This document shows positions 1-64,000 of a stretch of 64,000 nucleotides of DNA, piece after piece. The notes under the pieces were generated by a model. The model was not told the origin of the DNA. It worked only from the letters and a program-made list of their open reading frames with translations, and did no database searches. A program made the position numbers and the translations under genes. Within the stretch, counting starts at the first letter, position 1; every line of letters starts with the position of its first letter. Source of the DNA: Planoprotostelium fungivorum (lineage: Eukaryota; Evosea; Variosea; Cavosteliida; Cavosteliaceae); contig MDYQ01000033.1 of NCBI GenBank assembly GCA_003024175.1, positions 111,935 to 175,934 on the forward strand. Direction: 5' to 3'.

Positions 1-1926
1 GAACAAAGATGGCAATGCTGACGGCCGTGGGCATGAAGCTCCACATGAAGTTACCAAAGACCTTGAGGTAGAGGATCTTTCGAATGACGTGTAGCTCTTC
101 ACTCCTGGCCTTTGTGACTTTCTTTGCCATGGCTTCTTCCCAATTGTACAACTGTGATTCGATTGTGAGGACATATAGATACGAGAGAAAGAATAGGGAT
201 AAGCGATGAAATATTGAAGAGAGAATTAGACGTTGTAGAATGGAGGTGTAGAAAGGAGGGAAGGAGGGGTTTCACCTTGACGAATCGCATGGAGGCTAAC
301 ATTTCGTTCGTCGCCCCAATCCTGCGGTCACTCTTTTCAATCGCATCGGCTCCCAGCCTGATTCTTTTGTGAGATTCCGCGAGAATAAAACGAAATAAAA
401 TCGTCACCTCAACCACAGTCTGGCCAACACCATATTCAGAGGAACTTGCAACAGCATGATGCCCATGACGATTCCCGCCACCTTTTTCCGTTACTTTTCC
501 TCGAATCTTCCTCGAATATTCTCACCTTCCACCCCACCAAAGAGGCGACGAGAAAGACGGAAAGACAGATGACAAAAATAGAACACCACCCTTCAGATGC
601 ATGCCACATCCAATCCATGATGGTGTTCGCATCCACCGTGACGAGATTCATCATCTGTCCACTCGTGGACGTCTGTCTTCCCTTGCTGGATAAGAGGAGG
701 GTCTTGCGGTACAGAACGGCCATCAATGCGTTACGTAACTGTCAGACGTGTCGGGGCCAATTTGGGACGAGATGGACTCACTTTGAGACTGTCCTTGAGG
801 CCCTGCCAGTACTGTGGGGGTCAGAAGATTCGACAAAAATTCCACCGCGCACCTGGTATTGCTCTACGATGGTTCGGATGACACTGTTGAGACACAGAGC
901 CAGAGTAAGTATGACACCGTATCGGAACAACGTCTTCCATCTCATGTCTTCTGATGCATCATCGACCACATCACCATCACCGATGGCATCATCTTCCATC
1001 ATCGTGGGAGGCAGCAGCATGTCCGCGATGACTTGCAGGAGAAAATTGAGCAAGAGTGGGGATAAGAATCGACTCAGAGACCCGACCAATTTGAGAAGAG
1101 CACTCTGCAGTAACCAATAGCGAGTGAAGATCATCATCGACATGAACATGGTACTGATCATCGGCGTGAGACTCTTAAATATTTCGAATGATACAACTCA
1201 CCGATGTGGTGTGGTGGGTATGTCGTCGGCGTTGGTTACGTTGTATAGAGATCGAAAGAAATCGGCCTCGTTGTGACCGACGGACATGTTGGGTGGAAGA
1301 GAAGATAAATCTGAATCTTGAAGAGGGCGACTCGCACCTAGAGACACCTACACGTGTCATTGATATGATGATGGAAGGCGAAGATGATGATTAGTGATCA
1401 CCATGGGTTGGACCCAATGAAAAAAGACACGCGATAGCCAGTTGGTGGATGTTTCTATACAAGGTCGGTCTTCTGGAGAGAAGCTGAGTTGGGAGCCTGC
1501 ATCTAATTCGACCTGATGATCGATTAGGCCTAATTGGTTGTCATGTCAACACAAAGGTCGCTGAGGGGAAGAGACAGAGGACAAAGAAGATGAAAAGACG
1601 ATATGTGTCACCTCTCGCAGATCATCGACGTGCTGAAATCTCTTGTCATCTTCTTCCAGCTGAATCTCCTGTGAAATAGTTTCAATTTCGTTCTGTCAAC
1701 TGACACGAACCTCTAACATCTCTCTATCATGTGATGGCCTTCCACCTCTGACATCGTCTGCATCGGCGCGATTTACGTTCGATTGATGTCCTGTAAGCGA
1801 ATGATAGGTGGACTTGCCATCTTTCCGACCCATGTTCGCGTGACCAGACAAGGAATACGGTTTCCTATACTGGAAATGTTCGTTGTAGACGTTCTCGACT
1901 TTCTGGAAGTCCACAAACTCCGCCAA
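1..1926 (-). CDS. ABC transporter, ABCC (MRP) subfamily, N-terminal part, truncated by window edge
   Basis: An ATP-driven organic-anion/conjugate exporter of the ABCC type is expected from this sequence. Exons read on the minus strand from an ATG at 1926: a hydrophilic N-terminus, then NWLSRVFFHWVQPM followed by SLGASRPLQDSDL, which is the ABCC 'FW..P....G..RPL...DL' signature ahead of TMD1. Next come membrane helices (1161-778), the cytoplasmic segment LYRKTLLLSS..RQTSTSGQMMNLVTVDA (726-436) and TNEMLASMRFVK (about 300), ending in EEAMAKKVTKARSEELHVIRK and a helix at the window edge. Clear introns: 1710-1669 and the one that begins at 1611. The first nucleotide-binding domain lies outside the window, so no Walker motifs are visible. 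There is no TMD0-like region. An ORF at 2464-2240 could be an extra upstream exon, but I could not join it. Confidence 0.85.
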
Positions 1927-2511
1927 GTGTCACAACCTCCACACGGGGTTGACTCTCGAACTATCAGCGCACATGGTACAGAGGACTGTGCCTTTGCAAA
2001 GTCTTCTCAAGATTCAGTAACATCATTGTGGCTACATCGTCAATTAAATTGGTGCAGACGCAATCAGGGCAGGGCGATCGCGGATTTTGTTCTCCTCTGT
2101 TGTGATGATGCATTTCGCGGTCACAGAAAGCGAAGAGTCGTATAATATCGTCGTGTCGTTCAGGTCAAATTATAGAAAGCGCGCGGCTCTGATGTTGTGC
2201 CACAGATCGTATAATAACTAACCACACTTACTTACACATTTACAGAACATCTTCCCGTCTGACGATGACCAGGCAGTGAGACTTGTGCGTACTCAACATG
2301 TGACTCACACCTGGCGTCCACATGCAGAACTGATACCATTCTGAAGACTTGTATAGGCCATTCATTTGACCATTCCACAACACCAGCAGCTGTTCGGGGT
2401 CGAATCTCAAATTTTTAGGCCGCAAGTTTCGTGGGTTCTGTAACACCCTTCTCAAAACGACCAAATTTCAACGACATTTCGTCCAATTTACGTCCTCCAA
2501 ATTTGTGGCCA
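1927..2511. other. Intergenic stretch, no gene assigned
   Basis: This lies between the divergent ABCC and thaumatin-like genes. A minus-strand open frame at 2464-2240 (containing WNGQMNGLYKSSEWYQFCMW) has a plausible GTGAG donor after it and might be a first exon of the ABCC gene or a separate small gene. I see no family match and do not call it. Nothing else is recognisable. Confidence 0.3.
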
Positions 2512-2595
2512 TCCCTATCGTCTCTGCCTCCTCTTCTTCTCATTCTTCAACTTCACTCACATCGAACAAACAACAACAACAACAAGACAATGAAC
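2512..2595 (+). promoter_or_regulatory. Promoter/5' leader of the thaumatin-like gene, duplicated at 15.7 kb
   Basis: The stretch from CTATCGTCTCTGC through the CT-rich tract and the AACAACAACAACAACAAGACA leader to ATGAAC is repeated almost base for base on the minus strand at 15754-15668. Similarity stops just upstream of it and just after the start codon plus one codon. The CAA-rich leader resembles that of the GRG1-like gene (about 30450-30474). Confidence 0.6.
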
Positions 2596-3096
2596 ACTCG
2601 CCTCGCCCTCCTTCTCACCGTCTGTGTCGCCGCAGCTGTGTCACAAGGGTCCACTCTGACACTCCGCAACAACTGCGCCTCGACCATTCGTGTCTGCAGC
2701 ACATATGGCGGATATGTCTATGACCTCGCACCTGGACAGAACAAGACAGACCAGCCGTCTGGACCATACAACGAGTGCAACAGCGCTCAGGCAGAAGGTG
2801 TCTTTCTCTCTCCTCTTCTCTCCTCTCACACTCTCTTCTCTTCTCTCTCTTTCATCTCTCTCTTCTCTGCTGACGACAACTCAGTGACGCTGAACGGCTA
2901 TGACAACCAAGACTGCTATGACATCTCTGAGGTCGCATACAAGCTCAACGGCAGCCCTCTCACTGTCTACTCTTCTGCTACCGCTGCCACTCTGACCTGC
3001 GAGTCTAGCCCCTGTGCTGACGCCTCGCAGCCAGGAGGCACGCCCAAGGTCACTTGTGTGGCAGGACCCACAAGTGTCTTCGTACAGTGGTGCTAA
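2590..3096 (+). CDS. Small secreted thaumatin-like protein
   Basis: The start is the ATG at 2590, not the longer open frame from 2431, because it is followed at once by a signal peptide (MNTRLALLLTVCVAAAVSQG) and preceded by an AACAACAACAAGACA-type 5' leader. The mature part begins STLTLRNNCASTIRVCS..GG and continues with a PGQ and then GYDNQDCYDISEV, matching the thaumatin-fold pattern (NNC, PGQ, D-YD-S-V). It is shorter than plant thaumatins (about 140 residues) with fewer cysteines. One 87-nt intron (2798-2884) is CT-rich and a multiple of three, so the unspliced frame stays open. Members of this fold bind glucans or act on fungal walls; that role here is inference. A broken copy of this gene and promoter lies at 14799-15754. 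Confidence 0.7.
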   Translation: MNTRLALLLTVCVAAAVSQGSTLTLRNNCASTIRVCSTYGGYVYDLAPGQNKTDQPSGPYNECNSAQAEGVFLSPLLSSHTLFSSLSFISLFSADDNSVTLNGYDNQDCYDISEVAYKLNGSPLTVYSSATAATLTCESSPCADASQPGGTPKVTCVAGPTSVFVQWC

Positions 3097-3528
3097 ACAA
3101 TTTTCCAACTGAGAGAAATAAATCGTCCACAAGCAGCACAGTATCTCGTGATTTCGTGATGTGATGCGATGTCTAAACATCGCAAGAAGTGATGTTTTGA
3201 ACAATCTGTTCGTGATGGCAATGAACTCACCTCTGTGATACACAGAGCGCAGGTGGAAACATCACACATCTTTGATTTGAAGTATTCATTATTTATACCT
3301 TCTTCACATGAATCTTCGTATTGCATCCAAAGAATGTTATACGGACCGTGAGGCTCTAATCGGAGGTGATGCGATGATGCGATGATGTGAATTACAAATA
3401 TTCCGTGAAACTTTGTTCGCGTAATTTCCGTCATCGATTCTCTCCTTCAGTGAAACGACCACTCTGCATGCACGCCAAAGAACACACTACATCACACACT
3501 CAACTCCATCCATTCCAACAACACACGC
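3097..3528. other. Intergenic stretch before the Arf-like gene
   Basis: It holds the 3' end of the thaumatin-like transcript and the upstream region of the GTPase. Open frames on the minus strand here have no recognisable content. The last 60 bases are C/A-rich (CACACACTACATCACACACT), typical of the leaders in this window. Confidence 0.4.
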
Positions 3529-4149
3529 ATGGGAAACTTATTCTCCCTTTACTTTACAAAGAGAGACTATCGATTGGTCGTTCTCGGCCTCGATGGTGCA
3601 GGAAAGACCACAGCTTTGTATAGATTACACATAGGGGAATCGATCGTAACAGTTCCTACCATCGGTTTCAACGTAGAGACGATAGAGGTGATGCAATCGT
3701 GATGACGATCGGGCTTCTGACAACCGTGGCAGTACAGAAACATCAAACTGACGATGTGGGACGTCGGGGGACAAGATCGTATTCGATGCATGTGGCATTA
3801 CTACTTCCAAGGAGTTCATGGCATCGTGTATGTCGTAGATGCTGCCGATCGCGAGAGGATGTATGAGGCCAGAGACGAGTTAGAGAAACTCTTGGACACG
3901 CCCCAGGTGACATATTCGTCTTAAGAAGGAGTGATGCTGATCAAACATCAGTTGGAAGGTGTCCCTCTCCTCGTTTTGGCCAACAAGATGGATCAACCGC
4001 AGAGTCTGAGCGTCAAGGAAGTCGTGTCAGAGCTGGGATTAGATCAGATGAAGTGGGGGAGAACGTGGCACGTAGAGGGCACGATCGCAACGGAAGGCAA
4101 GGGAGTATACGAGGGGCTAGACTGGCTGATCGGATCGATGAAGCGATAA
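3529..4149 (+). CDS. Arf/Arl-family small GTPase
   Basis: A membrane-traffic GTPase of about 178 residues, as usual for the family. The start ATG at 3529 gives MGNLFS, a canonical N-myristoylation site with Gly2. Visible motifs in order: GLDGAGKTT (P-loop), PTIGFNVE (switch I), [10 protein letters not shown] (switch II), VVDAADRER, and NKMDQPQ (guanine specificity, normally NKQD). Introns: about 3690-3735 and 3907-3951 (GTGACA...CAG). The last exon encodes [11 protein letters not shown], close to the Arf C-terminus. The switch II 'GGQD' and the TIGFNVE run place it in Arf/Arl rather than Sar1. Whether it is Arf1-like or an Arl cannot be settled by eye; R/M substitutions (QDRIRCMW for QDKIRPLW) lean to Arl or a divergent Arf. 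Confidence 0.88.
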
Positions 4150-4246
4150 ACGATGTACATACAGAAGTTCTGTTATATTATCATATAATATCATATTGAT
4201 AGGACGCAACCGGAGTTAGAAGAACGCGGGTGTTCTTTTGAACGAG

Positions 4247-5447
4247 ATGATCAACGCTCAAAAGGCTTGCGAAGTCCGGACTGCGCGGGTTGAATCGAGA
4301 AAGCCACACGAACCAGAAAGCGGCAGCCGCATCACCCCCATGAAGCTCAGCAACTGGAAGGTCTATATCGCATACAAGATTTTGCTGATATGTCCTCTGT
4401 TCTTGATTGCCACACTTCTGGCAGTTTCATTCAGTATGATTGACCATCGCGTGTGACCTGACTGCCAACAGATGCCACCTCTCAGGAAGAAGCTCCCAGT
4501 TTCAGTCGCGAACCAAGGAGGTATACGCCACACGCATCACCTTTCCCCGGGGTTGAGCCAGGGAGAGTGGTGATCGTGCAGGCCACCAATAACAAGTTTG
4601 TCAAGCACAAGCCTAAAAACTTTATGAACCTCACGGCTGAGATCGAAAGGAAGAAGGAATGGGCCGTTCGGCACAACTTTGATTACTATTACGAAGAGCT
4701 CGACATGGACAAGTTCGACTATTTTGCAAGACCATCCGTCTTTTACAATGCATTTGACAAATATCCAAAGGTGAGTCGGCTCAAATGATCGATCAAGCTC
4801 CTAAATCTGTCGATGGCTGAAAATGGGTAGGCCGAATGGGCGTGGTGGATAGACATCGACACGATATTCATGGAGTACCAAGTCAATTTCACACAATTTG
4901 TCCTCAGTCAGGAAGCATTCGATCGAAGTGCAGCAGTCGACCTCGAGATCAAAGACATCTTATCCCAGAAGACATGGAAGATCGATAAGGCCAACCGTTA
5001 CGAAGACTCCGACCTGATCGCAACCAAGTGAGCCACACTCTTCTCCTTCACCATGCATCCAGTGATCGTCGACCCACTCATGTCTATAGGGACTTGAACG
5101 GTCTCAACGTCGGCTCTTTCCTCTTACGAAGAGGAGAATTTGCCAACATCTTATTAGAGATATGGGAGTCATCTCTTCTAAAGCGTCTGACGAAGAGAGA
5201 CATAGACGAGCAGCCCGCCCTCGCCTACCTCATGACAGAATTTGAATTCGTGAGACAGAGGACCACCTTTGTGGTCTGTGAGCTGATCAATGCTCTCGCC
5301 TTCAAGTATAAACAAGGAAGAGGCCAGCTGATCTATCACCTGGCGGGGTGTCAGTATGACACGTGCACACAGTGGTGGAAGTCGGGACAGAGGATGAAGA
5401 GAGAAAACGAGAAGACGTCCAAGGCGAATGACAAGATAAAGAGTTAG
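4247..5447 (+). CDS. GT34 family glycosyltransferase (Gma12/Mnn10-like), copy A
   Basis: A type II Golgi glycosyltransferase transferring a hexose from a nucleotide sugar. A short cytoplasmic N-terminus precedes one membrane anchor (KILLICPLFLIATLLAVSF), a short stem, then VVIVQATNNKF, ERKKEWAVRHNFDY, the metal-binding WWIDIDTIFMEY (D-x-D), GLNVGSFLLRRGEF, DEQPALAYLM and a C-terminal GCQYDTCTQWW. This order is that of the galactosyl/mannosyl transferases of yeast Gma12/Mnn10 and plant xyloglucan xylosyltransferases. The start is ATG 4247, or 4340 directly before the anchor. Introns: 4434-4471 and at about 4770 and 5030. A paralogue lies at 12006-13293 on the other strand with the same intron positions. 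Confidence 0.85.
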
Positions 5448-5611
5448 TTGGCGTGGACGATGTTGATGAATGCAATGATGATGTGACGTTTCATTGCATT
5501 GTATAAGCTGATAGAAGTGAACATGTGATGGGTGATGATATTGAATGCAGTGCACTCGTTGCAGATAAAGACATGAAAAACGGGAAAATTTAACTTTATC
5601 TACAAATCTCT

Positions 5612-8600
5612 TCAGATGACCGTCTTTGCATTAGGTCCATCAGATTGCATGGGTCTCTCAAACACGAGATTCTTCATCCTTCTATCCATCTCTTCTCTCT
5701 CTTCGTGTCCTCTCAACCTCTTCCCACACTGACAGATGGACTCCATCTGCCTCACGATGTCATTGGCGAGACCTCTAAACTTGTCCTGCTGTAGAGGTGT
5801 AGACGTGGTAGATGTGCTCGACAAGAATCTCGATAGAATGTCTTTCATCTCTTCCGTTGCCATCTGTAAAGACATCAGCCGCAGATCGGATGATGATGAT
5901 GACGTCACCTCTAATTGTTCGTAGACGAGAGGAGACGAACGAGCGATGGCGGTGACTTTAGAGGTGCAGCCGGCGATGGAAGCTGCCGACGTCGCGAGGA
6001 GTCTCTCCGATGACGGCTCGTCCGATTCCATGGTGAGTTCCATGATGTCTCTCGCATCGCGTGTCAACTCTTCGCAGAGTCGATCCATCACGTTTCTCTC
6101 TCCTTCCGTTCCAGATGTCTATCCTCATTCAGCATGACGATCGTGATGATGAAGAAGAAGGCACCTCTCTGAGTGGTATCATGGCGCCAGACGATGACGA
6201 TGTCTTGGCCAATTGGGTCAACCTCTGTCCTGCATTTTGAACCGAAGCGATAGCAGCAAGCAAATCCGGGCGTAATTGGAAGCTGCTCGGCTGAGCGTTG
6301 CCTCCTTGCAAGAGTACAGCCAAGCGGTTGATCTCGTCTACAACGCTCGAGATCTCAGCGGAAGCGATGGTGCGATCGCCGTTGTAGATGACCGAATCGA
6401 TGAGGGTAGAGGTACCCCTGATGATCTTAGATCCCCTCGCTACGACTTCGTTCTGAGATATCGTCAGTCGTTGTAGATGGTTGAGGTGAAAACTCACGGA
6501 ATTTCCGTTCGGACAGCTCTTGGCGGCTTCGAGGAAATTGGCCAGGGCGCGTTGTAGATCTGACATTGCCGAATTTAGAGAACCACGAGAGGTAGCCGTT
6601 ACAAGTGCCTCCAGTGTGACGGACAACCTTTCAGCCAGGGCTCTCATCTCTTCCTTCGAGTAGACTTTGTCGTTCGCCGTGTTAAGAGGTGCAGACGAGA
6701 GAGAGAAGCTGACGAGATAGTCTTCGATGGCTCTCTGTGTCTATAGAAGGTGAGTCCACGATGATGATCGTGATGATGTTGATGATCGTGATGATGTTGA
6801 TGATGTTGATGATGTTGATGATCGTGATGATCGTGATGATCGTGATGATGTTGATGATCGTGATGTTGATGATTGTGATGTTGATGGAACGTACCGTGAG
6901 CAGTTGTGATTCGACATTGCGTTGGTCTTGTGACAGTTGATCTAATAATTGGAGGAGAGCAGTGATGGACACGTCTACATCTCTTCCCGCCTCTCGAATG
7001 AGGTCTCCCGTGTCGACGGCGGAATTTCCGCGGAAATTCTTGATTCCCAGGAAGAGTCTGAAGACGGCGACCGCCACCGATTGTCCCGAAGATATCATGA
7101 CTGATTGTTGCGATATCTCTGCCAGCAGCGCGGCGGCTTGCTTCAGGTAGTAGGTCAAGCCCACAATCTATCACAGTCATTATTCATTCTACAACGAGCC
7201 AACTCACGTTCTGTGCCAAGTGTAGAGCCCCGCTCGATACGTTGGAATCCGTCGGAGTTCTCGACGAAATTTCCACGAGTTCTCTCTGTACGAGGCTAGA
7301 TCCATCAGCCTCGCGAATGACTTCCAATTTAGAACGCTCGAAGCTGGATCCAGCTTGGTATTCTGACACTTGAGAGATCTGTCCCATCTTGGCGTAGTAA
7401 GATGCAGTCTCAAGGTCTTCGATGCAATCTGAGATCGCTTCAGATGAACAGAGATGTCCAAGAGACTCACTCTTGATGGTGGCGATGGCGTTGTCGACGT
7501 CCGTCATGTCGACATTATTCTGGTAGATTTCCCGGGAAAATCTCTTGGATTCTCTGGAGGGTAGAGGGGGTGCCACCGATCTCGAATGGGTCATCAATCC
7601 GGGTAATTCGGGGAGAACTGATGCGCCTGGGAGGAGTCAATCTACAACGAGACGAGCTATATTTGGATCACCAGATGATTCTAAGGGTGTCAAATTGATG
7701 ACGGACTCGGGCTGCAAGACTGGGTGAGAAGCTTGTAGTAGTTGTTCGAAGGGTAGAATAGCATCCGAAGGGTAGCGAGGAATAATGGCGGGGAAAATGG
7801 AGACGCGGAAGGGCAACTCCACCACGGCCCGCTTCGCCCTGCGACATTTAGTCCCAAATATATCTTCCCGCGCAAAACTTCACCCCAAGACTTTGATGTG
7901 TACGCCGACGAAATAGCGCACGGCGATGATCTCAGCATTGTCTACCGTCGGGCAGATGTCTAACCCGGCGGGAATCATGATTGGGACTCTTCCTCTCCAA
8001 GTCATGCCGGTGGCGATGTGAGGGTTGAAGTTCAATTTACGAATGGTCTGTCTGTCCAGGCGTGTGCCGTATTGGATGACTCTCTTGATCTTGACGACAA
8101 AGTTGTGGAGGCTTCTGGATGTGAAGTTATCTACGTCGACGTATGCCATGATGGTCGTTCCACATTGGGCCATCTGATCGAGATGAGACGATTGGAAGAT
8201 GGATGGATGATGGAGAGTGATGGACGAACCTCTCGGTTGAGTTGGGCTCTTAAGACCAATGGTCTCTCGTTCTGTGCGAGAAGGAAAGACTTTGTAGCCT
8301 CTCCGACACGTGTCGATACGTTGGGGTCGATCATGTAGATGTTACCTGCACGAGTCAACACACGAGATGCCAAGTCATCCACTCACCAACTTGGAAGATT
8401 CGAACGGAGACAGTTGGACGAGATCCTTTGACTTTCAGAGAAGCCTTCAACTGATGGACGACTCGAACCTGATTTCGTGTGAGATTATGTGAGATGAAGG
8501 TACGATCTCGATGGTGAGAATGGCAATTCTGTACCTTTCCCTCTCGATAAGACATGGAAGGTGGCGTGTTCTCTGGAATGGTAATGGAGAAGGGGAGGAC

Positions 8601-8911
8601 GTATGAGCCACGGTTGAGAGTACCAGTGGGAATGAGCGTCTGGTTTGTCTTCGATATCGGTCTTCTCTTTCGAGAGTGTGTCAATCGACCTTCCAGGTTG
8701 GCATGATTGTCCACATTGAGCCCGTTGGAAGGCCACTCTGTGTGTTCGAATGCCTTGAGTCTGATACCATTAGCTATCAACGTCTAAGGAAATCATCTCA
8801 CTGTATGTCTAAGCCCAAGATGTCGATGTTCTTCTTCTGATCAAACTCGACAGTGCCCGTCACTGGCTCTCCAGGGCAATAGCATTGTTTCGATATTCTA
8901 ACCTTGAGCAT
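5612..8911 (-). CDS. Arrestin-domain protein with long alpha-helical C-terminal region
   Basis: The ATG at 8911 opens MLKVRISKQCYCPGEPVTG, the first strand of an arrestin N-domain, followed by LEGRLTHSRKRR and LPFSITIPENTPPS. The arrestin C-domain follows with MAQCGTTIMAYVDVDNFTSRS, IKRVIQYG and IPAGLDICPTVDNAEIIAVRYFVGVHIKV. After a linker with PPLPSRES the rest (about 7597-5612) is almost entirely amphipathic helix with many A/L/S (for example ALAERLSVTLEALVTA, LLAAIASVQNAGQRLTQLA). It looks like talin/vinculin-type helical bundles, but I cannot name the domain. Introns are frequent; two were joined with phase consistency (at 7860-7800, 6160-6120). One intron (6741-6894) is a microsatellite. 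Amoebae have arrestin-fold adaptors with extra domains acting in endosomal sorting; the helical tail could be an actin or membrane scaffold (inference). Confidence 0.68.
6757..6890. repeat. GATGATCGTGATGTT-type microsatellite inside an intron
   Basis: Interspersed GATGATCGT, GATGATGTT and GATGTT units fill most of the intron 6741-6894 of the arrestin-domain gene. The same GATCGTGATGATG word recurs in other introns (5880-5900, 10205-10290, 10861-10968, 27590-27640). Read on either strand it gives long artefactual open frames of I/T/N or H/D/M, which are not genes. Confidence 0.8.
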
Positions 8912-9067
8912 GTTGTGTTGTGTGTATTGTGTTGGCGAGGTGACACACTGCCGAAATTCCGCTTATTTGAATTTTACCTGAAGATACGAAGCTCAAAGAG
9001 ATGAACCACATGATTCATGGAAACAAGTCGGCGAGGAGAAAAGAAGGGCACTACTGCTGTCACGAGT

Positions 9068-9399
9068 TCATTCTAATAGGGCCTTCCACTTCAGACAGTC
9101 TGACCGGCAAGCGGTTGAGTCCTTGCAATGCTTGGGCTGGTATGGACAGTGACGACAGCCTGATCCACAACAGCGTCTTTGTTTGTTGAGGAGATGATAA
9201 GATGTGAAGACGTTGTATCCTGGACAGAAATCATCGTTTGATTTCGGAACATTCGATGATCACGCACGAATAACAGAAAAGTAAATAAGGGACTGAATAT
9301 ACCTGTTGGAGGATCGATGTATGTCTTTTGCTTCCGCCTACAGGCATCTTCATGCAGCTCTGTGAAATGATTGGGAAGAGGTATCGTGTTCGATGTCAT
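9068..9399 (-). CDS. Small Cys-rich CCGSGCRHCPY (DUF5522-like) protein
   Basis: Two exons, 9399-9303 and 9219-9068, joined by an 83-nt GTATAT...CAG intron, give a protein of about 82 residues. Exon 1 encodes NHFTELHEDACRRKQKTYID and PPT; exon 2 continues GYNVFTSYHLLNK then RRCCGSGCRHCPYQP. The YxDPxTGYxVFT...H....CCG.GCRHCPY pattern is that of the DUF5522 family, found in bacteria and eukaryotes, of unknown biochemical role, with a probable metal-binding cysteine cluster. A few extra cysteines follow (KHCKDSTACRSDC). The junction restores the reading frame exactly (CCA ACA G|GA TAC). The long unspliced minus-strand frame 9657-9091 runs through the intron and should not be used. Confidence 0.72.
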
Positions 9400-9795
9400 G
9401 CGGTGCGAATTGTGAATTAATCGATGTCTCTTCACTCTTGAGATGATCTTTGAGATCATCCGACTCAGTTTGTAACCCCCATTATTGCGTTGTAATATTC
9501 CAAACGAAAATCCAACAAAAGAATAAGAAATCACTCCCCTATCACGTATCGAGTCAACTTGATTCCACAAATATAGATTCAACTTAAATACAAGAATATC
9601 ACAGAACATAGAGGGGAGAAACCAGTGGACTTGGGCATATTCATTTTTCAGACACATACATCAGTTGTACATATTCGACTTAGAGCCATCAGCCTGTCAC
9701 CTATATCTTACCCTAATGGACGTAATGCCACCGCAAATCTCCCATCTACAACGTTGTAGACCAAAAACGACACCGCTCCATCTTTATCCTCTCGT
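9400..9795. other. Intergenic stretch with a perfect CTACAACGTTGTAG palindrome
   Basis: It lies between two minus-strand genes. The 14-base perfect palindrome CTACAACGTTGTAG at 9746-9759 sits about 40 bases past the stop codon of the SET/MYND gene. The half-site is the same word that recurs in introns throughout the window. No coding signal is visible. Confidence 0.5.
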
Positions 9796-11857
9796 TTATC
9801 TCCTCTCTCTTTCGCATTTGGGACAATCACATTCAAATCCGTAAGCTTGAAGGTCCGCGTTTCTATCCTCTAAAGACATCGTGTCTTCAATGTAGCTGTG
9901 CGTCATCTCTTCTCCGGGGTGGATGTCACGTGTCGTGTGGACGTGGGCGAGAAAATTGTCTTTGTATCTCACGATGGTGTTCGGCTCACACGAGTGCTAT
10001 AGACGATGAGTCGATGAGATGTCGGTGATGACAGAAGTTCACGTTCATGGTAGCGCTGACGACGAAAACTCCCATTCCTTGCATGGGGGGGAAGACGTAG
10101 GGCTGTTGTAGTGCCCTCTCGAAGAGGCTCAACGGTGCACTCTCCATCTCTTCTTCTTTTCCTCCATCTACAACGATCAGATCCGATACCACCGTTCGGT
10201 CATGTGAACATCGTGATGGTGATCGTGATGATGATGAGATCACCTTCGTCATCGCAGTGATGATCTTCGCCATCGTGATCGTGATCGTGATCATCTGCGT
10301 CCATCTCATCTTGCATGCGCATGATGTGCTCGACAGTCGGCGCCAAAACGGCCCAAATTTGACTCTTCTGTGGCTCTGCCATCTCCGGCATTTTCTGTAG
10401 AAAATCTTGAAGGGGGCTCTTTTTCTGTCATTCTACAACCCGCCACTCCGTCTCACCTGGATCTCGATGCCCTGGTTGTTCAACTCGAAGAGTCCCACCA
10501 ATAGACCAAAGAATTGCAAGTTGAAAACCGTCGAAATTTCGGGCTCTTTTCCAGCCTCTTTCAATTGACGCTGGTAGATGGGGTGTTCGATGATGTGAGG
10601 AGATAGAGCTTGCTTCAGCAACTGTAGAGACACTTCGGCCATGCCCATCAGAACTGTTCGTCTTCAGTTTTATTTGATTTTATTCTTTTTCGATTGGGAC
10701 GGACGTCACCTTGCGCGGGAACTCCTGAATCGATGCATGCGACGTCCCACCACGCTTTTTTGGGGTAAACTGCAAAGGGTAAAATGGCATCTGTGAAGTC
10801 CCCTCCGTTCGTCTCCCATCTTCCGATGATGACACAGATGGCCTGCTCGACACGATCAGTATGACGATCGTGATGAGAGACAACATGACGATCGTGATGA
10901 GAGACAACATGACGATCGTGATGAGAGACAACATGACGATCGTGATGAGAGACAACATGGCGATCGTGTGGATGATGATCGTATGGTGATGATGTCGTGA
11001 CAAGGGAGAGAGATTGTCACCTGTGCTCCCAACAAGAAAATTTCGTGATCTCTCATGGCTTGTTGTTTGAACTTGAAGAGAGGATGATTCTGACTGGTCA
11101 ATTGACCGACGCACAAGAAACGATGATGTCTCTGAAAAGCTTCTGCCCTACACGCATCGCTGCAATACATCTCTCCACATCCCTTTTCGCTCCATCAGTA
11201 TGAGAGTATTTCATCACGAGGGAGATGTAAAGACATCATCATCGATCGTGATGAATGAGATGATCACCATGGCGCATTCAAAGGTCTCCACGTTTCCCGC
11301 GCTCAGGAGGCTCTGTTGAAGATGAGTAATTTCGAGATTTCGAGGAGAATTCAAGCGAGTACGTACCACTTGAGGCGTAGGTTGGCTCTGACCCATCTGT
11401 CCCAAAACCTGAACGGATTTGAGACACGAGAGGATGAGAGAATCGACGTAGAGAGATGCATTTGAACGATGGATCTCGTAGATGCAATCAGATGTCACCT
11501 GTTGATGTCTTGCCAGCTGTGTCTCCAAAGATCCTAAGAAAGACAGACAATGACCGCACGTCCAAGCGGAAGGTCTGTTCTCCGCATGCTGCAGGGAAAC
11601 CAATGGTGCCTCTTTGATGATGACTGTTTCTGCCGGTGTCTGTCGAGTGCAAAACATTCCTTTTCCCTGATGGTTTCGTTCATTCCCTGACAGAAGAAAC
11701 AGAGATGGGAGTATGATCTTCTCACCTTGGCATCGTCAATGTATCGTACCTCTCCGGGAACGTTCTGAGCTGTGATAGCGTTGGCATAGTATGTTTGGAA
11801 TGCTTCTGATAGAGGTGCGTACTGCATGTTCCCTCTTTGCGTCTCCTCTTCCTTCAT
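9796..11857 (-). CDS. SET and MYND domain lysine methyltransferase (SMYD/ATXR2-like)
   Basis: A protein-lysine methyltransferase using S-adenosylmethionine. Minus-strand exons give a split SET domain: first GKGMFCTRQTPAETVIIKEAP, the SMYD-type start; then a zinc-binding insert with WTCGHC and, later, MYCSDACRAEAFQRHHRFLC (MYND-like Cys/His pattern); then helical sequence; and last GMGVFVVSATMNHSCEPNT, PGEEMTHSYI and a post-SET CDCPKCERE near the stop at 9796. NHSC and the Y of HSYI are the usual cofactor/catalytic positions. Introns include 11019-10840 (with a 24-bp tandem repeat) and one whose acceptor is CGTTGTAG at about 10170. The start is set at ATG 11857; an earlier in-frame region has no ATG. 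Confidence 0.8.
10861..10968. repeat. 24-bp tandem repeat, 4.5 copies, in an intron
   Basis: Perfect copies of a 24-base unit start at 10861, 10885, 10909 and 10933 (ATGACGATCGTGATGAGAG plus ACAAC), followed by a half copy with one change. It lies wholly inside an intron of the SET/MYND gene, and its length (a multiple of 3) creates a false repeated peptide frame on the minus strand. Confidence 0.9.
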
Positions 11858-12005
11858 TTTTCCGCTCCGATTTACTCGTTGTAGATTGAGGTAATTTTTC
11901 GTCCATTTCGCTCGACACACGCGACGACACAACTCCTTCAACCTTCAACATCAAAGCACCACACCACACATCCACGTCTATCTAACTCCGACATTTCTTC
12001 CACGA

Positions 12006-13293
12006 TCAGTTTATGTTGTGTTTGGCCTTGTATGCATCCTCATTCTGTTTCTTCATGGTCTGTCCACTGTTCCACCATTGGTTGCAAGTTCCAGCCATAC
12101 ATCCTGCCTGATGGTAGACCAGATGACCTTGATTCTGCTGGTATTTGAAGGCCAAGGCATTGATCTTCTCGCAGACGACAAATGAAGTCTTCTTTCTGAC
12201 AAACTCAAAGTCGGTCATAAGATAAGCCAGAGCGGGCTGCTCATCGATGTCTCGCGATGTGATCTTCCTCAGAAGGGGTGACTCCCACAGTTCGAGCAGT
12301 GTGTCTGCGAATTTTCCTCTTCGTAAGAGGAAAGAGCCGACGTTGAGGCCGTTGAGATCCCTGAGATGCAGATGAGCTCATTCTCGTCCATCGGAGATGG
12401 GAAGATGATGTGATTCCAACTCACTTTGTCACGAGGAGGTCGGTGTCTTCGTAGCGATTCAGTGTCTCAATCTTCCATGTGTTGTTGGATAAGATGTCAC
12501 TGATGGTGAGCTTCTCGATGGCACCATTGTCAAAAGCCTCCTGACTGAGGAGAAACTGTGTGAAATTGACTTTGTACTCCATGAATATCGTGTCGATGTC
12601 CAACCACCACACCCATTCTGCCTACTCATCGTCAGCCATTATCACATTTTGGTACATGCGTAAATCGTCTCATCTTCTCGAAGGCTCACCTTTGGATATT
12701 TGGCAAGTGCTTTACGAAAGACTGTTGGTCTGACAAAATAATCAAACTTTTCCATTTCCAACTGCTCGTAGTGGTAATCAAAGTTGTGTCGAGTCGCCCA
12801 TTCCTTCTTCCTCTCGCTCTCTTCCGTAACGTTCATGAAATCCTTTGGCTTCCACGATGCAAACTTGTTGTTGGTGGCTTGCACGATCACCACTCTCCCT
12901 GGTTCGACATCGGGGTACAACTCTGAGTACGGTTTGGTTGGAGTTGGACATGGTTTAGGTGTCTGACTCGGTTCGGGAGATTGGCTGGGCTCAGGTTGGG
13001 GTGATTTGCTGGGCTCAGGAGTATCTTCTGGATCGGTATCATCATCCTCTGTTATCTTACTCGGTTCAGGAGTCTTATCTGCCTGGAAAGGTGTGTCGAC
13101 TTCATTTTCATAGACTGCTGACTCTTGTTTAGTCTCTTCTGGTTTGAAAGTGGAAGACCCTGAGATAATTGAGCTGTCTATCGATATCAATCTTCTCACG
13201 TGTCGAGATGAATAACACGGCGATGATCAGTACAGAACATACCAGAAAGATCTTCTGGGTGTTGTTCAACCGCGAGAGGATGTTGCTCTGCAT
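12006..13293 (-). CDS. GT34 family glycosyltransferase, copy B, with Pro-rich stalk
   Basis: Paralogue of the gene at 4247-5447 with the same catalytic landmarks: VVIVQATNNKF, ERKKEWATRHNFDY, WWLDIDTIFMEY (D-x-D), GLNVGSFLLRRG, DEQPALAYLM, TCNQWW. The ATG at 13293 gives a short N-terminus and one membrane anchor (IFLVCSVLIIAVLFIS). A 41-nt intron (GTGAG...CTCAG) then restores the frame into a long stem absent from copy A, with repeats such as EPSKSPQPEPSQSPEPSQTP. That is a likely O-glycosylated stalk holding the catalytic domain away from the Golgi membrane (inference). The introns after KYPK and after VTK match copy A. Inverted orientation at about 8 kb distance suggests duplication with inversion. 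Confidence 0.85.
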
Positions 13294-13499
13294 CGCTGAG
13301 GGAAGAGAATGCCCGAGGTCGCAAAATAAGCGGCTCTTTCAAGATTTGGTGCGCAGCACGTTAACAACCGTGACATAGGGGTTACGCTTTTTTTTTTGCA
13401 ATTATACACTATACAACGACTGCTTAGAAGCACCAACGATCTTCTCATTGTCATGTTAATATAAGAGTACAGAGAAAAGAAACAGATTGAATGCAGTTT

Positions 13500-14115
13500 G
13501 ATTTATTCAAAGTTGAGCCTTCGTGCGCATTGTATCGGTGATCGTCTCAATGCACACGAGTGAAGAAGGGACGCCGATGCTCTACCTGGGCTGGGTACGG
13601 CCATACTCCGTACACCACAGCCTCGTCAGACACTCGCCTGCCTTCCTCGTAGAGACCCTCGAAAGGGTTGCTCCACTCCGGCCAGAATCAATCACGTTCG
13701 TGAATCGTCTGTGCGGTCGATGCAAAGACGTACAGTTTTCTGCCCGAAGGCAATACTGGCCGTACTTCTTCCATCGGTTGTCGGTCTGACTAACAGTAGC
13801 AGCATCGTCACCTCACATCGCCAACTCAGAGACGACAGTGTGTGATCATCCTCTAAAGGAGAGCAGAAGCTACTTTGTGATCACTGTCGTTTGAGAGGGT
13901 CGTTGGAGGTGGCTGGGGACACGTTCTTGTCTTCTCTCGTGCAAATGAGGGTCTTCTTGAAGGTGTTGAGCCCGTCTGATCCGTCCAGTGAAGAATCTTG
14001 TCTCAGTCGGTGGGGGCAGTCAAGAGAGCGGCTTCCGAGGGGATCCCAATGAGATGCCAAAGAGGTCGTAGCCCATATGCTCTTGATCAGAGGTGTTGAA
14101 GGAGTTCTTGTCAAG
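13500..14115 (-). CDS. Possible unidentified gene, exon structure unresolved
   Basis: Minus-strand frames 14114-13881 (containing LDGSDGLNTFKKTLICTRED) and about 13795-13590 have the codon use of real genes here (AAG, AAC, GAC, TTC preferred). The second contains DNRWKKYGQYCLRAENC, with a likely acceptor in front of it. WKKYGQ recalls WRKY DNA-binding domains, but the expected Cys/His spacing afterwards is not there, so I do not assign a family. Start and stop are not established. Confidence 0.3.
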
Positions 14116-14193
14116 TGGTGTGTTCAACCGTCGTCATTTGTATCTCAAAGGAGATCCTCGATAAGATGTTCCATCGTTGTTGTGGCTGTATAG

Positions 14194-14242
14194 CTTTGTG
14201 GTTGCTGCTTTGTGGTTGCTGCTTTGTGGTTGCTGCTTTGTG
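14194..14242. repeat. 15-bp tandem repeat, about 3 copies
   Basis: TTTGTGGTTGCTGC is repeated three times in direct succession. It lies in a stretch (14115-14790) where I find no convincing gene. On the plus strand it would encode a Leu/Cys/Gly-type repeat in one frame, but flanking sequence gives no support for coding. Confidence 0.8.
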
Positions 14243-14798
14243 TGCCGAGCAGAAAATGATTTGCCGGTGCCTCAAACTGCGTAAATCCCTCCCTTCTCGC
14301 CAGTTTAACGTGAGATCGACAGTTACAACCGCAAAATCAGAAGAGCACGAGGGAATCTGAAGTCACGTGACTGGGCGTTCCGCCCTATCATCGGGATCCT
14401 GGTCTCCTTGTATTGTTTTTGAGTGTCTGAGAGATCACGATGTGCGACGGCTCCTCTATGTGAGATCGCCACGGTCAAGAGGGTCGTTATTTGGATGAAT
14501 TGTCTTGTGAACATCACACATCAGACTTCACAGAAAGCACCTGCAACACATATAGTTTGAAATGCGACCGACGAAGACCGATTTATTTGTTAGAATTCTT
14601 CTCCGATCCTTACAGTCGAGTCTGCGAAGATCAAGATCATCATTGGAGTCAGAACAACAATCACGATCAATCCCTCCTCCGATTGAAGACACGTTCCCGC
14701 ATCGATTTATTTTCTCTTGACGAGGATGTCTGACATGTCATCCCCTGGCTTCTTCGGTATGTGTGGTTTCAACTTTCTCTCGTCCCTGTCTGTCATAG
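14243..14798. other. Stretch without a recognisable gene
   Basis: Short open frames occur on both strands, including a minus-strand one at 14517-14323 that begins MFTRQFIQITTLLTVAISH and could mimic a signal peptide. None has supporting exons or a family match. Confidence 0.3.
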
Positions 14799-15754
14799 CA
14801 GTCTTGGTTGTCATAGCCGTTCAGCGTCACTGTACTCTAGTCACCACAGAGAAATGAGAGATGAAAGAGAAGAGAAGAGAGAAGAGAGTGCGAGAGAAGA
14901 AGAGAGATAAAGACATTCTGCCTGAGCGCTGTTGCACTCGTTGTATGGGGCAGATGGCTCGTCTGTCTTGATCTGTCATATCCGCCATATGTGATGCAGA
15001 GGAAGGGCCATCGATCGCCTGGACTTGTCTCTTTCGTACGGGTTTCTTCATGACGTCACAGACGTACTCTACGCCGGGCCGGTAGTTTGTCTTGTACGTT
15101 GGTCCTCCCGTCAATATGACGTAAGCCGTGGGATATCTTCGGATGATCTCCTCGATGTGATGGTGATTCTGTCCCCTCTCGAAGATCAACAGACTCGTCT
15201 TGACCTCTACTCTCTTCTCTCCTGTCGCCTCTTCGTCTCGGTATCCCGTACTCTGATAGTTCATCGAATCGATCCACGTCTTCATTCCAATGAGTTCCCT
15301 GCATCACATCAGTCATCCATCCCACTTTCTCTTCTTATCGTTCGAACGGTCGACCTGATTCATCCTCACCTGTCGTTGGATTGGATGATGATGGATCTCG
15401 CTGGCTGAGATCGATTGTATGTGCTGATCTGTTCTTCCATGGAAGACAAGCGTCTCGACTCTTCTTCTTGTGAATGTTCGTGGCAGGGAATGAAGAGTGA
15501 TCTCTTCTCCGTGAGTCTATGAAGCTGCAGATGAACCTGACAACGTGAGAACGTGATCGTGAGGTGAGGATGATTCACAGACCTGTGTTGGTACCCGGAT
15601 TGAGGTTGATTCATCTTCAAATACCTCCCGGTCGATTTCTCTATGGAATCCAAGATATATTTTTAGCGTTCATTGTCTTGTTGTTGTTGTTGTCGTTTGT
15701 TCGATGTGAGTGAAGTTGAAGAATGAGAAGAAGAGGATGCAGAGACGATAGGGG
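14799..15754 (-). pseudogene. Broken inverted copy of the thaumatin-like gene carrying an unrelated insert
   Basis: Read on the minus strand, 15754-15668 repeats the promoter, CAA-rich leader and ATG AAC of the gene at 2590. From 14997 down to 14799 the sequence again follows that gene (ACATATGGCGGATATG, then CCATACAACGAGTGCAACAG, the CT-rich intron, then TGACGCTGAACGGCTATGAC). The copy lacks the signal peptide region, part of the middle, and everything after 'DCYD'; its intron acceptor is damaged. Between the two homologous arms lie about 670 bases (15667-14998) with no counterpart at 2.6 kb but with gene-like exons, including a frame with YVILTGGPTYKTNYRPG and donor/acceptor pairs. The insert product is not recognised. 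The whole could now be a chimeric gene driven by the copied promoter. Confidence 0.65.
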
Positions 15755-15994
15755 AGTCTACGATAACAGGTCTCAATTCGACGAAATCTCAATGAATTGC
15801 ATGATTTTGAGACGAGTATAACAGAACTGGAAGTTTCCGGTCGGGGTGTGACCACAGAGAAGTCACACCCCCCTCGCTTCACCCCCGAAAAGAACCCCAC
15901 GAGAAATTCGCTTTTTCGCCCCGTTTCTGACAACCTTTTGTGTTATATGAAAGGGCACGATCGTGAGCATGTAGCGAGAACATCTTGTCTTAAC

Positions 15995-18900
15995 ATGACT
16001 TCATCGTCGCCTCACGCTCGTCTGCCGCTCATCATGTGTGTGTCCATCGGAGATCTAAGTGGTTGTTCGGAGAATTCGGAGAAACTGTGGGGTCGATTCT
16101 ACAACGGAACATCCGACGTTCAACTTCATCAGCTCTTTCCGCCCGAGTGGCGTAGCACGAGATGACATCGAAACTCACCACATCTGCTCCTCGTTCTCAT
16201 AAGAGGAGTCCATATGTATATGTCAATGGTGGGTGATTTCACACACATTATCTTTCAAGTGACGTTGAACATCATCGCCTTGTGGCCGAATAGAATACGA
16301 TTTTCCATGCATACATCGTGAAGTTGAACTTGTTCGTTGCGATTGAAAGCAGACTGACTCGATCTTCAGTTCTTCGAGCGGAGGGGTTGAGATTCGAGTC
16401 GAGTGGTGAGTCGAATGGTCGAATCAATCGAAATGTGAACTGATGGATGTCGTCCAGGAAAAGTATATTGTGATATAATTGCCAACCAGAATCGAATCGC
16501 CACATCTGCCGTGAAATCGAAGCCGAATCCAAAATGGCGAGAAGAGTTCCTCCTGTAAGTATATACAGACAACCGTCGGACAGATGCAGACATAATCTGA
16601 CATCCATCATTCCACTGTTGTGTGAAATCCTCGACACCCCCTCACACATTTCCAGTGTCATGACAGAGCCCAGTCTCTGTGTGGACATCGAGATCTACTT
16701 CATGCCGTCCAACAATGGGATACGAAAGTCACAGATCTTCCCCAGGAGAGGTACGAAGGGAAAGAACGACCGCATCATGATCGGATCGGTCTCGATCAAT
16801 CTCGGCGTCGTCCACGAAGAAGGTGCACTGGTCGAGGTGAGCTCGTGTCCATCACGATGTAGACGATATGGCATCGATCACGTCCACGATGATGGTCTCA
16901 CTCACGTCTTCTCAGGACTGGTTCGTCGTCAGGCGTTCGGCTTCACCTTATCTGACGGATCTGCCCATCGATGAATCTCTGGCAGACAAGAAAGTCAGGA
17001 GAACGAACACGAGAGATCCACCCATATCCTCTGAACCATCAGACGAAGGTGACCGATTCGATTGATTCGCATGCATTCGATCTCCTCAATCTGATCTTCA
17101 CGTGTCGATGTGTATCGATTCGGACTCGTTCGTGGAGTGCATCACGATGACTCTTCATCTTCATCTGAGGTGGAGATGTGACTGAAGAGACGACAGAGAA
17201 GATTTATCTGGGAATACAATATTTCCGGCAACCGAAACAAGACAGCAACATTCGATACAGCTTCGTGCTGGATCAGTTGGGGGAGCCGAAATACCAGAGA
17301 TTCATCCGTCTGCTGGTCAACGATAATCTCAGATTGTTATCTTCTCTCGTATCTGTTTTGGATCCATCTGATCTAGATAAGGTGAGAGAACTATTCTTTT
17401 ATTCGAATTTCTTCCTTCGCATTTGGGACGGGAATCACTGCTTCTGAATGAAAAATCCTTCTCGATTTTGACACGCGAACAGATTGCACCACCTCTCGTT
17501 CGTCTGTTTGATTTCCAAGAGAAGATCAGGTGAGAAATTCAAATATCAAACCTCCCGCCAAATTTCCTGCAGACCTCTATGGAGACATCTATTGCAGAAC
17601 GAAGTCGATTCCAGCGAGAATTCTCAAGTTCTATTCCGCAGTAATTCCATGGCCAGTAAAGTATTATCCATTTACGCAAAAATGGTCGGTCTCAACTATC
17701 TACAACGAACCATCGGCCCCGTCGTACGAGAGGTGATGGTTTTCCACGAAATTTCCGCTCACCCCGCCAGGTCATGGGCATCGGAAATCCGGAAGAATAC
17801 GAGGTGACCCGTTGTAGATCCATCCCCCCGCTGACTCGTTGTAGATGGATCCCATCAAACTGGGAGAGACGGTGACGCAGCAGAGTATGCCCGCGAGTCC
17901 GAAGGCCACTCTGAGAGGAACATCTTCCCTCTACGGGTTATCTGAATCGACGCACAGTCGATTGTCTCAGAACAGTCAGAGACTGAAGAAGGTGGCCAAC
18001 TCTTTCCTCAAGGCCATATTCGCCTCTTCCCACGAATTTCCAAAGTGAGTCGTTGTAGATCGACGGAGAAATTTAATGAGAATTTCAGTCCGTTACGTGC
18101 CATCTGCTCGGATCTGTTCGAGATCGTTTCACCGAAATTTCCCAATTTCGTCAGCCAAGCCCTCGCTTCCTTCGTGTCCTTACGTTTCGTCAATCCATCC
18201 ATCGTTGCCCCCGAGTCTCACCAGATCATCGAATGTGAGTCAACGGTTTTTTTAGGCACGCCGTGCGGCCGAATTTCACTGAAATTTCGAAAACTTGTGA
18301 ACTGACGGGGGACAGCTGTACCTTCCATGGAGCACAGGAGAGTGTTGGTCATCGCGGCTAAAGTGGTGCAGAACGTATTCAACGCGACGCCTTTCACTTC
18401 GAATAAGGAAGATTACATGCAGATCCTCAATTCATTCGTCCACGAGAATATTCCCCTTGCCAAGGAGTTTCTGTCGAAGGTTTCGGTGGGTGTTCTCTTT
18501 CTCTCGATGTCTATACGTCATATCTGCTGTCACTTCATTTATCCATCACATCAATATCATCATGATGATCACCTGTCTCATCGCACATGATCATCCATGA
18601 CATGACGATCGATGATCATCGAGACCCATCATGACACTTCTGTAGATGGACTACCCCTACTCCTTACCCACACCCACCGTCACACAACGGTTGAACCAGA
18701 GAAATTACGACGACCATTCGAAGTATCCCATGACCATCACGCGTAACGACGGAAGAGTCATCGCATCACAGATGGCCAAATCAGATATCTTGGCGGACGT
18801 ATCGAACATCCACACGTGCATCACTCGATATGTTGAGAAAATCGGAAAATTAGCCAAAGAAGACGAGTGGCTGCAGGTGTCGTCTCGTCTCTATCCTCCT

Positions 18901-21900
18901 TCTCTCTTCAATCCCTTCTATTTCTCTCGTGATCGATTTCGAGTTTGTAAGGAGGATTGACTCGTTGTAGATACCGATGGATCAATTGCAACACAGTGTG
19001 AAGGAGATGAATAATCGATCGAGTAAAATGGACTTACCCTAGTGAGAACCCTTCCGTACATGGTGATGTCTGACGTCATCGATAGTGCGGACTACAACGC
19101 TGTATTGGAGGAGAAGGGTGCCATTCAGATCGAAAATCATTCTGACTTTGATGTTCACTGGAGACAGCAGCAACAGGTGAAATTAATCGAAAAAAGATCG
19201 TTTCGAAAAAATTTAAATGTTGATTGGGAAATTTAAATCTTGATTGGAAAAATATTGAAAAATATAGTTGCACGAAGCGGTATACAGCGATGATGATCCG
19301 GACATTCTGAACGATCTACAATGGGACAAAGACACGCACAGAAATCCCGTCGACATTTCCATGGACCTCGTACGGGGCATGCTGGACCTCTACATGAAGC
19401 ACGAGGTGATCTACATCTTTGTAGATGGTAAAATTCACGTCGACAGGGTAAATGGGCTACCATTCGGAAGACAGACGAATTTCTCCTGGTCAAATCGGCC
19501 ACGTCAGAACTGAAGACGGTCGACTTTTCCGAGAATTCTTCTTACCCCGACCTCATGGCATTCTGGATCAACCTCTACAACTGTCTCATCATACACATCC
19601 ACGTGAGTTTTCCTTTTACGTACGTAACGTGAAATCTCGTCAGATTCTCCTCGGTCCTCCCACCAACAAATTGTTCCGCAAGATGTTTTTCACCGATTTC
19701 TCTTACATCGTCGGTCCTTATCGTTTCTCATTGGAAGACATCCGCGACGGTATCCTTCGAGGTGAAGATCATCCATCTACAACGTTGTAGACGAACCCTC
19801 CCAGGCAACCCCAAGATGAAGTTCATGCGACATCGAACCATCCGTAGCGATGACCCACGACGTTGTTTGGCCATCAGCGCACCGTTGGATCCAAGGGTCC
19901 ATTTTGCCCTGTCTGTTCTCAACCAAGCTTCACCCATAGTGAGGGTGTACAGCCCGGCCACCCTGCAGGAACAATTGCATTTGGCGGGAGAAGGTGAGGG
20001 GGTATGGCGGGTTGTAGATTGACGTGAAAAGTTTTCCTGGGAAAACATTTGACCATCAATTTCAGCGAGAGGCCCGGTGCGGTACCGGAAGCATCCGAGA
20101 TTATTCCGGTGGTGAGTATCAGAATTTTCTTAGAATTTTCTCGGATTTTTTTGAGAAATGTCACCTCACCACACCTTCAGATCACCGTACCCTCCCTCAT
20201 CGAACGCTTTTCCTCGGATTTCGGTCTGTTCCCGGGAAACAAGAAGAGTCAGCAGACCCTCCTGATCTTCCTCTTCCAATTTCTCAACACGAAGAAGAGA
20301 TTGGATCTATTATTAGCCATCGAAGCAAAGGAATTCCAGCTGAATTTCACCAAATCAACGTGGGAGGTCATGAACGTCAGACACTCCATTCGAGTGACCC
20401 ACAAGAACTTTACGAACAACATCCACGACCTCTTAACGCTGATGAGATGCGTGTGTTCGGATCTGCTGCAGGTCAAATCGGTAGATGAGCTCGTCAATGT
20501 GGGCAAGACGATACACACCATCGCAGTAGTGAGTACTCCTCCGTTTCATTTATTTCCTCCCGTTGTAGACTCATAATACGTCTCGTTGTAGACGACACAG
20601 ATAGATCGTTGTAGACGGAGTATCACCTCGTTGTAGATGACTGAAATATAGACAGAAAATCAGAGAGAAGAAGGATCTATTCAGACAGAGGAGGAGACTG
20701 GGAGCAGCAACACGAACGATCATCGGTGCTGCAGAAGCCCCGCAGAAGATCTCCCTCTACGCCGCTCGCGCCAGAAATTTCCTGGAATTCGTCTCCCTTT
20801 CCCCGGAACAGATGGTCAATATTCCCAGGGACAAGCAGGGAATTTTCCTGGAAACCATGCGGAAGATCTTCCTGGAAGCAGAAGACGTAGTCTCAAATTT
20901 GTCCCAATTCATCATGGAAGACGGCTACGCCGACAACGCCGACACCGTTGTTACCCTCAACATCATCTGCAAGGTAAATTTCTCGGAAATTTCTGATGAC
21001 GTCATCTGACGTCATCATCAGGACTTGAGAAATTTAGACGAACACCTGCACGAGATGAACCAGGGCGCCCCTTCTCCACACAATGACCACAGGAAGAACA
21101 TGTTCTTGTTGATTCAGGCTATCGCATCTGAAACGGCAGACGTGACGAATATCTTGCGAATGATCGACAAGGAGGTGAGTTGTAGATGGAAGATTCCTTG
21201 AATGATCGGAGACAGTTGGACACGTACCAATTCATTGAGCCCACCGTGGAGGACGTACTCAAGTGAGAAATTTCATTCTTCATCGAGAAGTGAATAGGAG
21301 ACATCGTAAACAATAAAATAGAATAAATGACGATGAATAGAGTCTGGGACAGTAAGAACAAGAAGGAAAACAAGACGGTGGAGAGGAGTGAGAGTAGAGA
21401 AGAGAGGAGGGCACACATGCAGGCAGTCTTAGACAGACAGAACTTACTCATCAACATCGCCGTCATCCTTCGCTACGTCAGAGAACAATTAGACATCGAC
21501 ATCAAGAAAACGGACAAGCTTCTACCATTCGAATCAAAGACTATCATGCTCACCGTGAGACCTTTTATTTTATTTTATTTCTTCTTCATGCTGATCGTAC
21601 TTGACTCATCGATGTCATGAACATCATATAGTAATGGTTCATAGATAATACAATGATATACGTGTTGGTTCGTTGTAGATGGATGAGATTGACCGTTGTA
21701 GATCCCCCATTCCGACGCCAGGCTGGCCGATCTGAAGGCAGCCGTGCGGCACTCGATCAAAGTGTTATACACCTCTATACAGAACTACTTGGAACAAGTT
21801 GCAGCAGAGAAGTCACCCAAGCAGATCTTATTGCTGGCCAACAAGAGTGAGACACATCATGTGATGGAGATGGTGATGTGACTTCTCTGCAGTTCGAAAC

Positions 21901-22131
21901 ATACGGAATGCATTGAGACAGATCAAAGGAAAGAAGTTGAAGATGATGAGTCACATGGCGGTGATGGAGGGTGCGGAAGCGAGGTTAACGGTCCGAATGG
22001 TCAATGCATCCATGAACAATATCCAATTGATGGGTGATTAGACGTCTAATCATCGAGAGATGTCTGATGAGATGACAGAGGAGCTCGCGTTAGAGGACCT
22101 GCAGATGTTGGAAAGGATGTTGTTAGATTAA
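15995..22131 (+). CDS. C2-RasGAP-DUF547 multidomain protein
   Basis: A Ras GTPase-activating protein with an unusual second half. Many short exons give, in order: a C2 domain (LIMCVSIGDLSG, SPYVYVNV, KPNPKWREEFLL, later GSVSINLGVV and DWFVV); a RasGAP domain with LFRSNSMASK (arginine-finger loop), YLQRTIGPVV, and the FLR-type motif SLRFVNPSIVAPE; a linker; a DUF547 domain with AFWINLYNCLIIH, LDPRVHFAL and RVYSPATLQEQL; then a long helical tail ending in EDLQMLERMLLD. Splice joins were checked by frame at about 19037 (MDLP|YADYN), 20100 and 22035. The ATG at 15995 is the first in frame before the C2 strands. The RasGAP residues needed for catalysis look intact. DUF547 has no settled function. 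Introns are rich in CGTTGTAG words (four copies at 20561-20636). Confidence 0.78.
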
Positions 22132-22173
22132 ATTGTACAGTCGAATGCTGAATAGATTTTAAAATATTAAAAC

Positions 22174-23261
22174 ATGAATTTATTTCGCTTCGGTGAACGG
22201 AAGATGTCTCAGAGACATCATCACACCATACACCGTCGGATGAGTTTGTTCAAAGCGGCAGAGAGTGGGGATTATGATAAGGTTCTCTCTATCTTCAACT
22301 CGGGAATCGATCTCAGCGGCCAGGATAAATCAGGGAAGACAGCCCTTCATGTGGCTAGTCGAGCAGGACAGGATAGAGTCGTCGAGGTAAACGAAGAGAA
22401 TATGACGATCTGAGCGATTCAGTTGCTGATGAAAATGGGAGCCGATGTCAATCAACAAGACAGAAACCGTTGCACTCCTCTCTTCGTGGCGGCTCAGAAT
22501 GGACACGAGAACGTCTGTCGAGTGAGCCGACGATGCATCATGTTGTTGGACTGATGGTGCCAGACGCTGATCCAAAGCGGAGCGGATTTCAGCATCACCG
22601 ACAAGAATCAATCGACTCCTCTTCATGCCGCCAGCCAGAAGGGCCACTTCGAAGTAGTACAGGTGTGACTTGTTCGATCAAGATCGCGACGGTTGATCTC
22701 ATCCTAGCTCCTCATACAGAGCGGTTCACACGTGAATTCTCTCGATAAAGAGGGGAAATCACCTCTGTCACTTGCTAGTGAAGAGAACCACCCTGCCGTC
22801 GTCGAAGTGATCCTCATTCTGCATCATCGATCCTGAATCACGGCAGGTATTGGCTCAGAATGGTTCGGACGTGAGCAATCGAGACAAAGAGGGCCACTTC
22901 CCTCTCTTCTTGGCCAGTAAGAATGGACACGATCGAGTCGCGCAGGTTCTCATCATTAATCTCTTCATCTCCAACTCACGGTTTCCAGATCCTCTTAGAC
23001 AGTGGAGCAGACATCGAGCAGAAGACTTTGAACGGTCTCACTCCACTTTTTGTTGGGGCCTGGTGTTCCCACAAGGCCATCGTGGAGGTGATGATGCCAT
23101 TAGCGGTCAGAATCTGAAGAATGTAGTTGTTGCTATCTCGTGGTGCAGATGCAACCGTGAAAAATCACATGGGAACGAAAGCCATAGAATCGTCGAGTGA
23201 TAGTGACATCAAGGAGATGTTAAAAAGAGCGGAAGAGCAGAAGAATGAAGAATGTGACTGA
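22174..23261 (+). CDS. Ankyrin-repeat protein, one repeat per exon
   Basis: About 230 residues made of seven ankyrin repeats. Exon 1 (from ATG 22174, or ATG 22204) ends ...GKTALHVASRAGQDRVVE. Exons 2-6 are 22423-22521, 22564-22662, 22708-22806, 22847-22945 and 22989-23087: each is exactly 99 nt, 33 residues, phase 0 at both ends, and each encodes one full repeat (for example LLMKMGADVNQQDRNRCTPL, TLIQSGADFSITDKNQSTPL). Introns are 36-45 nt. The last exon, 23127-23261, has a degenerate repeat and an acidic/lysine-rich tail ending NEECD. A protein-interaction scaffold; partners are unknown. The open frames across introns are artefacts. Confidence 0.9.
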
Positions 23262-23319
23262 GGTTAAAACGAATGCTTGGATGATGTATCATCTGGCAAG
23301 TTCAAATAGCACAGTAATC

Positions 23320-24460
23320 ATGGACCAACAATCTCTATTGGGAGGAGAAGATCTCCAGCTGGCAATTCTCGAGAAGACAGAAATCCTCCACAAGATAAAC
23401 AACCAGCGAGCGTTGAGAACATCCGACACCGTGTGATTGCTGACTAGTTTCAGATGGACACAGCGTAAATACTTGTTCGACATCTCTTGCTTTCATTTTG
23501 TGTGTCTGTCCGTCGGGCTGATCGCACTGCCATCATCACGAGAATGATGATTCCATTCCTGATTCTCCTCGTCGGATCCGTCGCCCTCGGGCTCGCATCT
23601 TGGATCGTAAGCTTCCCTTGGAAAGAGAGCGTATCCAAGTGAGAGATTCGAACACGATGACTGAACGGAGCTGAATCATGCAGGCGCCGGGAGGAGGTAG
23701 CTCTACTGTTCGAAGAGAATTACATTGGATCTTGGAGGTTCGAGCCACAGACGTGGAGAGACTTTGTCAAGCACCATTTTCAGTGGAAGGAAAAGTTGAT
23801 GTGGATTGCGATCGTCCTGATTGTGTTCCCCGCACCAATGAGTGTCATCGTCTTCGGTGGGGCTAGCTCAATTCGAAGCACGTCTTCTCATTCACACTAA
23901 TCTCCTCTAGTCTCTCTCAAAAATATAGCCAACCTTGGCACTGTCATCTCCATCGCTGTCACCGCACCTCTGTGCATCTGCTCTCATCATCTACACTTTC
24001 CTCTATCCTCGCTTTGAAGGTGAGCCCTCACAAGATGCAATGAAATGACGTGAATATAGTTATTCTCCCACGGTGCACTGATGCGTGTTGGGCAGAGGAA
24101 GTGTATACACCCTGGTCTCTGCAGCCCGCCACAAAAGGCCCTGATTTTACGGCTTACAGTCTTATGTCGGTTAATCTGCAAGAAAAGATGATGGACACGA
24201 CGGTCCTTCGTCTGGAGACAAAGACGAGAGACAACGTGGAATACCTGTTGATAGAGGTGAAGAAAGAGAGAAAGGATGAGGAGTGACGAGGGTAGGTGCC
24301 TGTTCCGGACCAGTTTGTGCAGAACGTGAAACAATGGGTTAAAGTGCTGGCGGAGGGTTATACGGACGACGTATATCCATCACGAATCAATGAAAGTAAA
24401 AGAATAACAGATCCAAAATGTGTTGATCTCAGGTATGATGATAACGGTAGTGTGGGAGGA
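23320..24460 (+). CDS. Unrecognised multi-pass membrane protein, exon borders uncertain
   Basis: Plus-strand exons seem to begin at ATG 23320 (MDQQSLLGGEDLQLAILE) and include WTQRKYLFDISCF..CLSVGLIAL, MIPFLILLVGSVALGLASWI, then REEVALLFEENYIGSWRFEP and KLMWIAIVLIVFPAPMSVIV, and further hydrophobic sequence near 23950-24010, so at least four membrane spans. A hydrophilic C-terminal part contains PWSLQPATKGPDFTAYSLMS and DQFVQNVKQWVKVLAEGYTDD. I cannot name a family, and some joins would need introns near 21 nt, so frames remain uncertain. Its 3' end overlaps the segment that is duplicated around the N at 24933. Confidence 0.45.
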
Positions 24461-24493
24461 TGAGAATTTATTAATCAAGGAGAAAGACAGAGC

Positions 24494-24835
24494 TTAAGCG
24501 CAGTTCGATCCGGTGGACTTTGTGCATCCGCAGACTGTCTGTCCGGTGCTGGCGTTCGTTGTACAGACGTACTTGTAGTTGCAGGGACAAGTCTGTCTCT
24601 TCTCCTGGATGCTCCTCTTGGCAGGGTACTGTACAGAGCAAGTGTCTTGTATGTCTTCGTTCCAGACGCAGTTGTTGTTGTCAGGGTTGCCACAGTTGTC
24701 AGGACAGGTGTAAGTGGCGTTGTTGCTGGTGTGATGGACGAGCTCAAGCTGGTAAGGAGGAAGAGGAAAGTCATCCGAGAGGTTGTAGGCGTAGGCTACG
24801 CAGCAGAGAGCGATGAGAAGTAAGGTGATCTTCAT
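24494..24835 (-). CDS. Small secreted Cys-rich protein, copy 1
   Basis: 113 residues, single exon. A signal peptide MKITLLLIALCCVAYA is followed by a short Pro/acidic region, then TCPDNCGNPDNNNCVW and a C-terminal half with TCPCNYKYVC and TVCGCTKSTGSNCA. Ten cysteines after the signal peptide suggest disulphides; an N-glycosylation site (NNAT) is visible. A KRSIQEKR dibasic stretch lies between the two cysteine groups and could be a processing site (inference). No family recognised. The next gene, 25056-25397, is nearly identical. Confidence 0.75.
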   Translation of the reverse strand: MKITLLLIALCCVAYAYNLSDDFPLPPYQLELVHHTSNNATYTCPDNCGNPDNNNCVWNEDIQDTCSVQYPAKRSIQEKRQTCPCNYKYVCTTNASTGQTVCGCTKSTGSNCA

Positions 24836-25055
24836 TGCAGATGGCGATCGTTGTGGGGTGTTTGATCGATGGTCGATGAAGGGGGAAGTGAGGAGAGAGT
24901 GGCCAGAGACTGCATCCCCAAACTTTTGTGTTNCGGACGACGTATATCCATCACGAATCAATGAAAGTAAAAGAATAACAGATTGATCTCAGGTACGATG
25001 ATCACGGTGGTGTATGCGGATGAGAGTTTATTGTAATTAAAGAGAGCGATGGAGC

Positions 25056-25397
25056 CTAAGCGCAGTTCGATCCTGTGGACTTTGTGCATCCACAGACTGT
25101 CTGTCCGGTGCTGGCGTTTTTTGTACAGACGTACTTGTAGTTGCAGGGACAAGTCTGTCTCTTCTCCTGGACGCTTCTCTTGGCAGGGTACTGTACAGAG
25201 CAAGTGTCTTGTATGTCGTCGTTCCAGACGCAGTTGTTGTTGTCAGGGTTGCCACAGTTGTCAGGACAGGTGTAAGTGGCGTTGTTGCTGGTGTGATGGA
25301 CGAGCTCAAGCTGGTAAGGAGGAAGAGGAAAGTCGTCCGAGAGGTTGTAAGCGTAGGCGACGCAGCAGAGAGCGATGAGAAGGAAGGTGATCTTCAT
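25056..25397 (-). CDS. Small secreted Cys-rich protein, copy 2
   Basis: Same length and all cysteines as the protein at 24494-24835, with only a handful of substitutions (for example ITF for ITL, NDDIQ for NEDIQ, SVQEKR for SIQEKR, TKNAS for TTNAS), all conservative. Both copies share upstream sequence as far as the 'CCCCAAACTTTTGTGTT' block, so promoters were duplicated as well. Conservation of every cysteine suggests both are, or recently were, under selection. Confidence 0.75.
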   Translation of the reverse strand: MKITFLLIALCCVAYAYNLSDDFPLPPYQLELVHHTSNNATYTCPDNCGNPDNNNCVWNDDIQDTCSVQYPAKRSVQEKRQTCPCNYKYVCTKNASTGQTVCGCTKSTGSNCA

Positions 25398-25771
25398 TGC
25401 AGATGACGATTGTTGTGGGGTGTTTGATCGATGGTCGATGAAGGGGGAAGTGAGGAGAGAGTGGCCAGAGACTGCATCCCCAAACTTTTGTGTTGACCCC
25501 ATGCATTTAGACTAAGAAGCCCAAGGCAAGACGTGTGAGGTGATGTGAGGTGATGTGAAAGAGACAGAAACATTTGGGACACAACGACGACGAGAAGGCT
25601 GACCCGAAAGTTTGGGACGGACACAAAAGTTTTGGTTCCGCCCAATTTGCATCTAAAGATAAGTATTTCTAGACGAACAAGATTACCTTCAATCTTGTAT
25701 ACACGATAGATTTCATCCAAATATGTCGACATGAACAATAAATACAGTATATTTGGGTTTATTTGTCATGT

Positions 25772-25954
25772 TCAGACGAAGACGTTCATCTTGCGATCAA
25801 CGTGGCTTCTGCACAGAGGACACTCCTTCCAATCTTCCTTCTCTGCGCATTCCACGCACAAGCACATGTGGTTGCAGGGTGTCAATACGACACTCTTCTG
25901 TTTGCATCGTTCCTCACTTTTTTGTTGTATTATCTTGTATTTTCTGCATTTCAT
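25772..25954 (-). CDS. RING-finger protein, C-terminal part
   Basis: The C-terminal frame has CNHMCLCVECAEKEDWKECP and LCRSHVDRKMNVFV before the stop at 25772, matching the second half of a C3HC4 RING of the kind found at the C-terminus of animal IAP and MGRN1-like E3 ligases (VLTPCNH..LC..C......CP.CR). The first zinc ligand pair is not clear in this frame (CRKYKI..., ERCKQK), so an upstream exon is probably missing from my model. Function would be ubiquitin transfer with E2 (family knowledge). Confidence 0.55.
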   Translation of the reverse strand: MKCRKYKIIQQKSEERCKQKSVVLTPCNHMCLCVECAEKEDWKECPLCRSHVDRKMNVFV

Positions 25955-26082
25955 CCAAGTTGAACTTCAAACGATGGTGATGGTGACTGACTGCTGGATT
26001 ACATTTTTGTAGACGACCTCAATCGTGAAAAACGAGAAAAACGTAAAAGCATCGAGAAAAAGCGTAAAAATAGACAAAAGAG

Positions 26083-26154
26083 CTCCCCGACCGGGAATTG
26101 AACCCGGGTCCCAAGCGTGACAGGCTTGTATACTCACCACTATACTATCGAGGA
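26083..26154 (-). tRNA. tRNA-Asp (GUC)
   Basis: On the minus strand the 72-nt gene starts TCCTCGATAGTATAGTGGTG and ends CCGGTCGGGGAG. The acceptor stem pairs fully (TCCTCGA with TCGGGGA), the anticodon loop is CTGTCAC with anticodon GTC, and the T arm is ACCCGGGTTCAATTCCCGGT with intact A and B box sequences. There is no intron. Confidence 0.93.
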
Positions 26155-26813
26155 GTGGTGATTTGCAGCCATCCTCTAAAAGACAAAAATGATCTATATG
26201 ATGTATCATTTTCTTGTCCAGAAGAGTTTCACTTGCGACGAATTTGATTTGTATGTTCATGTATGCGAGTCAGCATCGATGCAGAGCTTGGGGGGTCGAC
26301 TGCCCGAGATGATGGGGACATCTCGTTGTATGAGGTCACAGCTGTCTATCTAGAGTCCTGAGAGAGCCCCAAGACCGATGAAATGATTCTAGGTGGATTC
26401 TGATCAGCTGCACGGCTGATTTCGAATCAGTATGGTGTATCCGATTGGAGGCTGACGTGAAGTTGGAGGTCTATATCTAATGGGTCACCCAAGGCTGACT
26501 GAAGGTCAAGACCGAGATGAAGGCACTATCAAGTGGTGGACATGTAATGCCAGTCGGTTGAAGAAAGGACGCTCGAAAAGGGACAGCGAGTTCTCGATGA
26601 GAAGAGTAGATACAGATGAATAAGAGGATTGGAGGATGGTCTGATGATCCATCTTCATACACTTGTTTGTGTCTGCCCGAAATCCGAAGCCCATTTGTGA
26701 AGGATGTTGTTGACGTAAGAGGTCACTTCATCGGGCTCCAGCTGATTCTGGTCCGTTCTCGTCTCTGCCATATCAAAGTGTGAGTTCTGTCTCTCCATCA
26801 ATTCCGACCCCTT
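26155..26813. other. Intergenic stretch, nothing recognised
   Basis: It lies between the tRNA gene and the stop codon of the PAS-like gene. A structured-looking region near 26290-26440 has several short inverted repeats (for example CAGCTGCACGGCTG), but I cannot match it to a known RNA. Confidence 0.3.
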
Positions 26814-28743
26814 TCAGAACATGTGGCTCACGATCAAATCACATGATGCGGTGAACTGCTGATTCATCTGAGAATGTACTTCTTCGATGAGATTCTGCCA
26901 ATCCATGCATTCGGGCCCCAACAGCTTTGCCATCTCGGTGCCGCTGCTGCTGGCCTCCGTGTGACGATATTCTACGATGTAGACTCCCTTGATCTCGTTC
27001 AACCACATCATTCTCCTTCTCAGTTTCTTTCCGTCGGGCAGATCCGTGTAGTGGTATCGCTTCTGGAGGCTTCCTGGGAAGGTCAGGCGATGCCATGGAG
27101 AAGTAGCTCCATCACCCGTGCAGACGGTACTCCGGCTCGATTTCCAGGCGTAACCATCTACGATCGGCTTCAAACCTGAGGAAAATGAGCGTGTGGAATG
27201 GAAGACAATAAAACACTACAAAATCGAATACATCTCCCACACCTTCGTAATTGATCAGCGCGTACGAATAGACGTATTCGGCGTCCTCTAAGAATTTCGC
27301 TGGACTTTGTCATCATCACATCACGCATGACGCATGACGAGACCCACTCGGAATCGTGTTGTGTGATTTTGAAGCGTGATGTTGGTTGTGTTGGATGTGT
27401 CGTATGCAGTCTTCCACGAGAGAATCCCAGCGGCTCCTGATCCATTTCTTCGGTACCTTCACCTTCGCGGTGGGAAGCTTTCTCGGCCCACCCTTCTGAG
27501 GCATCTGCTTGTACATGAGAGATAAACCCAGATTGACACCAGGGACGACCTGTTCGAGTCAATCGTTGCCGGCACCATCATGCGCATGAGATGGATGATG
27601 CGATCGTGATGGTGAAGGGTGATCGACGATGATGGAGAAGAAGTGATGATGTCTCGCCTGTCGGAATTCGCAATAGAATGAGATTCCGGGAAATTGTTCG
27701 AGTCTGACGTTGAAGCTGGATGTCTTTGAATTCACGTTGAAATTCGTTCGAAACAGTTGGTGCAAGCTGTTTACGTCCGCCGCCGGTTGATTCATTTCCA
27801 CTGCGAGAAGTCAACGATAGACATCGACGATGATGATGATGATGTCGATCGCACGGGAAGAATCACCTGATGTTCTCCCTCGCATTTGATAGGCTTGAGA
27901 AGCTTTCAATCGTCTGGCGGCATTGACGTTACCACTCAAGTACGTGTGATGATCGACATCCTCTGGCTGATTCAATGTCAACATGCGATGGATGATCTCA
28001 TTTTAAGATGGCGGTGGATGAGATCATCACTTTCACTGACCTTACGAAGTGTGAGGGTCAAGATGAGATGTCCAAGACCCAAAGTCCTTCCGATGATGTC
28101 TTCCTCGACTGCATTCGTCAGTGCGACGACTTCATCGGCAGGACCTGGTGCGAATTGAGATGTGATTCGAGAGTGGGAGATTACCATGTTGTAAGAACAG
28201 GCTTGATGGTGTCTTCTTCTTCTCGACTATGTTTTTGGCCGTGACAACGATGATAGGATCTGAATGATTTTCTATTCGTCTGTATCTGTGTTGCCGTCAG
28301 AGGGGGAACCAACGTGATTGACTTCTCACTTAATCAAAAGACGTGATCCAGGCAGAACAAATTCTTCCTCTTTGATGTCGTCACCACCAATGATGCGATT
28401 GATCGAGTTCCAGAATCGTGATGTTGCCTCACTAAATCACATTAGAATGTGTTGATGGAGGAATCACCCTTCGTCACCTACTATTCCCTTCTTTGTCTAC
28501 GAATTCAGCCAAGAGTTCTTTCGCAGCCGCATTACACAACCGAATGGCCGCTTTTCCCTCCTCCATCCCGATCACGATGGTCGCTTTTGTTTGGGTGAGG
28601 AGGACATTCAGTGCCATTTCTTTAGAAGACACTGTCTCCACCCTCTGTCTCTTCATTGATGATGGTTGTTGTTGCTCTCGGGGGAAAAATGAACCAGAAC
28701 GCACTGAGGTGGCTGATGGCAGGAACACCTTTGCATCTGACAT
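26814..28743 (-). CDS. PAS-like domain protein of unknown function
   Basis: The ATG at 28743 starts a Ser/Pro-rich N-terminus (MSDAKVFLPSATSVRSGSF). Then come LLTQTKATIVIGMEEGKAAI and RLCNAAAKELLAEF, typical of a PAS core (sensor strand, then N.AA..L helix), and after spliced joins SRFWNSINRIIGG, EEFVLPGSRLLIKYRRIENH and DPIIVVTAKNIV. Further exons give NAVEEDIIGRTLGL, NVNAARRLKASQAYQMRGRT, a KVKVPKKWIRSRW basic segment and a C-terminal part ending LIVSHMF. All joins quoted keep frame (for example donor GTGACG after NSS). The PAS assignment is by pattern and moderate. A ligand or output domain cannot be named. It could be a regulator with a PAS input and basic DNA- or RNA-binding part (inference). 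Confidence 0.5.
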
Positions 28744-29196
28744 CTCAACGAGGGATCTGAGATTAAATCCAACATAGATGAGTGAGTATTAATAGAGAGT
28801 CAGACACACCCATTGTGAGTAGGGAGTAGAGTGCGCTCGCACATCATCCTTTCGCCTCACCCAGGTTCAATGCATCGTCTCTGAAGATGATGTTACTGAG
28901 ATGGAACCACGAGCCCTCAACAAAATGAACGAATATGCAGAGAAGGAGCGAGAACTCGTTTCAATCTCTGAGGAATGCAGAGTTCATCTGTGTTGAAAGA
29001 AGCGACACTGGTCATCCTGGTCCGGCAGTAATGGCGAGCCATTCTCTTCTATCGATGATGGACCTCTGTGGTGGCTCAGAGGTGAAGAGACAGGTGGAAC
29101 CTCCTGGTCTCTTCATTTATAGAGGTAACAAGAAGGTGAGGGAGACTGACAAGAGGTACACTAAGACAAACGATTGCTTCTCGTTGATTTTTATCT
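28744..29196. other. Unresolved stretch, possible small plus-strand gene
   Basis: Around 28868-28980 a plus-strand frame reads CIVSEDDVTEMEPRALNKMN and continues to SISEECRVHL, which has coding-like codon use. I could not connect it to a start and a stop. The rest has no clear signal. Confidence 0.3.
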
Positions 29197-30127
29197 CTAG
29201 TAAGCGTACTTCCACCCGGCCCAGAATCCTCCAACAACACCAGCTGCACGATCATCAGACATCATCGACTTCCATCTAGATCATCATCACCTTGAAGAGG
29301 AAGAGAGTATGTCAGCATGGCCGACGCCTTCTTCGTCGTCTTGTTTCTGTTCTCTTTCGACAACATCAACTTGCTCTTGTCTTCGACTCTGCCCCAATTG
29401 ATCGTGATGTAGCCCATGTAGGCCAGCATCTGCAAGAAGACGAATTCTCCTCCCACGAAGAATAAAACCAATTTAAATGATTTCTTGGCGGCGAAGCCGG
29501 CGCAGAAGCCAAGGATACCACCCAGGGTGAGGTTACCAAAGATCTCTGTACCAGTGAGCGTTGTAGCTCGTCGCATTCGAATGGAACGCACCGTAGATCC
29601 ATCCCGTGCTCTCTGGTACGGCGGGGTCTTCCAAGGGGCTGGTCTATAGACAGTCAGAGATGGACACTTTCGCATGCTGCCCTCACCATCACCACCTCTT
29701 CATTTGCAGGTTCTAATCGAGTGTCAGATGTTTCATGTGCGAGATGCATGGAGCGTTACCTTCTGAAGCGTCTTCCTCTGCGGCGGCGAGAACATCTCCG
29801 CCGATCAGTTGAGAACCAGCCAAGGCGGCAGCTCCCAGGACGAGCCAGTGATAACGAGATTCTTTGACACGATCTGCTTTCAAATCGATGGTGGCGAAGT
29901 CTGTCTTCTGAGTGACTGAAGGTGATTTAAGTTGAGATGGATGGAGATTCTTCACGATATGCACCTGGAGAAAATGTCTGAAAGGTTCGAACGTTCTGAA
30001 ACGAAGTCTTTGTGGAGTTGAAATTGTTGCGGGTGAAGGTAGCAGTGGGGCGCAGGACATTAGTCTGACGGAGTAGGTTGGTTCTCTGAGAGAGCTGATG
30101 GAGGGAACGGAAAGCGAGCGTGGACAT
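29197..30127 (-). CDS. FUN14-domain mitochondrial membrane protein (FUNDC1-like)
   Basis: The ATG at 30127 gives an Arg/Ser/Asn-rich, acid-free mitochondrial presequence (MSTLAFRSLHQLSQRTNLLR). Next come a TM-like HWLVLGAAALAGSQLIGG, an acidic linker, then the FUN14 domain: EIFGNLTLGGILGFCAGF, FVGGEFVFLQMLAYMGYI and NWGRVE. The last exon supplies AGVVGGFWAGWKYAY before the stop at 29199-29197, matching the second FUN14 glycine-rich helix. Joins at 29590 (WIY|EIFG, 45-nt intron holding CTACAACG), 29270 (LPLQ|AGVV) and 29930 keep frame. FUNDC1 is a mitophagy receptor of the outer membrane in animals; I see no clear LC3-interacting motif, so that role is not shown here. Confidence 0.8.
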
Positions 30128-30474
30128 GTCGTGTGGTCTGTGCGAGTTGATGATGTGATCTCGTGTCAGCCCGTGGCCACGGTCTCGAATTTTCTACCAG
30201 TTTTCTCGAAGGTAAAATGCGTAATCGTGAACAGTGAGTTGTGTCCATGCTTGGAGTATAACTAATCGGTCAGGGTGCATTGGTACCATGGATATTCCTT
30301 CTATTGATGGATTGATCATCTACAATGAAGGCGAAATATCGTGAAGATTTCAGCAGAGGGGAGTTTCACACGAGATTTCCTTCTCCACATGATATTTCAT
30401 TTTACGCATGCATCCGATACCATCAACTCTTTCATTATCAACACACGAACACAAACAACAACAACACACAAGCA

Positions 30475-30690
30475 ATGGAAACCATCAAGAACGCCGTCAA
30501 CTACGTCTCTGAGAGCGTCCAGGGTGGCTCAGCCGCCGCTTCGAAAGAAGTCAACAAGGAGATCGCCAAGGACAGCGACGTGTCGATTGGAACCAGACTG
30601 CACGCCGGCGTCGATGCGCTGAAGGACAAGTCAGAGGAGAAGGGACACGATGCCAAGGCTGAGGTCTACAAGCAGAAGCTGACCCACTAG
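30475..30690 (+). CDS. GRG1-like small stress protein
   Basis: A 71-residue single-exon protein starting METIKNAVNYVSESVQGG, followed by SKEVNKEIAKDSDVSIGTRL, DALKDKSEEKGHDAKAEVYK and QKLTH. This is the full-length pattern of fungal glucose-repressible protein Grg1 (Neurospora clock- and starvation-induced), a small hydrophilic protein of unknown biochemistry. The leader ACAACAACAACACACAAGCA is CAA-rich like that of the thaumatin-like gene, as in highly expressed genes. It lies divergently from the FUN14 gene. The family is best known in fungi, so a fungal origin is possible, but base composition does not stand out. Confidence 0.8.
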   Translation: METIKNAVNYVSESVQGGSAAASKEVNKEIAKDSDVSIGTRLHAGVDALKDKSEEKGHDAKAEVYKQKLTH

Positions 30691-30876
30691 ATGTATATAA
30701 ACACGATCACAGTTTTGAACCATTTCTTCTTCCAGACGCGACTCACAGTCACGATATGTCTGTTACACATCGTCAGATGCATGGTCATCCGTTTTATTCA
30801 AACAGAATATTTTGGCGCCAAAATTCTACCTTTGAATATTTCCAGGAAGCAGCCATCGCAATATCCATTGGTCGCG

Positions 30877-33800
30877 ATGCCGGGGGAGGAGATCACGTCC
30901 CTTCTCGACTCATTGGAAGAGAGACCCATCACAGAGACGCGAGCAAAGACATACGATTCCCTACTCTCATTTTTCAAGGATGATCAACTCGTAGAGGAGC
31001 ACCTCGTAGTCCTGAAGAATGCTTCGGAACGACTGATCGACCAGATGTTGCTCGATGTGAACAGCAACAATCGATCCCTGTGAGAGTGTAATTGCACGAC
31101 TCTTCTCACATCATTCACAGAGCTGCATTGGCTCTGAAGGGTCTAGGCTTCTTGACACATAGAGTACCCGTATCTACTGGCATCAAAGCGGAACAGACGA
31201 CCACCATCTGGTCTTCTATCGTCAACATTATACAGAACACCGACGATAAGAGATTGTGCAATTACAGCTATTGGTGGCTGTCCGTCCAAAGTCTATCATC
31301 TGACTGTCTGACCCCCAAACTGTTGTCTGATGTGAGGACAGATGGATGAATCATTCCCCTCACCATCATAGATCTTGGATTGTTGCTTGCGCGCTCTTGG
31401 ACCAAAGATACCCTTCGATTCGAAGACGATCGAATTCGAAGCACTCGATTCATTATCCAAGTGAGACGTCCACGTCTCTCATCTTCTGAACTCTATCAGG
31501 ATGATCCTCACCGTACCCGCCTTCACCATGTCAGAGTACTCATCACGATGGCTCCCCGTCCTCTACAACAAGATGTTGTACGCCGATGAAAAGTGTGTGC
31601 CTCTTAACAACATCACCTGATGCTTCATCAGGTTTAGAAAGAAGGCGACGGAGGCCATCATCAATGTGATACCTCACCTGGGAAGAGAGAGCGTGAGAAC
31701 ACAAACCTTCACCGGTGTTCCCGCCCAGGTGTCTGGCATCATCTTCCAAGACATGAAAGAATCCGAAGGTGTCTCTCGACTCAAGAAACTCATCGATGAC
31801 GGAGAAGGTGCGACATCATTGCACATCGCATCGTCTGATGCATCCAGATGTATCGGCCATCAAGATGTGGGGCGTCATCGTGCACCTGTTGGGCAGCTCC
31901 GTCATGAAAGAAGGTCTGCTCAATCGTCTACTCAGTCTCATCGAAGGTTGTTTCAGCTCGCCGAAACCAGACGTGATGCACATGAGAATTTTTCGAAACT
32001 GAATCCATCAGGTGCGAATCGAGTGCACTCTCATCTGGCGTTACCTCATCGTAAACTTTTCGACGCACGGAAAGAAGCCATCTAAAAGGATGATCGACCT
32101 CATGATGCGACCTCTCATGACCAGGTGAGTCATAGGACACCAATGTTGCACTCTAACGGATCGTCATCACATCATCGCACCTCCATCTTGTCAACATCAC
32201 ATCTTTCATCGATCTGATCATCATGTAGCGTCGAGAAGGGATCTTCTCTCAGAGGTCACATGGCACATTACTACTCTTGGTGTTCTCTCGTCAACAGCAT
32301 GAACGAGGACATTTCAAAGGTGAGTAAACAAGGTAGAAAACAGCGGAGCTGATGAAACACAGGAGTTCGGTACCTTATTCCCAGAATATCTCAAACAGTT
32401 CATCGATAAGACGAAGAGCTGGATGACGTGGGCTTTGGTCTGTGACATGATGGGTAATATACTCCTCCATCTCATCATCGTCTGTACCCATCATCATCTT
32501 CCATCCCATCTCGATCTGATGGGGTCATCAGTGAAATTATTGAATAATCCTCCATTCAACAACTCCTTCTCTTCTCTCGGCTCCCTCATCCCCATCATCA
32601 ACACCGCCGGCGATGAGATCATCGTGGTGGATCCCTTCGAAGGGATGACCGGTCACATCACCACCACGACCGTCCTGCAACACTTTGACTTCTTCCTCCA
32701 CTTGCTCAAACATCCTCCATCACCCGCGACACCGACTCAGGTGAGGACAGAAATGGATTTAAAGTATTTTATTCACTGACGAATCGAACAGGCGACATCT
32801 GAGTCAGAGGCACCGACGAAGACGGTGAGAGTCGATGTATCGATGTCTCTGATGTAGTTAGGACCCCCGTGAGGCATTGTGGTCCGCCATCGTGGCCAGA
32901 TTGTCCGCTCCAGGAAGAGACCTGGACAGAGAATACCTCGTGTCGAGCCTGCTTAAACTCATCGATTTCTTACCAGTCATGTTGTGTGAGACATTCGATC
33001 ACAAACGTCTCCTCCCTTTTCTCGCCAAGTTTGTTTGAACTCTTCTCGATATCGAAATTAGTTCACGTCGGTCGATTCTCATCTATTATAGCGGGGATGG
33101 ACGTACAGAGTGGAGGGTCTCTCATCTCTTCTCTCGCCGACAGCCTCGATTCTTTCGCACTCTTTTCATCGAATTTTCAAGTGGAACACAAGGAGACAGA
33201 TAAGGAGGGGCAGGGGAGTGTGACCTCCTTGGGTAAGATATCGTTGTGGGGTGAGTCAAGACGTCATTTGTGATTCGTTACGATGACATCATCACAGCTG
33301 CCATCTTCAGTGAATGGATCAAGAAGGATTTGGGACTCCCAAATGGTGCCGACGGGAACACCATACGTAAGATGTGGGAGAGTTCATCGGAATTTCGAGT
33401 CGTCGTACGTCACCTCATACGTAAACTGGCGGTCGGAGTGAATCTGGTACGTGATCTCCTTTCAAATTCTCCATCACTTTCCCATGAATTCTCCGTGACT
33501 TCTCCATCAGTTTCCCATGTACCGCCACGCTCTACAACTGCTGGATCGCAGAACTGCCCACGATCTATTAGAGATCTCTACAAATCTGGATATATGGTGT
33601 GAGATCGGTACGTATCACATAATTACGCATCGTGAATGTGATGATGAATAGTGACGTCATTGGATGGTCACGTGACTCGTACGGACACGCTGACGGACAA
33701 GGCGGGACCCATCGAAGAGGATTTTTCACTCGTCTACAACGCTCTGTTGTACCCCATTAGGTTAGAATTTTCACGGAATTATCTTAACCGACGCCGCAGG

Positions 33801-36067
33801 GTATTATCCGAGATGTCTCCCCGCGCTGCCGCCAACTTATCAGATTTGAAATTCGAATCGACCGAAGACGATTTCAACGGCTGGTTCATGAGCATCGTGG
33901 ACAAGTGTCTCCTCCAATGGAAGAAGTTCTTCTCCACTTTCCACAAGGTATTCACTGTTCTCACCCTCGTGACGTGTGATGACGCCATCAGATCTCTACC
34001 CTGAAGAATCCGAATCCCAATGTTGGTGTAGACGGTTTATGCTCCCGTTTGAATTTATTGTTGTCCAACGAGGGTCCATCCAGCGAGGCCCAGACGAACC
34101 CGGCAGGGTGAGTCACGTGACCTACGATGTCACGACTCAACGTCACGATAGTGGCCGCCTCGTGTTTCGTTACGCTTCGGAGGTGTTTGTGATGCTGTTC
34201 AAAACGGTGGATCTCTATCCTTCGTTTGGACTACCGAAAAAGTGGAAGACGAGCACTGGACCGGCGAATTTGTCGAATCTGATGGAATTTTCGAATCGGT
34301 TATTTGTGAAGGCCCATCAGAATTTATTCTTAGAGCAGAACAGCGAGGTAGTCATCGTCATCAACATCATCACGATCATCCATCATCCGACATCCATCAT
34401 CAGTCAACTCGTGACAGGATGATACACCGAAGAAGCTGATCGAAGGCTTGTCTCAATGCTTCAGAAATATCGGTGGAAAGATGATGTCCACTAGTCAAGA
34501 CATGGTCGTCTACTTGTTGGAAGAGCTCTCCAAGCCCCTCCAAACTTGGTTGGAAGATCCCAAACCTCAATCTTTCTGTGAGTTTTCTTCGACATTTCAC
34601 CACTCACCCGTACAGCCGGTTCGTCCGCCGCACGTGGTGTCAATCTACAACTCGAAGTGAAAGACGCGGTGAATGTCATCGAAATTTCACAGACTCACGT
34701 AACAAGGTGGAGGATCTGTGGGATCAGATCTTATCTTGCCTCCTGCGTACGTTTCCCAAGGGAAGTTTTACATCCCAATTACTCGAGAAGATCTCACCCC
34801 TGTTACGCTGTGGCTTCGGTTCTAAGCACAGACACATCAAGAACGAGACGATCACCTTCTGGAACAAGAGCTTCGGTACGTCGGAAGAATTAGTTTATCC
34901 GGCGATTTTGGTACCACTGTTGGGTGGGTTACGCAGCAAGATCTCCATCGATCTACCGCAGTGGAATGAGGTACGTACGGGATGAAATGTCCGACGTAAC
35001 GGAGCGTAGGTGGAGGGGGAAGAGAAGGAGATGACTGGAACTCTCGCCGTAGATGCTTCGCTGTCGATCGATGAAGTGAAAATACAAACACCCGTGCTGA
35101 AGTCAAAGAGTGAGAATTCTATTTCCAGTTGTCTCTCATCGTCTAAATCGAAATCTTTGACCTTTATTCAATTTCCATCCAATTTCAAATTTATTTTTGT
35201 AATACGTTTCGTTCACATTTTGATGTTTTCACAGAGAAGAAGATGGAGACGAAGAGAGACACACCCCAGCGAGACCCCAGCCCACCCAAAAAGGCGAAAT
35301 CGAGCGCAACCGAAAGGTGATATCCCTCATTCCGTTTTCATCTCACAACCCACAGCAAACCTTCCATCCGATCACCCGAAGAAGAAGATTCAAAGTTTGT
35401 TGCCATCGTTACAGAGCCACAGAGAGAAGAAATCTTGACGGAGAGACAGAAGGAAGTCAGGGAGAACGCCAGGTGAATGAGTTTGGAGGGGACACGAAGT
35501 GACTCGTTGTAGAACGAAGAGACGAGCTATGCCTGCCACGTATACTACATTGGACCAGACGCAAGATGCGTCTCTCAAAATGGAAGTAGAGGTGAGATTT
35601 CGACGAAATTTCACTCCTCACATCACCAGGACGATAAGACTCAAGAGATCGAGGAGAGAGCGTCGGGTAAACCATTCATCCGTTACGTACGTACTGAATA
35701 CGTACAGGATCGAAGAGGAGCTGTCGTGAAGAGAAAAAGCAAGAAGAGGAAGCACCTCGTCCCATCAAGAAGAAAAGGTTGGAATCAGATGAACCCGCTC
35801 AGGTGAACACGTACGTACGTATCATACTTACGTACCCAGCCCCGTACTCCCTCAGGAGCCTCCACGACGTCGACGTCGACGTCGACACAATCCACAGAAG
35901 CAACAGAGGAAGAAGCTCTGGAGATTCTGATGGGAAGGAGACCCGAATGGATCCTGAAGAAGCTGAAGAAGATGTCCTCGAAGCAATTGTTAGAAGCGCA
36001 GAGTCAGCTGTGTCTGTTGTCGGCCCAATGTGCCGCAGTGATCAAGGACCGGTTGATCAGCGGATGA
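30877..36067 (+). CDS. Rif1-like telomere/replication-timing protein
   Basis: A large HEAT-repeat protein controlling replication timing and double-strand break repair. The ATG at 30877 begins MPGEEITSLLDSLEERPITE. Many exons follow: ALKGLGFLTHRVPVST, CNYSYWWLSVQSLSS, WIVACALLDQRYPFDS, MWGVIVHLLGSSVMKE, CTLIWRYLIVNFSTHG, YPSFGLPKKW, CGFGSKHRHIKNETITFWNK and SFGTSEELVYPAILVPLL; the last is a hallmark of Rif1 N-terminal repeats (W N..FG...L.YP..L). A basic, disordered region carries REEILTERQKEVRENAR then RRAMPATYTTLDQTQD, matching the metazoan Rif1 segment LTE-QKEV...IPAMY. The end is a short helical domain (LLEAQSQLCLLSAQCAAVIK) to the stop at 36067. A PP1-docking RVxF was not searched exhaustively. 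Exon borders in 32.8-34.6 kb are approximate. Confidence 0.75.
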
Positions 36068-36217
36068 GCTCATGTGTCTCAAAAAGTAAAGAAATAGTGT
36101 GACGTTTCAGTTGATCAACGAAACGTCGGCCCGTGAAACGACCACGCGGAATTTCCGAGGCAATTCGGAAGTGCTCCGATCGCCGATGACTCTGAAACCG
36201 CCGAACAGACAAACATC

Positions 36218-37036
36218 ATGACAACATCACTCGTCACAGGTGCCTCTCGTGGTCTCGGTTTAGAGATCGTTCGTCAGTTAGCTCAGACAGAAGGAAGCAT
36301 TACCTTTGCTGGCGTTCGTGACCCCACATCGACAAGTGATGCATTTAAGAAGGTGGTTGCAGAGGCCAGAGGGAAGGTCATCCTCGTCGCGTTGGACATT
36401 GAGAAGCAGGAATCAGTCGATGAAGCCGTGAAAACAGTCCGCCAGCACACGTCAACTCTGGATCTATTAGGTAATCCGATCTTCAAGAGCCACATCTGAT
36501 CTCCATCTCACAGTAAACAATGCTGCGTGGGCAGGAGATATACAACCGTTGCCAGAACAAGGGATCGATCAGTTCACAAGTCATTTCGAGATCAATTGCG
36601 TCTCTCAACTCAGAGTCATCCGAGGCTTCATAGATTTCCTCTTGGCCGGTAGTGGAAAGAAGGTCGTCAACATATCATCGAACGCCGGCAGCATTGCCAA
36701 CACAAAGGTAGTACCATACGGACCTTATGCAGTCAGCAAGGCAGCCCTCAACATGTTGACCAAATTGCATGCGGAACATTATAGACAAGACGGCGTCATC
36801 TTTCTTTCCATACACCCCGGTTTTCTGCAGGTGCGGCATCACATTGAATCGTGTGTGTCATCATGATGATGTATTAACAGACGGACATGGGCACAGCTTA
36901 CGAGGCCAAGAGTGGACACAAACCTCCCATGACACCTCAACAGAGCGCAGAAGCCATGCTCAAGGTGATCGGTGCTTCTACCGTGGAGGACAGTGGTTCT
37001 TTCAAAAACTGGGAGGGAGTCGTTCTTCCTTACTGA
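36218..37036 (+). CDS. Short-chain dehydrogenase/reductase (classical SDR)
   Basis: Three exons (introns 36471-36513 and 36831-36880) encode about 240 residues. Motifs: VTGASRGLGLEI (TGxxxGxG cofactor site), ALDIEKQ, LLVNNAAWAG (NNAG-type), VNISSNAGS (catalytic Ser), YGPYAVSKAALN (YxxxK), HPGFLQTDMG. An Arg after the glycine motif (ASRGLG) is common in this subgroup. Size and motif order resemble the C-factor/sniffer-type carbonyl reductases; the substrate is unknown. Complete, no defects. Confidence 0.9.
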
Positions 37037-37125
37037 AGATTTGTGCCATCAGATGCAACTCATCTTGTCATCAAACGATAAAGAGATCATTTTTCCATTG
37101 GACTTGCTTTCTATTCTTACATCCA

Positions 37126-40100
37126 TCACTGAATGATGCACTTTGGCTTCATGCCCACACTTCCCTGAGCCTTCTTCGCTCTCACTTCGCTCTCCTTGAA
37201 GGCCTGGAGCTTCAGCTTGTAACCTTCGGGGTCTATCTTCTTCTCCAGCTGCTCTTCTAAGAACCAGATGGTGTCGGGGGACTTGACGAAGATCTTTGTC
37301 TTTCCCACTTCGAACTCGTCGCTGTTGATGTTCTTTGGAAACTTGCCGAGAGCCCACTGGACAAAGTCTCTCACACCTGCGGGTGTGATCAGATGCGATG
37401 TCGACGCAGAATTTTCGAGGAAAATCACCTTGGGCTTCGTTGTTCATGGTGGGTTGGTCCATGAGAGGCTGAGAGAGTCAGTCCCAAAAACGTGAAATAA
37501 AATGAAATAAAATCACCTTGAAGCGATTGAGGAAGACGCCGAACATGTGACGGTAAGCGTAACCTGCTCTCTTCACCCTCACGTTCTCCAGGAGTCCCAA
37601 ATATTTGATCTGTCCCAAATTCAGTCCCAATTCCCAGGGAATCTCCCACCTGATGCTCCACGAGATCGGACGTGAAAGACATTGGAGTCTTCTTCGTGTT
37701 CGGCTTGATACAACGGATGTAATGAGGTGTGCACTGTGATAGTTTCTGCATCAAGGCACCCGCCGACTGCCTGATCTTGATTCCAGAAGTCGTGGGAGAT
37801 GATTTATCTGCAAAATTTCCGTGAAAATTCGGGGGGAAATTCCTCTCACCGTTCTCGACATTTTCCGGGAAGAGGGAGTTGAAGAAACGATTGTTTGAGG
37901 CTTGCATGCACATCACCAGAGAGGGAAACAAATTGTCGTAATTCTTGAAGCAGAATTCCTCCGAGTCGTACGTCACTTCACCTGAGATATCGTTGAGTTT
38001 ACCTCCATGTGAAATCCGACGAGAATTCGAATTACGTACCGGCGTAATGCTTGATGGTGAACTGCTCCTTGCCGTGGAGGGCTGTACCCGTCAGTCTGAA
38101 ATTTCCCGGAAAACTCACAGAGGTAATCGTGATTGGGTAGTCCCTTGGCCAGTTTCTCCATGAATTTCGCATCGCAGGTCGCAGAATCGAGAGAGTGTAC
38201 GGTCTTACACGTGTCGTCCAAGAGTCTGAAGACTCCGGGAGGGTTGGTACCCTCGATGACGTCACACACCACCTTGTTGTCAAAGTAGTTGATGTCCTTC
38301 CACTGCAGGGGTCACTCTCGATTCTGCGATCGCAGGTGCGACGGTTCACCTTGAGGCCTTCTTCGTGGTATTCTCTCTGCTCGTGACGAATGGTCAAGTC
38401 GATGAAGATCTGTTGTAATCTCTCCTTTAACAACGTCAGATACAGTAAACGAGTGACAGAAATAAAACAAGTGAACAAGCGTGAGAAATGAGAGAAGTGG
38501 GAGAAATGAAAGTGAAAGAAAAAGTGAGAGGAGTGAGAGGAGTGAACAAGTGAGAGAAATGAGAGGACTCACGTTGACGTAGTTGATGCAAAATTGCTCG
38601 AAGGCATTCTTCTGGAAGATTTCAAACCCATAAATGTCCAACACTCCGATGCTCCTCTCGGAATTTCCGAAATTGACCTACCACCGTCACTTTCAGAATT
38701 TTCTCCGAAATTCACCTTGCCGCCACCGCCTCCACCGCCTCCACCTGTCCGTGGAGAAGTGGGAGGAGAAGAGGGAGGGTTGCGAGCTCCTGGCATCGGG
38801 GGAGGTCCACCTCTACCACCTGATGACGTCATCATGACGTCATCAATACGCATCGTCACCTGATGGTGGGCCACCACGGCCGCCGGGGGGTGCTGGGGGT
38901 GATCTAGCTCCCGGTGGAGGCATCCCCCTACCACCTGTCACCGTTGTGTCAGTGTCATCGGAATATAGGGCGTAAGGATTGTAGATGGATGAATTTACCC
39001 GGGGGTGGAGCACCACGGCCGCCCGGTGGGGGCATACCTCTACCACCTGCGTGATGTCATTATGACGTCATACATGTCATAAATGAATTACCCGGTGGTG
39101 GTCCTCCCCTGCCTCCGGGTGCCGAAGGCGGTTCCCTCCCTGAATTCTCCGTCAATTTTCTCCGAAATCTCTGTGAAAACTCACTTGCAGCCGGGGGTGA
39201 CGAGGGAGCACCTCCTCCGCCTCCACCACCGCTCCTGCCACTGTTGAGGGCGGTGTTGATCTTTACAACGAGCCAATCGAAAATTCTCTCGTAGAGAGTC
39301 TTGGCGAGGGCATCACGGGTGCCGCCGGCCTGATCTGGACTCTGTGGTACAGCCCTGTCACGTGTCACTGAAATTTCGCGTGAAACTGTCACATGACCGT
39401 GTGGCGGGCGGAACCGGAAGTGATGGTGCGGTGAGTCAGGGCGTGTTGTAGAGTACCCACGTCTGAAATTTCGTCGGAATTTCGATGCGATGCGTAATGT
39501 ACGTACCGACTTCGAGGAGGTAAGCGCACATCTCTAAGACGTTCGTGTTCGAAATGGTTGCCGGGGTACCACCGGTGAATTGTAGATTGCCCAAATGCAG
39601 CATGGCTGCCAAGAGCTGCCACACGTAATACTACCGACGGTCACGTGACTTCATCTACAACGAGCCATCACCTGATCTTGCGAGGAGATTCCGATGACGT
39701 TGAATGCATTGGCGACTTCCTTGTATTCTGCTGCATCATCAACACCTTCTACGGTATTGCATCCACTCTTGGACAAGTACTGAAAGGAGCTGACACCTGA
39801 AAGAGGTCACGTCTACGTGATGTCTACCTCCATGTCACCTCCTTGTAGAGAGAAATCGGATTGCATGTTGGATGGTGAGCCGACGACCAATTGGTAGAAG
39901 ATCTGCGATGGTGGGTGAGAAATTTGGCGGGAGGTAAGGGAGACGTACGTGGAAGTTTCTCTCTCCTTTTCCTTGGAAGGCCACACGGGTCTTCTCTAAG
40001 AGGAAGTTTGTAATGAGACCACCGGATGGCTCTCCCTTGTCGGTGAAAGTGGTCTCTAAGTACTTTCCGAATCGAGAAGAGTTGTCATTGCGGACCGTCT

Positions 40101-40679
40101 TTGCATTTCCAAATGATTCCAACAGAGGATTGGTGGATGATATGACGTCCTTCACGTGCCTCGCGTTGGTGTTATCTCCGGAGACGGCCGACACGTAGTT
40201 GAGGATGATCTTGGCCGATTCGGTCTTACCTTTCGATTACGATTCAGAACACGTAGAACACGAACCGTCGCTTACCTGCGCCCGATTCACCCGAAATGAT
40301 GACGGCTTGGGAACATTGCTCAGATACGAGACCTCTGTAGGCTGCCTCTGCCAATTGGAATGGATGGGGAGGTGTGGCACCACCTTGGGCGTTCGAATAC
40401 AATTTGATGTGATCCTCTCCATAGATGGGAAGTCGTTTGTAGGGATTCACCTGTGATGAAATGAGAAGATGGATGACAGTGGAAGAGGGACTCACCGCGA
40501 TGAGAACGTCTCCGATGTTCGTGTAAATGAGCTCGCGGTTGTATCGAGCTCCCAACTGCTTCGTCTGAAGACATTAGAGGATGATACTTCGGATGCGAAT
40601 CGCTCACCAGCTCGCCGTTGGAAGGGCTGCTGACCATCACAAGGTCGTCCACACCATCGGTGAGCATGAAGAAGGCCAT
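37126..40679 (-). CDS. Tail-less class I myosin with GPR-rich loop and CaaX end (myosin K-like)
   Basis: The ATG at 40679 gives [15 protein letters not shown]. The motor follows: [42 protein letters not shown] (P-loop), [20 protein letters not shown] (switch I), [35 protein letters not shown] (switch II), RCIKPN and VGKTKIFVK. After the converter only about 40 residues remain, with no IQ motif, TH1 or SH3, ending GMKPKCIIQ, a CaaX prenylation box. Between INTALN and [14 protein letters not shown], five small exons (39230-38720) insert a Gly/Pro/Arg-rich segment of [17 protein letters not shown]-type repeats. Dictyostelium MyoK combines the same three features (no tail, CaaX, GPR insert in the head) and acts at the cortex in phagocytosis and tension. 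Lipid anchoring is inferred. Confidence 0.88.
38720..39230 (-). repeat. Tandemly duplicated mini-exons encoding the GPR loop
   Basis: Exons at about 39138-39091, 39046-38999, 38935-38861 and 38821-38720 (minus strand) are all phase 1; the last three begin GTGGTAGRGG and encode GGRG. Contents: [51 protein letters not shown] plus GRGGPPSG, and [16 protein letters not shown] plus a Ser/Thr/Pro and poly-Gly end. Intervening introns are 40-64 nt and contain TGACGTCA palindromes (38822-38846, 39060-39067). Confidence 0.8.
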
Positions 40680-40963
40680 GGCTGACGGTTGTGCGGCGGG
40701 TAAATGATATGATATAGGGGATGGAAATGTCTTCCAACGTTTCGGTCTGCGTTTCATTTCTTTGAGACAATTTGTTGTATAATTAAGGTCTGACCTACTT
40801 GGAAGGTTGACCCTACAGCCTGAGCCGAAGATCAGGAACATCATCATCTCGACTGGTATGGCGATAAATGATGTGGGGTTATCGAAGAGGAGTGTGCGGA
40901 TGCTCATCCAGGTGAGTTGATCGTTTCGAAGCGTTTGCGAGATGATGACGAGTGATAAAGAGC
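40680..40963. promoter_or_regulatory. Divergent promoter between myosin and TMEM181-like genes
   Basis: 284 bases separate the two start codons, so both promoters and leaders must lie here. A plus-strand ATG at 40858 opens a short frame (MAINDVGLSKRSVRMLIQ) that could be a non-conserved first exon of the plus-strand gene. Confidence 0.4.
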
Positions 40964-43231
40964 ATGCCTCCTCTGGGATACGCACTCACCTTCATCATCT
41001 TCTTCGTATTCTTATTGATTGCCATCATCGTCGGAGCTCTAGGTCAGTTCACATTTTTTAGAATACATGATTTCATCCATCAGTGACGCTGTCTTCAACA
41101 TATCTTCATCCGCATATCGATCCGAATACCCATTTATCGTCTTTCTATTACGAATCGAACATTCTGACGTTGATTTGCAGGACCGAACGTCTATAATTCC
41201 ATCGATCTGAACGCTTGGGGTGCGGCTTGCAGAGGGAAAGATTTTTTCGACGAATTGGATTGTGAAGGTGTCGATATGTCTGATGTGAGGGATCTGATTT
41301 CGAATCTCTTCTCACCCTCTCCGTGTTTTCCCATCTTTCAAGATCAGCATCACACCCTCTGATGTGATGTATCGAACGATCTCAATCATGCAAGTGATAC
41401 CAAGATCGATTGACACGATGAACAGTCTTCAGCCGTATGGACCGGAGTCGTCTCCAACCTCGACCGACTCAATCAAGAACTCAGTCTCTACGCTCGTCTC
41501 ACCAATGGAAGATACCAAGATGCAGGTACATCATTATCACGATGCACGATGCATCATCCGTTACCCCTCCTCTAAATCGTCTCTCAGGTCTGACCAAGAC
41601 GATCACTATATCGTTGACCGTCAGTGGTAAGAACAACGGAGACACAAATTGGACTACCATAGTCAACGCTGACACTCACGAGAGGACAGTCGTGTGTTCC
41701 GAGGTGAAATTTCGCGGAGATCTCCGCGACGATTCGAAGAAAAACGTGAGGTGACGCATCACAGGGATCTTACATCTGCGAACCTCTTGGCTTGGCCACA
41801 ATGGTTTTCATCGGATTTTCACAGTACGAATTCAACGTCACCATGCTGACCCCCACTCCAAATCTCAGGGACGTCTACTTCTCCGTGAGTCACCGTTTTC
41901 CCGCCAAAATTTCCCGCCATCTTTTTTCCCGCCAAAATTGATCCCCACAGTTTTCCTTTGTCAATCGAGACTACACGTTGTTCGAGTTGTGGTTCAGATA
42001 TGTCTTTCTCTTCTTCACCGTGGGAGCTGTCATCGCTTACTCTGTCATGTTACGTAGACACAATTGGGACTCTTGGACCCTCGAACAGAAGTGGGCCCTC
42101 GTGCTGCTGTACGCTCTCATGGGTTACAACAGTGAGTTTTCGTCGAAATCTTGTATTACGTACGTACTCATACGTACAGATCCGATCTACCCCATCGAAA
42201 TCTTGGTACCAGGATCTGCACCGGTTTTTATCAATCGTCTCTTATATGCAACTTTCCTCGTTCTCATCTTTTTATTCTGGCTCATCATCTTCGATGGTGT
42301 ACGTCAGGTGAGCATCTACAGCGTTGTAGATGGACTCGCGATGACGTCATCACAGGAGACGTCGGACCAATCGTTTGTGACATTTTACCTGCCCAAGGTG
42401 ATTCTTCTCGGAATCTTCTGGATCTGTGGTATCGCAGTGTTCGTGTGGAACCAGTGAGTTTGCATTGTAGATGGACGACACTTACGCCTTTCAGTTTCCA
42501 TCTGTCAGAAAATCCCGCCTTCACGACGACACAAGATCTGTACGGATTCAAAGTGAGCATCTACAATCCATTCTCTTGATTTCATTTCATCGTCGATTCG
42601 ACACCACCCACATGGATGCATCTACTGTATCGCGAGGAGAACGATGTTGAAAAAAAACAGGCATTTCTGGGTATCGAAATCGTGATCATGATTATCTACA
42701 CACTTTGGATGGTCATTGTAGTGGCCAGATCTGTATCAGACGCTCAGATCCTTCCTTATCTCAGCGCCAGGTGACATCGATGACGTGGATTCAGACACAC
42801 TGACATCACACGTAGAATCCGATTCTTCTTGGGTTTCACCATCTCGATCATCATCGCACTCATCATAGCTATCGTGTTTGGTTTCGCGTTCTCACAAAAT
42901 AATGGTGAGTCGCAGGTCTTCGTCACAGCAGCGTGCATCGTGATCGAGATCATCACGTCGTGATCACACATCACAATCATCGTCACACTATCCCATCATG
43001 ATATAAAAAACATCACTGCACCGCGATCGCAAGATCGCATCGTGTTGGACGACATCATCTGATGACCTTTCAGCTGCCGAATTCTTAGTTTACATCGCCC
43101 TTTTGAACTTATACATCTACGTCCTCGCCTTCGTTTACCTTCCAAATTCACCACCGGACCACTCGGACTCTGATGCGTCCAGCGCCGACCGCATAGGAAT
43201 GGTTCGTTTGGAAGAAGACGATAATATATAA
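40964..43231 (+). CDS. TMEM181/Wntless-like multi-pass membrane protein
   Basis: From ATG 40964: a first helix (YALTFIIFFVFLLIAIIVGA), a luminal region with GPNVYNSIDLNAWG and later TITISLTVSGKNNGDTNW and GSYICEPLGLATMV (beta-rich, GOLD-like), then a run of helices: FELWFRYVFLFFTVGAVIAY, WALVLLYALMGYN, NPIYPIEILVPGSAPVF, LYATFLVLIFLFWLIIFDG, YLPKVILLGIFWICGIAVF, IEIVIMIIYTLWMVIVVARS, FFLGFTISIIIALIIAIVFG and FLVYIALLNLYIYVLAFVYL. The NPxxPxxxLV...FLFWL...DG block is typical of TMEM181 and the Wntless superfamily of cargo receptors. The C-terminus is acidic/Ser-rich. Introns carry CGTTGTAG and TACGTACGTA words. Cargo or ligand is unknown. Confidence 0.75.
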
Positions 43232-43297
43232 AGACGTTTTTATTTTCCACGATGATCGTGATGTCGATGATGATGAAGGGTGATGAGCGGATGGTGA

Positions 43298-44616
43298 TCA
43301 CGATTGGTGAGTGGGAGAGGCTCCCCACTTTTGCATCATGCACATTCTGGCGTTATCCGTGAAGCAGGAGAGGAATATGAGCTTCTGCAATTTACTGTCC
43401 AATGTGGGGTGATCGAAGGATAGAGGGTACTTCCCCTCAACGGCGTGAACATAAGCCACGTCTAACAACTGCCACTGGTCACCCTCTCTGGGTTCCATCT
43501 AAACTCACCCAGGGAGGAGGTGCAGAGGTCTTCATGAAGTCTGCCACATTAACTCTGTGGGCGTTGGTGACTTTTTCCACCTTCTATGCATTTTTGAGTC
43601 GATGAAAGATTTCGCAGGCGAAGTCACTTGATAGAGAGATGTGGAGGAATCTGCATCGGTGAGAGTACAATCGACGTCTCTGGCTGGATCAAATTCAGTC
43701 CACCACCAACGGAGAGGAGATGGCTGCGGATGAGGCCGGGATCGACTTCGGATACCTTCACACCGAAGACGTAACACTCGATTTGGAGAGATTGGGTCAA
43801 GCTCCTGAGGGCACTCGCGCGCATTGTTGATCCGATGGAAGGACGATCGTCGACGATGAAGTGACGTGTGTCCACCTTTGCTGGCTGTGTAAGATCCGAT
43901 GAGACCCGCTGAGACAGATGTTCAGAAGAGGAGAGGGGAGAATCGGTTACCTGGAAAGAAACTAGCGGTGGAACCAGTGTTGATGATCCTGCCGCCCGAT
44001 TGGTGTAGCAAAGGGAAGAAGAGGCGAACCATTCTCAAAGGCCCAAAGAAATTGACTTCTAATGTGTGACGAACAGTTTCCTCGGTTGTGAAGGCAGATA
44101 GTCCAGTGGATAGGACTCCAGCTTTATTGACGAGAGCGTGCAGATTCAGATCTGTCTATCGATCGGATCGAAGGCTTCAGAATGAGATGGATGATCACCT
44201 TCTCTATCTAATATGTCTTGAACGGATTTGACAGCCTCTTCGCACTGTTTTAAGTCGGTCACATCGACAAGGATGGCGCGAACTGAAGAGTTGAGCGTCT
44301 TAGAGGACGATCTTCACCTCGATCCGAACTACTCGAGAGAGACATTGCATCTTGTCTCCTTCTAACAGTGGCAATCACACTGAAGCCTCTGGCTGCGTAT
44401 AGATCCACCAGGTGTCTAACGCGATTAGGTTCGTGATGTCTCTCACCTTCCGATACCTGTGGACGCTCCTGTTATGAGGATGGCCGACTTATTCTTCTGT
44501 GTAGCTTTCGCAGGTTGGATGAAGAAGATCAGAGCGATCAATTGATGGACAATGATCTCTACATAATCCAGAAAGAGGGACAGATAAGCTGCAAACAACA
44601 TCACTCGAGACTCCAT
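43298..44616 (-). CDS. Membrane-anchored short-chain dehydrogenase
   Basis: The ATG at 44616 gives an N-terminal anchor (MESRVMLFAAYLSLFLDYVE, later LIALIFFI), then SAILITGASTGIGR (TGxxxGIG), DLYAARGFSVIATVRR, AILVDVTD, ALVNKAGVLSTGLSAFT, VNFFGPLRMVRLFFP, GGRIINTGSTAS, LIGSYTASKGG/ALRSLTQSL (YxxxK) and a C-terminal VDPG. The layout resembles 11-beta-hydroxysteroid/retinol dehydrogenase-type SDRs anchored in the ER. In the NNAG position the sequence reads VNKAG, a notable substitution. The C-terminal exons (43620-43298) encode VEKVTNAHRVNVADFMKT and DQWQLLDVAYVHAVEGKYPL; their join to the core is not certain and they could belong to a separate transcript. Confidence 0.65.
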
Positions 44617-44744
44617 CGCTGTTCTCTACAAAGTATGTCACCCGCAGCCGAGAATGTCGTCGCAGATCTGCGAATCTCCAACAGTAACACGTACTTTCGA
44701 CACAGACAAACGACAGAAGAGCCACGTCCTTCTCCTCATGCACA

Positions 44745-47700
44745 TCACACAGACATGTATTCCATTCGCGTTCCATTCTCATCGTCATCGTATCTCGCCA
44801 AGCTCGTGTCCACTTCTTCATCCGAGTCCTGCTCTTCAAAGATGTAGTCCGCCTCGTCTATACTTCCATCGCTGTCCGTGTCTTTGATTTCGCTCTTGTG
44901 TGAAACCAATCTGAGCCTCTCCATCTGATCCACGGTGACTCCTCCTTGTTCTTCGTTGAGGTAACTCAAATCGGGCGCTCTAATCATCAAATCAGATCGG
45001 ATCATATCACATTCGAATCATCAGATCCTCACGTCATTCGAATGGTCTTTCGACGATGAGGGTTATTGTAAGTCCTCTTTCTATGCATGTAGACGGCAAA
45101 CTGATGGTCTTCATCGGGTGGCGTCAGAGCGGGATGATGGAAGAGCTGGGTGAACCTCTGGGTGTCCGCCCTGTTTGCAGAGGTCCCCGTGTTGGTTGGT
45201 TTCGTCTGGTCGAGGGGATAGAAGTGAAAAGGCTTCGCAAACCGCTTCTGATTGTAGATCATGTAGATGATGGACAAGACCACCAGGCCGATGATGGACA
45301 GACCGGCCGAGAAATCCTGGAGGGGGGTGAGGAGGGGGGAGTGGCAGGTTGTAGATCGATCTTACCTTGAGGAGGAAGACACCGATCATGACCAATTGGT
45401 AGATGACTAAAGCGTATCCCACGCGATTGATCACGATGAGGGTGACTTTACCTCCTGTGTTTCATTAGAATGAAACGTCTATAAGATGTGACGTCACCCT
45501 GGTAACGCGGCATGACCACGTAAATCATATTGTACTTGGCTGAAAACCAGCTGACCCAAAAATAGGACAGGGCGAAGGGTACCACGTACGGTGCCTGTCC
45601 CAATCAGTTCCCGCCAAAATTTCCCTCGAATTTTCTCACTATGGTACTGTACACGACGGCGATGAGCAGTACGAACAACTGACGAGTGTACAATATTCCA
45701 TATAGAAAGGGTGCAGGTGCTTCCGCTTGCTTCTTCTCTTCCTCCGTCACGCAGTAGAACAACCTCTTCAACCCGTACAGTAGAAATTCATCGAATCTTC
45801 CCAGCCAGAAGATGGCATAGCCGGCTGATGTCGTGAGCATCTACAACGATCACGTGATGTGACACACCCCAACCCTGGAGGACGATGTAGTTGGTGAAAT
45901 AGGCCGCTTGTTTCGATATGGCGCTGGCTAATCTCGTGGCAGCCAGCGTTGGATTCGACGCGACATCTCCAAACAAAACGAAGGCGGGGGCTGTTTCGAT
46001 TGAAAATCGGAGAAAATCGGATTTTCGAACGGCTCGTTGTAGATGGAAATTCACCTGCGAAGACGTAACCTAAGAAGGATACGAGGAACAAGAAGAGCCA
46101 GTAAAATTTGACCAACTGCCTCTCCGTGGAAGAGTACAGACCGTAACCAGAGTAAGTGAGTACGTCTGTCGACACGTCAGAAACGTCGACGAGGACATCA
46201 CACTCACACTGTAGGAGGTAAGGCAAGATGACCATGAAGAAAGTGTAAGCCAAGGTGGGCAGAGTTGACGATGCAAACTCGTACAAGTATTGATTCGTAT
46301 TGATGAAATCCATCACGCCAGACAACCACTCTAACTTGCTCAAGTTCTCTACCCTATCATGAGCTCCTTACGTATGACATACAGTGAGACATCTCACCGA
46401 TGCGAATCCAGGCTGATATCACGGCGATTGGAATGAACCACGTGACAAAGATGACAGCGAGGGCGACCCAAACGGCCACTCGCCTCAGATATTTCTGCCA
46501 ATCGGGTGCAGATAGGTACTCCCAACAGATGTCCTCTGTTTTTCGCGTGAGATTTCAGTGAAATCTCACGACTCACTCGGGTGAGGCGCTTTGTAGACGC
46601 GACTGATGAACGGACTGTACGACACGAGCATCTACAACGAGTCAATCGCGTGAGGTTACGTGACTTGTACCTGCTGAGCGGCGAGGGCCTGACCGATGGT
46701 GGAGAAACAGACGAAGGCCTTGTTTGTATATCTCTTCTTCACTTCTTCTCTCTTCTGAAGTTCTCTGATGCGTTCATCTATTTGCGTGAGCATCCTGTCG
46801 TAGTAGTCCATGCCTCGGACCTGTTCGCGTCAGACGGGAGATCTCGCGTGGATTTCGCGGGAATTTCTCACCCTCTGACCCCACAGACTCTTCTGATGGC
46901 CTGGATCTCTCATTGGATAAGGAAAGAAATAAAATGGAAAAATCCCTCCTATGGTGGTGAAGCCGCGAGACGAATCTCCCACGTCAGACCAATGGGCGAA
47001 TCTGATCACGTGATCAGGTGAAATGTCGACGACATTTCGTACCTCTTGTACAGACCCACGAGTTTGTCTCGTTTGTTCTGCAGCACGGACAGTTGGGGTA
47101 AGCAAGGAACTACCATGGTATTGTGCACGCTCTCTTTACCGAACATCTTGGCGAAATATCTGATGACGTCATTCGAGTGAAATTTCGATGGAATTTCACT
47201 TTCTCGTACGCTTGGAGGAATAGGCAGAGTGGTAAGGTATGTCTGTCACCAGGACTGACCTCTGTCTTACACCTTCCGGTCTGTTCTGTGCAGTATCCAA
47301 TCTGATGTACTGTGCACGTCACGCGTTGTAGATGGAAGATTCCACGAAAAATTCGTCAAGATGATAGAGAATGAATATGGTTTTGATTCTCTCACTGCAT
47401 CGAATAGGCGATGGCTGAGATTGTACAAGAGAAGAGAGAAGATGAAGACAGAGATGAGGTGGGCATACAACACGTTATCATCTGGACATCGATCAGATCG
47501 ATCGACACGATCGTCGTGAAGGGATCGACGATCGCGATGACCGAACTCACTGTCGCGGATGTTAGCGATGCTGTACACGTCTAAGCCACGGACAGATCTC
47601 GTGTCCGATTTGTCCAGGTCTTTGTTCTGTGACAATTCAGTGACTTACGTGATGAGGTAATCACCGGGCCCAGAGAGTTGATGGGAGTCAATATGGTGTT

Positions 47701-48267
47701 ACCTAGAACAGATACCGCTAAGAGGAAGACCATGGAGTACTGATGGATGTTGTGAGAAGATGAGATGGAATCATTCTTCTTCGATCGGATGGTGGATCGA
47801 TCACCTTGAGGAATCGGAGGTACATGATGCCATCCAGACCGACGTTATTTAGAAACAGTTTCTTCTCTGGATAAGCAAAAGTGACCCACATCCATCCGAT
47901 GTAACGCATCTTCTCTCGAGGGATGTCGAACCTTCAAGGGATTGGTGAGACGACATGAAAATGATGATATAATGAGATCCAGTTATAGAATTGACGTACT
48001 TGGAGTCCAAGTATTTGGGGGCAAAGAATTTTGTCCATCGATCTCGTAATAGACAGAAAACGAGCAGGGTCAGGAGGAATCCACCACCTGAGATGGCAAT
48101 AGAGACGCCTGCGTGTGTCACGAGTCTGACAGAAATCGAGACAGAGATGAATACTCACCCAGACCTCTCGTGCTGTTGTCAGGGTTGGTATTCTCAAAGA
48201 TGGAGGTCCAGTTTTTGAAATCCAACAATCCCTTCTCCACATGTGGTAGTGGATATTGAGAAGACAT
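44745..48267 (-). CDS. OSCA/CSC1/TMEM63 family cation channel
   Basis: A large multi-pass protein of the osmo- or mechano-gated Ca2+-permeable channel family. The ATG at 48267 opens MSSQYPLPHVEKGLLDFKNW. The N-terminal TM block includes VSIAISGGGFLLTLLVFCLL, YSMVFLLAVSVLGNTIL and DVYSIANIRDS. A cytoplasmic part has RGMDYYDRMLTQIDERIREL and SPFISRVYKAPHPSEDICWE. The RSN1_7TM region has VAVWVALAVIFVTWFIPIAV, NLSKLEWLSGVMDFI, FASSTLPTLAYTFFMVILPY, VKFYWLFLFLVSFLGYVF, YFTNYIVLQ, VLLIAVVYSTIV, APYVVPFALSYFW and a last helix before QKRFAKPFHFYPLDQ. The tail is acidic. Introns are short and strikingly palindromic (46545-46569, 47002-47017, 47177-47199). Some N-terminal joins are approximate. Confidence 0.8.
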
Positions 48268-48527
48268 CACCTATCGTCTCGTGATTCTGCTTCTGTCGAT
48301 CTGTTTGATTCCAAAAACCACTGCGGAAAATGAACGAATTCTCCGATTCCGTTGTGCCACTGCAGCCCAGCAGCAAGGGTAGTAGTGAAGAGTGTGTACT
48401 CTTTCAATTCTTTGGCTCGTCTGATGGGGGAGCTCGTACACATCACGTTCCCGATCGAGAGTGATATTATATTCTGATATAAGAGTGTTCTTCTTCACTA
48501 CATTTGATCTATTGAAATACAAGTACA

Positions 48528-49097
48528 TCAGTTAGCCTCGCCGGTGATGGGGTTGAACTTCTTTCCCTGAGTGGTGCCAGCGATGTGAGCCTCTGCTTTT
48601 CGTTAAAAGTGGTCGATTCAGACAAACTCACTTCCTGTGGTCTTCGTCTGCTGCTCTTCCGACGTCTGACCTTTGAGCGATGAAGCACGACCGACATAGA
48701 CTCGATCTCCTTTCAGGTGAGCTGACTTCTCATCTTGCTTGCTCTCGATCGTGTTACCTGCTTGCGTCACGAGGCATTCAACATCGAAGAACTCACCGTA
48801 GGTGGTTTCGAAGTGACCAGCACCTGCTGTATGAGAACCGAAGAGAGCTTGGTGGTCGTGATCCTTGTGCACGACGGCAGCTTGTCTACCTCCTTGTTCC
48901 CCAGAGAAGGTGGAGTTGGTTGTTTTGAAACGTGGCTGATTTCGTCAGCGACATCATGCGGACCTCCTCTATATCACCGTCTCTTCTCCGGGCGTATCAG
49001 CTCTATCGGTCTGCTTCCAGTTGCCTTGATCTTGAAAGGTCTTCTTACCGGACTTCAGGGGGTTGAGATCATTAGGGTGCTGGCCGATGCTATCCAT
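48528..49097 (-). CDS. Hydrophilic protein of unknown family
   Basis: Three exons give about 150 residues: MDSIGQHPNDLNPLKSGKKT, QGNWKQTDRADTPGEET | PRFKTTNSTFSGEQGG, HKDHDHQALFGSHTAGAG, TYGEFFDVECLVTQAGN, KGDRVYVGRASSLKGQTSEE and GTTQGKKFNPITGEAN at the stop. Joins keep frame (GAG ACG|CCA CGT). It is rich in K, G, T, Q and N, has no TM or signal, and is probably disordered. Short motifs such as LNPLKSGKK and FNPITGE look like repeated linear motifs, but I recognise no family. It shares a 150-bp divergent promoter with the uridine kinase gene. Confidence 0.6.
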
Positions 49098-49248
49098 TGC
49101 GAAATTGTGAATGGTTCCTGTGGTGATCTATTTCTGGTATACGAAGCCCATGTATCGGCCCAACGCGGGAACCTCAGCTCCCATTCGCTTATCTGCGATT
49201 TCGATTGGACACGCGACTTCGTTATCTTGGAGGAGACGAGGAAGAACC
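49098..49248. promoter_or_regulatory. Compact bidirectional promoter
   Basis: Only about 150 bases separate the ATG of the hydrophilic protein (49097, minus) from the chosen ATG of uridine kinase (49249, plus). An in-frame ATG at 49111 would leave almost no promoter; this favours 49249. Confidence 0.4.
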
Positions 49249-50331
49249 ATGAGCACGGGACGTACCCCAGGCTCTCCAGCCATGAGCATCAAGCAACAGA
49301 GACAAGGAGACAGCCCCAACACTTCCCGCATCTCAGCATCTCTTCCCAACATCGGCATACATCACGAACACTCTCAAGAACTTCGGCTGAATCAGAGCCA
49401 GCTACCTTTCATCATCGGTGTTGCTGGAGGAACAGCTTCAGGAAAGACTTCTGTCTGCCACATCATCGTGAGGGATCTTGGAATTGACCAACACCGAGTG
49501 GCCATGATCTCTCAAGACTGCTTCTACAAGAGCTTAGATCACACAGTCGATCCAAAGACCTACAACTTTGATCATCCCGGTGATATCATCAAAATAGAAC
49601 ATCTATTTCCGTGCTGATCTTCTGACAGACGCTTTCGACTGGGAGTTGATGGAGGTAACTCTCAAAGATCTCAGAGAAGGCAAGCCCACTAAAGTTCCCA
49701 TCTACGACTACGTCACACATTCCAGGTGATTCCGGTAACATCGTACATCATCGTCATTGACCCGTCTTAGGAGTACAGAATACACTTCACTCTGCGCCAT
49801 TGACATCATTCTGTTCGAAGGCATTCTCGTCTTCTATGAACAGAAGATCATGGAATACATGCACATGAAGATCTTCGTTGACACAGACGCAGACCTCCGT
49901 CTGTCCAGAAGAAGTGAGTCGATCTTTCCCCTCTCGCTCGCGCTCATTTCGAATAGTTTTGAGAGACATCAAGAGTCGTGGCAGAGACCTGACCAGCGTC
50001 CTCACCCAATATCAAACCTTCGTGAAGCCCGCCTTCGATGACTATGTCCTTCCCGTGAGTGCTTGAGATGAGCTCGTGATCGATGTAATGACGTTATCAC
50101 CAGACGAAAAAATCGGCCGACGTCATTATCCCCAGGGGAGCTGACAACACCGTCGCCATCGATCTCATCGTGCAACACATCAAGTCCAAATTGGGAGGGA
50201 AGACAAAGAAGATCCAGCTGAAGGCCAACGGTGCCGGAAGCAGCCGACCCACCACGCCAGGAACTGGATTACCCTCCACGAAGCTCCTATTCGATGACTT
50301 CGAGGGTGTCGATCAGATCGAATTGGAGTAA
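49249..50331 (+). CDS. Uridine/cytidine kinase
   Basis: Pyrimidine salvage kinase phosphorylating uridine and cytidine. After a disordered N-terminus come [18 protein letters not shown] (Walker A of the PRK/UCK family), [107 protein letters not shown] and IPRGADN, then a basic tail. All catalytic landmarks are present (GKT, DCFY Asp, RR lid region). Five exons; introns are about 45-60 nt. Start chosen at ATG 49249 because the upstream frame has no conservation and would overlap the divergent promoter. Confidence 0.92.
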
Positions 50332-50404
50332 AAATGAAGTATAAATAAATGACACGTCCTTGTAAATCTCGCGAGATCGAGTCGGCGCATCATCGATCAC
50401 TCAA

Positions 50405-51535
50405 ATGACGACTCAACGCAACAACCAGAGCAAGATTCTCGCTTCCGTCGTCGTTCCTACTTATAAGGAGGTGGCCAACATCAGACCTCTCGTCACCCGT
50501 CTGGTCAACAAATTAGAGAACTCACCATTCGGAACCATCAACCGCAACAACATCGAAATCATCTTTGTCGATGATAACTCGAAAGATGGCTCGAAAGAGA
50601 GGGTACATCTGTGATCATCTATTCCCCATTTCTCCTGCTCACAGTCGTCGCAGGCACAAGAATTAAAGGATGAGGGATATCCAGTCGTCTTCATAGAGAG
50701 AACCACTGAGAGAGGATTATCCTCCGCTGTTCTTCGTGGCTTCAATGATGCTAAGGGAGATCTACTTCTCTGTATGGATGCCGATCTCCAAGTACGTTTC
50801 ACTCATCTTGCCTGCATCATATATATTCTAATTGTATTTCCAATCTGATTTTCGGTCGCAGCACCCACCCGAGAAGGCGCCCGAATTATTAGAAGCACTG
50901 GTCAAGAACAAAGACGCAGATTTCGTCTTAGGAACTCGTTATGGAGAAGGAGTCGAGATCGATCCCAACTGGCCCATGCACCGTGTCATCATCTCCAAGG
51001 TGAACGGTCCATCTCGATTTTCACGACACGATGATCTGATTGAGAAACAGGTCGCCCGCTCATTATCCAGACCTCTCACTCCTCTGTCTGATCCCATGTC
51101 TGGATTTTTCGGCCTTCGAAAATCCACCGTGAGTGTCCAATATATTCTCATCCCATCACGTTCTTCTCGCTGCACATCTGATCATCATCAGTTAGAGCAA
51201 GGAAAGAAGATCAACCCTATCGGTTTCAAAATCGCCCTGGAGCTCTACGTCAAGTGTGGCTGCAAGAACTCCACCGAGGTGAGCACTCCTAAAGCGCTCA
51301 AGATAGAACGAATGCCGCGTTGTAGATGAACTGACCCCCACAGGTTCCCTTCTCATTTGGTGTAAGAGAAGCTGGAGAGAGCAAATTATCTGGAAAAGTC
51401 ATCGTCAAATACATCGAGCAGTTAGTGGAATTGTACAGCTACACATACGGACAAGCCTTCATCCCAGCAGTTCTCATCACCGTCATCTTCTTTGGGATCT
51501 TTGTCCTCATGATTCTCTACCGTCTGTTTCAATAA
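50405..51535 (+). CDS. Dolichol-phosphate mannosyltransferase (DPM1/GT2) with C-terminal anchor
   Basis: An ER enzyme making Dol-P-Man from GDP-mannose for N-glycans, GPI and O-mannosylation. Motifs: ASVVVPTYKEVANIRPLV, IIFVDDNSKDGSKE, ERTTERGLSSAVLRGF, LLCMDADLQ | HPPE (metal-binding DAD), DFVLGTRYGEG, ARSLSRPLTPLSDPMSGFFG, NPIGFKIALELYVKC and VPFSFGVREAGESKL. A C-terminal helix (FIPAVLITVIFFGIFVLMIL) follows, as in yeast Dpm1 and unlike soluble human DPM1. Five introns; one (about 51276-51344) carries CGTTGTAGATG. Complete. Confidence 0.92.
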
Positions 51536-51808
51536 ACGAAAGAGCCACACGAGGAGAGTGTTCTTTATATAGACAGAGTAGAGGAGGTACTGATATAGTT
51601 GATGGTGCATAGACAAAATCGACGTCGAATCTGTCAGCGTTCGATATTTAAGACTATTTTTAGGGGAAATTGCACAATTCGTTGCGAGGTATCCGCTGTA
51701 AGGTGGCCTGAGGAGTAGAACACTGACGATACAAGTGGGAGGTGAATAGCGACATTCGATTCGGTTGAAAACGAAGCTGTCGGGAGCTTTGGTCCAGTGT
51801 GGGACTAC

Positions 51809-54800
51809 ATGAGAAGGCCATTCGGTCACAGCACCAGCCAAGTTCAGGTGTTCGACGAAGAGAGTGGCCGAGATGACGGAGAGGACAACGTGAATCACAC
51901 GCACACGGTAAGATGCGGAGTTGCATGCGAAGCGTGTTTCGTGGTGATCTGAGTGAGATGTAGATAAACGGGCAAGATGGGTCGGCTGTGTCGATCGACT
52001 TTCACATAACGGAGGAAAACTTTGGAGAGAAGATCAGAGGCTGGAACGCCGCTCAGGATCGCTTTCAGGTGACTTGTCACATTTAGACTTGAAAAATCTC
52101 ATCGATCGATCAACCGGAACATATGACGAATCGGACGATGTTGACTCATTCAGATCTCGCTCAGAAAGAAATTGAAGACATTACTGCCAAAGTGGAAGTA
52201 CGAAAGACGCTACCTGACAGAGAAGCACGGCAACTTTGTCTTTCACCTGTCCCTGCTGCTCTTCAGCGTCCAGCTTCTTCTCGACTGCGTGCACCTATCG
52301 ATGCTTCGCTGGTGGTTTGACAACTTTGACCTGTCACAACGTGAGTCAGCCTTGTCTACAAGTCTTTTACTGAGATATCGATCCAGCACACACGTTCACA
52401 TTATCTTTCAACGTCATCCTCTCGCTGACAGCCCTCATCTTGTTCTCATGGAAGAAAGCTCGAGTTTACCAAATCTGTGGATTTGTCCTCTTTCTCCGCA
52501 TGATCTTGACCCTCATCCACCTTCGCTTTGTCGAATCGTCAGTCGAAAGGTGTTTCGTCATCAGTACGGAGATCGCATGGGTTGCAGGTGAGAGATGAAG
52601 CGTGACTCGATCGCTGAGAAGAACCAGTGTTCCAGAGGTGGTCAGCTGTGAACGTATTCACCTCCATGACAGTTCATCTGTTTTACATCATCGGCCTTCC
52701 CATCATCGAGGTAAAAACGAACACCGATCTATACTCTGAATCGCTCATCTCCTTCACAGAAAGAGTTTAAAGAGCCTTCCATTGTTTACGCAGAGGTTCC
52801 AGCCCTGTTGATGATCATCATCATCGCTCTTTCTTTCAACATTTTGACGGAGATTCAAATGCGCACGGTGGGAGTGACGTGGCTAACTGATCGAGCTGAT
52901 CATCTCGCAGCAATTCATGTTCGAAATTTTCATCGAAAGAAGAATGGAAGAGAACAAGAAGAAGAGGGAGCAGGTGATTCAATGCACGGTGAAGTAAATG
53001 TTGATCCGAGAACAGGTGATGAAGGTGATGCGTATGGTGTTTCCACAGCACATCATCACCAAGTTCGGCATCGGACAAAAGTTGGTCAGCTTCGAAGATA
53101 TGGTTCATTATGACTTCAAACCGGTATGGACAAACAAATTTCAATCTCTCATCCGCCACAGCGAGTCACCGTGGTGCAAATCGATCTCGTGGGCTTCACC
53201 AATGCTTGCTCTCGTCACCCAGCCAGCCTAATTGTACGATATCTGAACGATCTGTACAACGCTTTCGACCAGCTCAGCGCAAAGTATGGCATCACACGAG
53301 CCAAGACGCTGGGAGATGCTTACATCGCATGCTCAGATATCTTCAGCGACGATCCAATGCAAGCAAAGGCAGGCATCGAGCTAGCGCTGGACATCATCGA
53401 GCATCCACTGCTGACCATCAACATCCTGGGCGTGAGTGTGACGGCAGATACCTACCTCGCTAAAGGTAAGCAGGAGAGATTCACCATTCGAGCGGGTATC
53501 TCCACTGGGACCGTGGTCTGTGGTATCATCGATGTGTACAGACCTTGTTTCTCGTACGGCGGAAGTGCCGTGGAAGGAGCGAACACGATGGAGAGTACGT
53601 CACTACCTGGCATTGTACAGATCAGCCAGTCGACATACGATGCCATCGTCGACAAGAACCGATACGGATACGAACCGTTTCAATTGGAAGACGGGACGGA
53701 TGTATATAGGATCAGATCGAGGCGGGAGGAAGCTGTCTGGGAGAATCGACGAAAAGAGGAGAACTACGAAGGTAACATTCTACATTCATCCTTCATCAGC
53801 AGATGCATCTTCATCGTCATCACGACTGTAATCTCTTCTCACTCGACGAACCAGAGACGAACGAGACGAAGAATGACGATTTGAAGATGTTTGATGATCG
53901 CTCAGCACTGTCATGGTCAGGCGAATTCAAAGATGCTGAAGTGGAAAAAGCTTTCACCGAAAGAGTCGGTGCAGAGAATTTCAAAAAGGTGCTCCTATTT
54001 CATATCTACTCGAGTAACGTCAACAGCGGCAATTCACGCTGGCTAGTGGATATTGGCAAGGAATTAGTTGTGCGATTTTTCATCAAATTCGCCGACCAGA
54101 TTTAGCTATCATCAATTGGACCACCATCGGCTTCGGCGCTCTGATCGGTACAGCAGCAGCTATTCTCGTCCGTAGAAATAGGATCAGTCAGAGGATGGCG
54201 AGATCAGCAGCATCATTCCTTGCCATAGGTGTGTACGCATACGATCTCACAGTAACATGAACATCTGACCCTATCAGCTGTGAATAACACCATGAGCATC
54301 TTGGATAATCATTCGCTATCAAATCTGGAATTAACGTTGAGTTTGGCTTGGGTCACTCAGTACAATTTCGAGGACTTTCAAATGATGATGGCAACCTACA
54401 TCATATTTGTCGTATGGGCCATCGTGGCGCAGGAATATCTACACCCCCAACCTTTCATCGTGGTGAGTACTTTTACCGAGATGAGAGTGGAAGGTGAGAC
54501 AGAGACAGATCTTGATGCTGCAGCTGTCTGTGTCCACCGTATATGCCGTGTTTGAGAGAAGAAACCAGAGAATAGCCTTCTTGCAGAGCAGAAGAGATCA
54601 GTATATGGCGACGCAGCTAGCGTCGGAACAGATCAAGCTGCAGAAAACGATCGATGGCCTTCTATCAAAACGTATCACACGAAGGTTACTCAACGGCGAG
54701 ACGTTTATCTCTGAGCATTTTGAAGATGTGAGATTCATCATCGTTCTGATCCAATCATCTGATCGGAGGTGAACAGATCGGAGTCTTATTCTTCGAATGG

Positions 54801-55586
54801 CAATTTGAAATCCAACCGGAATGGTCCAAAAGGGTCAGATATGGATGCACTCTTAATTACTCACTGTTGATAGATTTTTATCGCTAAATCCATGTATTAC
54901 CATTTCGACAAATTTTTGATGGATCATGATGTCGTCGACAAGATCAAAGTTTACAATAGAACATACATGGTCGGTATCTTCCATCCATTCGTATCCTGAA
55001 TATCGTCATCAGGTGGTCTGCAACATCGGCGATGTACCTGACGATGACTACATGCCAAAGCTGGCAAACTTTGCACTGAAGCTGGTTCAGTACGGACAAC
55101 AACTGCAAGAATCGGAAGAGCTCCGATGTGAGTGCAGATCTCGAACGTCCGCCCCTCTCTTGTGATATTGACATGTATCTTCCAGCTGTGTCGTTCAAGT
55201 TGAGAGTTGGCATCAGTGCAGGGCCGGCAGTGGCTGGCGTCATAGGACAGTCATCGATTCGATATGATCTGTGAGTCATTGTTCTGTGTCTCATCTCACG
55301 CGACCTTACGTCATCACACGTCATCATCATATGTGAGATATCATTGACGAGGTACAGATGGGGAGACACGATCAACGTGGCCTCTCGCATGATGACTACA
55401 GGTCAACCAGGCACCATCCATGTCACTCGCGACGTCTACAAGCGGATCAAGCGCAGTCATCAGCTGACGCATCGAGGACAGACATATGTGAAGGGCAAGG
55501 GAGACATGGACACATACTGGCTGCAGGGACGATTGATGGTTGGGTCTAGCTCCCTTATCCTGGGAGATATAGAGAAATTGATCTGA
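51809..55586 (+). CDS. Twelve-TM adenylyl cyclase, copy 1
   Basis: Membrane adenylyl cyclase of the 6TM-C1-6TM-C2 layout (Dictyostelium ACA/mammalian type). The ATG at 51809 leads through frame-consistent joins (THT|INGQDG, RFQ|ISLRKK) into TM helices from HLSLLLFSVQLLLDCVHLSM. C1: FPQHIITKFGIGQKLVSFED, VTVVQIDLVGFTNA (first metal Asp), AKTLGDAYIACS (second metal Asp), FTIRAGISTGTVVCGI, VEGANTMESTSLPG. Second TM set: LAWVTQYNFEDFQMM, YIIFVVWAIVAQEYL. C2: LLSKRITRRLLNGETFISEH, VLFFEWQFEI, DKIKVYNRTYMVVCNIGD, FKLRVGISAGPAVAGVIG, RYDLWGDTINVASRMMTTG, GKGDMDTYWLQGR. C2 lacks the metal Asp pair and keeps the Lys/Asp of adenine recognition and Asn/Arg of the catalytic site, as in real AC heterodimers. 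Confidence 0.9.
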
Positions 55587-56079
55587 TTCCTCTTCCTATT
55601 TCCGCGAGATGATCTGTCGAGTGTGGGGTAAGCCGGTAGTTTCTCCGGCAGCTCTTGCTTTCGTAAATAGTGCTCATTGATAATGTTACGTGGATGTGTA
55701 GATATAGTCTCCTCATTACGAGATTTATGTCACGGTGCCGTATTTTTAGAAAGGGGGGCCTGGATTCAGCTAGATGATATGTCTTTGAACCCAGAGAAGA
55801 GAAGAATGTGGCTCATATATGTATTTTGGTGGCACATAGTCATCGAGGGTGTTCCTCAACACATTCGCTTGCTCATGTGATAGGAACCGCAATCCGCACC
55901 AGATCTCCAGATTAACCTTTACGCACCTTTGTGCTTTATCTTGATGGGGTGCTAACGGAAATTTCTCTTGAGGGGCATTTGGGTGAGAACGCAGCCGAAA
56001 CGGCGTTATTTCCAAGTTTATCGGCGTGCGTGAAGCCTGCGGATAGCTTCTATCAGCCTCTTCGGTCCTGAACGGGACC
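55587..56079. other. Intergenic region between the two adenylyl cyclase genes
   Basis: About 490 bases with short open frames on both strands and no recognisable gene. It must hold the terminator of copy 1 and the promoter of copy 2. It shows no obvious similarity to the region upstream of copy 1 (51540-51808). Confidence 0.4.
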
Positions 56080-59000
56080 ATGAGTGCCCTGAGGTACTTC
56101 GCAAAGACTACCAGCCGGGTCAAGTTGTTCGATGAGGAGAGCATTCGAGACGACGAGAGTGTCTATTCTGTGGCAACGAGCACGGTGACTTCAAATAACG
56201 ATTGCGAAGGGCCTGACAGAGGCATTAGACGAAGACGCAAGCGAGTTCGGCCGTTTCGATCGACTTTCAAATGACAGAAGACAACTTTGGAGAGAAGATC
56301 AGAGGCTGGAATGCCGCTCAGAATCGATTTCAGGTAGGTCGTTGAATCCGTCAGACAATCGGAAATGAGATCACCGATTGACACCGGAACGCATTCAAAT
56401 CAGATGGGAATGACCATTTGATAGATCACACCACGGAGGAAGTTTAGGACATTACTGCCAAAGTGGAAGTACGAAAGACGCTACCTGACAGAGAAGCACG
56501 GCAACTTTGTCTTTCACCTGTCCCTGTTGCTCTTCAGCGTCCAGCTTCTTCTCGACTGCGTGCACCTATCGATGCTTCGCTGGTGGTTTGACAACTTTGA
56601 CCTGTCACAACGTGAGTCAGCCTTGTCTGCAAGTCTTTTACTGAGATATCGATCCAGCACACACGTTCATTTTACTCTTCTACGTGTCTTTATCGGTCGG
56701 TTCCATCATCATCTTTCTCATCAAAAAGTCAAAGGCTTATCGGATATGTGGGGCTGTCCTCTTCATTCGGATGATCTTGACCATCGTGCGCCTTCACTAT
56801 GTAGAAGTATCAACGGAGAGGTTCTTTGTCATCAGCTGCGAGATCGCCTGGGTAGCTGGTGAGTTGACGTTCGAAAGCGAAGTCTAGACCTGACGACTCG
56901 CAGTCTTCCAGAGGTGGTCCGCCGTGAACATCTTCAACTCGATGATCGTGAATCTGTTTTACATCATCAGTCTGCCCATCATCGAGGTGAAGACGAAAAT
57001 CGACACCTCTGTTGATTCTACGTGCAGATGAGAATCGGAGAGCCCTCGACTGTGTATGCAGAGATTCCATTCTTGGTCATGGTCGTTGTGTTAGGTATAC
57101 CGTTCAACATCTACACCGAGATTCAAATGCGATCCGTGAGAGCTCCAAATGCTCTTTCATCCACTGACCACGGACAGCAATTTCTCTTCGAGATTTTCAT
57201 CGAAAAACGACTGAGGCAAAACAAGAAGAAACGCGAACAGGTGACCGATCGTCTAACGCGATCAATAAATGTATCTCTGATTGTATGAACAGGTGATGAA
57301 GGTGATGCGTATGGTGTTTCCACAGCACATCATCACCAAGTTCGGCATCGGACAAAAGTTGGTCAGCTTCGAAGACATGGTCCACATCGAAACGAAGCCG
57401 GTGAGACGTATATCATGACACTGAACGTCTCTGACATCATGGATAGCGAGTCACGGTCTTGCAAGTCGATCTCGTGGGCTTCACCAATGCCTGCTCTCAT
57501 CACCCGGCAGGTCTGGTCGTACGATATCTGAACGATCTGTACAACGCTTTCGACCAGCTCAGCGCAAAGTATGGCATCACACGAGCCAAGACGCTGGGAG
57601 ATGCTTACATCGCATGCTCAGATATCTTCAGCGACGATCCAATGCAAGCAAAGGCAGGCATCGAGCTAGCGCTGGACATCATCGAGCATCCACTGCTGAC
57701 CATCAACATCTTGGGCGTGAGTTTCACGATACATCATGTGCTACGGAAGAGTAATGGAAGCAGGAGAGATTCACCATTCCACCACGAGCGGGTATCCTCA
57801 CTGGCACCGTGGTCTGTGGTATCACCGATGTGTATAGACCTTGTTTCTCGTACGGTGGAGGTGCCTTGTAAGGCGCGAACACAATGGAGAGTACGTCACT
57901 ACCTGGCGTTGTACAGATCAGCCAGTCGACATACGATGCCATCGTCGTCAAGAATCGATACGGATACGAACCGTTTCAATTAGAAGACGGGACGGATGTA
58001 TATAGGATCAGATCGAGGCAGGAGGAGGCTGTCTGGGAGAATCGATGAAAAGAGGAGAACTACGAAGGTAACATCTGTACCGATCAGAGCGCCGANCTGC
58101 TCTCATCACCCGGCAGGTCTGGTCGTACGATATCTGAACGATCTGTACAACGCTTTCGACCAGCTCAGCGCAAAGTATGGCATCACACGAGCCAAGACGC
58201 TGGGAGATGCTTACATCGCATGCTCAGACATCTTCAGCGACGATCCAATGCAAGCAAAGGCAGGTATCGAGCTGGCGCTGGACATCATCGAGCATCCACT
58301 GCTGACCATCAATATCTTAGGCGTGAGTTTCACGATACATCATGTGCGACGGAGGAGTAATGGAAGCAGGAGAGATTCACCATCCGAGCTGGGGTCTCCA
58401 CTGGACCCATAGCTTGTGGTATCTTGGACATCCACAGACCCTGTTTCAGTTACGGAGGACCTGCTGTGGAAGGAGCAAATGAGATGGAAAGCACATCATT
58501 GCCTGGGGTTATACAGATTAGTCAGTCGACCTACGACGCTATCGTCGACAAAGAAGACTATGAATACGAAACGGTGCATTTAGAAAACGGTACAAATGTA
58601 TATAGAATCAGAGGTAGAAGAGAAAATACAGAATGGCAGAACAGAAAGGAAGATATGGAAGGAGACGGTGAATCACTTATGTTCTTCGTTTCCACCATGC
58701 TGAAATTGCGGTAGAAATGAGAGGAACAGAGAACGAGGACGTCAAAATCTTCGACAATCATTCTTCGTTATCGTGGTCTGGCGAATTCGATAATCCGGAG
58801 GTGGAGAGTGCCTTTTCTGAAAGAGTGGCCGGGGAAAACTACAGAAAGGTACGACTCATCCCTCTCGAAAAATCTGATCACTAGCGCAGAGATTAATTAT
58901 TCTCGTATCTGGATATTGGCAGGGTTTCGCCTGTGCTGCTTTCCGTCAGATTCGCCGTCCAGACCTGGCCGTGATCAATTGGACGTCAATCTGCTTCGGT

Positions 59001-60512
59001 TTCTTGGTAGGAATCGTAGCTTTCATTCTCCTTCGTAGAGGGGTCATCAGCCAACGTATGGCCCGTTCGGCTGGATCTGTCCTGGGCATCGGTGAGTCAC
59101 GAGGAATATCAGATCTGACTGGAACAGCTGTGAACATGTCGATGAGCTTTTTGGACAGTCATCCTCTGACGAACATTGAATTGACATTGAGTTTGGCGTG
59201 GATCAATCAGTACAATTTCGAAGATTTTCAATTGATGATGGTGACTTATCTCGCGTTTGCCATCTCTGCAATCGCATCACAACAATGGATTCATCCTCAA
59301 CCGTTCATTGTGGTGAGTCTATGCACGAGATGAGAATAGAAGGTGAGACAGAGACAGATCTTGATGCTGCAGCTGTCTGTGTCCACCGTATATGCCGTGT
59401 TTGAGAGAAGAAACCAGAGAATAGCCTTCTTGCAGAGCAGAAGAGATCAGTATATGGCGACGCAGCTAGCGTCGGAACAGATCAAGCTGCAGAAGACGAT
59501 CGATGGCCTTCTATCGAAACGTATCATCCAAAGGCTGATGAACGGAGAGACGTTCATCTCTGAGCACTTTGAAGATGTGAGGAAGATCTCATCACAGAAG
59601 ATAGTCGTTGACATCCTCCAGATTGGAGTCTTATTCTTCGAATGGCATTATGAAATTCCACCGGAATGGTCTAAAAGGGTAAATATCAACTGAAGTCGTC
59701 TCATCCGTTGAAACACGACAGTTCACCGTGGCTAAAACTCTGTATCGGCATTTCGATCGTTTCTTGATGGAGCACAACCTGGTCGATAAGATCAAGGTTT
59801 TTGGTAAAACGTACATGGTGAGTACAGTGGGCACATCAGAGTATAGACTTGACTCTTCCCACAGGTGGTCTGCAACATCGGCGATGTACCTGACGATGAC
59901 TACATGCCAAAGCTGGCAAACTTTGCACTGAAGCTGGTTCAGTACGGACAACAACTGCAAGAATCGGAAGAGCTCCGATGTGAGTGCAGATCTCGAACGT
60001 CCGCCCCTCTCTTGTGATATTGACATGTATCTTCCAGCTGTGTCGTTCAAGTTGAGAGTTGGCATCAGTGCAGGGCCGGCAGTGGCTGGCGTCATAGGAC
60101 AGTCATCGATTCGATACGATCTGTGAGTCATTCTCCTTCTCACTTCATGTCATCTCACGTCATCATCGTCAAACAGAGGAAGCTGACGAGGTACAGATGG
60201 GGAGATACGATCAACGTGGCCTCTCGCATGATGACTACAGGCCAGCCAGGTACCATCCACGTCACTCGCGACGTCTACAAGCGGATCAAGCGCAGTCATC
60301 AGCTGACGCATCGAGGACAGACATATGTGAAGGGCAAGGGAGACATGGACACATACTGGCTGCAGGGACGAACGGTGGTGACCGCCGTGTCTCATGTCAT
60401 GGAGCAGCAGAAGCCATCCGAGTCATTATCTCCCCTCATCAACAGCCAATCGAGCGTTCCTCTATTTTCAAAGAAGAGGTCACTCCGCTTCAGCAGTGAT
60501 TCGATAAAATGA
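56080..60512 (+). CDS. Twelve-TM adenylyl cyclase, copy 2, with a disturbed C1 region
   Basis: Tandem paralogue of the 51809-55586 gene with the same exon plan: MSALRYFAKTTSRVKLFDEE, frame-consistent joins (STST|TKTQASS, SIDFQMTEDNFGEK), TM set 1, C1, TM set 2 (LAWINQYNFEDFQLM, YLAFAISAIASQQ), C2 and a longer tail. As assembled the C1 domain is present twice: 57459-58080 (with a TAA in the GAL*GAN position, where copy 1 has AVEGAN) and, after an N at 58096, 58097-58680 (intact: TIRAGVSTGPIACGILD, AVEGANEMESTSLPG). The gene is probably functional with the second C1 only, or the duplication is an assembly artefact. Parts of C2 (59340-59490 against 54495-54640; 59865-60370 against 55010-55530) are almost identical to copy 1 while other exons are diverged. 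Confidence 0.8.
57450..58680 (+). repeat. Duplicated C1 catalytic exons joined at an N
   Basis: The segment from CTGCTCTCATCACCCGGCAG (57490) to the GGCGTGAGTTTCACG donor recurs from 58097, with only a few differences over about 230 bases. The N at 58096 stands exactly where the second copy begins. The first copy continues with exon sequence like copy 1 of the gene pair (53500-53770), the second with a more diverged version. Confidence 0.8.
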
Positions 60513-60613
60513 AGAGATTTCATCTTCCTCATTTATTTGGGCGGATGTTTCGTTGGTTTCAGATACTTGGATAGAATCTAAACTCGATCAGTTTGTCTCC
60601 TGAGAGATTAATC

Positions 60614-61694
60614 CTCAATTCACCATATCCCTCTCTTCACAGTATTGTGCATCGCCTCCGTATTCAGTTAATATGCTCTTCGTGTGAATGAAATTTGTCA
60701 GTTCCTTCCTCCGAACGAAATGCATCTTGTTCGCCGTCCTAGCATCCAAGAAGGGTCGAAATAACTATCTCAACCATCAGCAACGGAGAGAACACACGAA
60801 CGATCATCACGATGAAGGTGAGGATGATCATCATCACAGATCTCGATCTCACCTTCCAAAAAGTAGAGAAGATCCACGGGGCATCTAATAGCAGACCGTA
60901 ACCCAGGCATTCTGGGTACCTCTTCCCCAACATATCCGCCAACGTTCTCGCTCCCGCCATGTCCTACCCCGATCAGCCAGCGGAGGAGCACCGTACGCAC
61001 CAGATTGTCCGAAGAGATGCCAGACAGATCGATGACCACCGTGGCCGTCTCGATGGGATCATGGACGATGTGCTTGGCGGTAGAGAAGAACCAAGCGCAG
61101 AATCTTTCGAGCTCTTCGGGTTGACTCTCCTTCTTTTTGTGTCGGGCCAGCCGCATCCAGATCACCGGCCGACCGTCTAAATCCTCACCGAATTGGATGC
61201 ATTTATCTGTGGAGGGGTGAACATGGACATCTCGAATGGAAGAATCATTATGGACTCACGAGAATGGATTTCGTTTTGGATGGATTCGGGGTCGATGTTG
61301 TCGACACCTGTGAAGATTGAGATGTGGGTGGACGCAGCACATTTCACCAATGTCCTGGAATGCGTCCTTCCAGGATAGAAACTCGGTGTATAACTCAAGT
61401 GACTTGCACACGTTGAAGTTTCGTGCTCTCAGGAATTTCAGGTGCAGGCGTTCAGCCTGACACATATCAGCGACACCCACCAGAATGGTCAATTCACTAC
61501 CTGAGAGCCGGAGTGATTCGAGTCCGAGTCTTCAGCAGTCATCTTTATACGATCAGACGTAGATTCATCTTGCATCTTACCTCTTTTTTGTGGGTCCATT
61601 GGATCAATCTCTTTTGGAAGTCTTCCAATTTGGTACGTTGGTCTGGTGTCAGAGTGAGTGGGAATCCAGGCACTGTTGTCTCCTCTAAGACCAT
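60614..61694 (-). CDS. Sec14-like CRAL-TRIO lipid-transfer protein
   Basis: From ATG 61694: MVLEETTVPGFPLTLTPDQR, LEDFQKRLIQWTHKKE, HLKFLRARNFNVCKSLELYT (CRAL-TRIO N), DLDGRPVIWMRLARHKKKE, ATVVIDLSGISSDN, LADMLGKRYPECLGYGLLLD, APWIFSTFWK | LFRPFLDARTANKMHFVRRK and LTEYGGDAQ before the stop at 60614. This is the full CRAL-TRIO order with the gate-helix region RPFLDARTANK and the YGG near the C-terminus. It should exchange phosphatidylinositol and a second lipid between membranes (family knowledge). The intron near 60870-60780 holds GATGATCATC repeats; a second is near 60965. Confidence 0.85.
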
Positions 61695-62483
61695 CGAGTG
61701 AGTGACGTAGAACGTGGATGATGCGTGAACGATTCACGATACGGACAGGTCGAAGTCGTGAGAGAAGTGACGGCGATATATCACGTGACAGAAGCGACTG
61801 CTGTGTATCTCCAACCGATGAGATGTGGTGTCGCTCGTGATCAAATCTGGAATTTCACAGCGGCTTCCAGGTGCTATCTACAATATGGACGTGACGTCTA
61901 CACGGTCCCTGGCAGTGCCTCCAGTGAACTCTCCTTGCTACTAAATCCTCCTTCGAACCATCCTTCGTGGTGTTTGTAAGGTAGATGAGCTAGACAAATT
62001 CAACATTTGAAACAAAGAGAAGATTTGATCTCTTCGTGAGAAGCTGGGTGCAGCCCCAAACAACTAGCGGGGGGAGGACTACTCGTTCTAAATTCAGTTG
62101 AATTTGTAAGAAGAGAAAACACGACTCACGATATCGTGAAATTCAGCCGAAATAGTTGGGTTTGTAGATCGGTTCAGCCAGTCTGGCCTCTGTGAAGTGA
62201 GTAGAACGTGCTGCTCCTCTCTTTCGTGCTGTTATCGAATGATGGTCCGTGCTGACTGTGTGGTAGGATCAAGTTCAACGGGCGTTGTACCTGTCAGCAC
62301 ACGCCAAAAAAAGACAGCATATCTCAAAGTCTGAAAAGCGGGCAACAGAGATTCAAAACCGATTCAGCACACGCATCGCTAAGCGGACCAGCCGAGTGCC
62401 ACCAACTCCTGGCTTCTACTCTTCCTCTTCTCAGAGGTGTAATTCTTAGACAGTCTTTTTTTGAGACGAAGCACTCAGTCAGC
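61695..62483. other. Intergenic stretch of about 790 bases
   Basis: A plus-strand open frame 61725-61979 begins MNDSRYGQVEVVREVTAIYH but overlaps the promoter side of the Sec14-like gene and has no supporting exons. No RNA gene or repeat is recognised. It contains promoters of both flanking divergent genes. Confidence 0.35.
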
Positions 62484-64000
62484 ATGATGGTCAGATTTGC
62501 CATCGCGGTTGGAACATATCTCATCTCATTTGTCTTCTGGCTACTGGAATGGTACTACATGCTCATCTTTGCCACCTCTATCCTCCTCTCTCAGGAAGAC
62601 ATACGTAAAGCTCATCAGTCGACACCCAGAGAGAAACCATCCTACTGGCGACCACACGAAGAGCAGCGAACTCGTCTCGGACTGAGAGCTGAGCCGTGCC
62701 TGGGTGTCCAATCATTCTGTCAGGAGTTCAGGACTCGGATACAGTGGGCAAAGAATGCGGTTTCCTCCGAAGAGAAGATCTTTGAGAAGATCCTGGCATT
62801 CATCGATCAACTCGGAAATGAAACGGCTGAACATGGTGATCGACATTAATGGTAATGGAGAGTCAATCTGACGGAAAGACAGGTATCCCAGAAGTGGGAG
62901 GTCTCAGCAGCTTCTTACGCTTGCTGATGGACAACATTAAAAATGTAGAGGATGTGACGATGAAGGCACAGGCGCTGGACAACCTCCGTGCACTCTCCAC
63001 GCTCTTTCCTTACATGCTGGGTTTGGTACGCTTCAAGCAAGAGACAAAGACACAGCTCATTTCCAAACTCAGCGACCTGCGGGTGACCCACCACGAGCAC
63101 GGAGAATTGCAAGGACACCAAGTCATCCAATCCGCCAACGACTCACGTCTATATCCGTTCTGGTATAATGTACGTATCATCATGATCACGATGCGACATC
63201 ATTGACCGCATGTAGGCCCAGACGAATTCGAGGAAGCTTCTGATCCTGTTGAACACGACATTTGCTTCTTTCGGCAGCACATACAAGACACCCCACCTCA
63301 TCCGTAAGAGCGTCAAATCTCTCTACACCTTTGCCCACTGTCTACTCGTGAGTCCCTCTCACCTTCTACTTCTCATCCCCACAGTACTCGCATCGCAGCT
63401 CGCAGATGTCCCGCGCGATCTGCGACGACAAACTCTTCGATGTGAACATGATCCAGTACATCTGGTGTCTGCCAGATAACATCATTCCAATGAAATGGAT
63501 GCAGAGATACACTCTTCCATCCGTCGCCATCAGTCAGCAGTTTGACATCCCATCGAGAGCCAACGGACCTCTAAAGGGTGATTGTGATGTGTCATGATGT
63601 GATCTGATGTCGCAGGAGCGAACGTGAAGGCGAGATTGATCTCTTCCAAGGCCATCCCTGGCTTCGTCTATCCCTTTCAGAATCTACAGAGGGAAGTGTC
63701 CGGGAGAGAGATGCCACTCATCATGCACATGCATGGCGGTGGTTTCATCAGTGGAAGCACCAACATGCACGGTGAGTTGTAGATTGACCGTGCGAAAATT
63801 TACGCGAAAATTCAGAGAATTATTTGAGAGAGTGGGCCATCATCACGGGTTACCCCATCGTGTCCATCGACTACAGGTATTTTTCTTGGATTTTCCTCCG
63901 AATTTTCTCTGAAATTTCGACAGTCTGGCACCTCAGCAGAAGTACCCTACGCAGCTCAACGAATGCTTCGAAGCCTACCGGGTGCGTTGACCGTTGACCG
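62484..64000 (+). CDS. Hormone-sensitive lipase-like esterase, 3' end outside window
   Basis: From ATG 62484: an N-terminal membrane segment (FAIAVGTYLISFVFWLLEWY), then helical HSL N-domain-like sequence (LSSFLRLLMDNIKNVED, ALDNLRALSTLFPYMLGLV, FDVNMIQYIWCLPDN), then the alpha/beta hydrolase: PLIMHMHGGGFISGSTNMH (HGGG oxyanion motif), LREWAIITGYPIVSIDYS, LAPQQKYPTQLNECFEAYR. The HGGGF...DYSLAP...P....EC..AY pattern is diagnostic of the HSL family (lipid-droplet acylglycerol and sterol ester hydrolysis). The catalytic GDSAG lies beyond 64000. An intron near 62837-62883 joins TAEH|GIPEVGG in frame. The intron at 63772 begins GTGAGTTGTAGATTG. Confidence 0.85.

What the first reader, a model, noticed from the sequence alone, without database searches (positions are those of the whole stretch)
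7186..63790. A CTACAACG/CGTTGTAG word recurs in introns of unrelated genes
The 8-mer CGTTGTAG or its complement CTACAACG, often extended to CGTTGTAGAT, appears in introns or gene borders at, among others, 7186, 7640, 10169, 17810, 17833, 18052, 18963, 19777-19790, 20561, 20584, 20607, 20629, 21671, 21695, 29560, 35507, 39655, 42321, 45842, 46035, 46630, 47324, 51311. By chance an 8-mer is expected about twice in 64 kb on both strands. Twice it forms the full palindrome CTACAACGTTGTAG (9746-9759, 19777-19790). In some introns it is right after the donor, in others it supplies the acceptor TAG. It could be a splicing enhancer, a dispersed introner-like remnant, or an RNA-binding site; UGUAGAU is close to a Pumilio core.
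Basis: partly seen in the sequence, partly recalled or inferred. Interest (0 to 1): 0.85.

Follow-up and report, generated by a model that had tools for sequence, protein, structure and literature searches.

The report
Exact DNA word in gene bodies
A single ten-letter DNA word is repeated thousands of times in this genome, mostly inside genes well past their start and in either direction, which points to an unknown DNA-binding factor working on gene bodies rather than to a splicing signal.

Summary
CGTTGTAG occurs 37 times in the window (0.9 expected) and 14,371 times in the 36.9 Mb genome (2,122 for the reversed word). By my own gene models (about 1,040 introns) it exceeds permuted words about 56-fold in introns, 11-fold in exons and 8-fold between genes.

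Three features move it away from splicing, RNA-binding and introner ideas. (1) It is strand-symmetric over gene bodies: outside palindromes and acceptor sites 53 copies are sense and 54 antisense, with similar flanks (about TGRCTCGTTGTAGATGGAC), although introns alone are sense-biased. (2) It is almost invariant, and pairs as CTACA-N4-TGTAG at that spacing. (3) It is depleted at gene starts: 7 of 401 introns within 750 bp of the start codon carry it, 69 of 484 beyond 1 kb (p = 1.6e-12); a further 30 kb gave 0 of 37 and 13 of 63.

Best reading: the site of an unidentified, dimer-capable DNA-binding factor acting on gene bodies beyond the promoter-proximal zone. Its TAG often serves as a 3' splice site, probably incidentally. 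The factor and its function are not shown.

The parts
231..238 (+). word, antisense to gene, in intron 152-275
1881..1888 (+). word, between predicted genes
6338..6345 (-). word, sense, in an exon of gene 5612-8911(-)
6380..6387 (+). word, antisense, in an exon of gene 5612-8911(-)
6469..6476 (+). word, antisense, in intron 6453-6497
6550..6557 (+). word, antisense, in an exon of gene 5612-8911(-)
7189..7196 (-). word, sense, in intron 7168-7207
7642..7649 (-). word, sense, in intron 7627-7671
9746..9759 (.). palindrome CTACAACGTTGTAG (two words), about 40 bp past the stop codon of gene 9796-11857(-)
10168..10175 (-). word, sense, forming the predicted 3' end (TAG acceptor) of intron 10168-10243
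11877..11884 (+). word, antisense, just upstream of the start codon of gene 9796-11857(-)
16099..16106 (-). word, upstream of gene 16226-22131(+)
16226..22131 (+). predicted RasGAP-domain gene, 28 exons, the word-richest gene of the window (12 copies in introns, 2 in exons)
17700..17707 (-). word, antisense, in exon
17810..17817 (+). word, sense, just after the donor of intron 17804-17844
17837..17844 (+). word, sense, at the predicted 3' end of intron 17804-17844
18051..18058 (+). word, sense, in intron 18045-18088, which interrupts the RasGAP domain
18963..18970 (+). word, sense, at the predicted 3' end of intron 18877-18970
19092..19099 (-). word, antisense, in exon
19411..19424 (.). variant palindrome CTACATCTTTGTAG (CTACA-N4-TGTAG) in intron 19406-19446
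19777..19790 (.). palindrome CTACAACGTTGTAG in intron 19762-19804
20561..20636 (+). four words at 20561, 20584, 20607, 20629 (spacing 23, 23, 22 bp) in intron 20529-20655
21671..21678 (+). word, sense, in intron 21555-21701
21694..21701 (+). word, sense, at the predicted 3' end of intron 21555-21701, 23 bp after the previous one
29559..29566 (+). word, antisense, in intron 29546-29591
33734..33741 (-). word, antisense, in an exon of gene 30877-36067(+)
35505..35512 (+). word, sense, at the predicted 3' end of intron 35473-35512
39655..39662 (-). word, sense, in intron 39631-39671
42316..42329 (.). palindrome variant CTACAGCGTTGTAG (the full word is 42322-42329) in intron 42308-42355
45841..45848 (-). 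word, sense, in intron 45825-45867
46035..46042 (+). word, antisense, in intron 45991-46054
46632..46639 (-). word, sense, in intron 46615-46659
47324..47331 (+). word, antisense, in intron 47310-47395
51318..51325 (+). word, sense, in intron 51279-51343

Best explanation
The word is the recognition site of one sequence-specific, dimer-capable DNA-binding factor of this eukaryote, acting on the DNA of transcribed gene bodies and not on the RNA. The full site is about 17 bp (TGRCTCGTTGTAGATGGAC). The strict half-site is TGTAGAT. A second half-site in inverted orientation exactly 4 bp away gives the palindromic form. Sites are maintained in the body of genes, rising from near zero at the start codon to their highest density about 1.5-2 kb in. 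They lie mostly in introns because these are free to vary, and in exons where coding allows. Where a sense copy falls just after a branch point, its TAG becomes the 3' splice site. Shown (on predicted genes): over-representation, sharpness, exact inverted spacing, overall strand symmetry, presence in introns and exons, depletion at gene starts. Inferred: a protein reader, and its role. The role I think most likely is marking or silencing the gene body, for example against spurious internal initiation or in elongation-linked chromatin, because such sites would be harmful at a promoter and useful far from one.
For: Highest z-score of all 8-mers seen 12 or more times in 314 kb (188 against 5.5 expected); 14,371 against 2,122 genome-wide. 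Near invariance: 111 intron copies, while the 15 single-base neighbours at the last five positions total 7. CTACA-N4-TGTAG 34 times against 0-4 at every other gap of 0-20; genome-wide 3,172 matches against 254 for gaps 0-24 (a full palindrome counts on both strands), 88 of the 100 listed at gap 4. Strand symmetry: 53 sense, 54 antisense, palindromes and acceptor copies left out. Flank profiles of five classes correlate 0.63-0.82, against at most 0.48 for random genic positions in the five pairings tried, 500 draws each. Exons beyond 750 bp: CTACAACG 18 against 4.0 and CGTTGTAG 6 against 0.23, reached in 0 of 300 within-gene synonymous shuffles. Gene starts: introns 7/401 against 69/484; without the word-rich loci 5/330 against 40/396; with the word masked in the gene finder 7/404 against 67/485; a further 30 kb 0/37 against 13/63. 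Direct pairs prefer 22-23 bp (31 of 100 listed).
Against: In introns alone single copies are sense-biased: 36 internal sense against 17 antisense (p = 0.013), 57 against 17 with acceptor copies (p = 3e-6); a pure DNA site does not predict this. Late introns close to another gene's start are not depleted (4/36 within 600 bp, 7/36 at 600-1000, 8/64 at 1000-1500, 37/260 beyond; introns near locus ends dropped), so the rule follows the gene's own start, not nearness to any promoter. Intergenic density is 8 times lower than in introns, odd for a general DNA factor, though still 8-fold above permuted words. In the further 30 kb one exonic copy lies 171 bp from a start and two copies are intergenic. 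No protein was identified. Gene models are mine, without RNA data.
Confidence: 0.45

Rival explanations
1. An RNA-level element of pre-mRNA: CGUUGUAGAU is bound by a splicing or processing factor, or the CTACA-N4-TGTAG form acts as a tetraloop hairpin, in introns far from the 5' end.
For: Intron enrichment; acceptor use in 22 of 75 sense intron copies; sense bias of single intron copies, 57 to 17; palindrome introns fold better than shuffles (mean z -1.29, n=23, against -0.36 for 150 sampled introns without the word); the rule follows distance from the gene's own start.
Against: CTACAACG is itself far above chance in introns (36 against 0.3 expected) with similar flanks and is the commoner form in exons; single-copy introns do not fold unusually (z -0.29, n=48); no difference in donor score or branch-point frequency.
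Confidence: 0.2
2. A word kept by molecular drive or by a DNA-modifying or repair enzyme, in the manner of bacterial HIP1 or uptake sequences, and tolerated mainly away from promoters.
For: Extreme count and sharpness with few one-base variants, overall strand symmetry and inverted pairs, some excess also between genes (16 against 2.0).
Against: A drive should fill intergenic DNA as well as introns; intergenic density is 8 times lower. It does not predict a roughly 20-fold rise along the gene.
Confidence: 0.15
3. Remnants of introner elements that seeded late introns.
For: Introns dominate; 126 cross-gene pairs of word-bearing introns match at E 0.001 or better, mostly over 17-35 nt, the longest 49 nt at 78%.
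Against: On average conservation falls to 0.3 bit or less outside about -5 to +13, and the palindrome with its flanks already explains about 20 nt; pairs of introns without the word match as well (186 pairs); no preferred distance between inverted copies except N4; exons carry it, in all three frames for CTACAACG.
Confidence: 0.07
4. An artefact of the gene finder or of repeats in the assembly.
For: No transcripts; some copies lie in tandem or coding repeats.
Against: Training with the word masked gives the same result; an unmodelled branch point appears 9-13 nt before intron ends; two spliced models tested give full RasGAP and RSN1_7TM domains; whole-genome counts need no models.
Confidence: 0.03

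Closest known systems
Intron-mediated enhancement motif TTNGATYTG of Arabidopsis (IMEter; PMC6760150, abstract and passages read)
   Same: A dispersed short word in transcribed introns, with a boundary near 1 kb from the start; reported to work independently of splicing (title)
   Different: [quoted passage not shown] this word is scarce there and enriched beyond. Sequence unrelated.
HIP1 of cyanobacteria and bacterial DNA uptake sequences (PMC4390886, PMC2346458; search listing and abstract start only)
   Same: One exact word repeated far above chance across a genome
   Different: Eukaryotic; concentrated in introns; scarce at gene starts and sparser between genes; no uptake or methyltransferase link tested
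Introner elements (PMC9860276, one passage read)
   Same: A sequence shared by many introns of unrelated genes
   Different: On average only about 18 bp shared, also in exons, no terminal inverted repeats seen; target site duplications not searched for
Eukaryotic transcription-factor sites such as CRE (TGACGTCA) and G-box (CACGTG) (names recalled)
   Same: Palindrome with a fixed half-site spacing
   Different: Near-zero tolerance in the core, scarce at gene starts, spread along gene bodies
H3K36me3-linked suppression of spurious initiation in gene bodies (PMC7670215; search listing and abstract start only)
   Same: Acts in gene bodies, away from the promoter
   Different: Known pathways there are read from histone marks; no recognition word known to me (recalled)

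Membership tests
Introner elements | Introns share homologous sequence over much of their length | tested here: not met
   Information is 0.3 bit or less per column outside about -5..+13 in 33 sense intron copies; but 126 cross-gene word-bearing pairs match, up to 49 nt
Introner elements | Confined to introns | tested here: not met
   Exonic copies exceed synonymous shuffles
Introner elements | Terminal inverted repeats (some families) | tested here: not met
   No excess of inverted pairs within 120 bp other than the N4 palindrome
Introner elements | Target site duplications (some families) | not tested
   Not searched for
Pumilio/PUF site UGUANAUA (recalled) | Any base at position 5 and A at position 8 | tested here: not met
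   Position 5 is an invariant G (60 against 0, 0, 0); position 8 is G in 57% and A in 7% of 76 sense intron copies
Pumilio/PUF site UGUANAUA (recalled) | RNA strand specificity | tested here: not met
   53 sense, 54 antisense over introns and exons
Intronic splicing enhancer | Works on the sense RNA, so one orientation | tested here: inconclusive
   Single intron copies are sense-biased 57 to 17, but antisense copies are also far above chance with similar flanks
Intronic splicing enhancer | Compensates weak splice sites | tested here: inconclusive
   No donor or branch-point difference; acceptor score lower (0.50 against 0.96, p = 0.003), as TAG use would give
Intron-mediated enhancement signal | Enriched in promoter-proximal introns | tested here: not met
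   First introns 1 of 129, sixth and later 69 of 504
Dimeric DNA-binding protein site | Fixed-spacing inverted half-sites and orientation independence | tested here: met
   CTACA-N4-TGTAG 34 against 0-4 at other gaps, 88 of 100 listed; 53 sense and 54 antisense, with a sense bias inside introns
Dimeric DNA-binding protein site | A protein that binds it | not testable with these tools
   Needs binding experiments
HIP1-like or uptake-like genomic word | Genome-wide excess of one exact word with few near-variants | tested here: met
HIP1-like or uptake-like genomic word | Tied to a methyltransferase or to DNA uptake | not testable with these tools
   No modification or uptake data

The most novel reading that the evidence does not exclude
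This eukaryote marks the bodies of its genes in DNA sequence itself: a dedicated factor reads an exact, strand-symmetric 17-bp word kept in introns and exons, scarce in the first several hundred bases of genes, and with it at least one companion word (GAAATTTC, perhaps also TGACGTCA and TCACGTGA), so that 'inside a gene, past the promoter zone' is written in a small DNA vocabulary.
Probability: 0.25. Interest if true: 0.9.

Novelty: new variant of a known kind. Interest (0 to 1): 0.72.

Why it matters
Cells must tell promoters from gene interiors; the gene-body marks I know of are laid down by transcription on histones. A near-invariant DNA word that obeys a similar boundary would be a sequence-encoded gene-body signal, and an easy one to test because about 14,000 copies exist, many in very short introns. 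It also warns that a word enriched in introns, even one that supplies acceptors, need not be a splicing signal.

Tried and rejected
MITE-like terminal inverted repeats: no preferred distance between opposite copies other than the N4 palindrome. Gene-to-gene clustering: it looked strong by eye (12 intron copies in gene 16226-22131, none in the 23 introns of gene 56080-60603), and word density in introns and exons of a gene correlates (Spearman 0.52, n=103). But shuffling word-bearing introns among genes gave only a weak excess (21.4 against a mean of 18.9 and a maximum of 24.0 in 500), and none in the loci not chosen for the word (10.9 against 10.4). A multinomial test gave p = 0.005 for all loci and 0.07 without the chosen ones, and differences between loci p = 0.009. 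I did not separate this from the distance rule acting in long genes. Long-range pairing of opposite copies in one gene: 131 same-orientation and 112 opposite pairs against an expected half. Exclusion around any promoter: not seen. Introns differing in length or donor strength: no. General palindrome excess in late introns: 228 against 125 in shuffles, of which GAAATTTC, TGACGTCA, TCACGTGA and CAACGTTG make 98. Allele comparison: one near-identical contig pair (L004/L019) has CGTTGTAG at L004:8429, an acceptor, where L019 has CATTGTAG; too little to measure constraint. L019 was left in the counts; without it introns are 7 of 392 early and 69 of 472 late. Control words in the exon shuffles: GATGTTGC 4 against 1.2 (early) and 0 against 1.8 (late), GCAACATC 3 against 1.7 and 4 against 2.1, CATCTACA 8 against 3.4 and 10 against 4.0, so a small general excess exists. 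Organism: a protosteloid amoeba was my guess from memory; nothing here proves it, and the Protostelium passages read concern minor introns only. Literature: 192 open papers hold the palindrome or one of three 10-mers; the 30 listed hold none of the palindrome and by title none is about an intron or gene-body motif. Searches for distal-intron or gene-body words listed nothing equivalent by title and abstract start (10 of 20, 10 of 895 and 12 of 20 papers shown).


Full report
What was checked. CGTTGTAG and its complement occur 37 times in the window, against a mean of 0.90 and a maximum of 3 in 100 dinucleotide shuffles. In the whole assembly (36.86 Mb, 471 contigs) there are 14,371 copies, against 2,122 of the word read backwards. 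I then worked on 314 kb: the window, the first 10 kb of 20 contigs taken without regard to the word (L001-L020), and five 10-kb stretches that I picked because they are word-rich (L021-L025). There it has the highest z-score against a second-order Markov expectation of all 8-mers seen 12 or more times: 188 against 5.5.

Gene models. It settled on 1,042 introns, mean length 57 nt, donor mostly GTGAG and acceptor mostly CAG. Two things make the models credible. A branch-point word yTrAy that was never modelled peaks 9-13 nt before intron ends. And the two spliced products that I tested give a full RasGAP domain (E 2.8e-38) and a complete RSN1_7TM domain (E 1.4e-52), with an ungapped stretch of the neurofibromin alignment running through the junction of the word-bearing intron 18045-18088.

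Where the word sits. With the word masked: 108 copies in 59.1 kb of introns, 64 in 182.7 kb of exons, 16 in 72.2 kb between genes; 200 permutations of its letters average 1.9, 5.6 and 2.0, with maxima 23, 31 and 11. All three compartments are enriched, introns by far the most. With the word visible to the gene finder, 22 of 75 sense intron copies end exactly at the intron's 3' end, making CGTTGTAG the commonest intron ending in the sample (9 of 68 with the word masked), and none ends 1-8 nt before it. That gap is what a scanning spliceosome would impose: a TAG just past the branch point becomes the acceptor. The complement CTACAACG is commonest 4-16 nt after the donor.

The word is sharp and comes in pairs. 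Among intron copies the 15 one-base neighbours at the last five positions total 7, against 111 perfect copies. CTACA and TGTAG face each other at a gap of exactly 4 in 34 cases (27 in introns), and 0-4 times at any other gap from 0 to 20. Genome-wide, CTACA N{0,24} TGTAGAT has 3,172 matches against 254 for the control (a full palindrome counts on both strands); 88 of the 100 listed have gap 4, with a centre that is usually ACGT but can be many others. Direct repeats 12-42 bp apart number 356 against 11. Of 100 listed, 16 are 22 bp and 15 are 23 bp apart, 11 are 24 and 8 are 21; most have differing sequence between the copies, a few are true tandem arrays, and some spaced by multiples of three look like coding repeats.

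It is strand-symmetric overall. Leaving out palindromes and acceptor copies, 53 copies in genes are sense and 54 antisense: 36 and 17 in introns, 17 and 37 in exons. The flanks are similar in five classes (sense internal, acceptor, antisense intron, sense exon, antisense exon), giving about TGRCTCGTTGTAGATGGAC, with profile correlations of 0.63-0.82. Random genic positions oriented in the same way give means near 0 and at most 0.48 in 500 draws for each of five pairings. A one-stranded RNA signal would not show this. The sense bias inside introns (p = 0.013 without acceptor copies) is a result against a purely DNA reading; the exon bias the other way is what codon constraints favour, since shuffles also give more CTACAACG.

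It is in exons too. In 111 complete predicted coding sequences, within-gene synonymous shuffles give 4.0 CTACAACG and 0.23 CGTTGTAG beyond 750 bp from the start codon; 18 and 6 are found, reached in 0 of 300 shuffles. Within 750 bp, 5 and 2 are found against 2.9 and 0.25 (reached in 29 and 8 of 300). CTACAACG uses all three reading frames (6, 5 and 12 copies) and CGTTGTAG two, the third being a stop, encoding IYNE, DLQR, TTS or VVD, so no single protein motif explains them. Control words show a small excess too (given under tried and rejected).

It avoids gene starts. Introns 1 to 5 carry it in 1/129, 1/119, 4/107, 6/94 and 12/85 cases, later ones in 69/504. By distance from the predicted start codon: 7 of 401 introns within 750 bp, 69 of 484 beyond 1 kb, p = 1.6e-12. 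In the window alone 1/89 against 18/120; in L001-L020 4/241 against 22/276; in the word-rich loci 2/71 against 29/88; with word-masked models 7/404 against 67/485. The density over introns plus exons is 0.07 per kb at 0-200 bp, 0.3-0.6 at 400-1000, 1.4-1.5 at 1.6-2 kb, and then scatters between 0.3 and 1.4: a ramp, not a step. Within genes of 2-3.5 kb the same rise is seen, so gene length alone does not explain it; in genes over 3.5 kb it is 0/43 below 800 bp and falls again past 3 kb (7/95). I found this rule in the data and then tested it on 30 kb not used for training: 0 of 37 early introns, 13 of 63 late ones, p = 0.0017; one exonic copy there lies 171 bp from a start. Close to the stop codon there is also a dip (1 of 44 late introns within 250 bp). 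Nearness to a neighbour's start does not matter (4/36, 7/36, 8/64, 37/260).

Companions. Among the words that best separate late from early introns are this one, GAAATTTC, TGACGTCA and CACGTG. In the further 30 kb they are in 1, 2 and 1 early against 5, 14 and 4 late introns (GAAATTT or its complement, TGACGTCA, CACGTGA or its complement). GAAATTTC also shows the late-exon excess (13 against 2.4); TGACGTCA and TCACGTGA show no late preference in exons. So at least two words share the rule.

Reading. A DNA-level site for an unidentified dimer-capable factor in gene bodies fits most of this. That it restrains spurious internal initiation or marks elongation-linked chromatin is inference. RNA-level, molecular-drive and introner readings are weighed among the rivals. 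Plant intron-enhancer motifs are the mirror image: such introns have no effect more than about 1 kb downstream of the start (PMC6760150, abstract and passages). The organism is not established here.

Noticed in passing
L001-L025 and window, late introns and exons: GAAATTTC is depleted in introns within 750 bp of the start codon, enriched beyond, and exceeds synonymous shuffles in late exons (13 against 2.4); TGACGTCA and TCACGTGA share the intron pattern only.
   Followed up: partly
L004:4245-10000 and L019:2879-8590: Two contigs 98-99% identical with the same gene structures: retained alleles or a recent duplication; a 142-nt intron in L004 is 102 nt in L019.
   Followed up: partly
window 51982-53778 and 56247-58074, also 54263-55532 and 59113-60371: Large diverged duplication (81-84% identity) of neighbouring genes; the ORF at 53126-53884 has a guanylate cyclase domain.
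   Followed up: no
window 24363-24932 and 24934-25494: Head-to-tail duplication, 93% identical, each copy with a predicted 342-nt single-exon gene.
   Followed up: no
G000:C8:38995-39104: Seven copies of the word in a 17-bp tandem array with identical spacers.
   Followed up: no
L001-L025 and window, place not looked up: TTTGGCGGGAAA (E2F-like, name recalled) and a telomere-like CCCTAAA repeat are among the over-represented words.
   Followed up: no
early introns, L001-L025 and window: Introns within 750 bp of the start codon have a stronger C over G excess (C 0.269, G 0.171) than those beyond 1 kb (0.238, 0.195), and CATC-type words are enriched in them.
   Followed up: no
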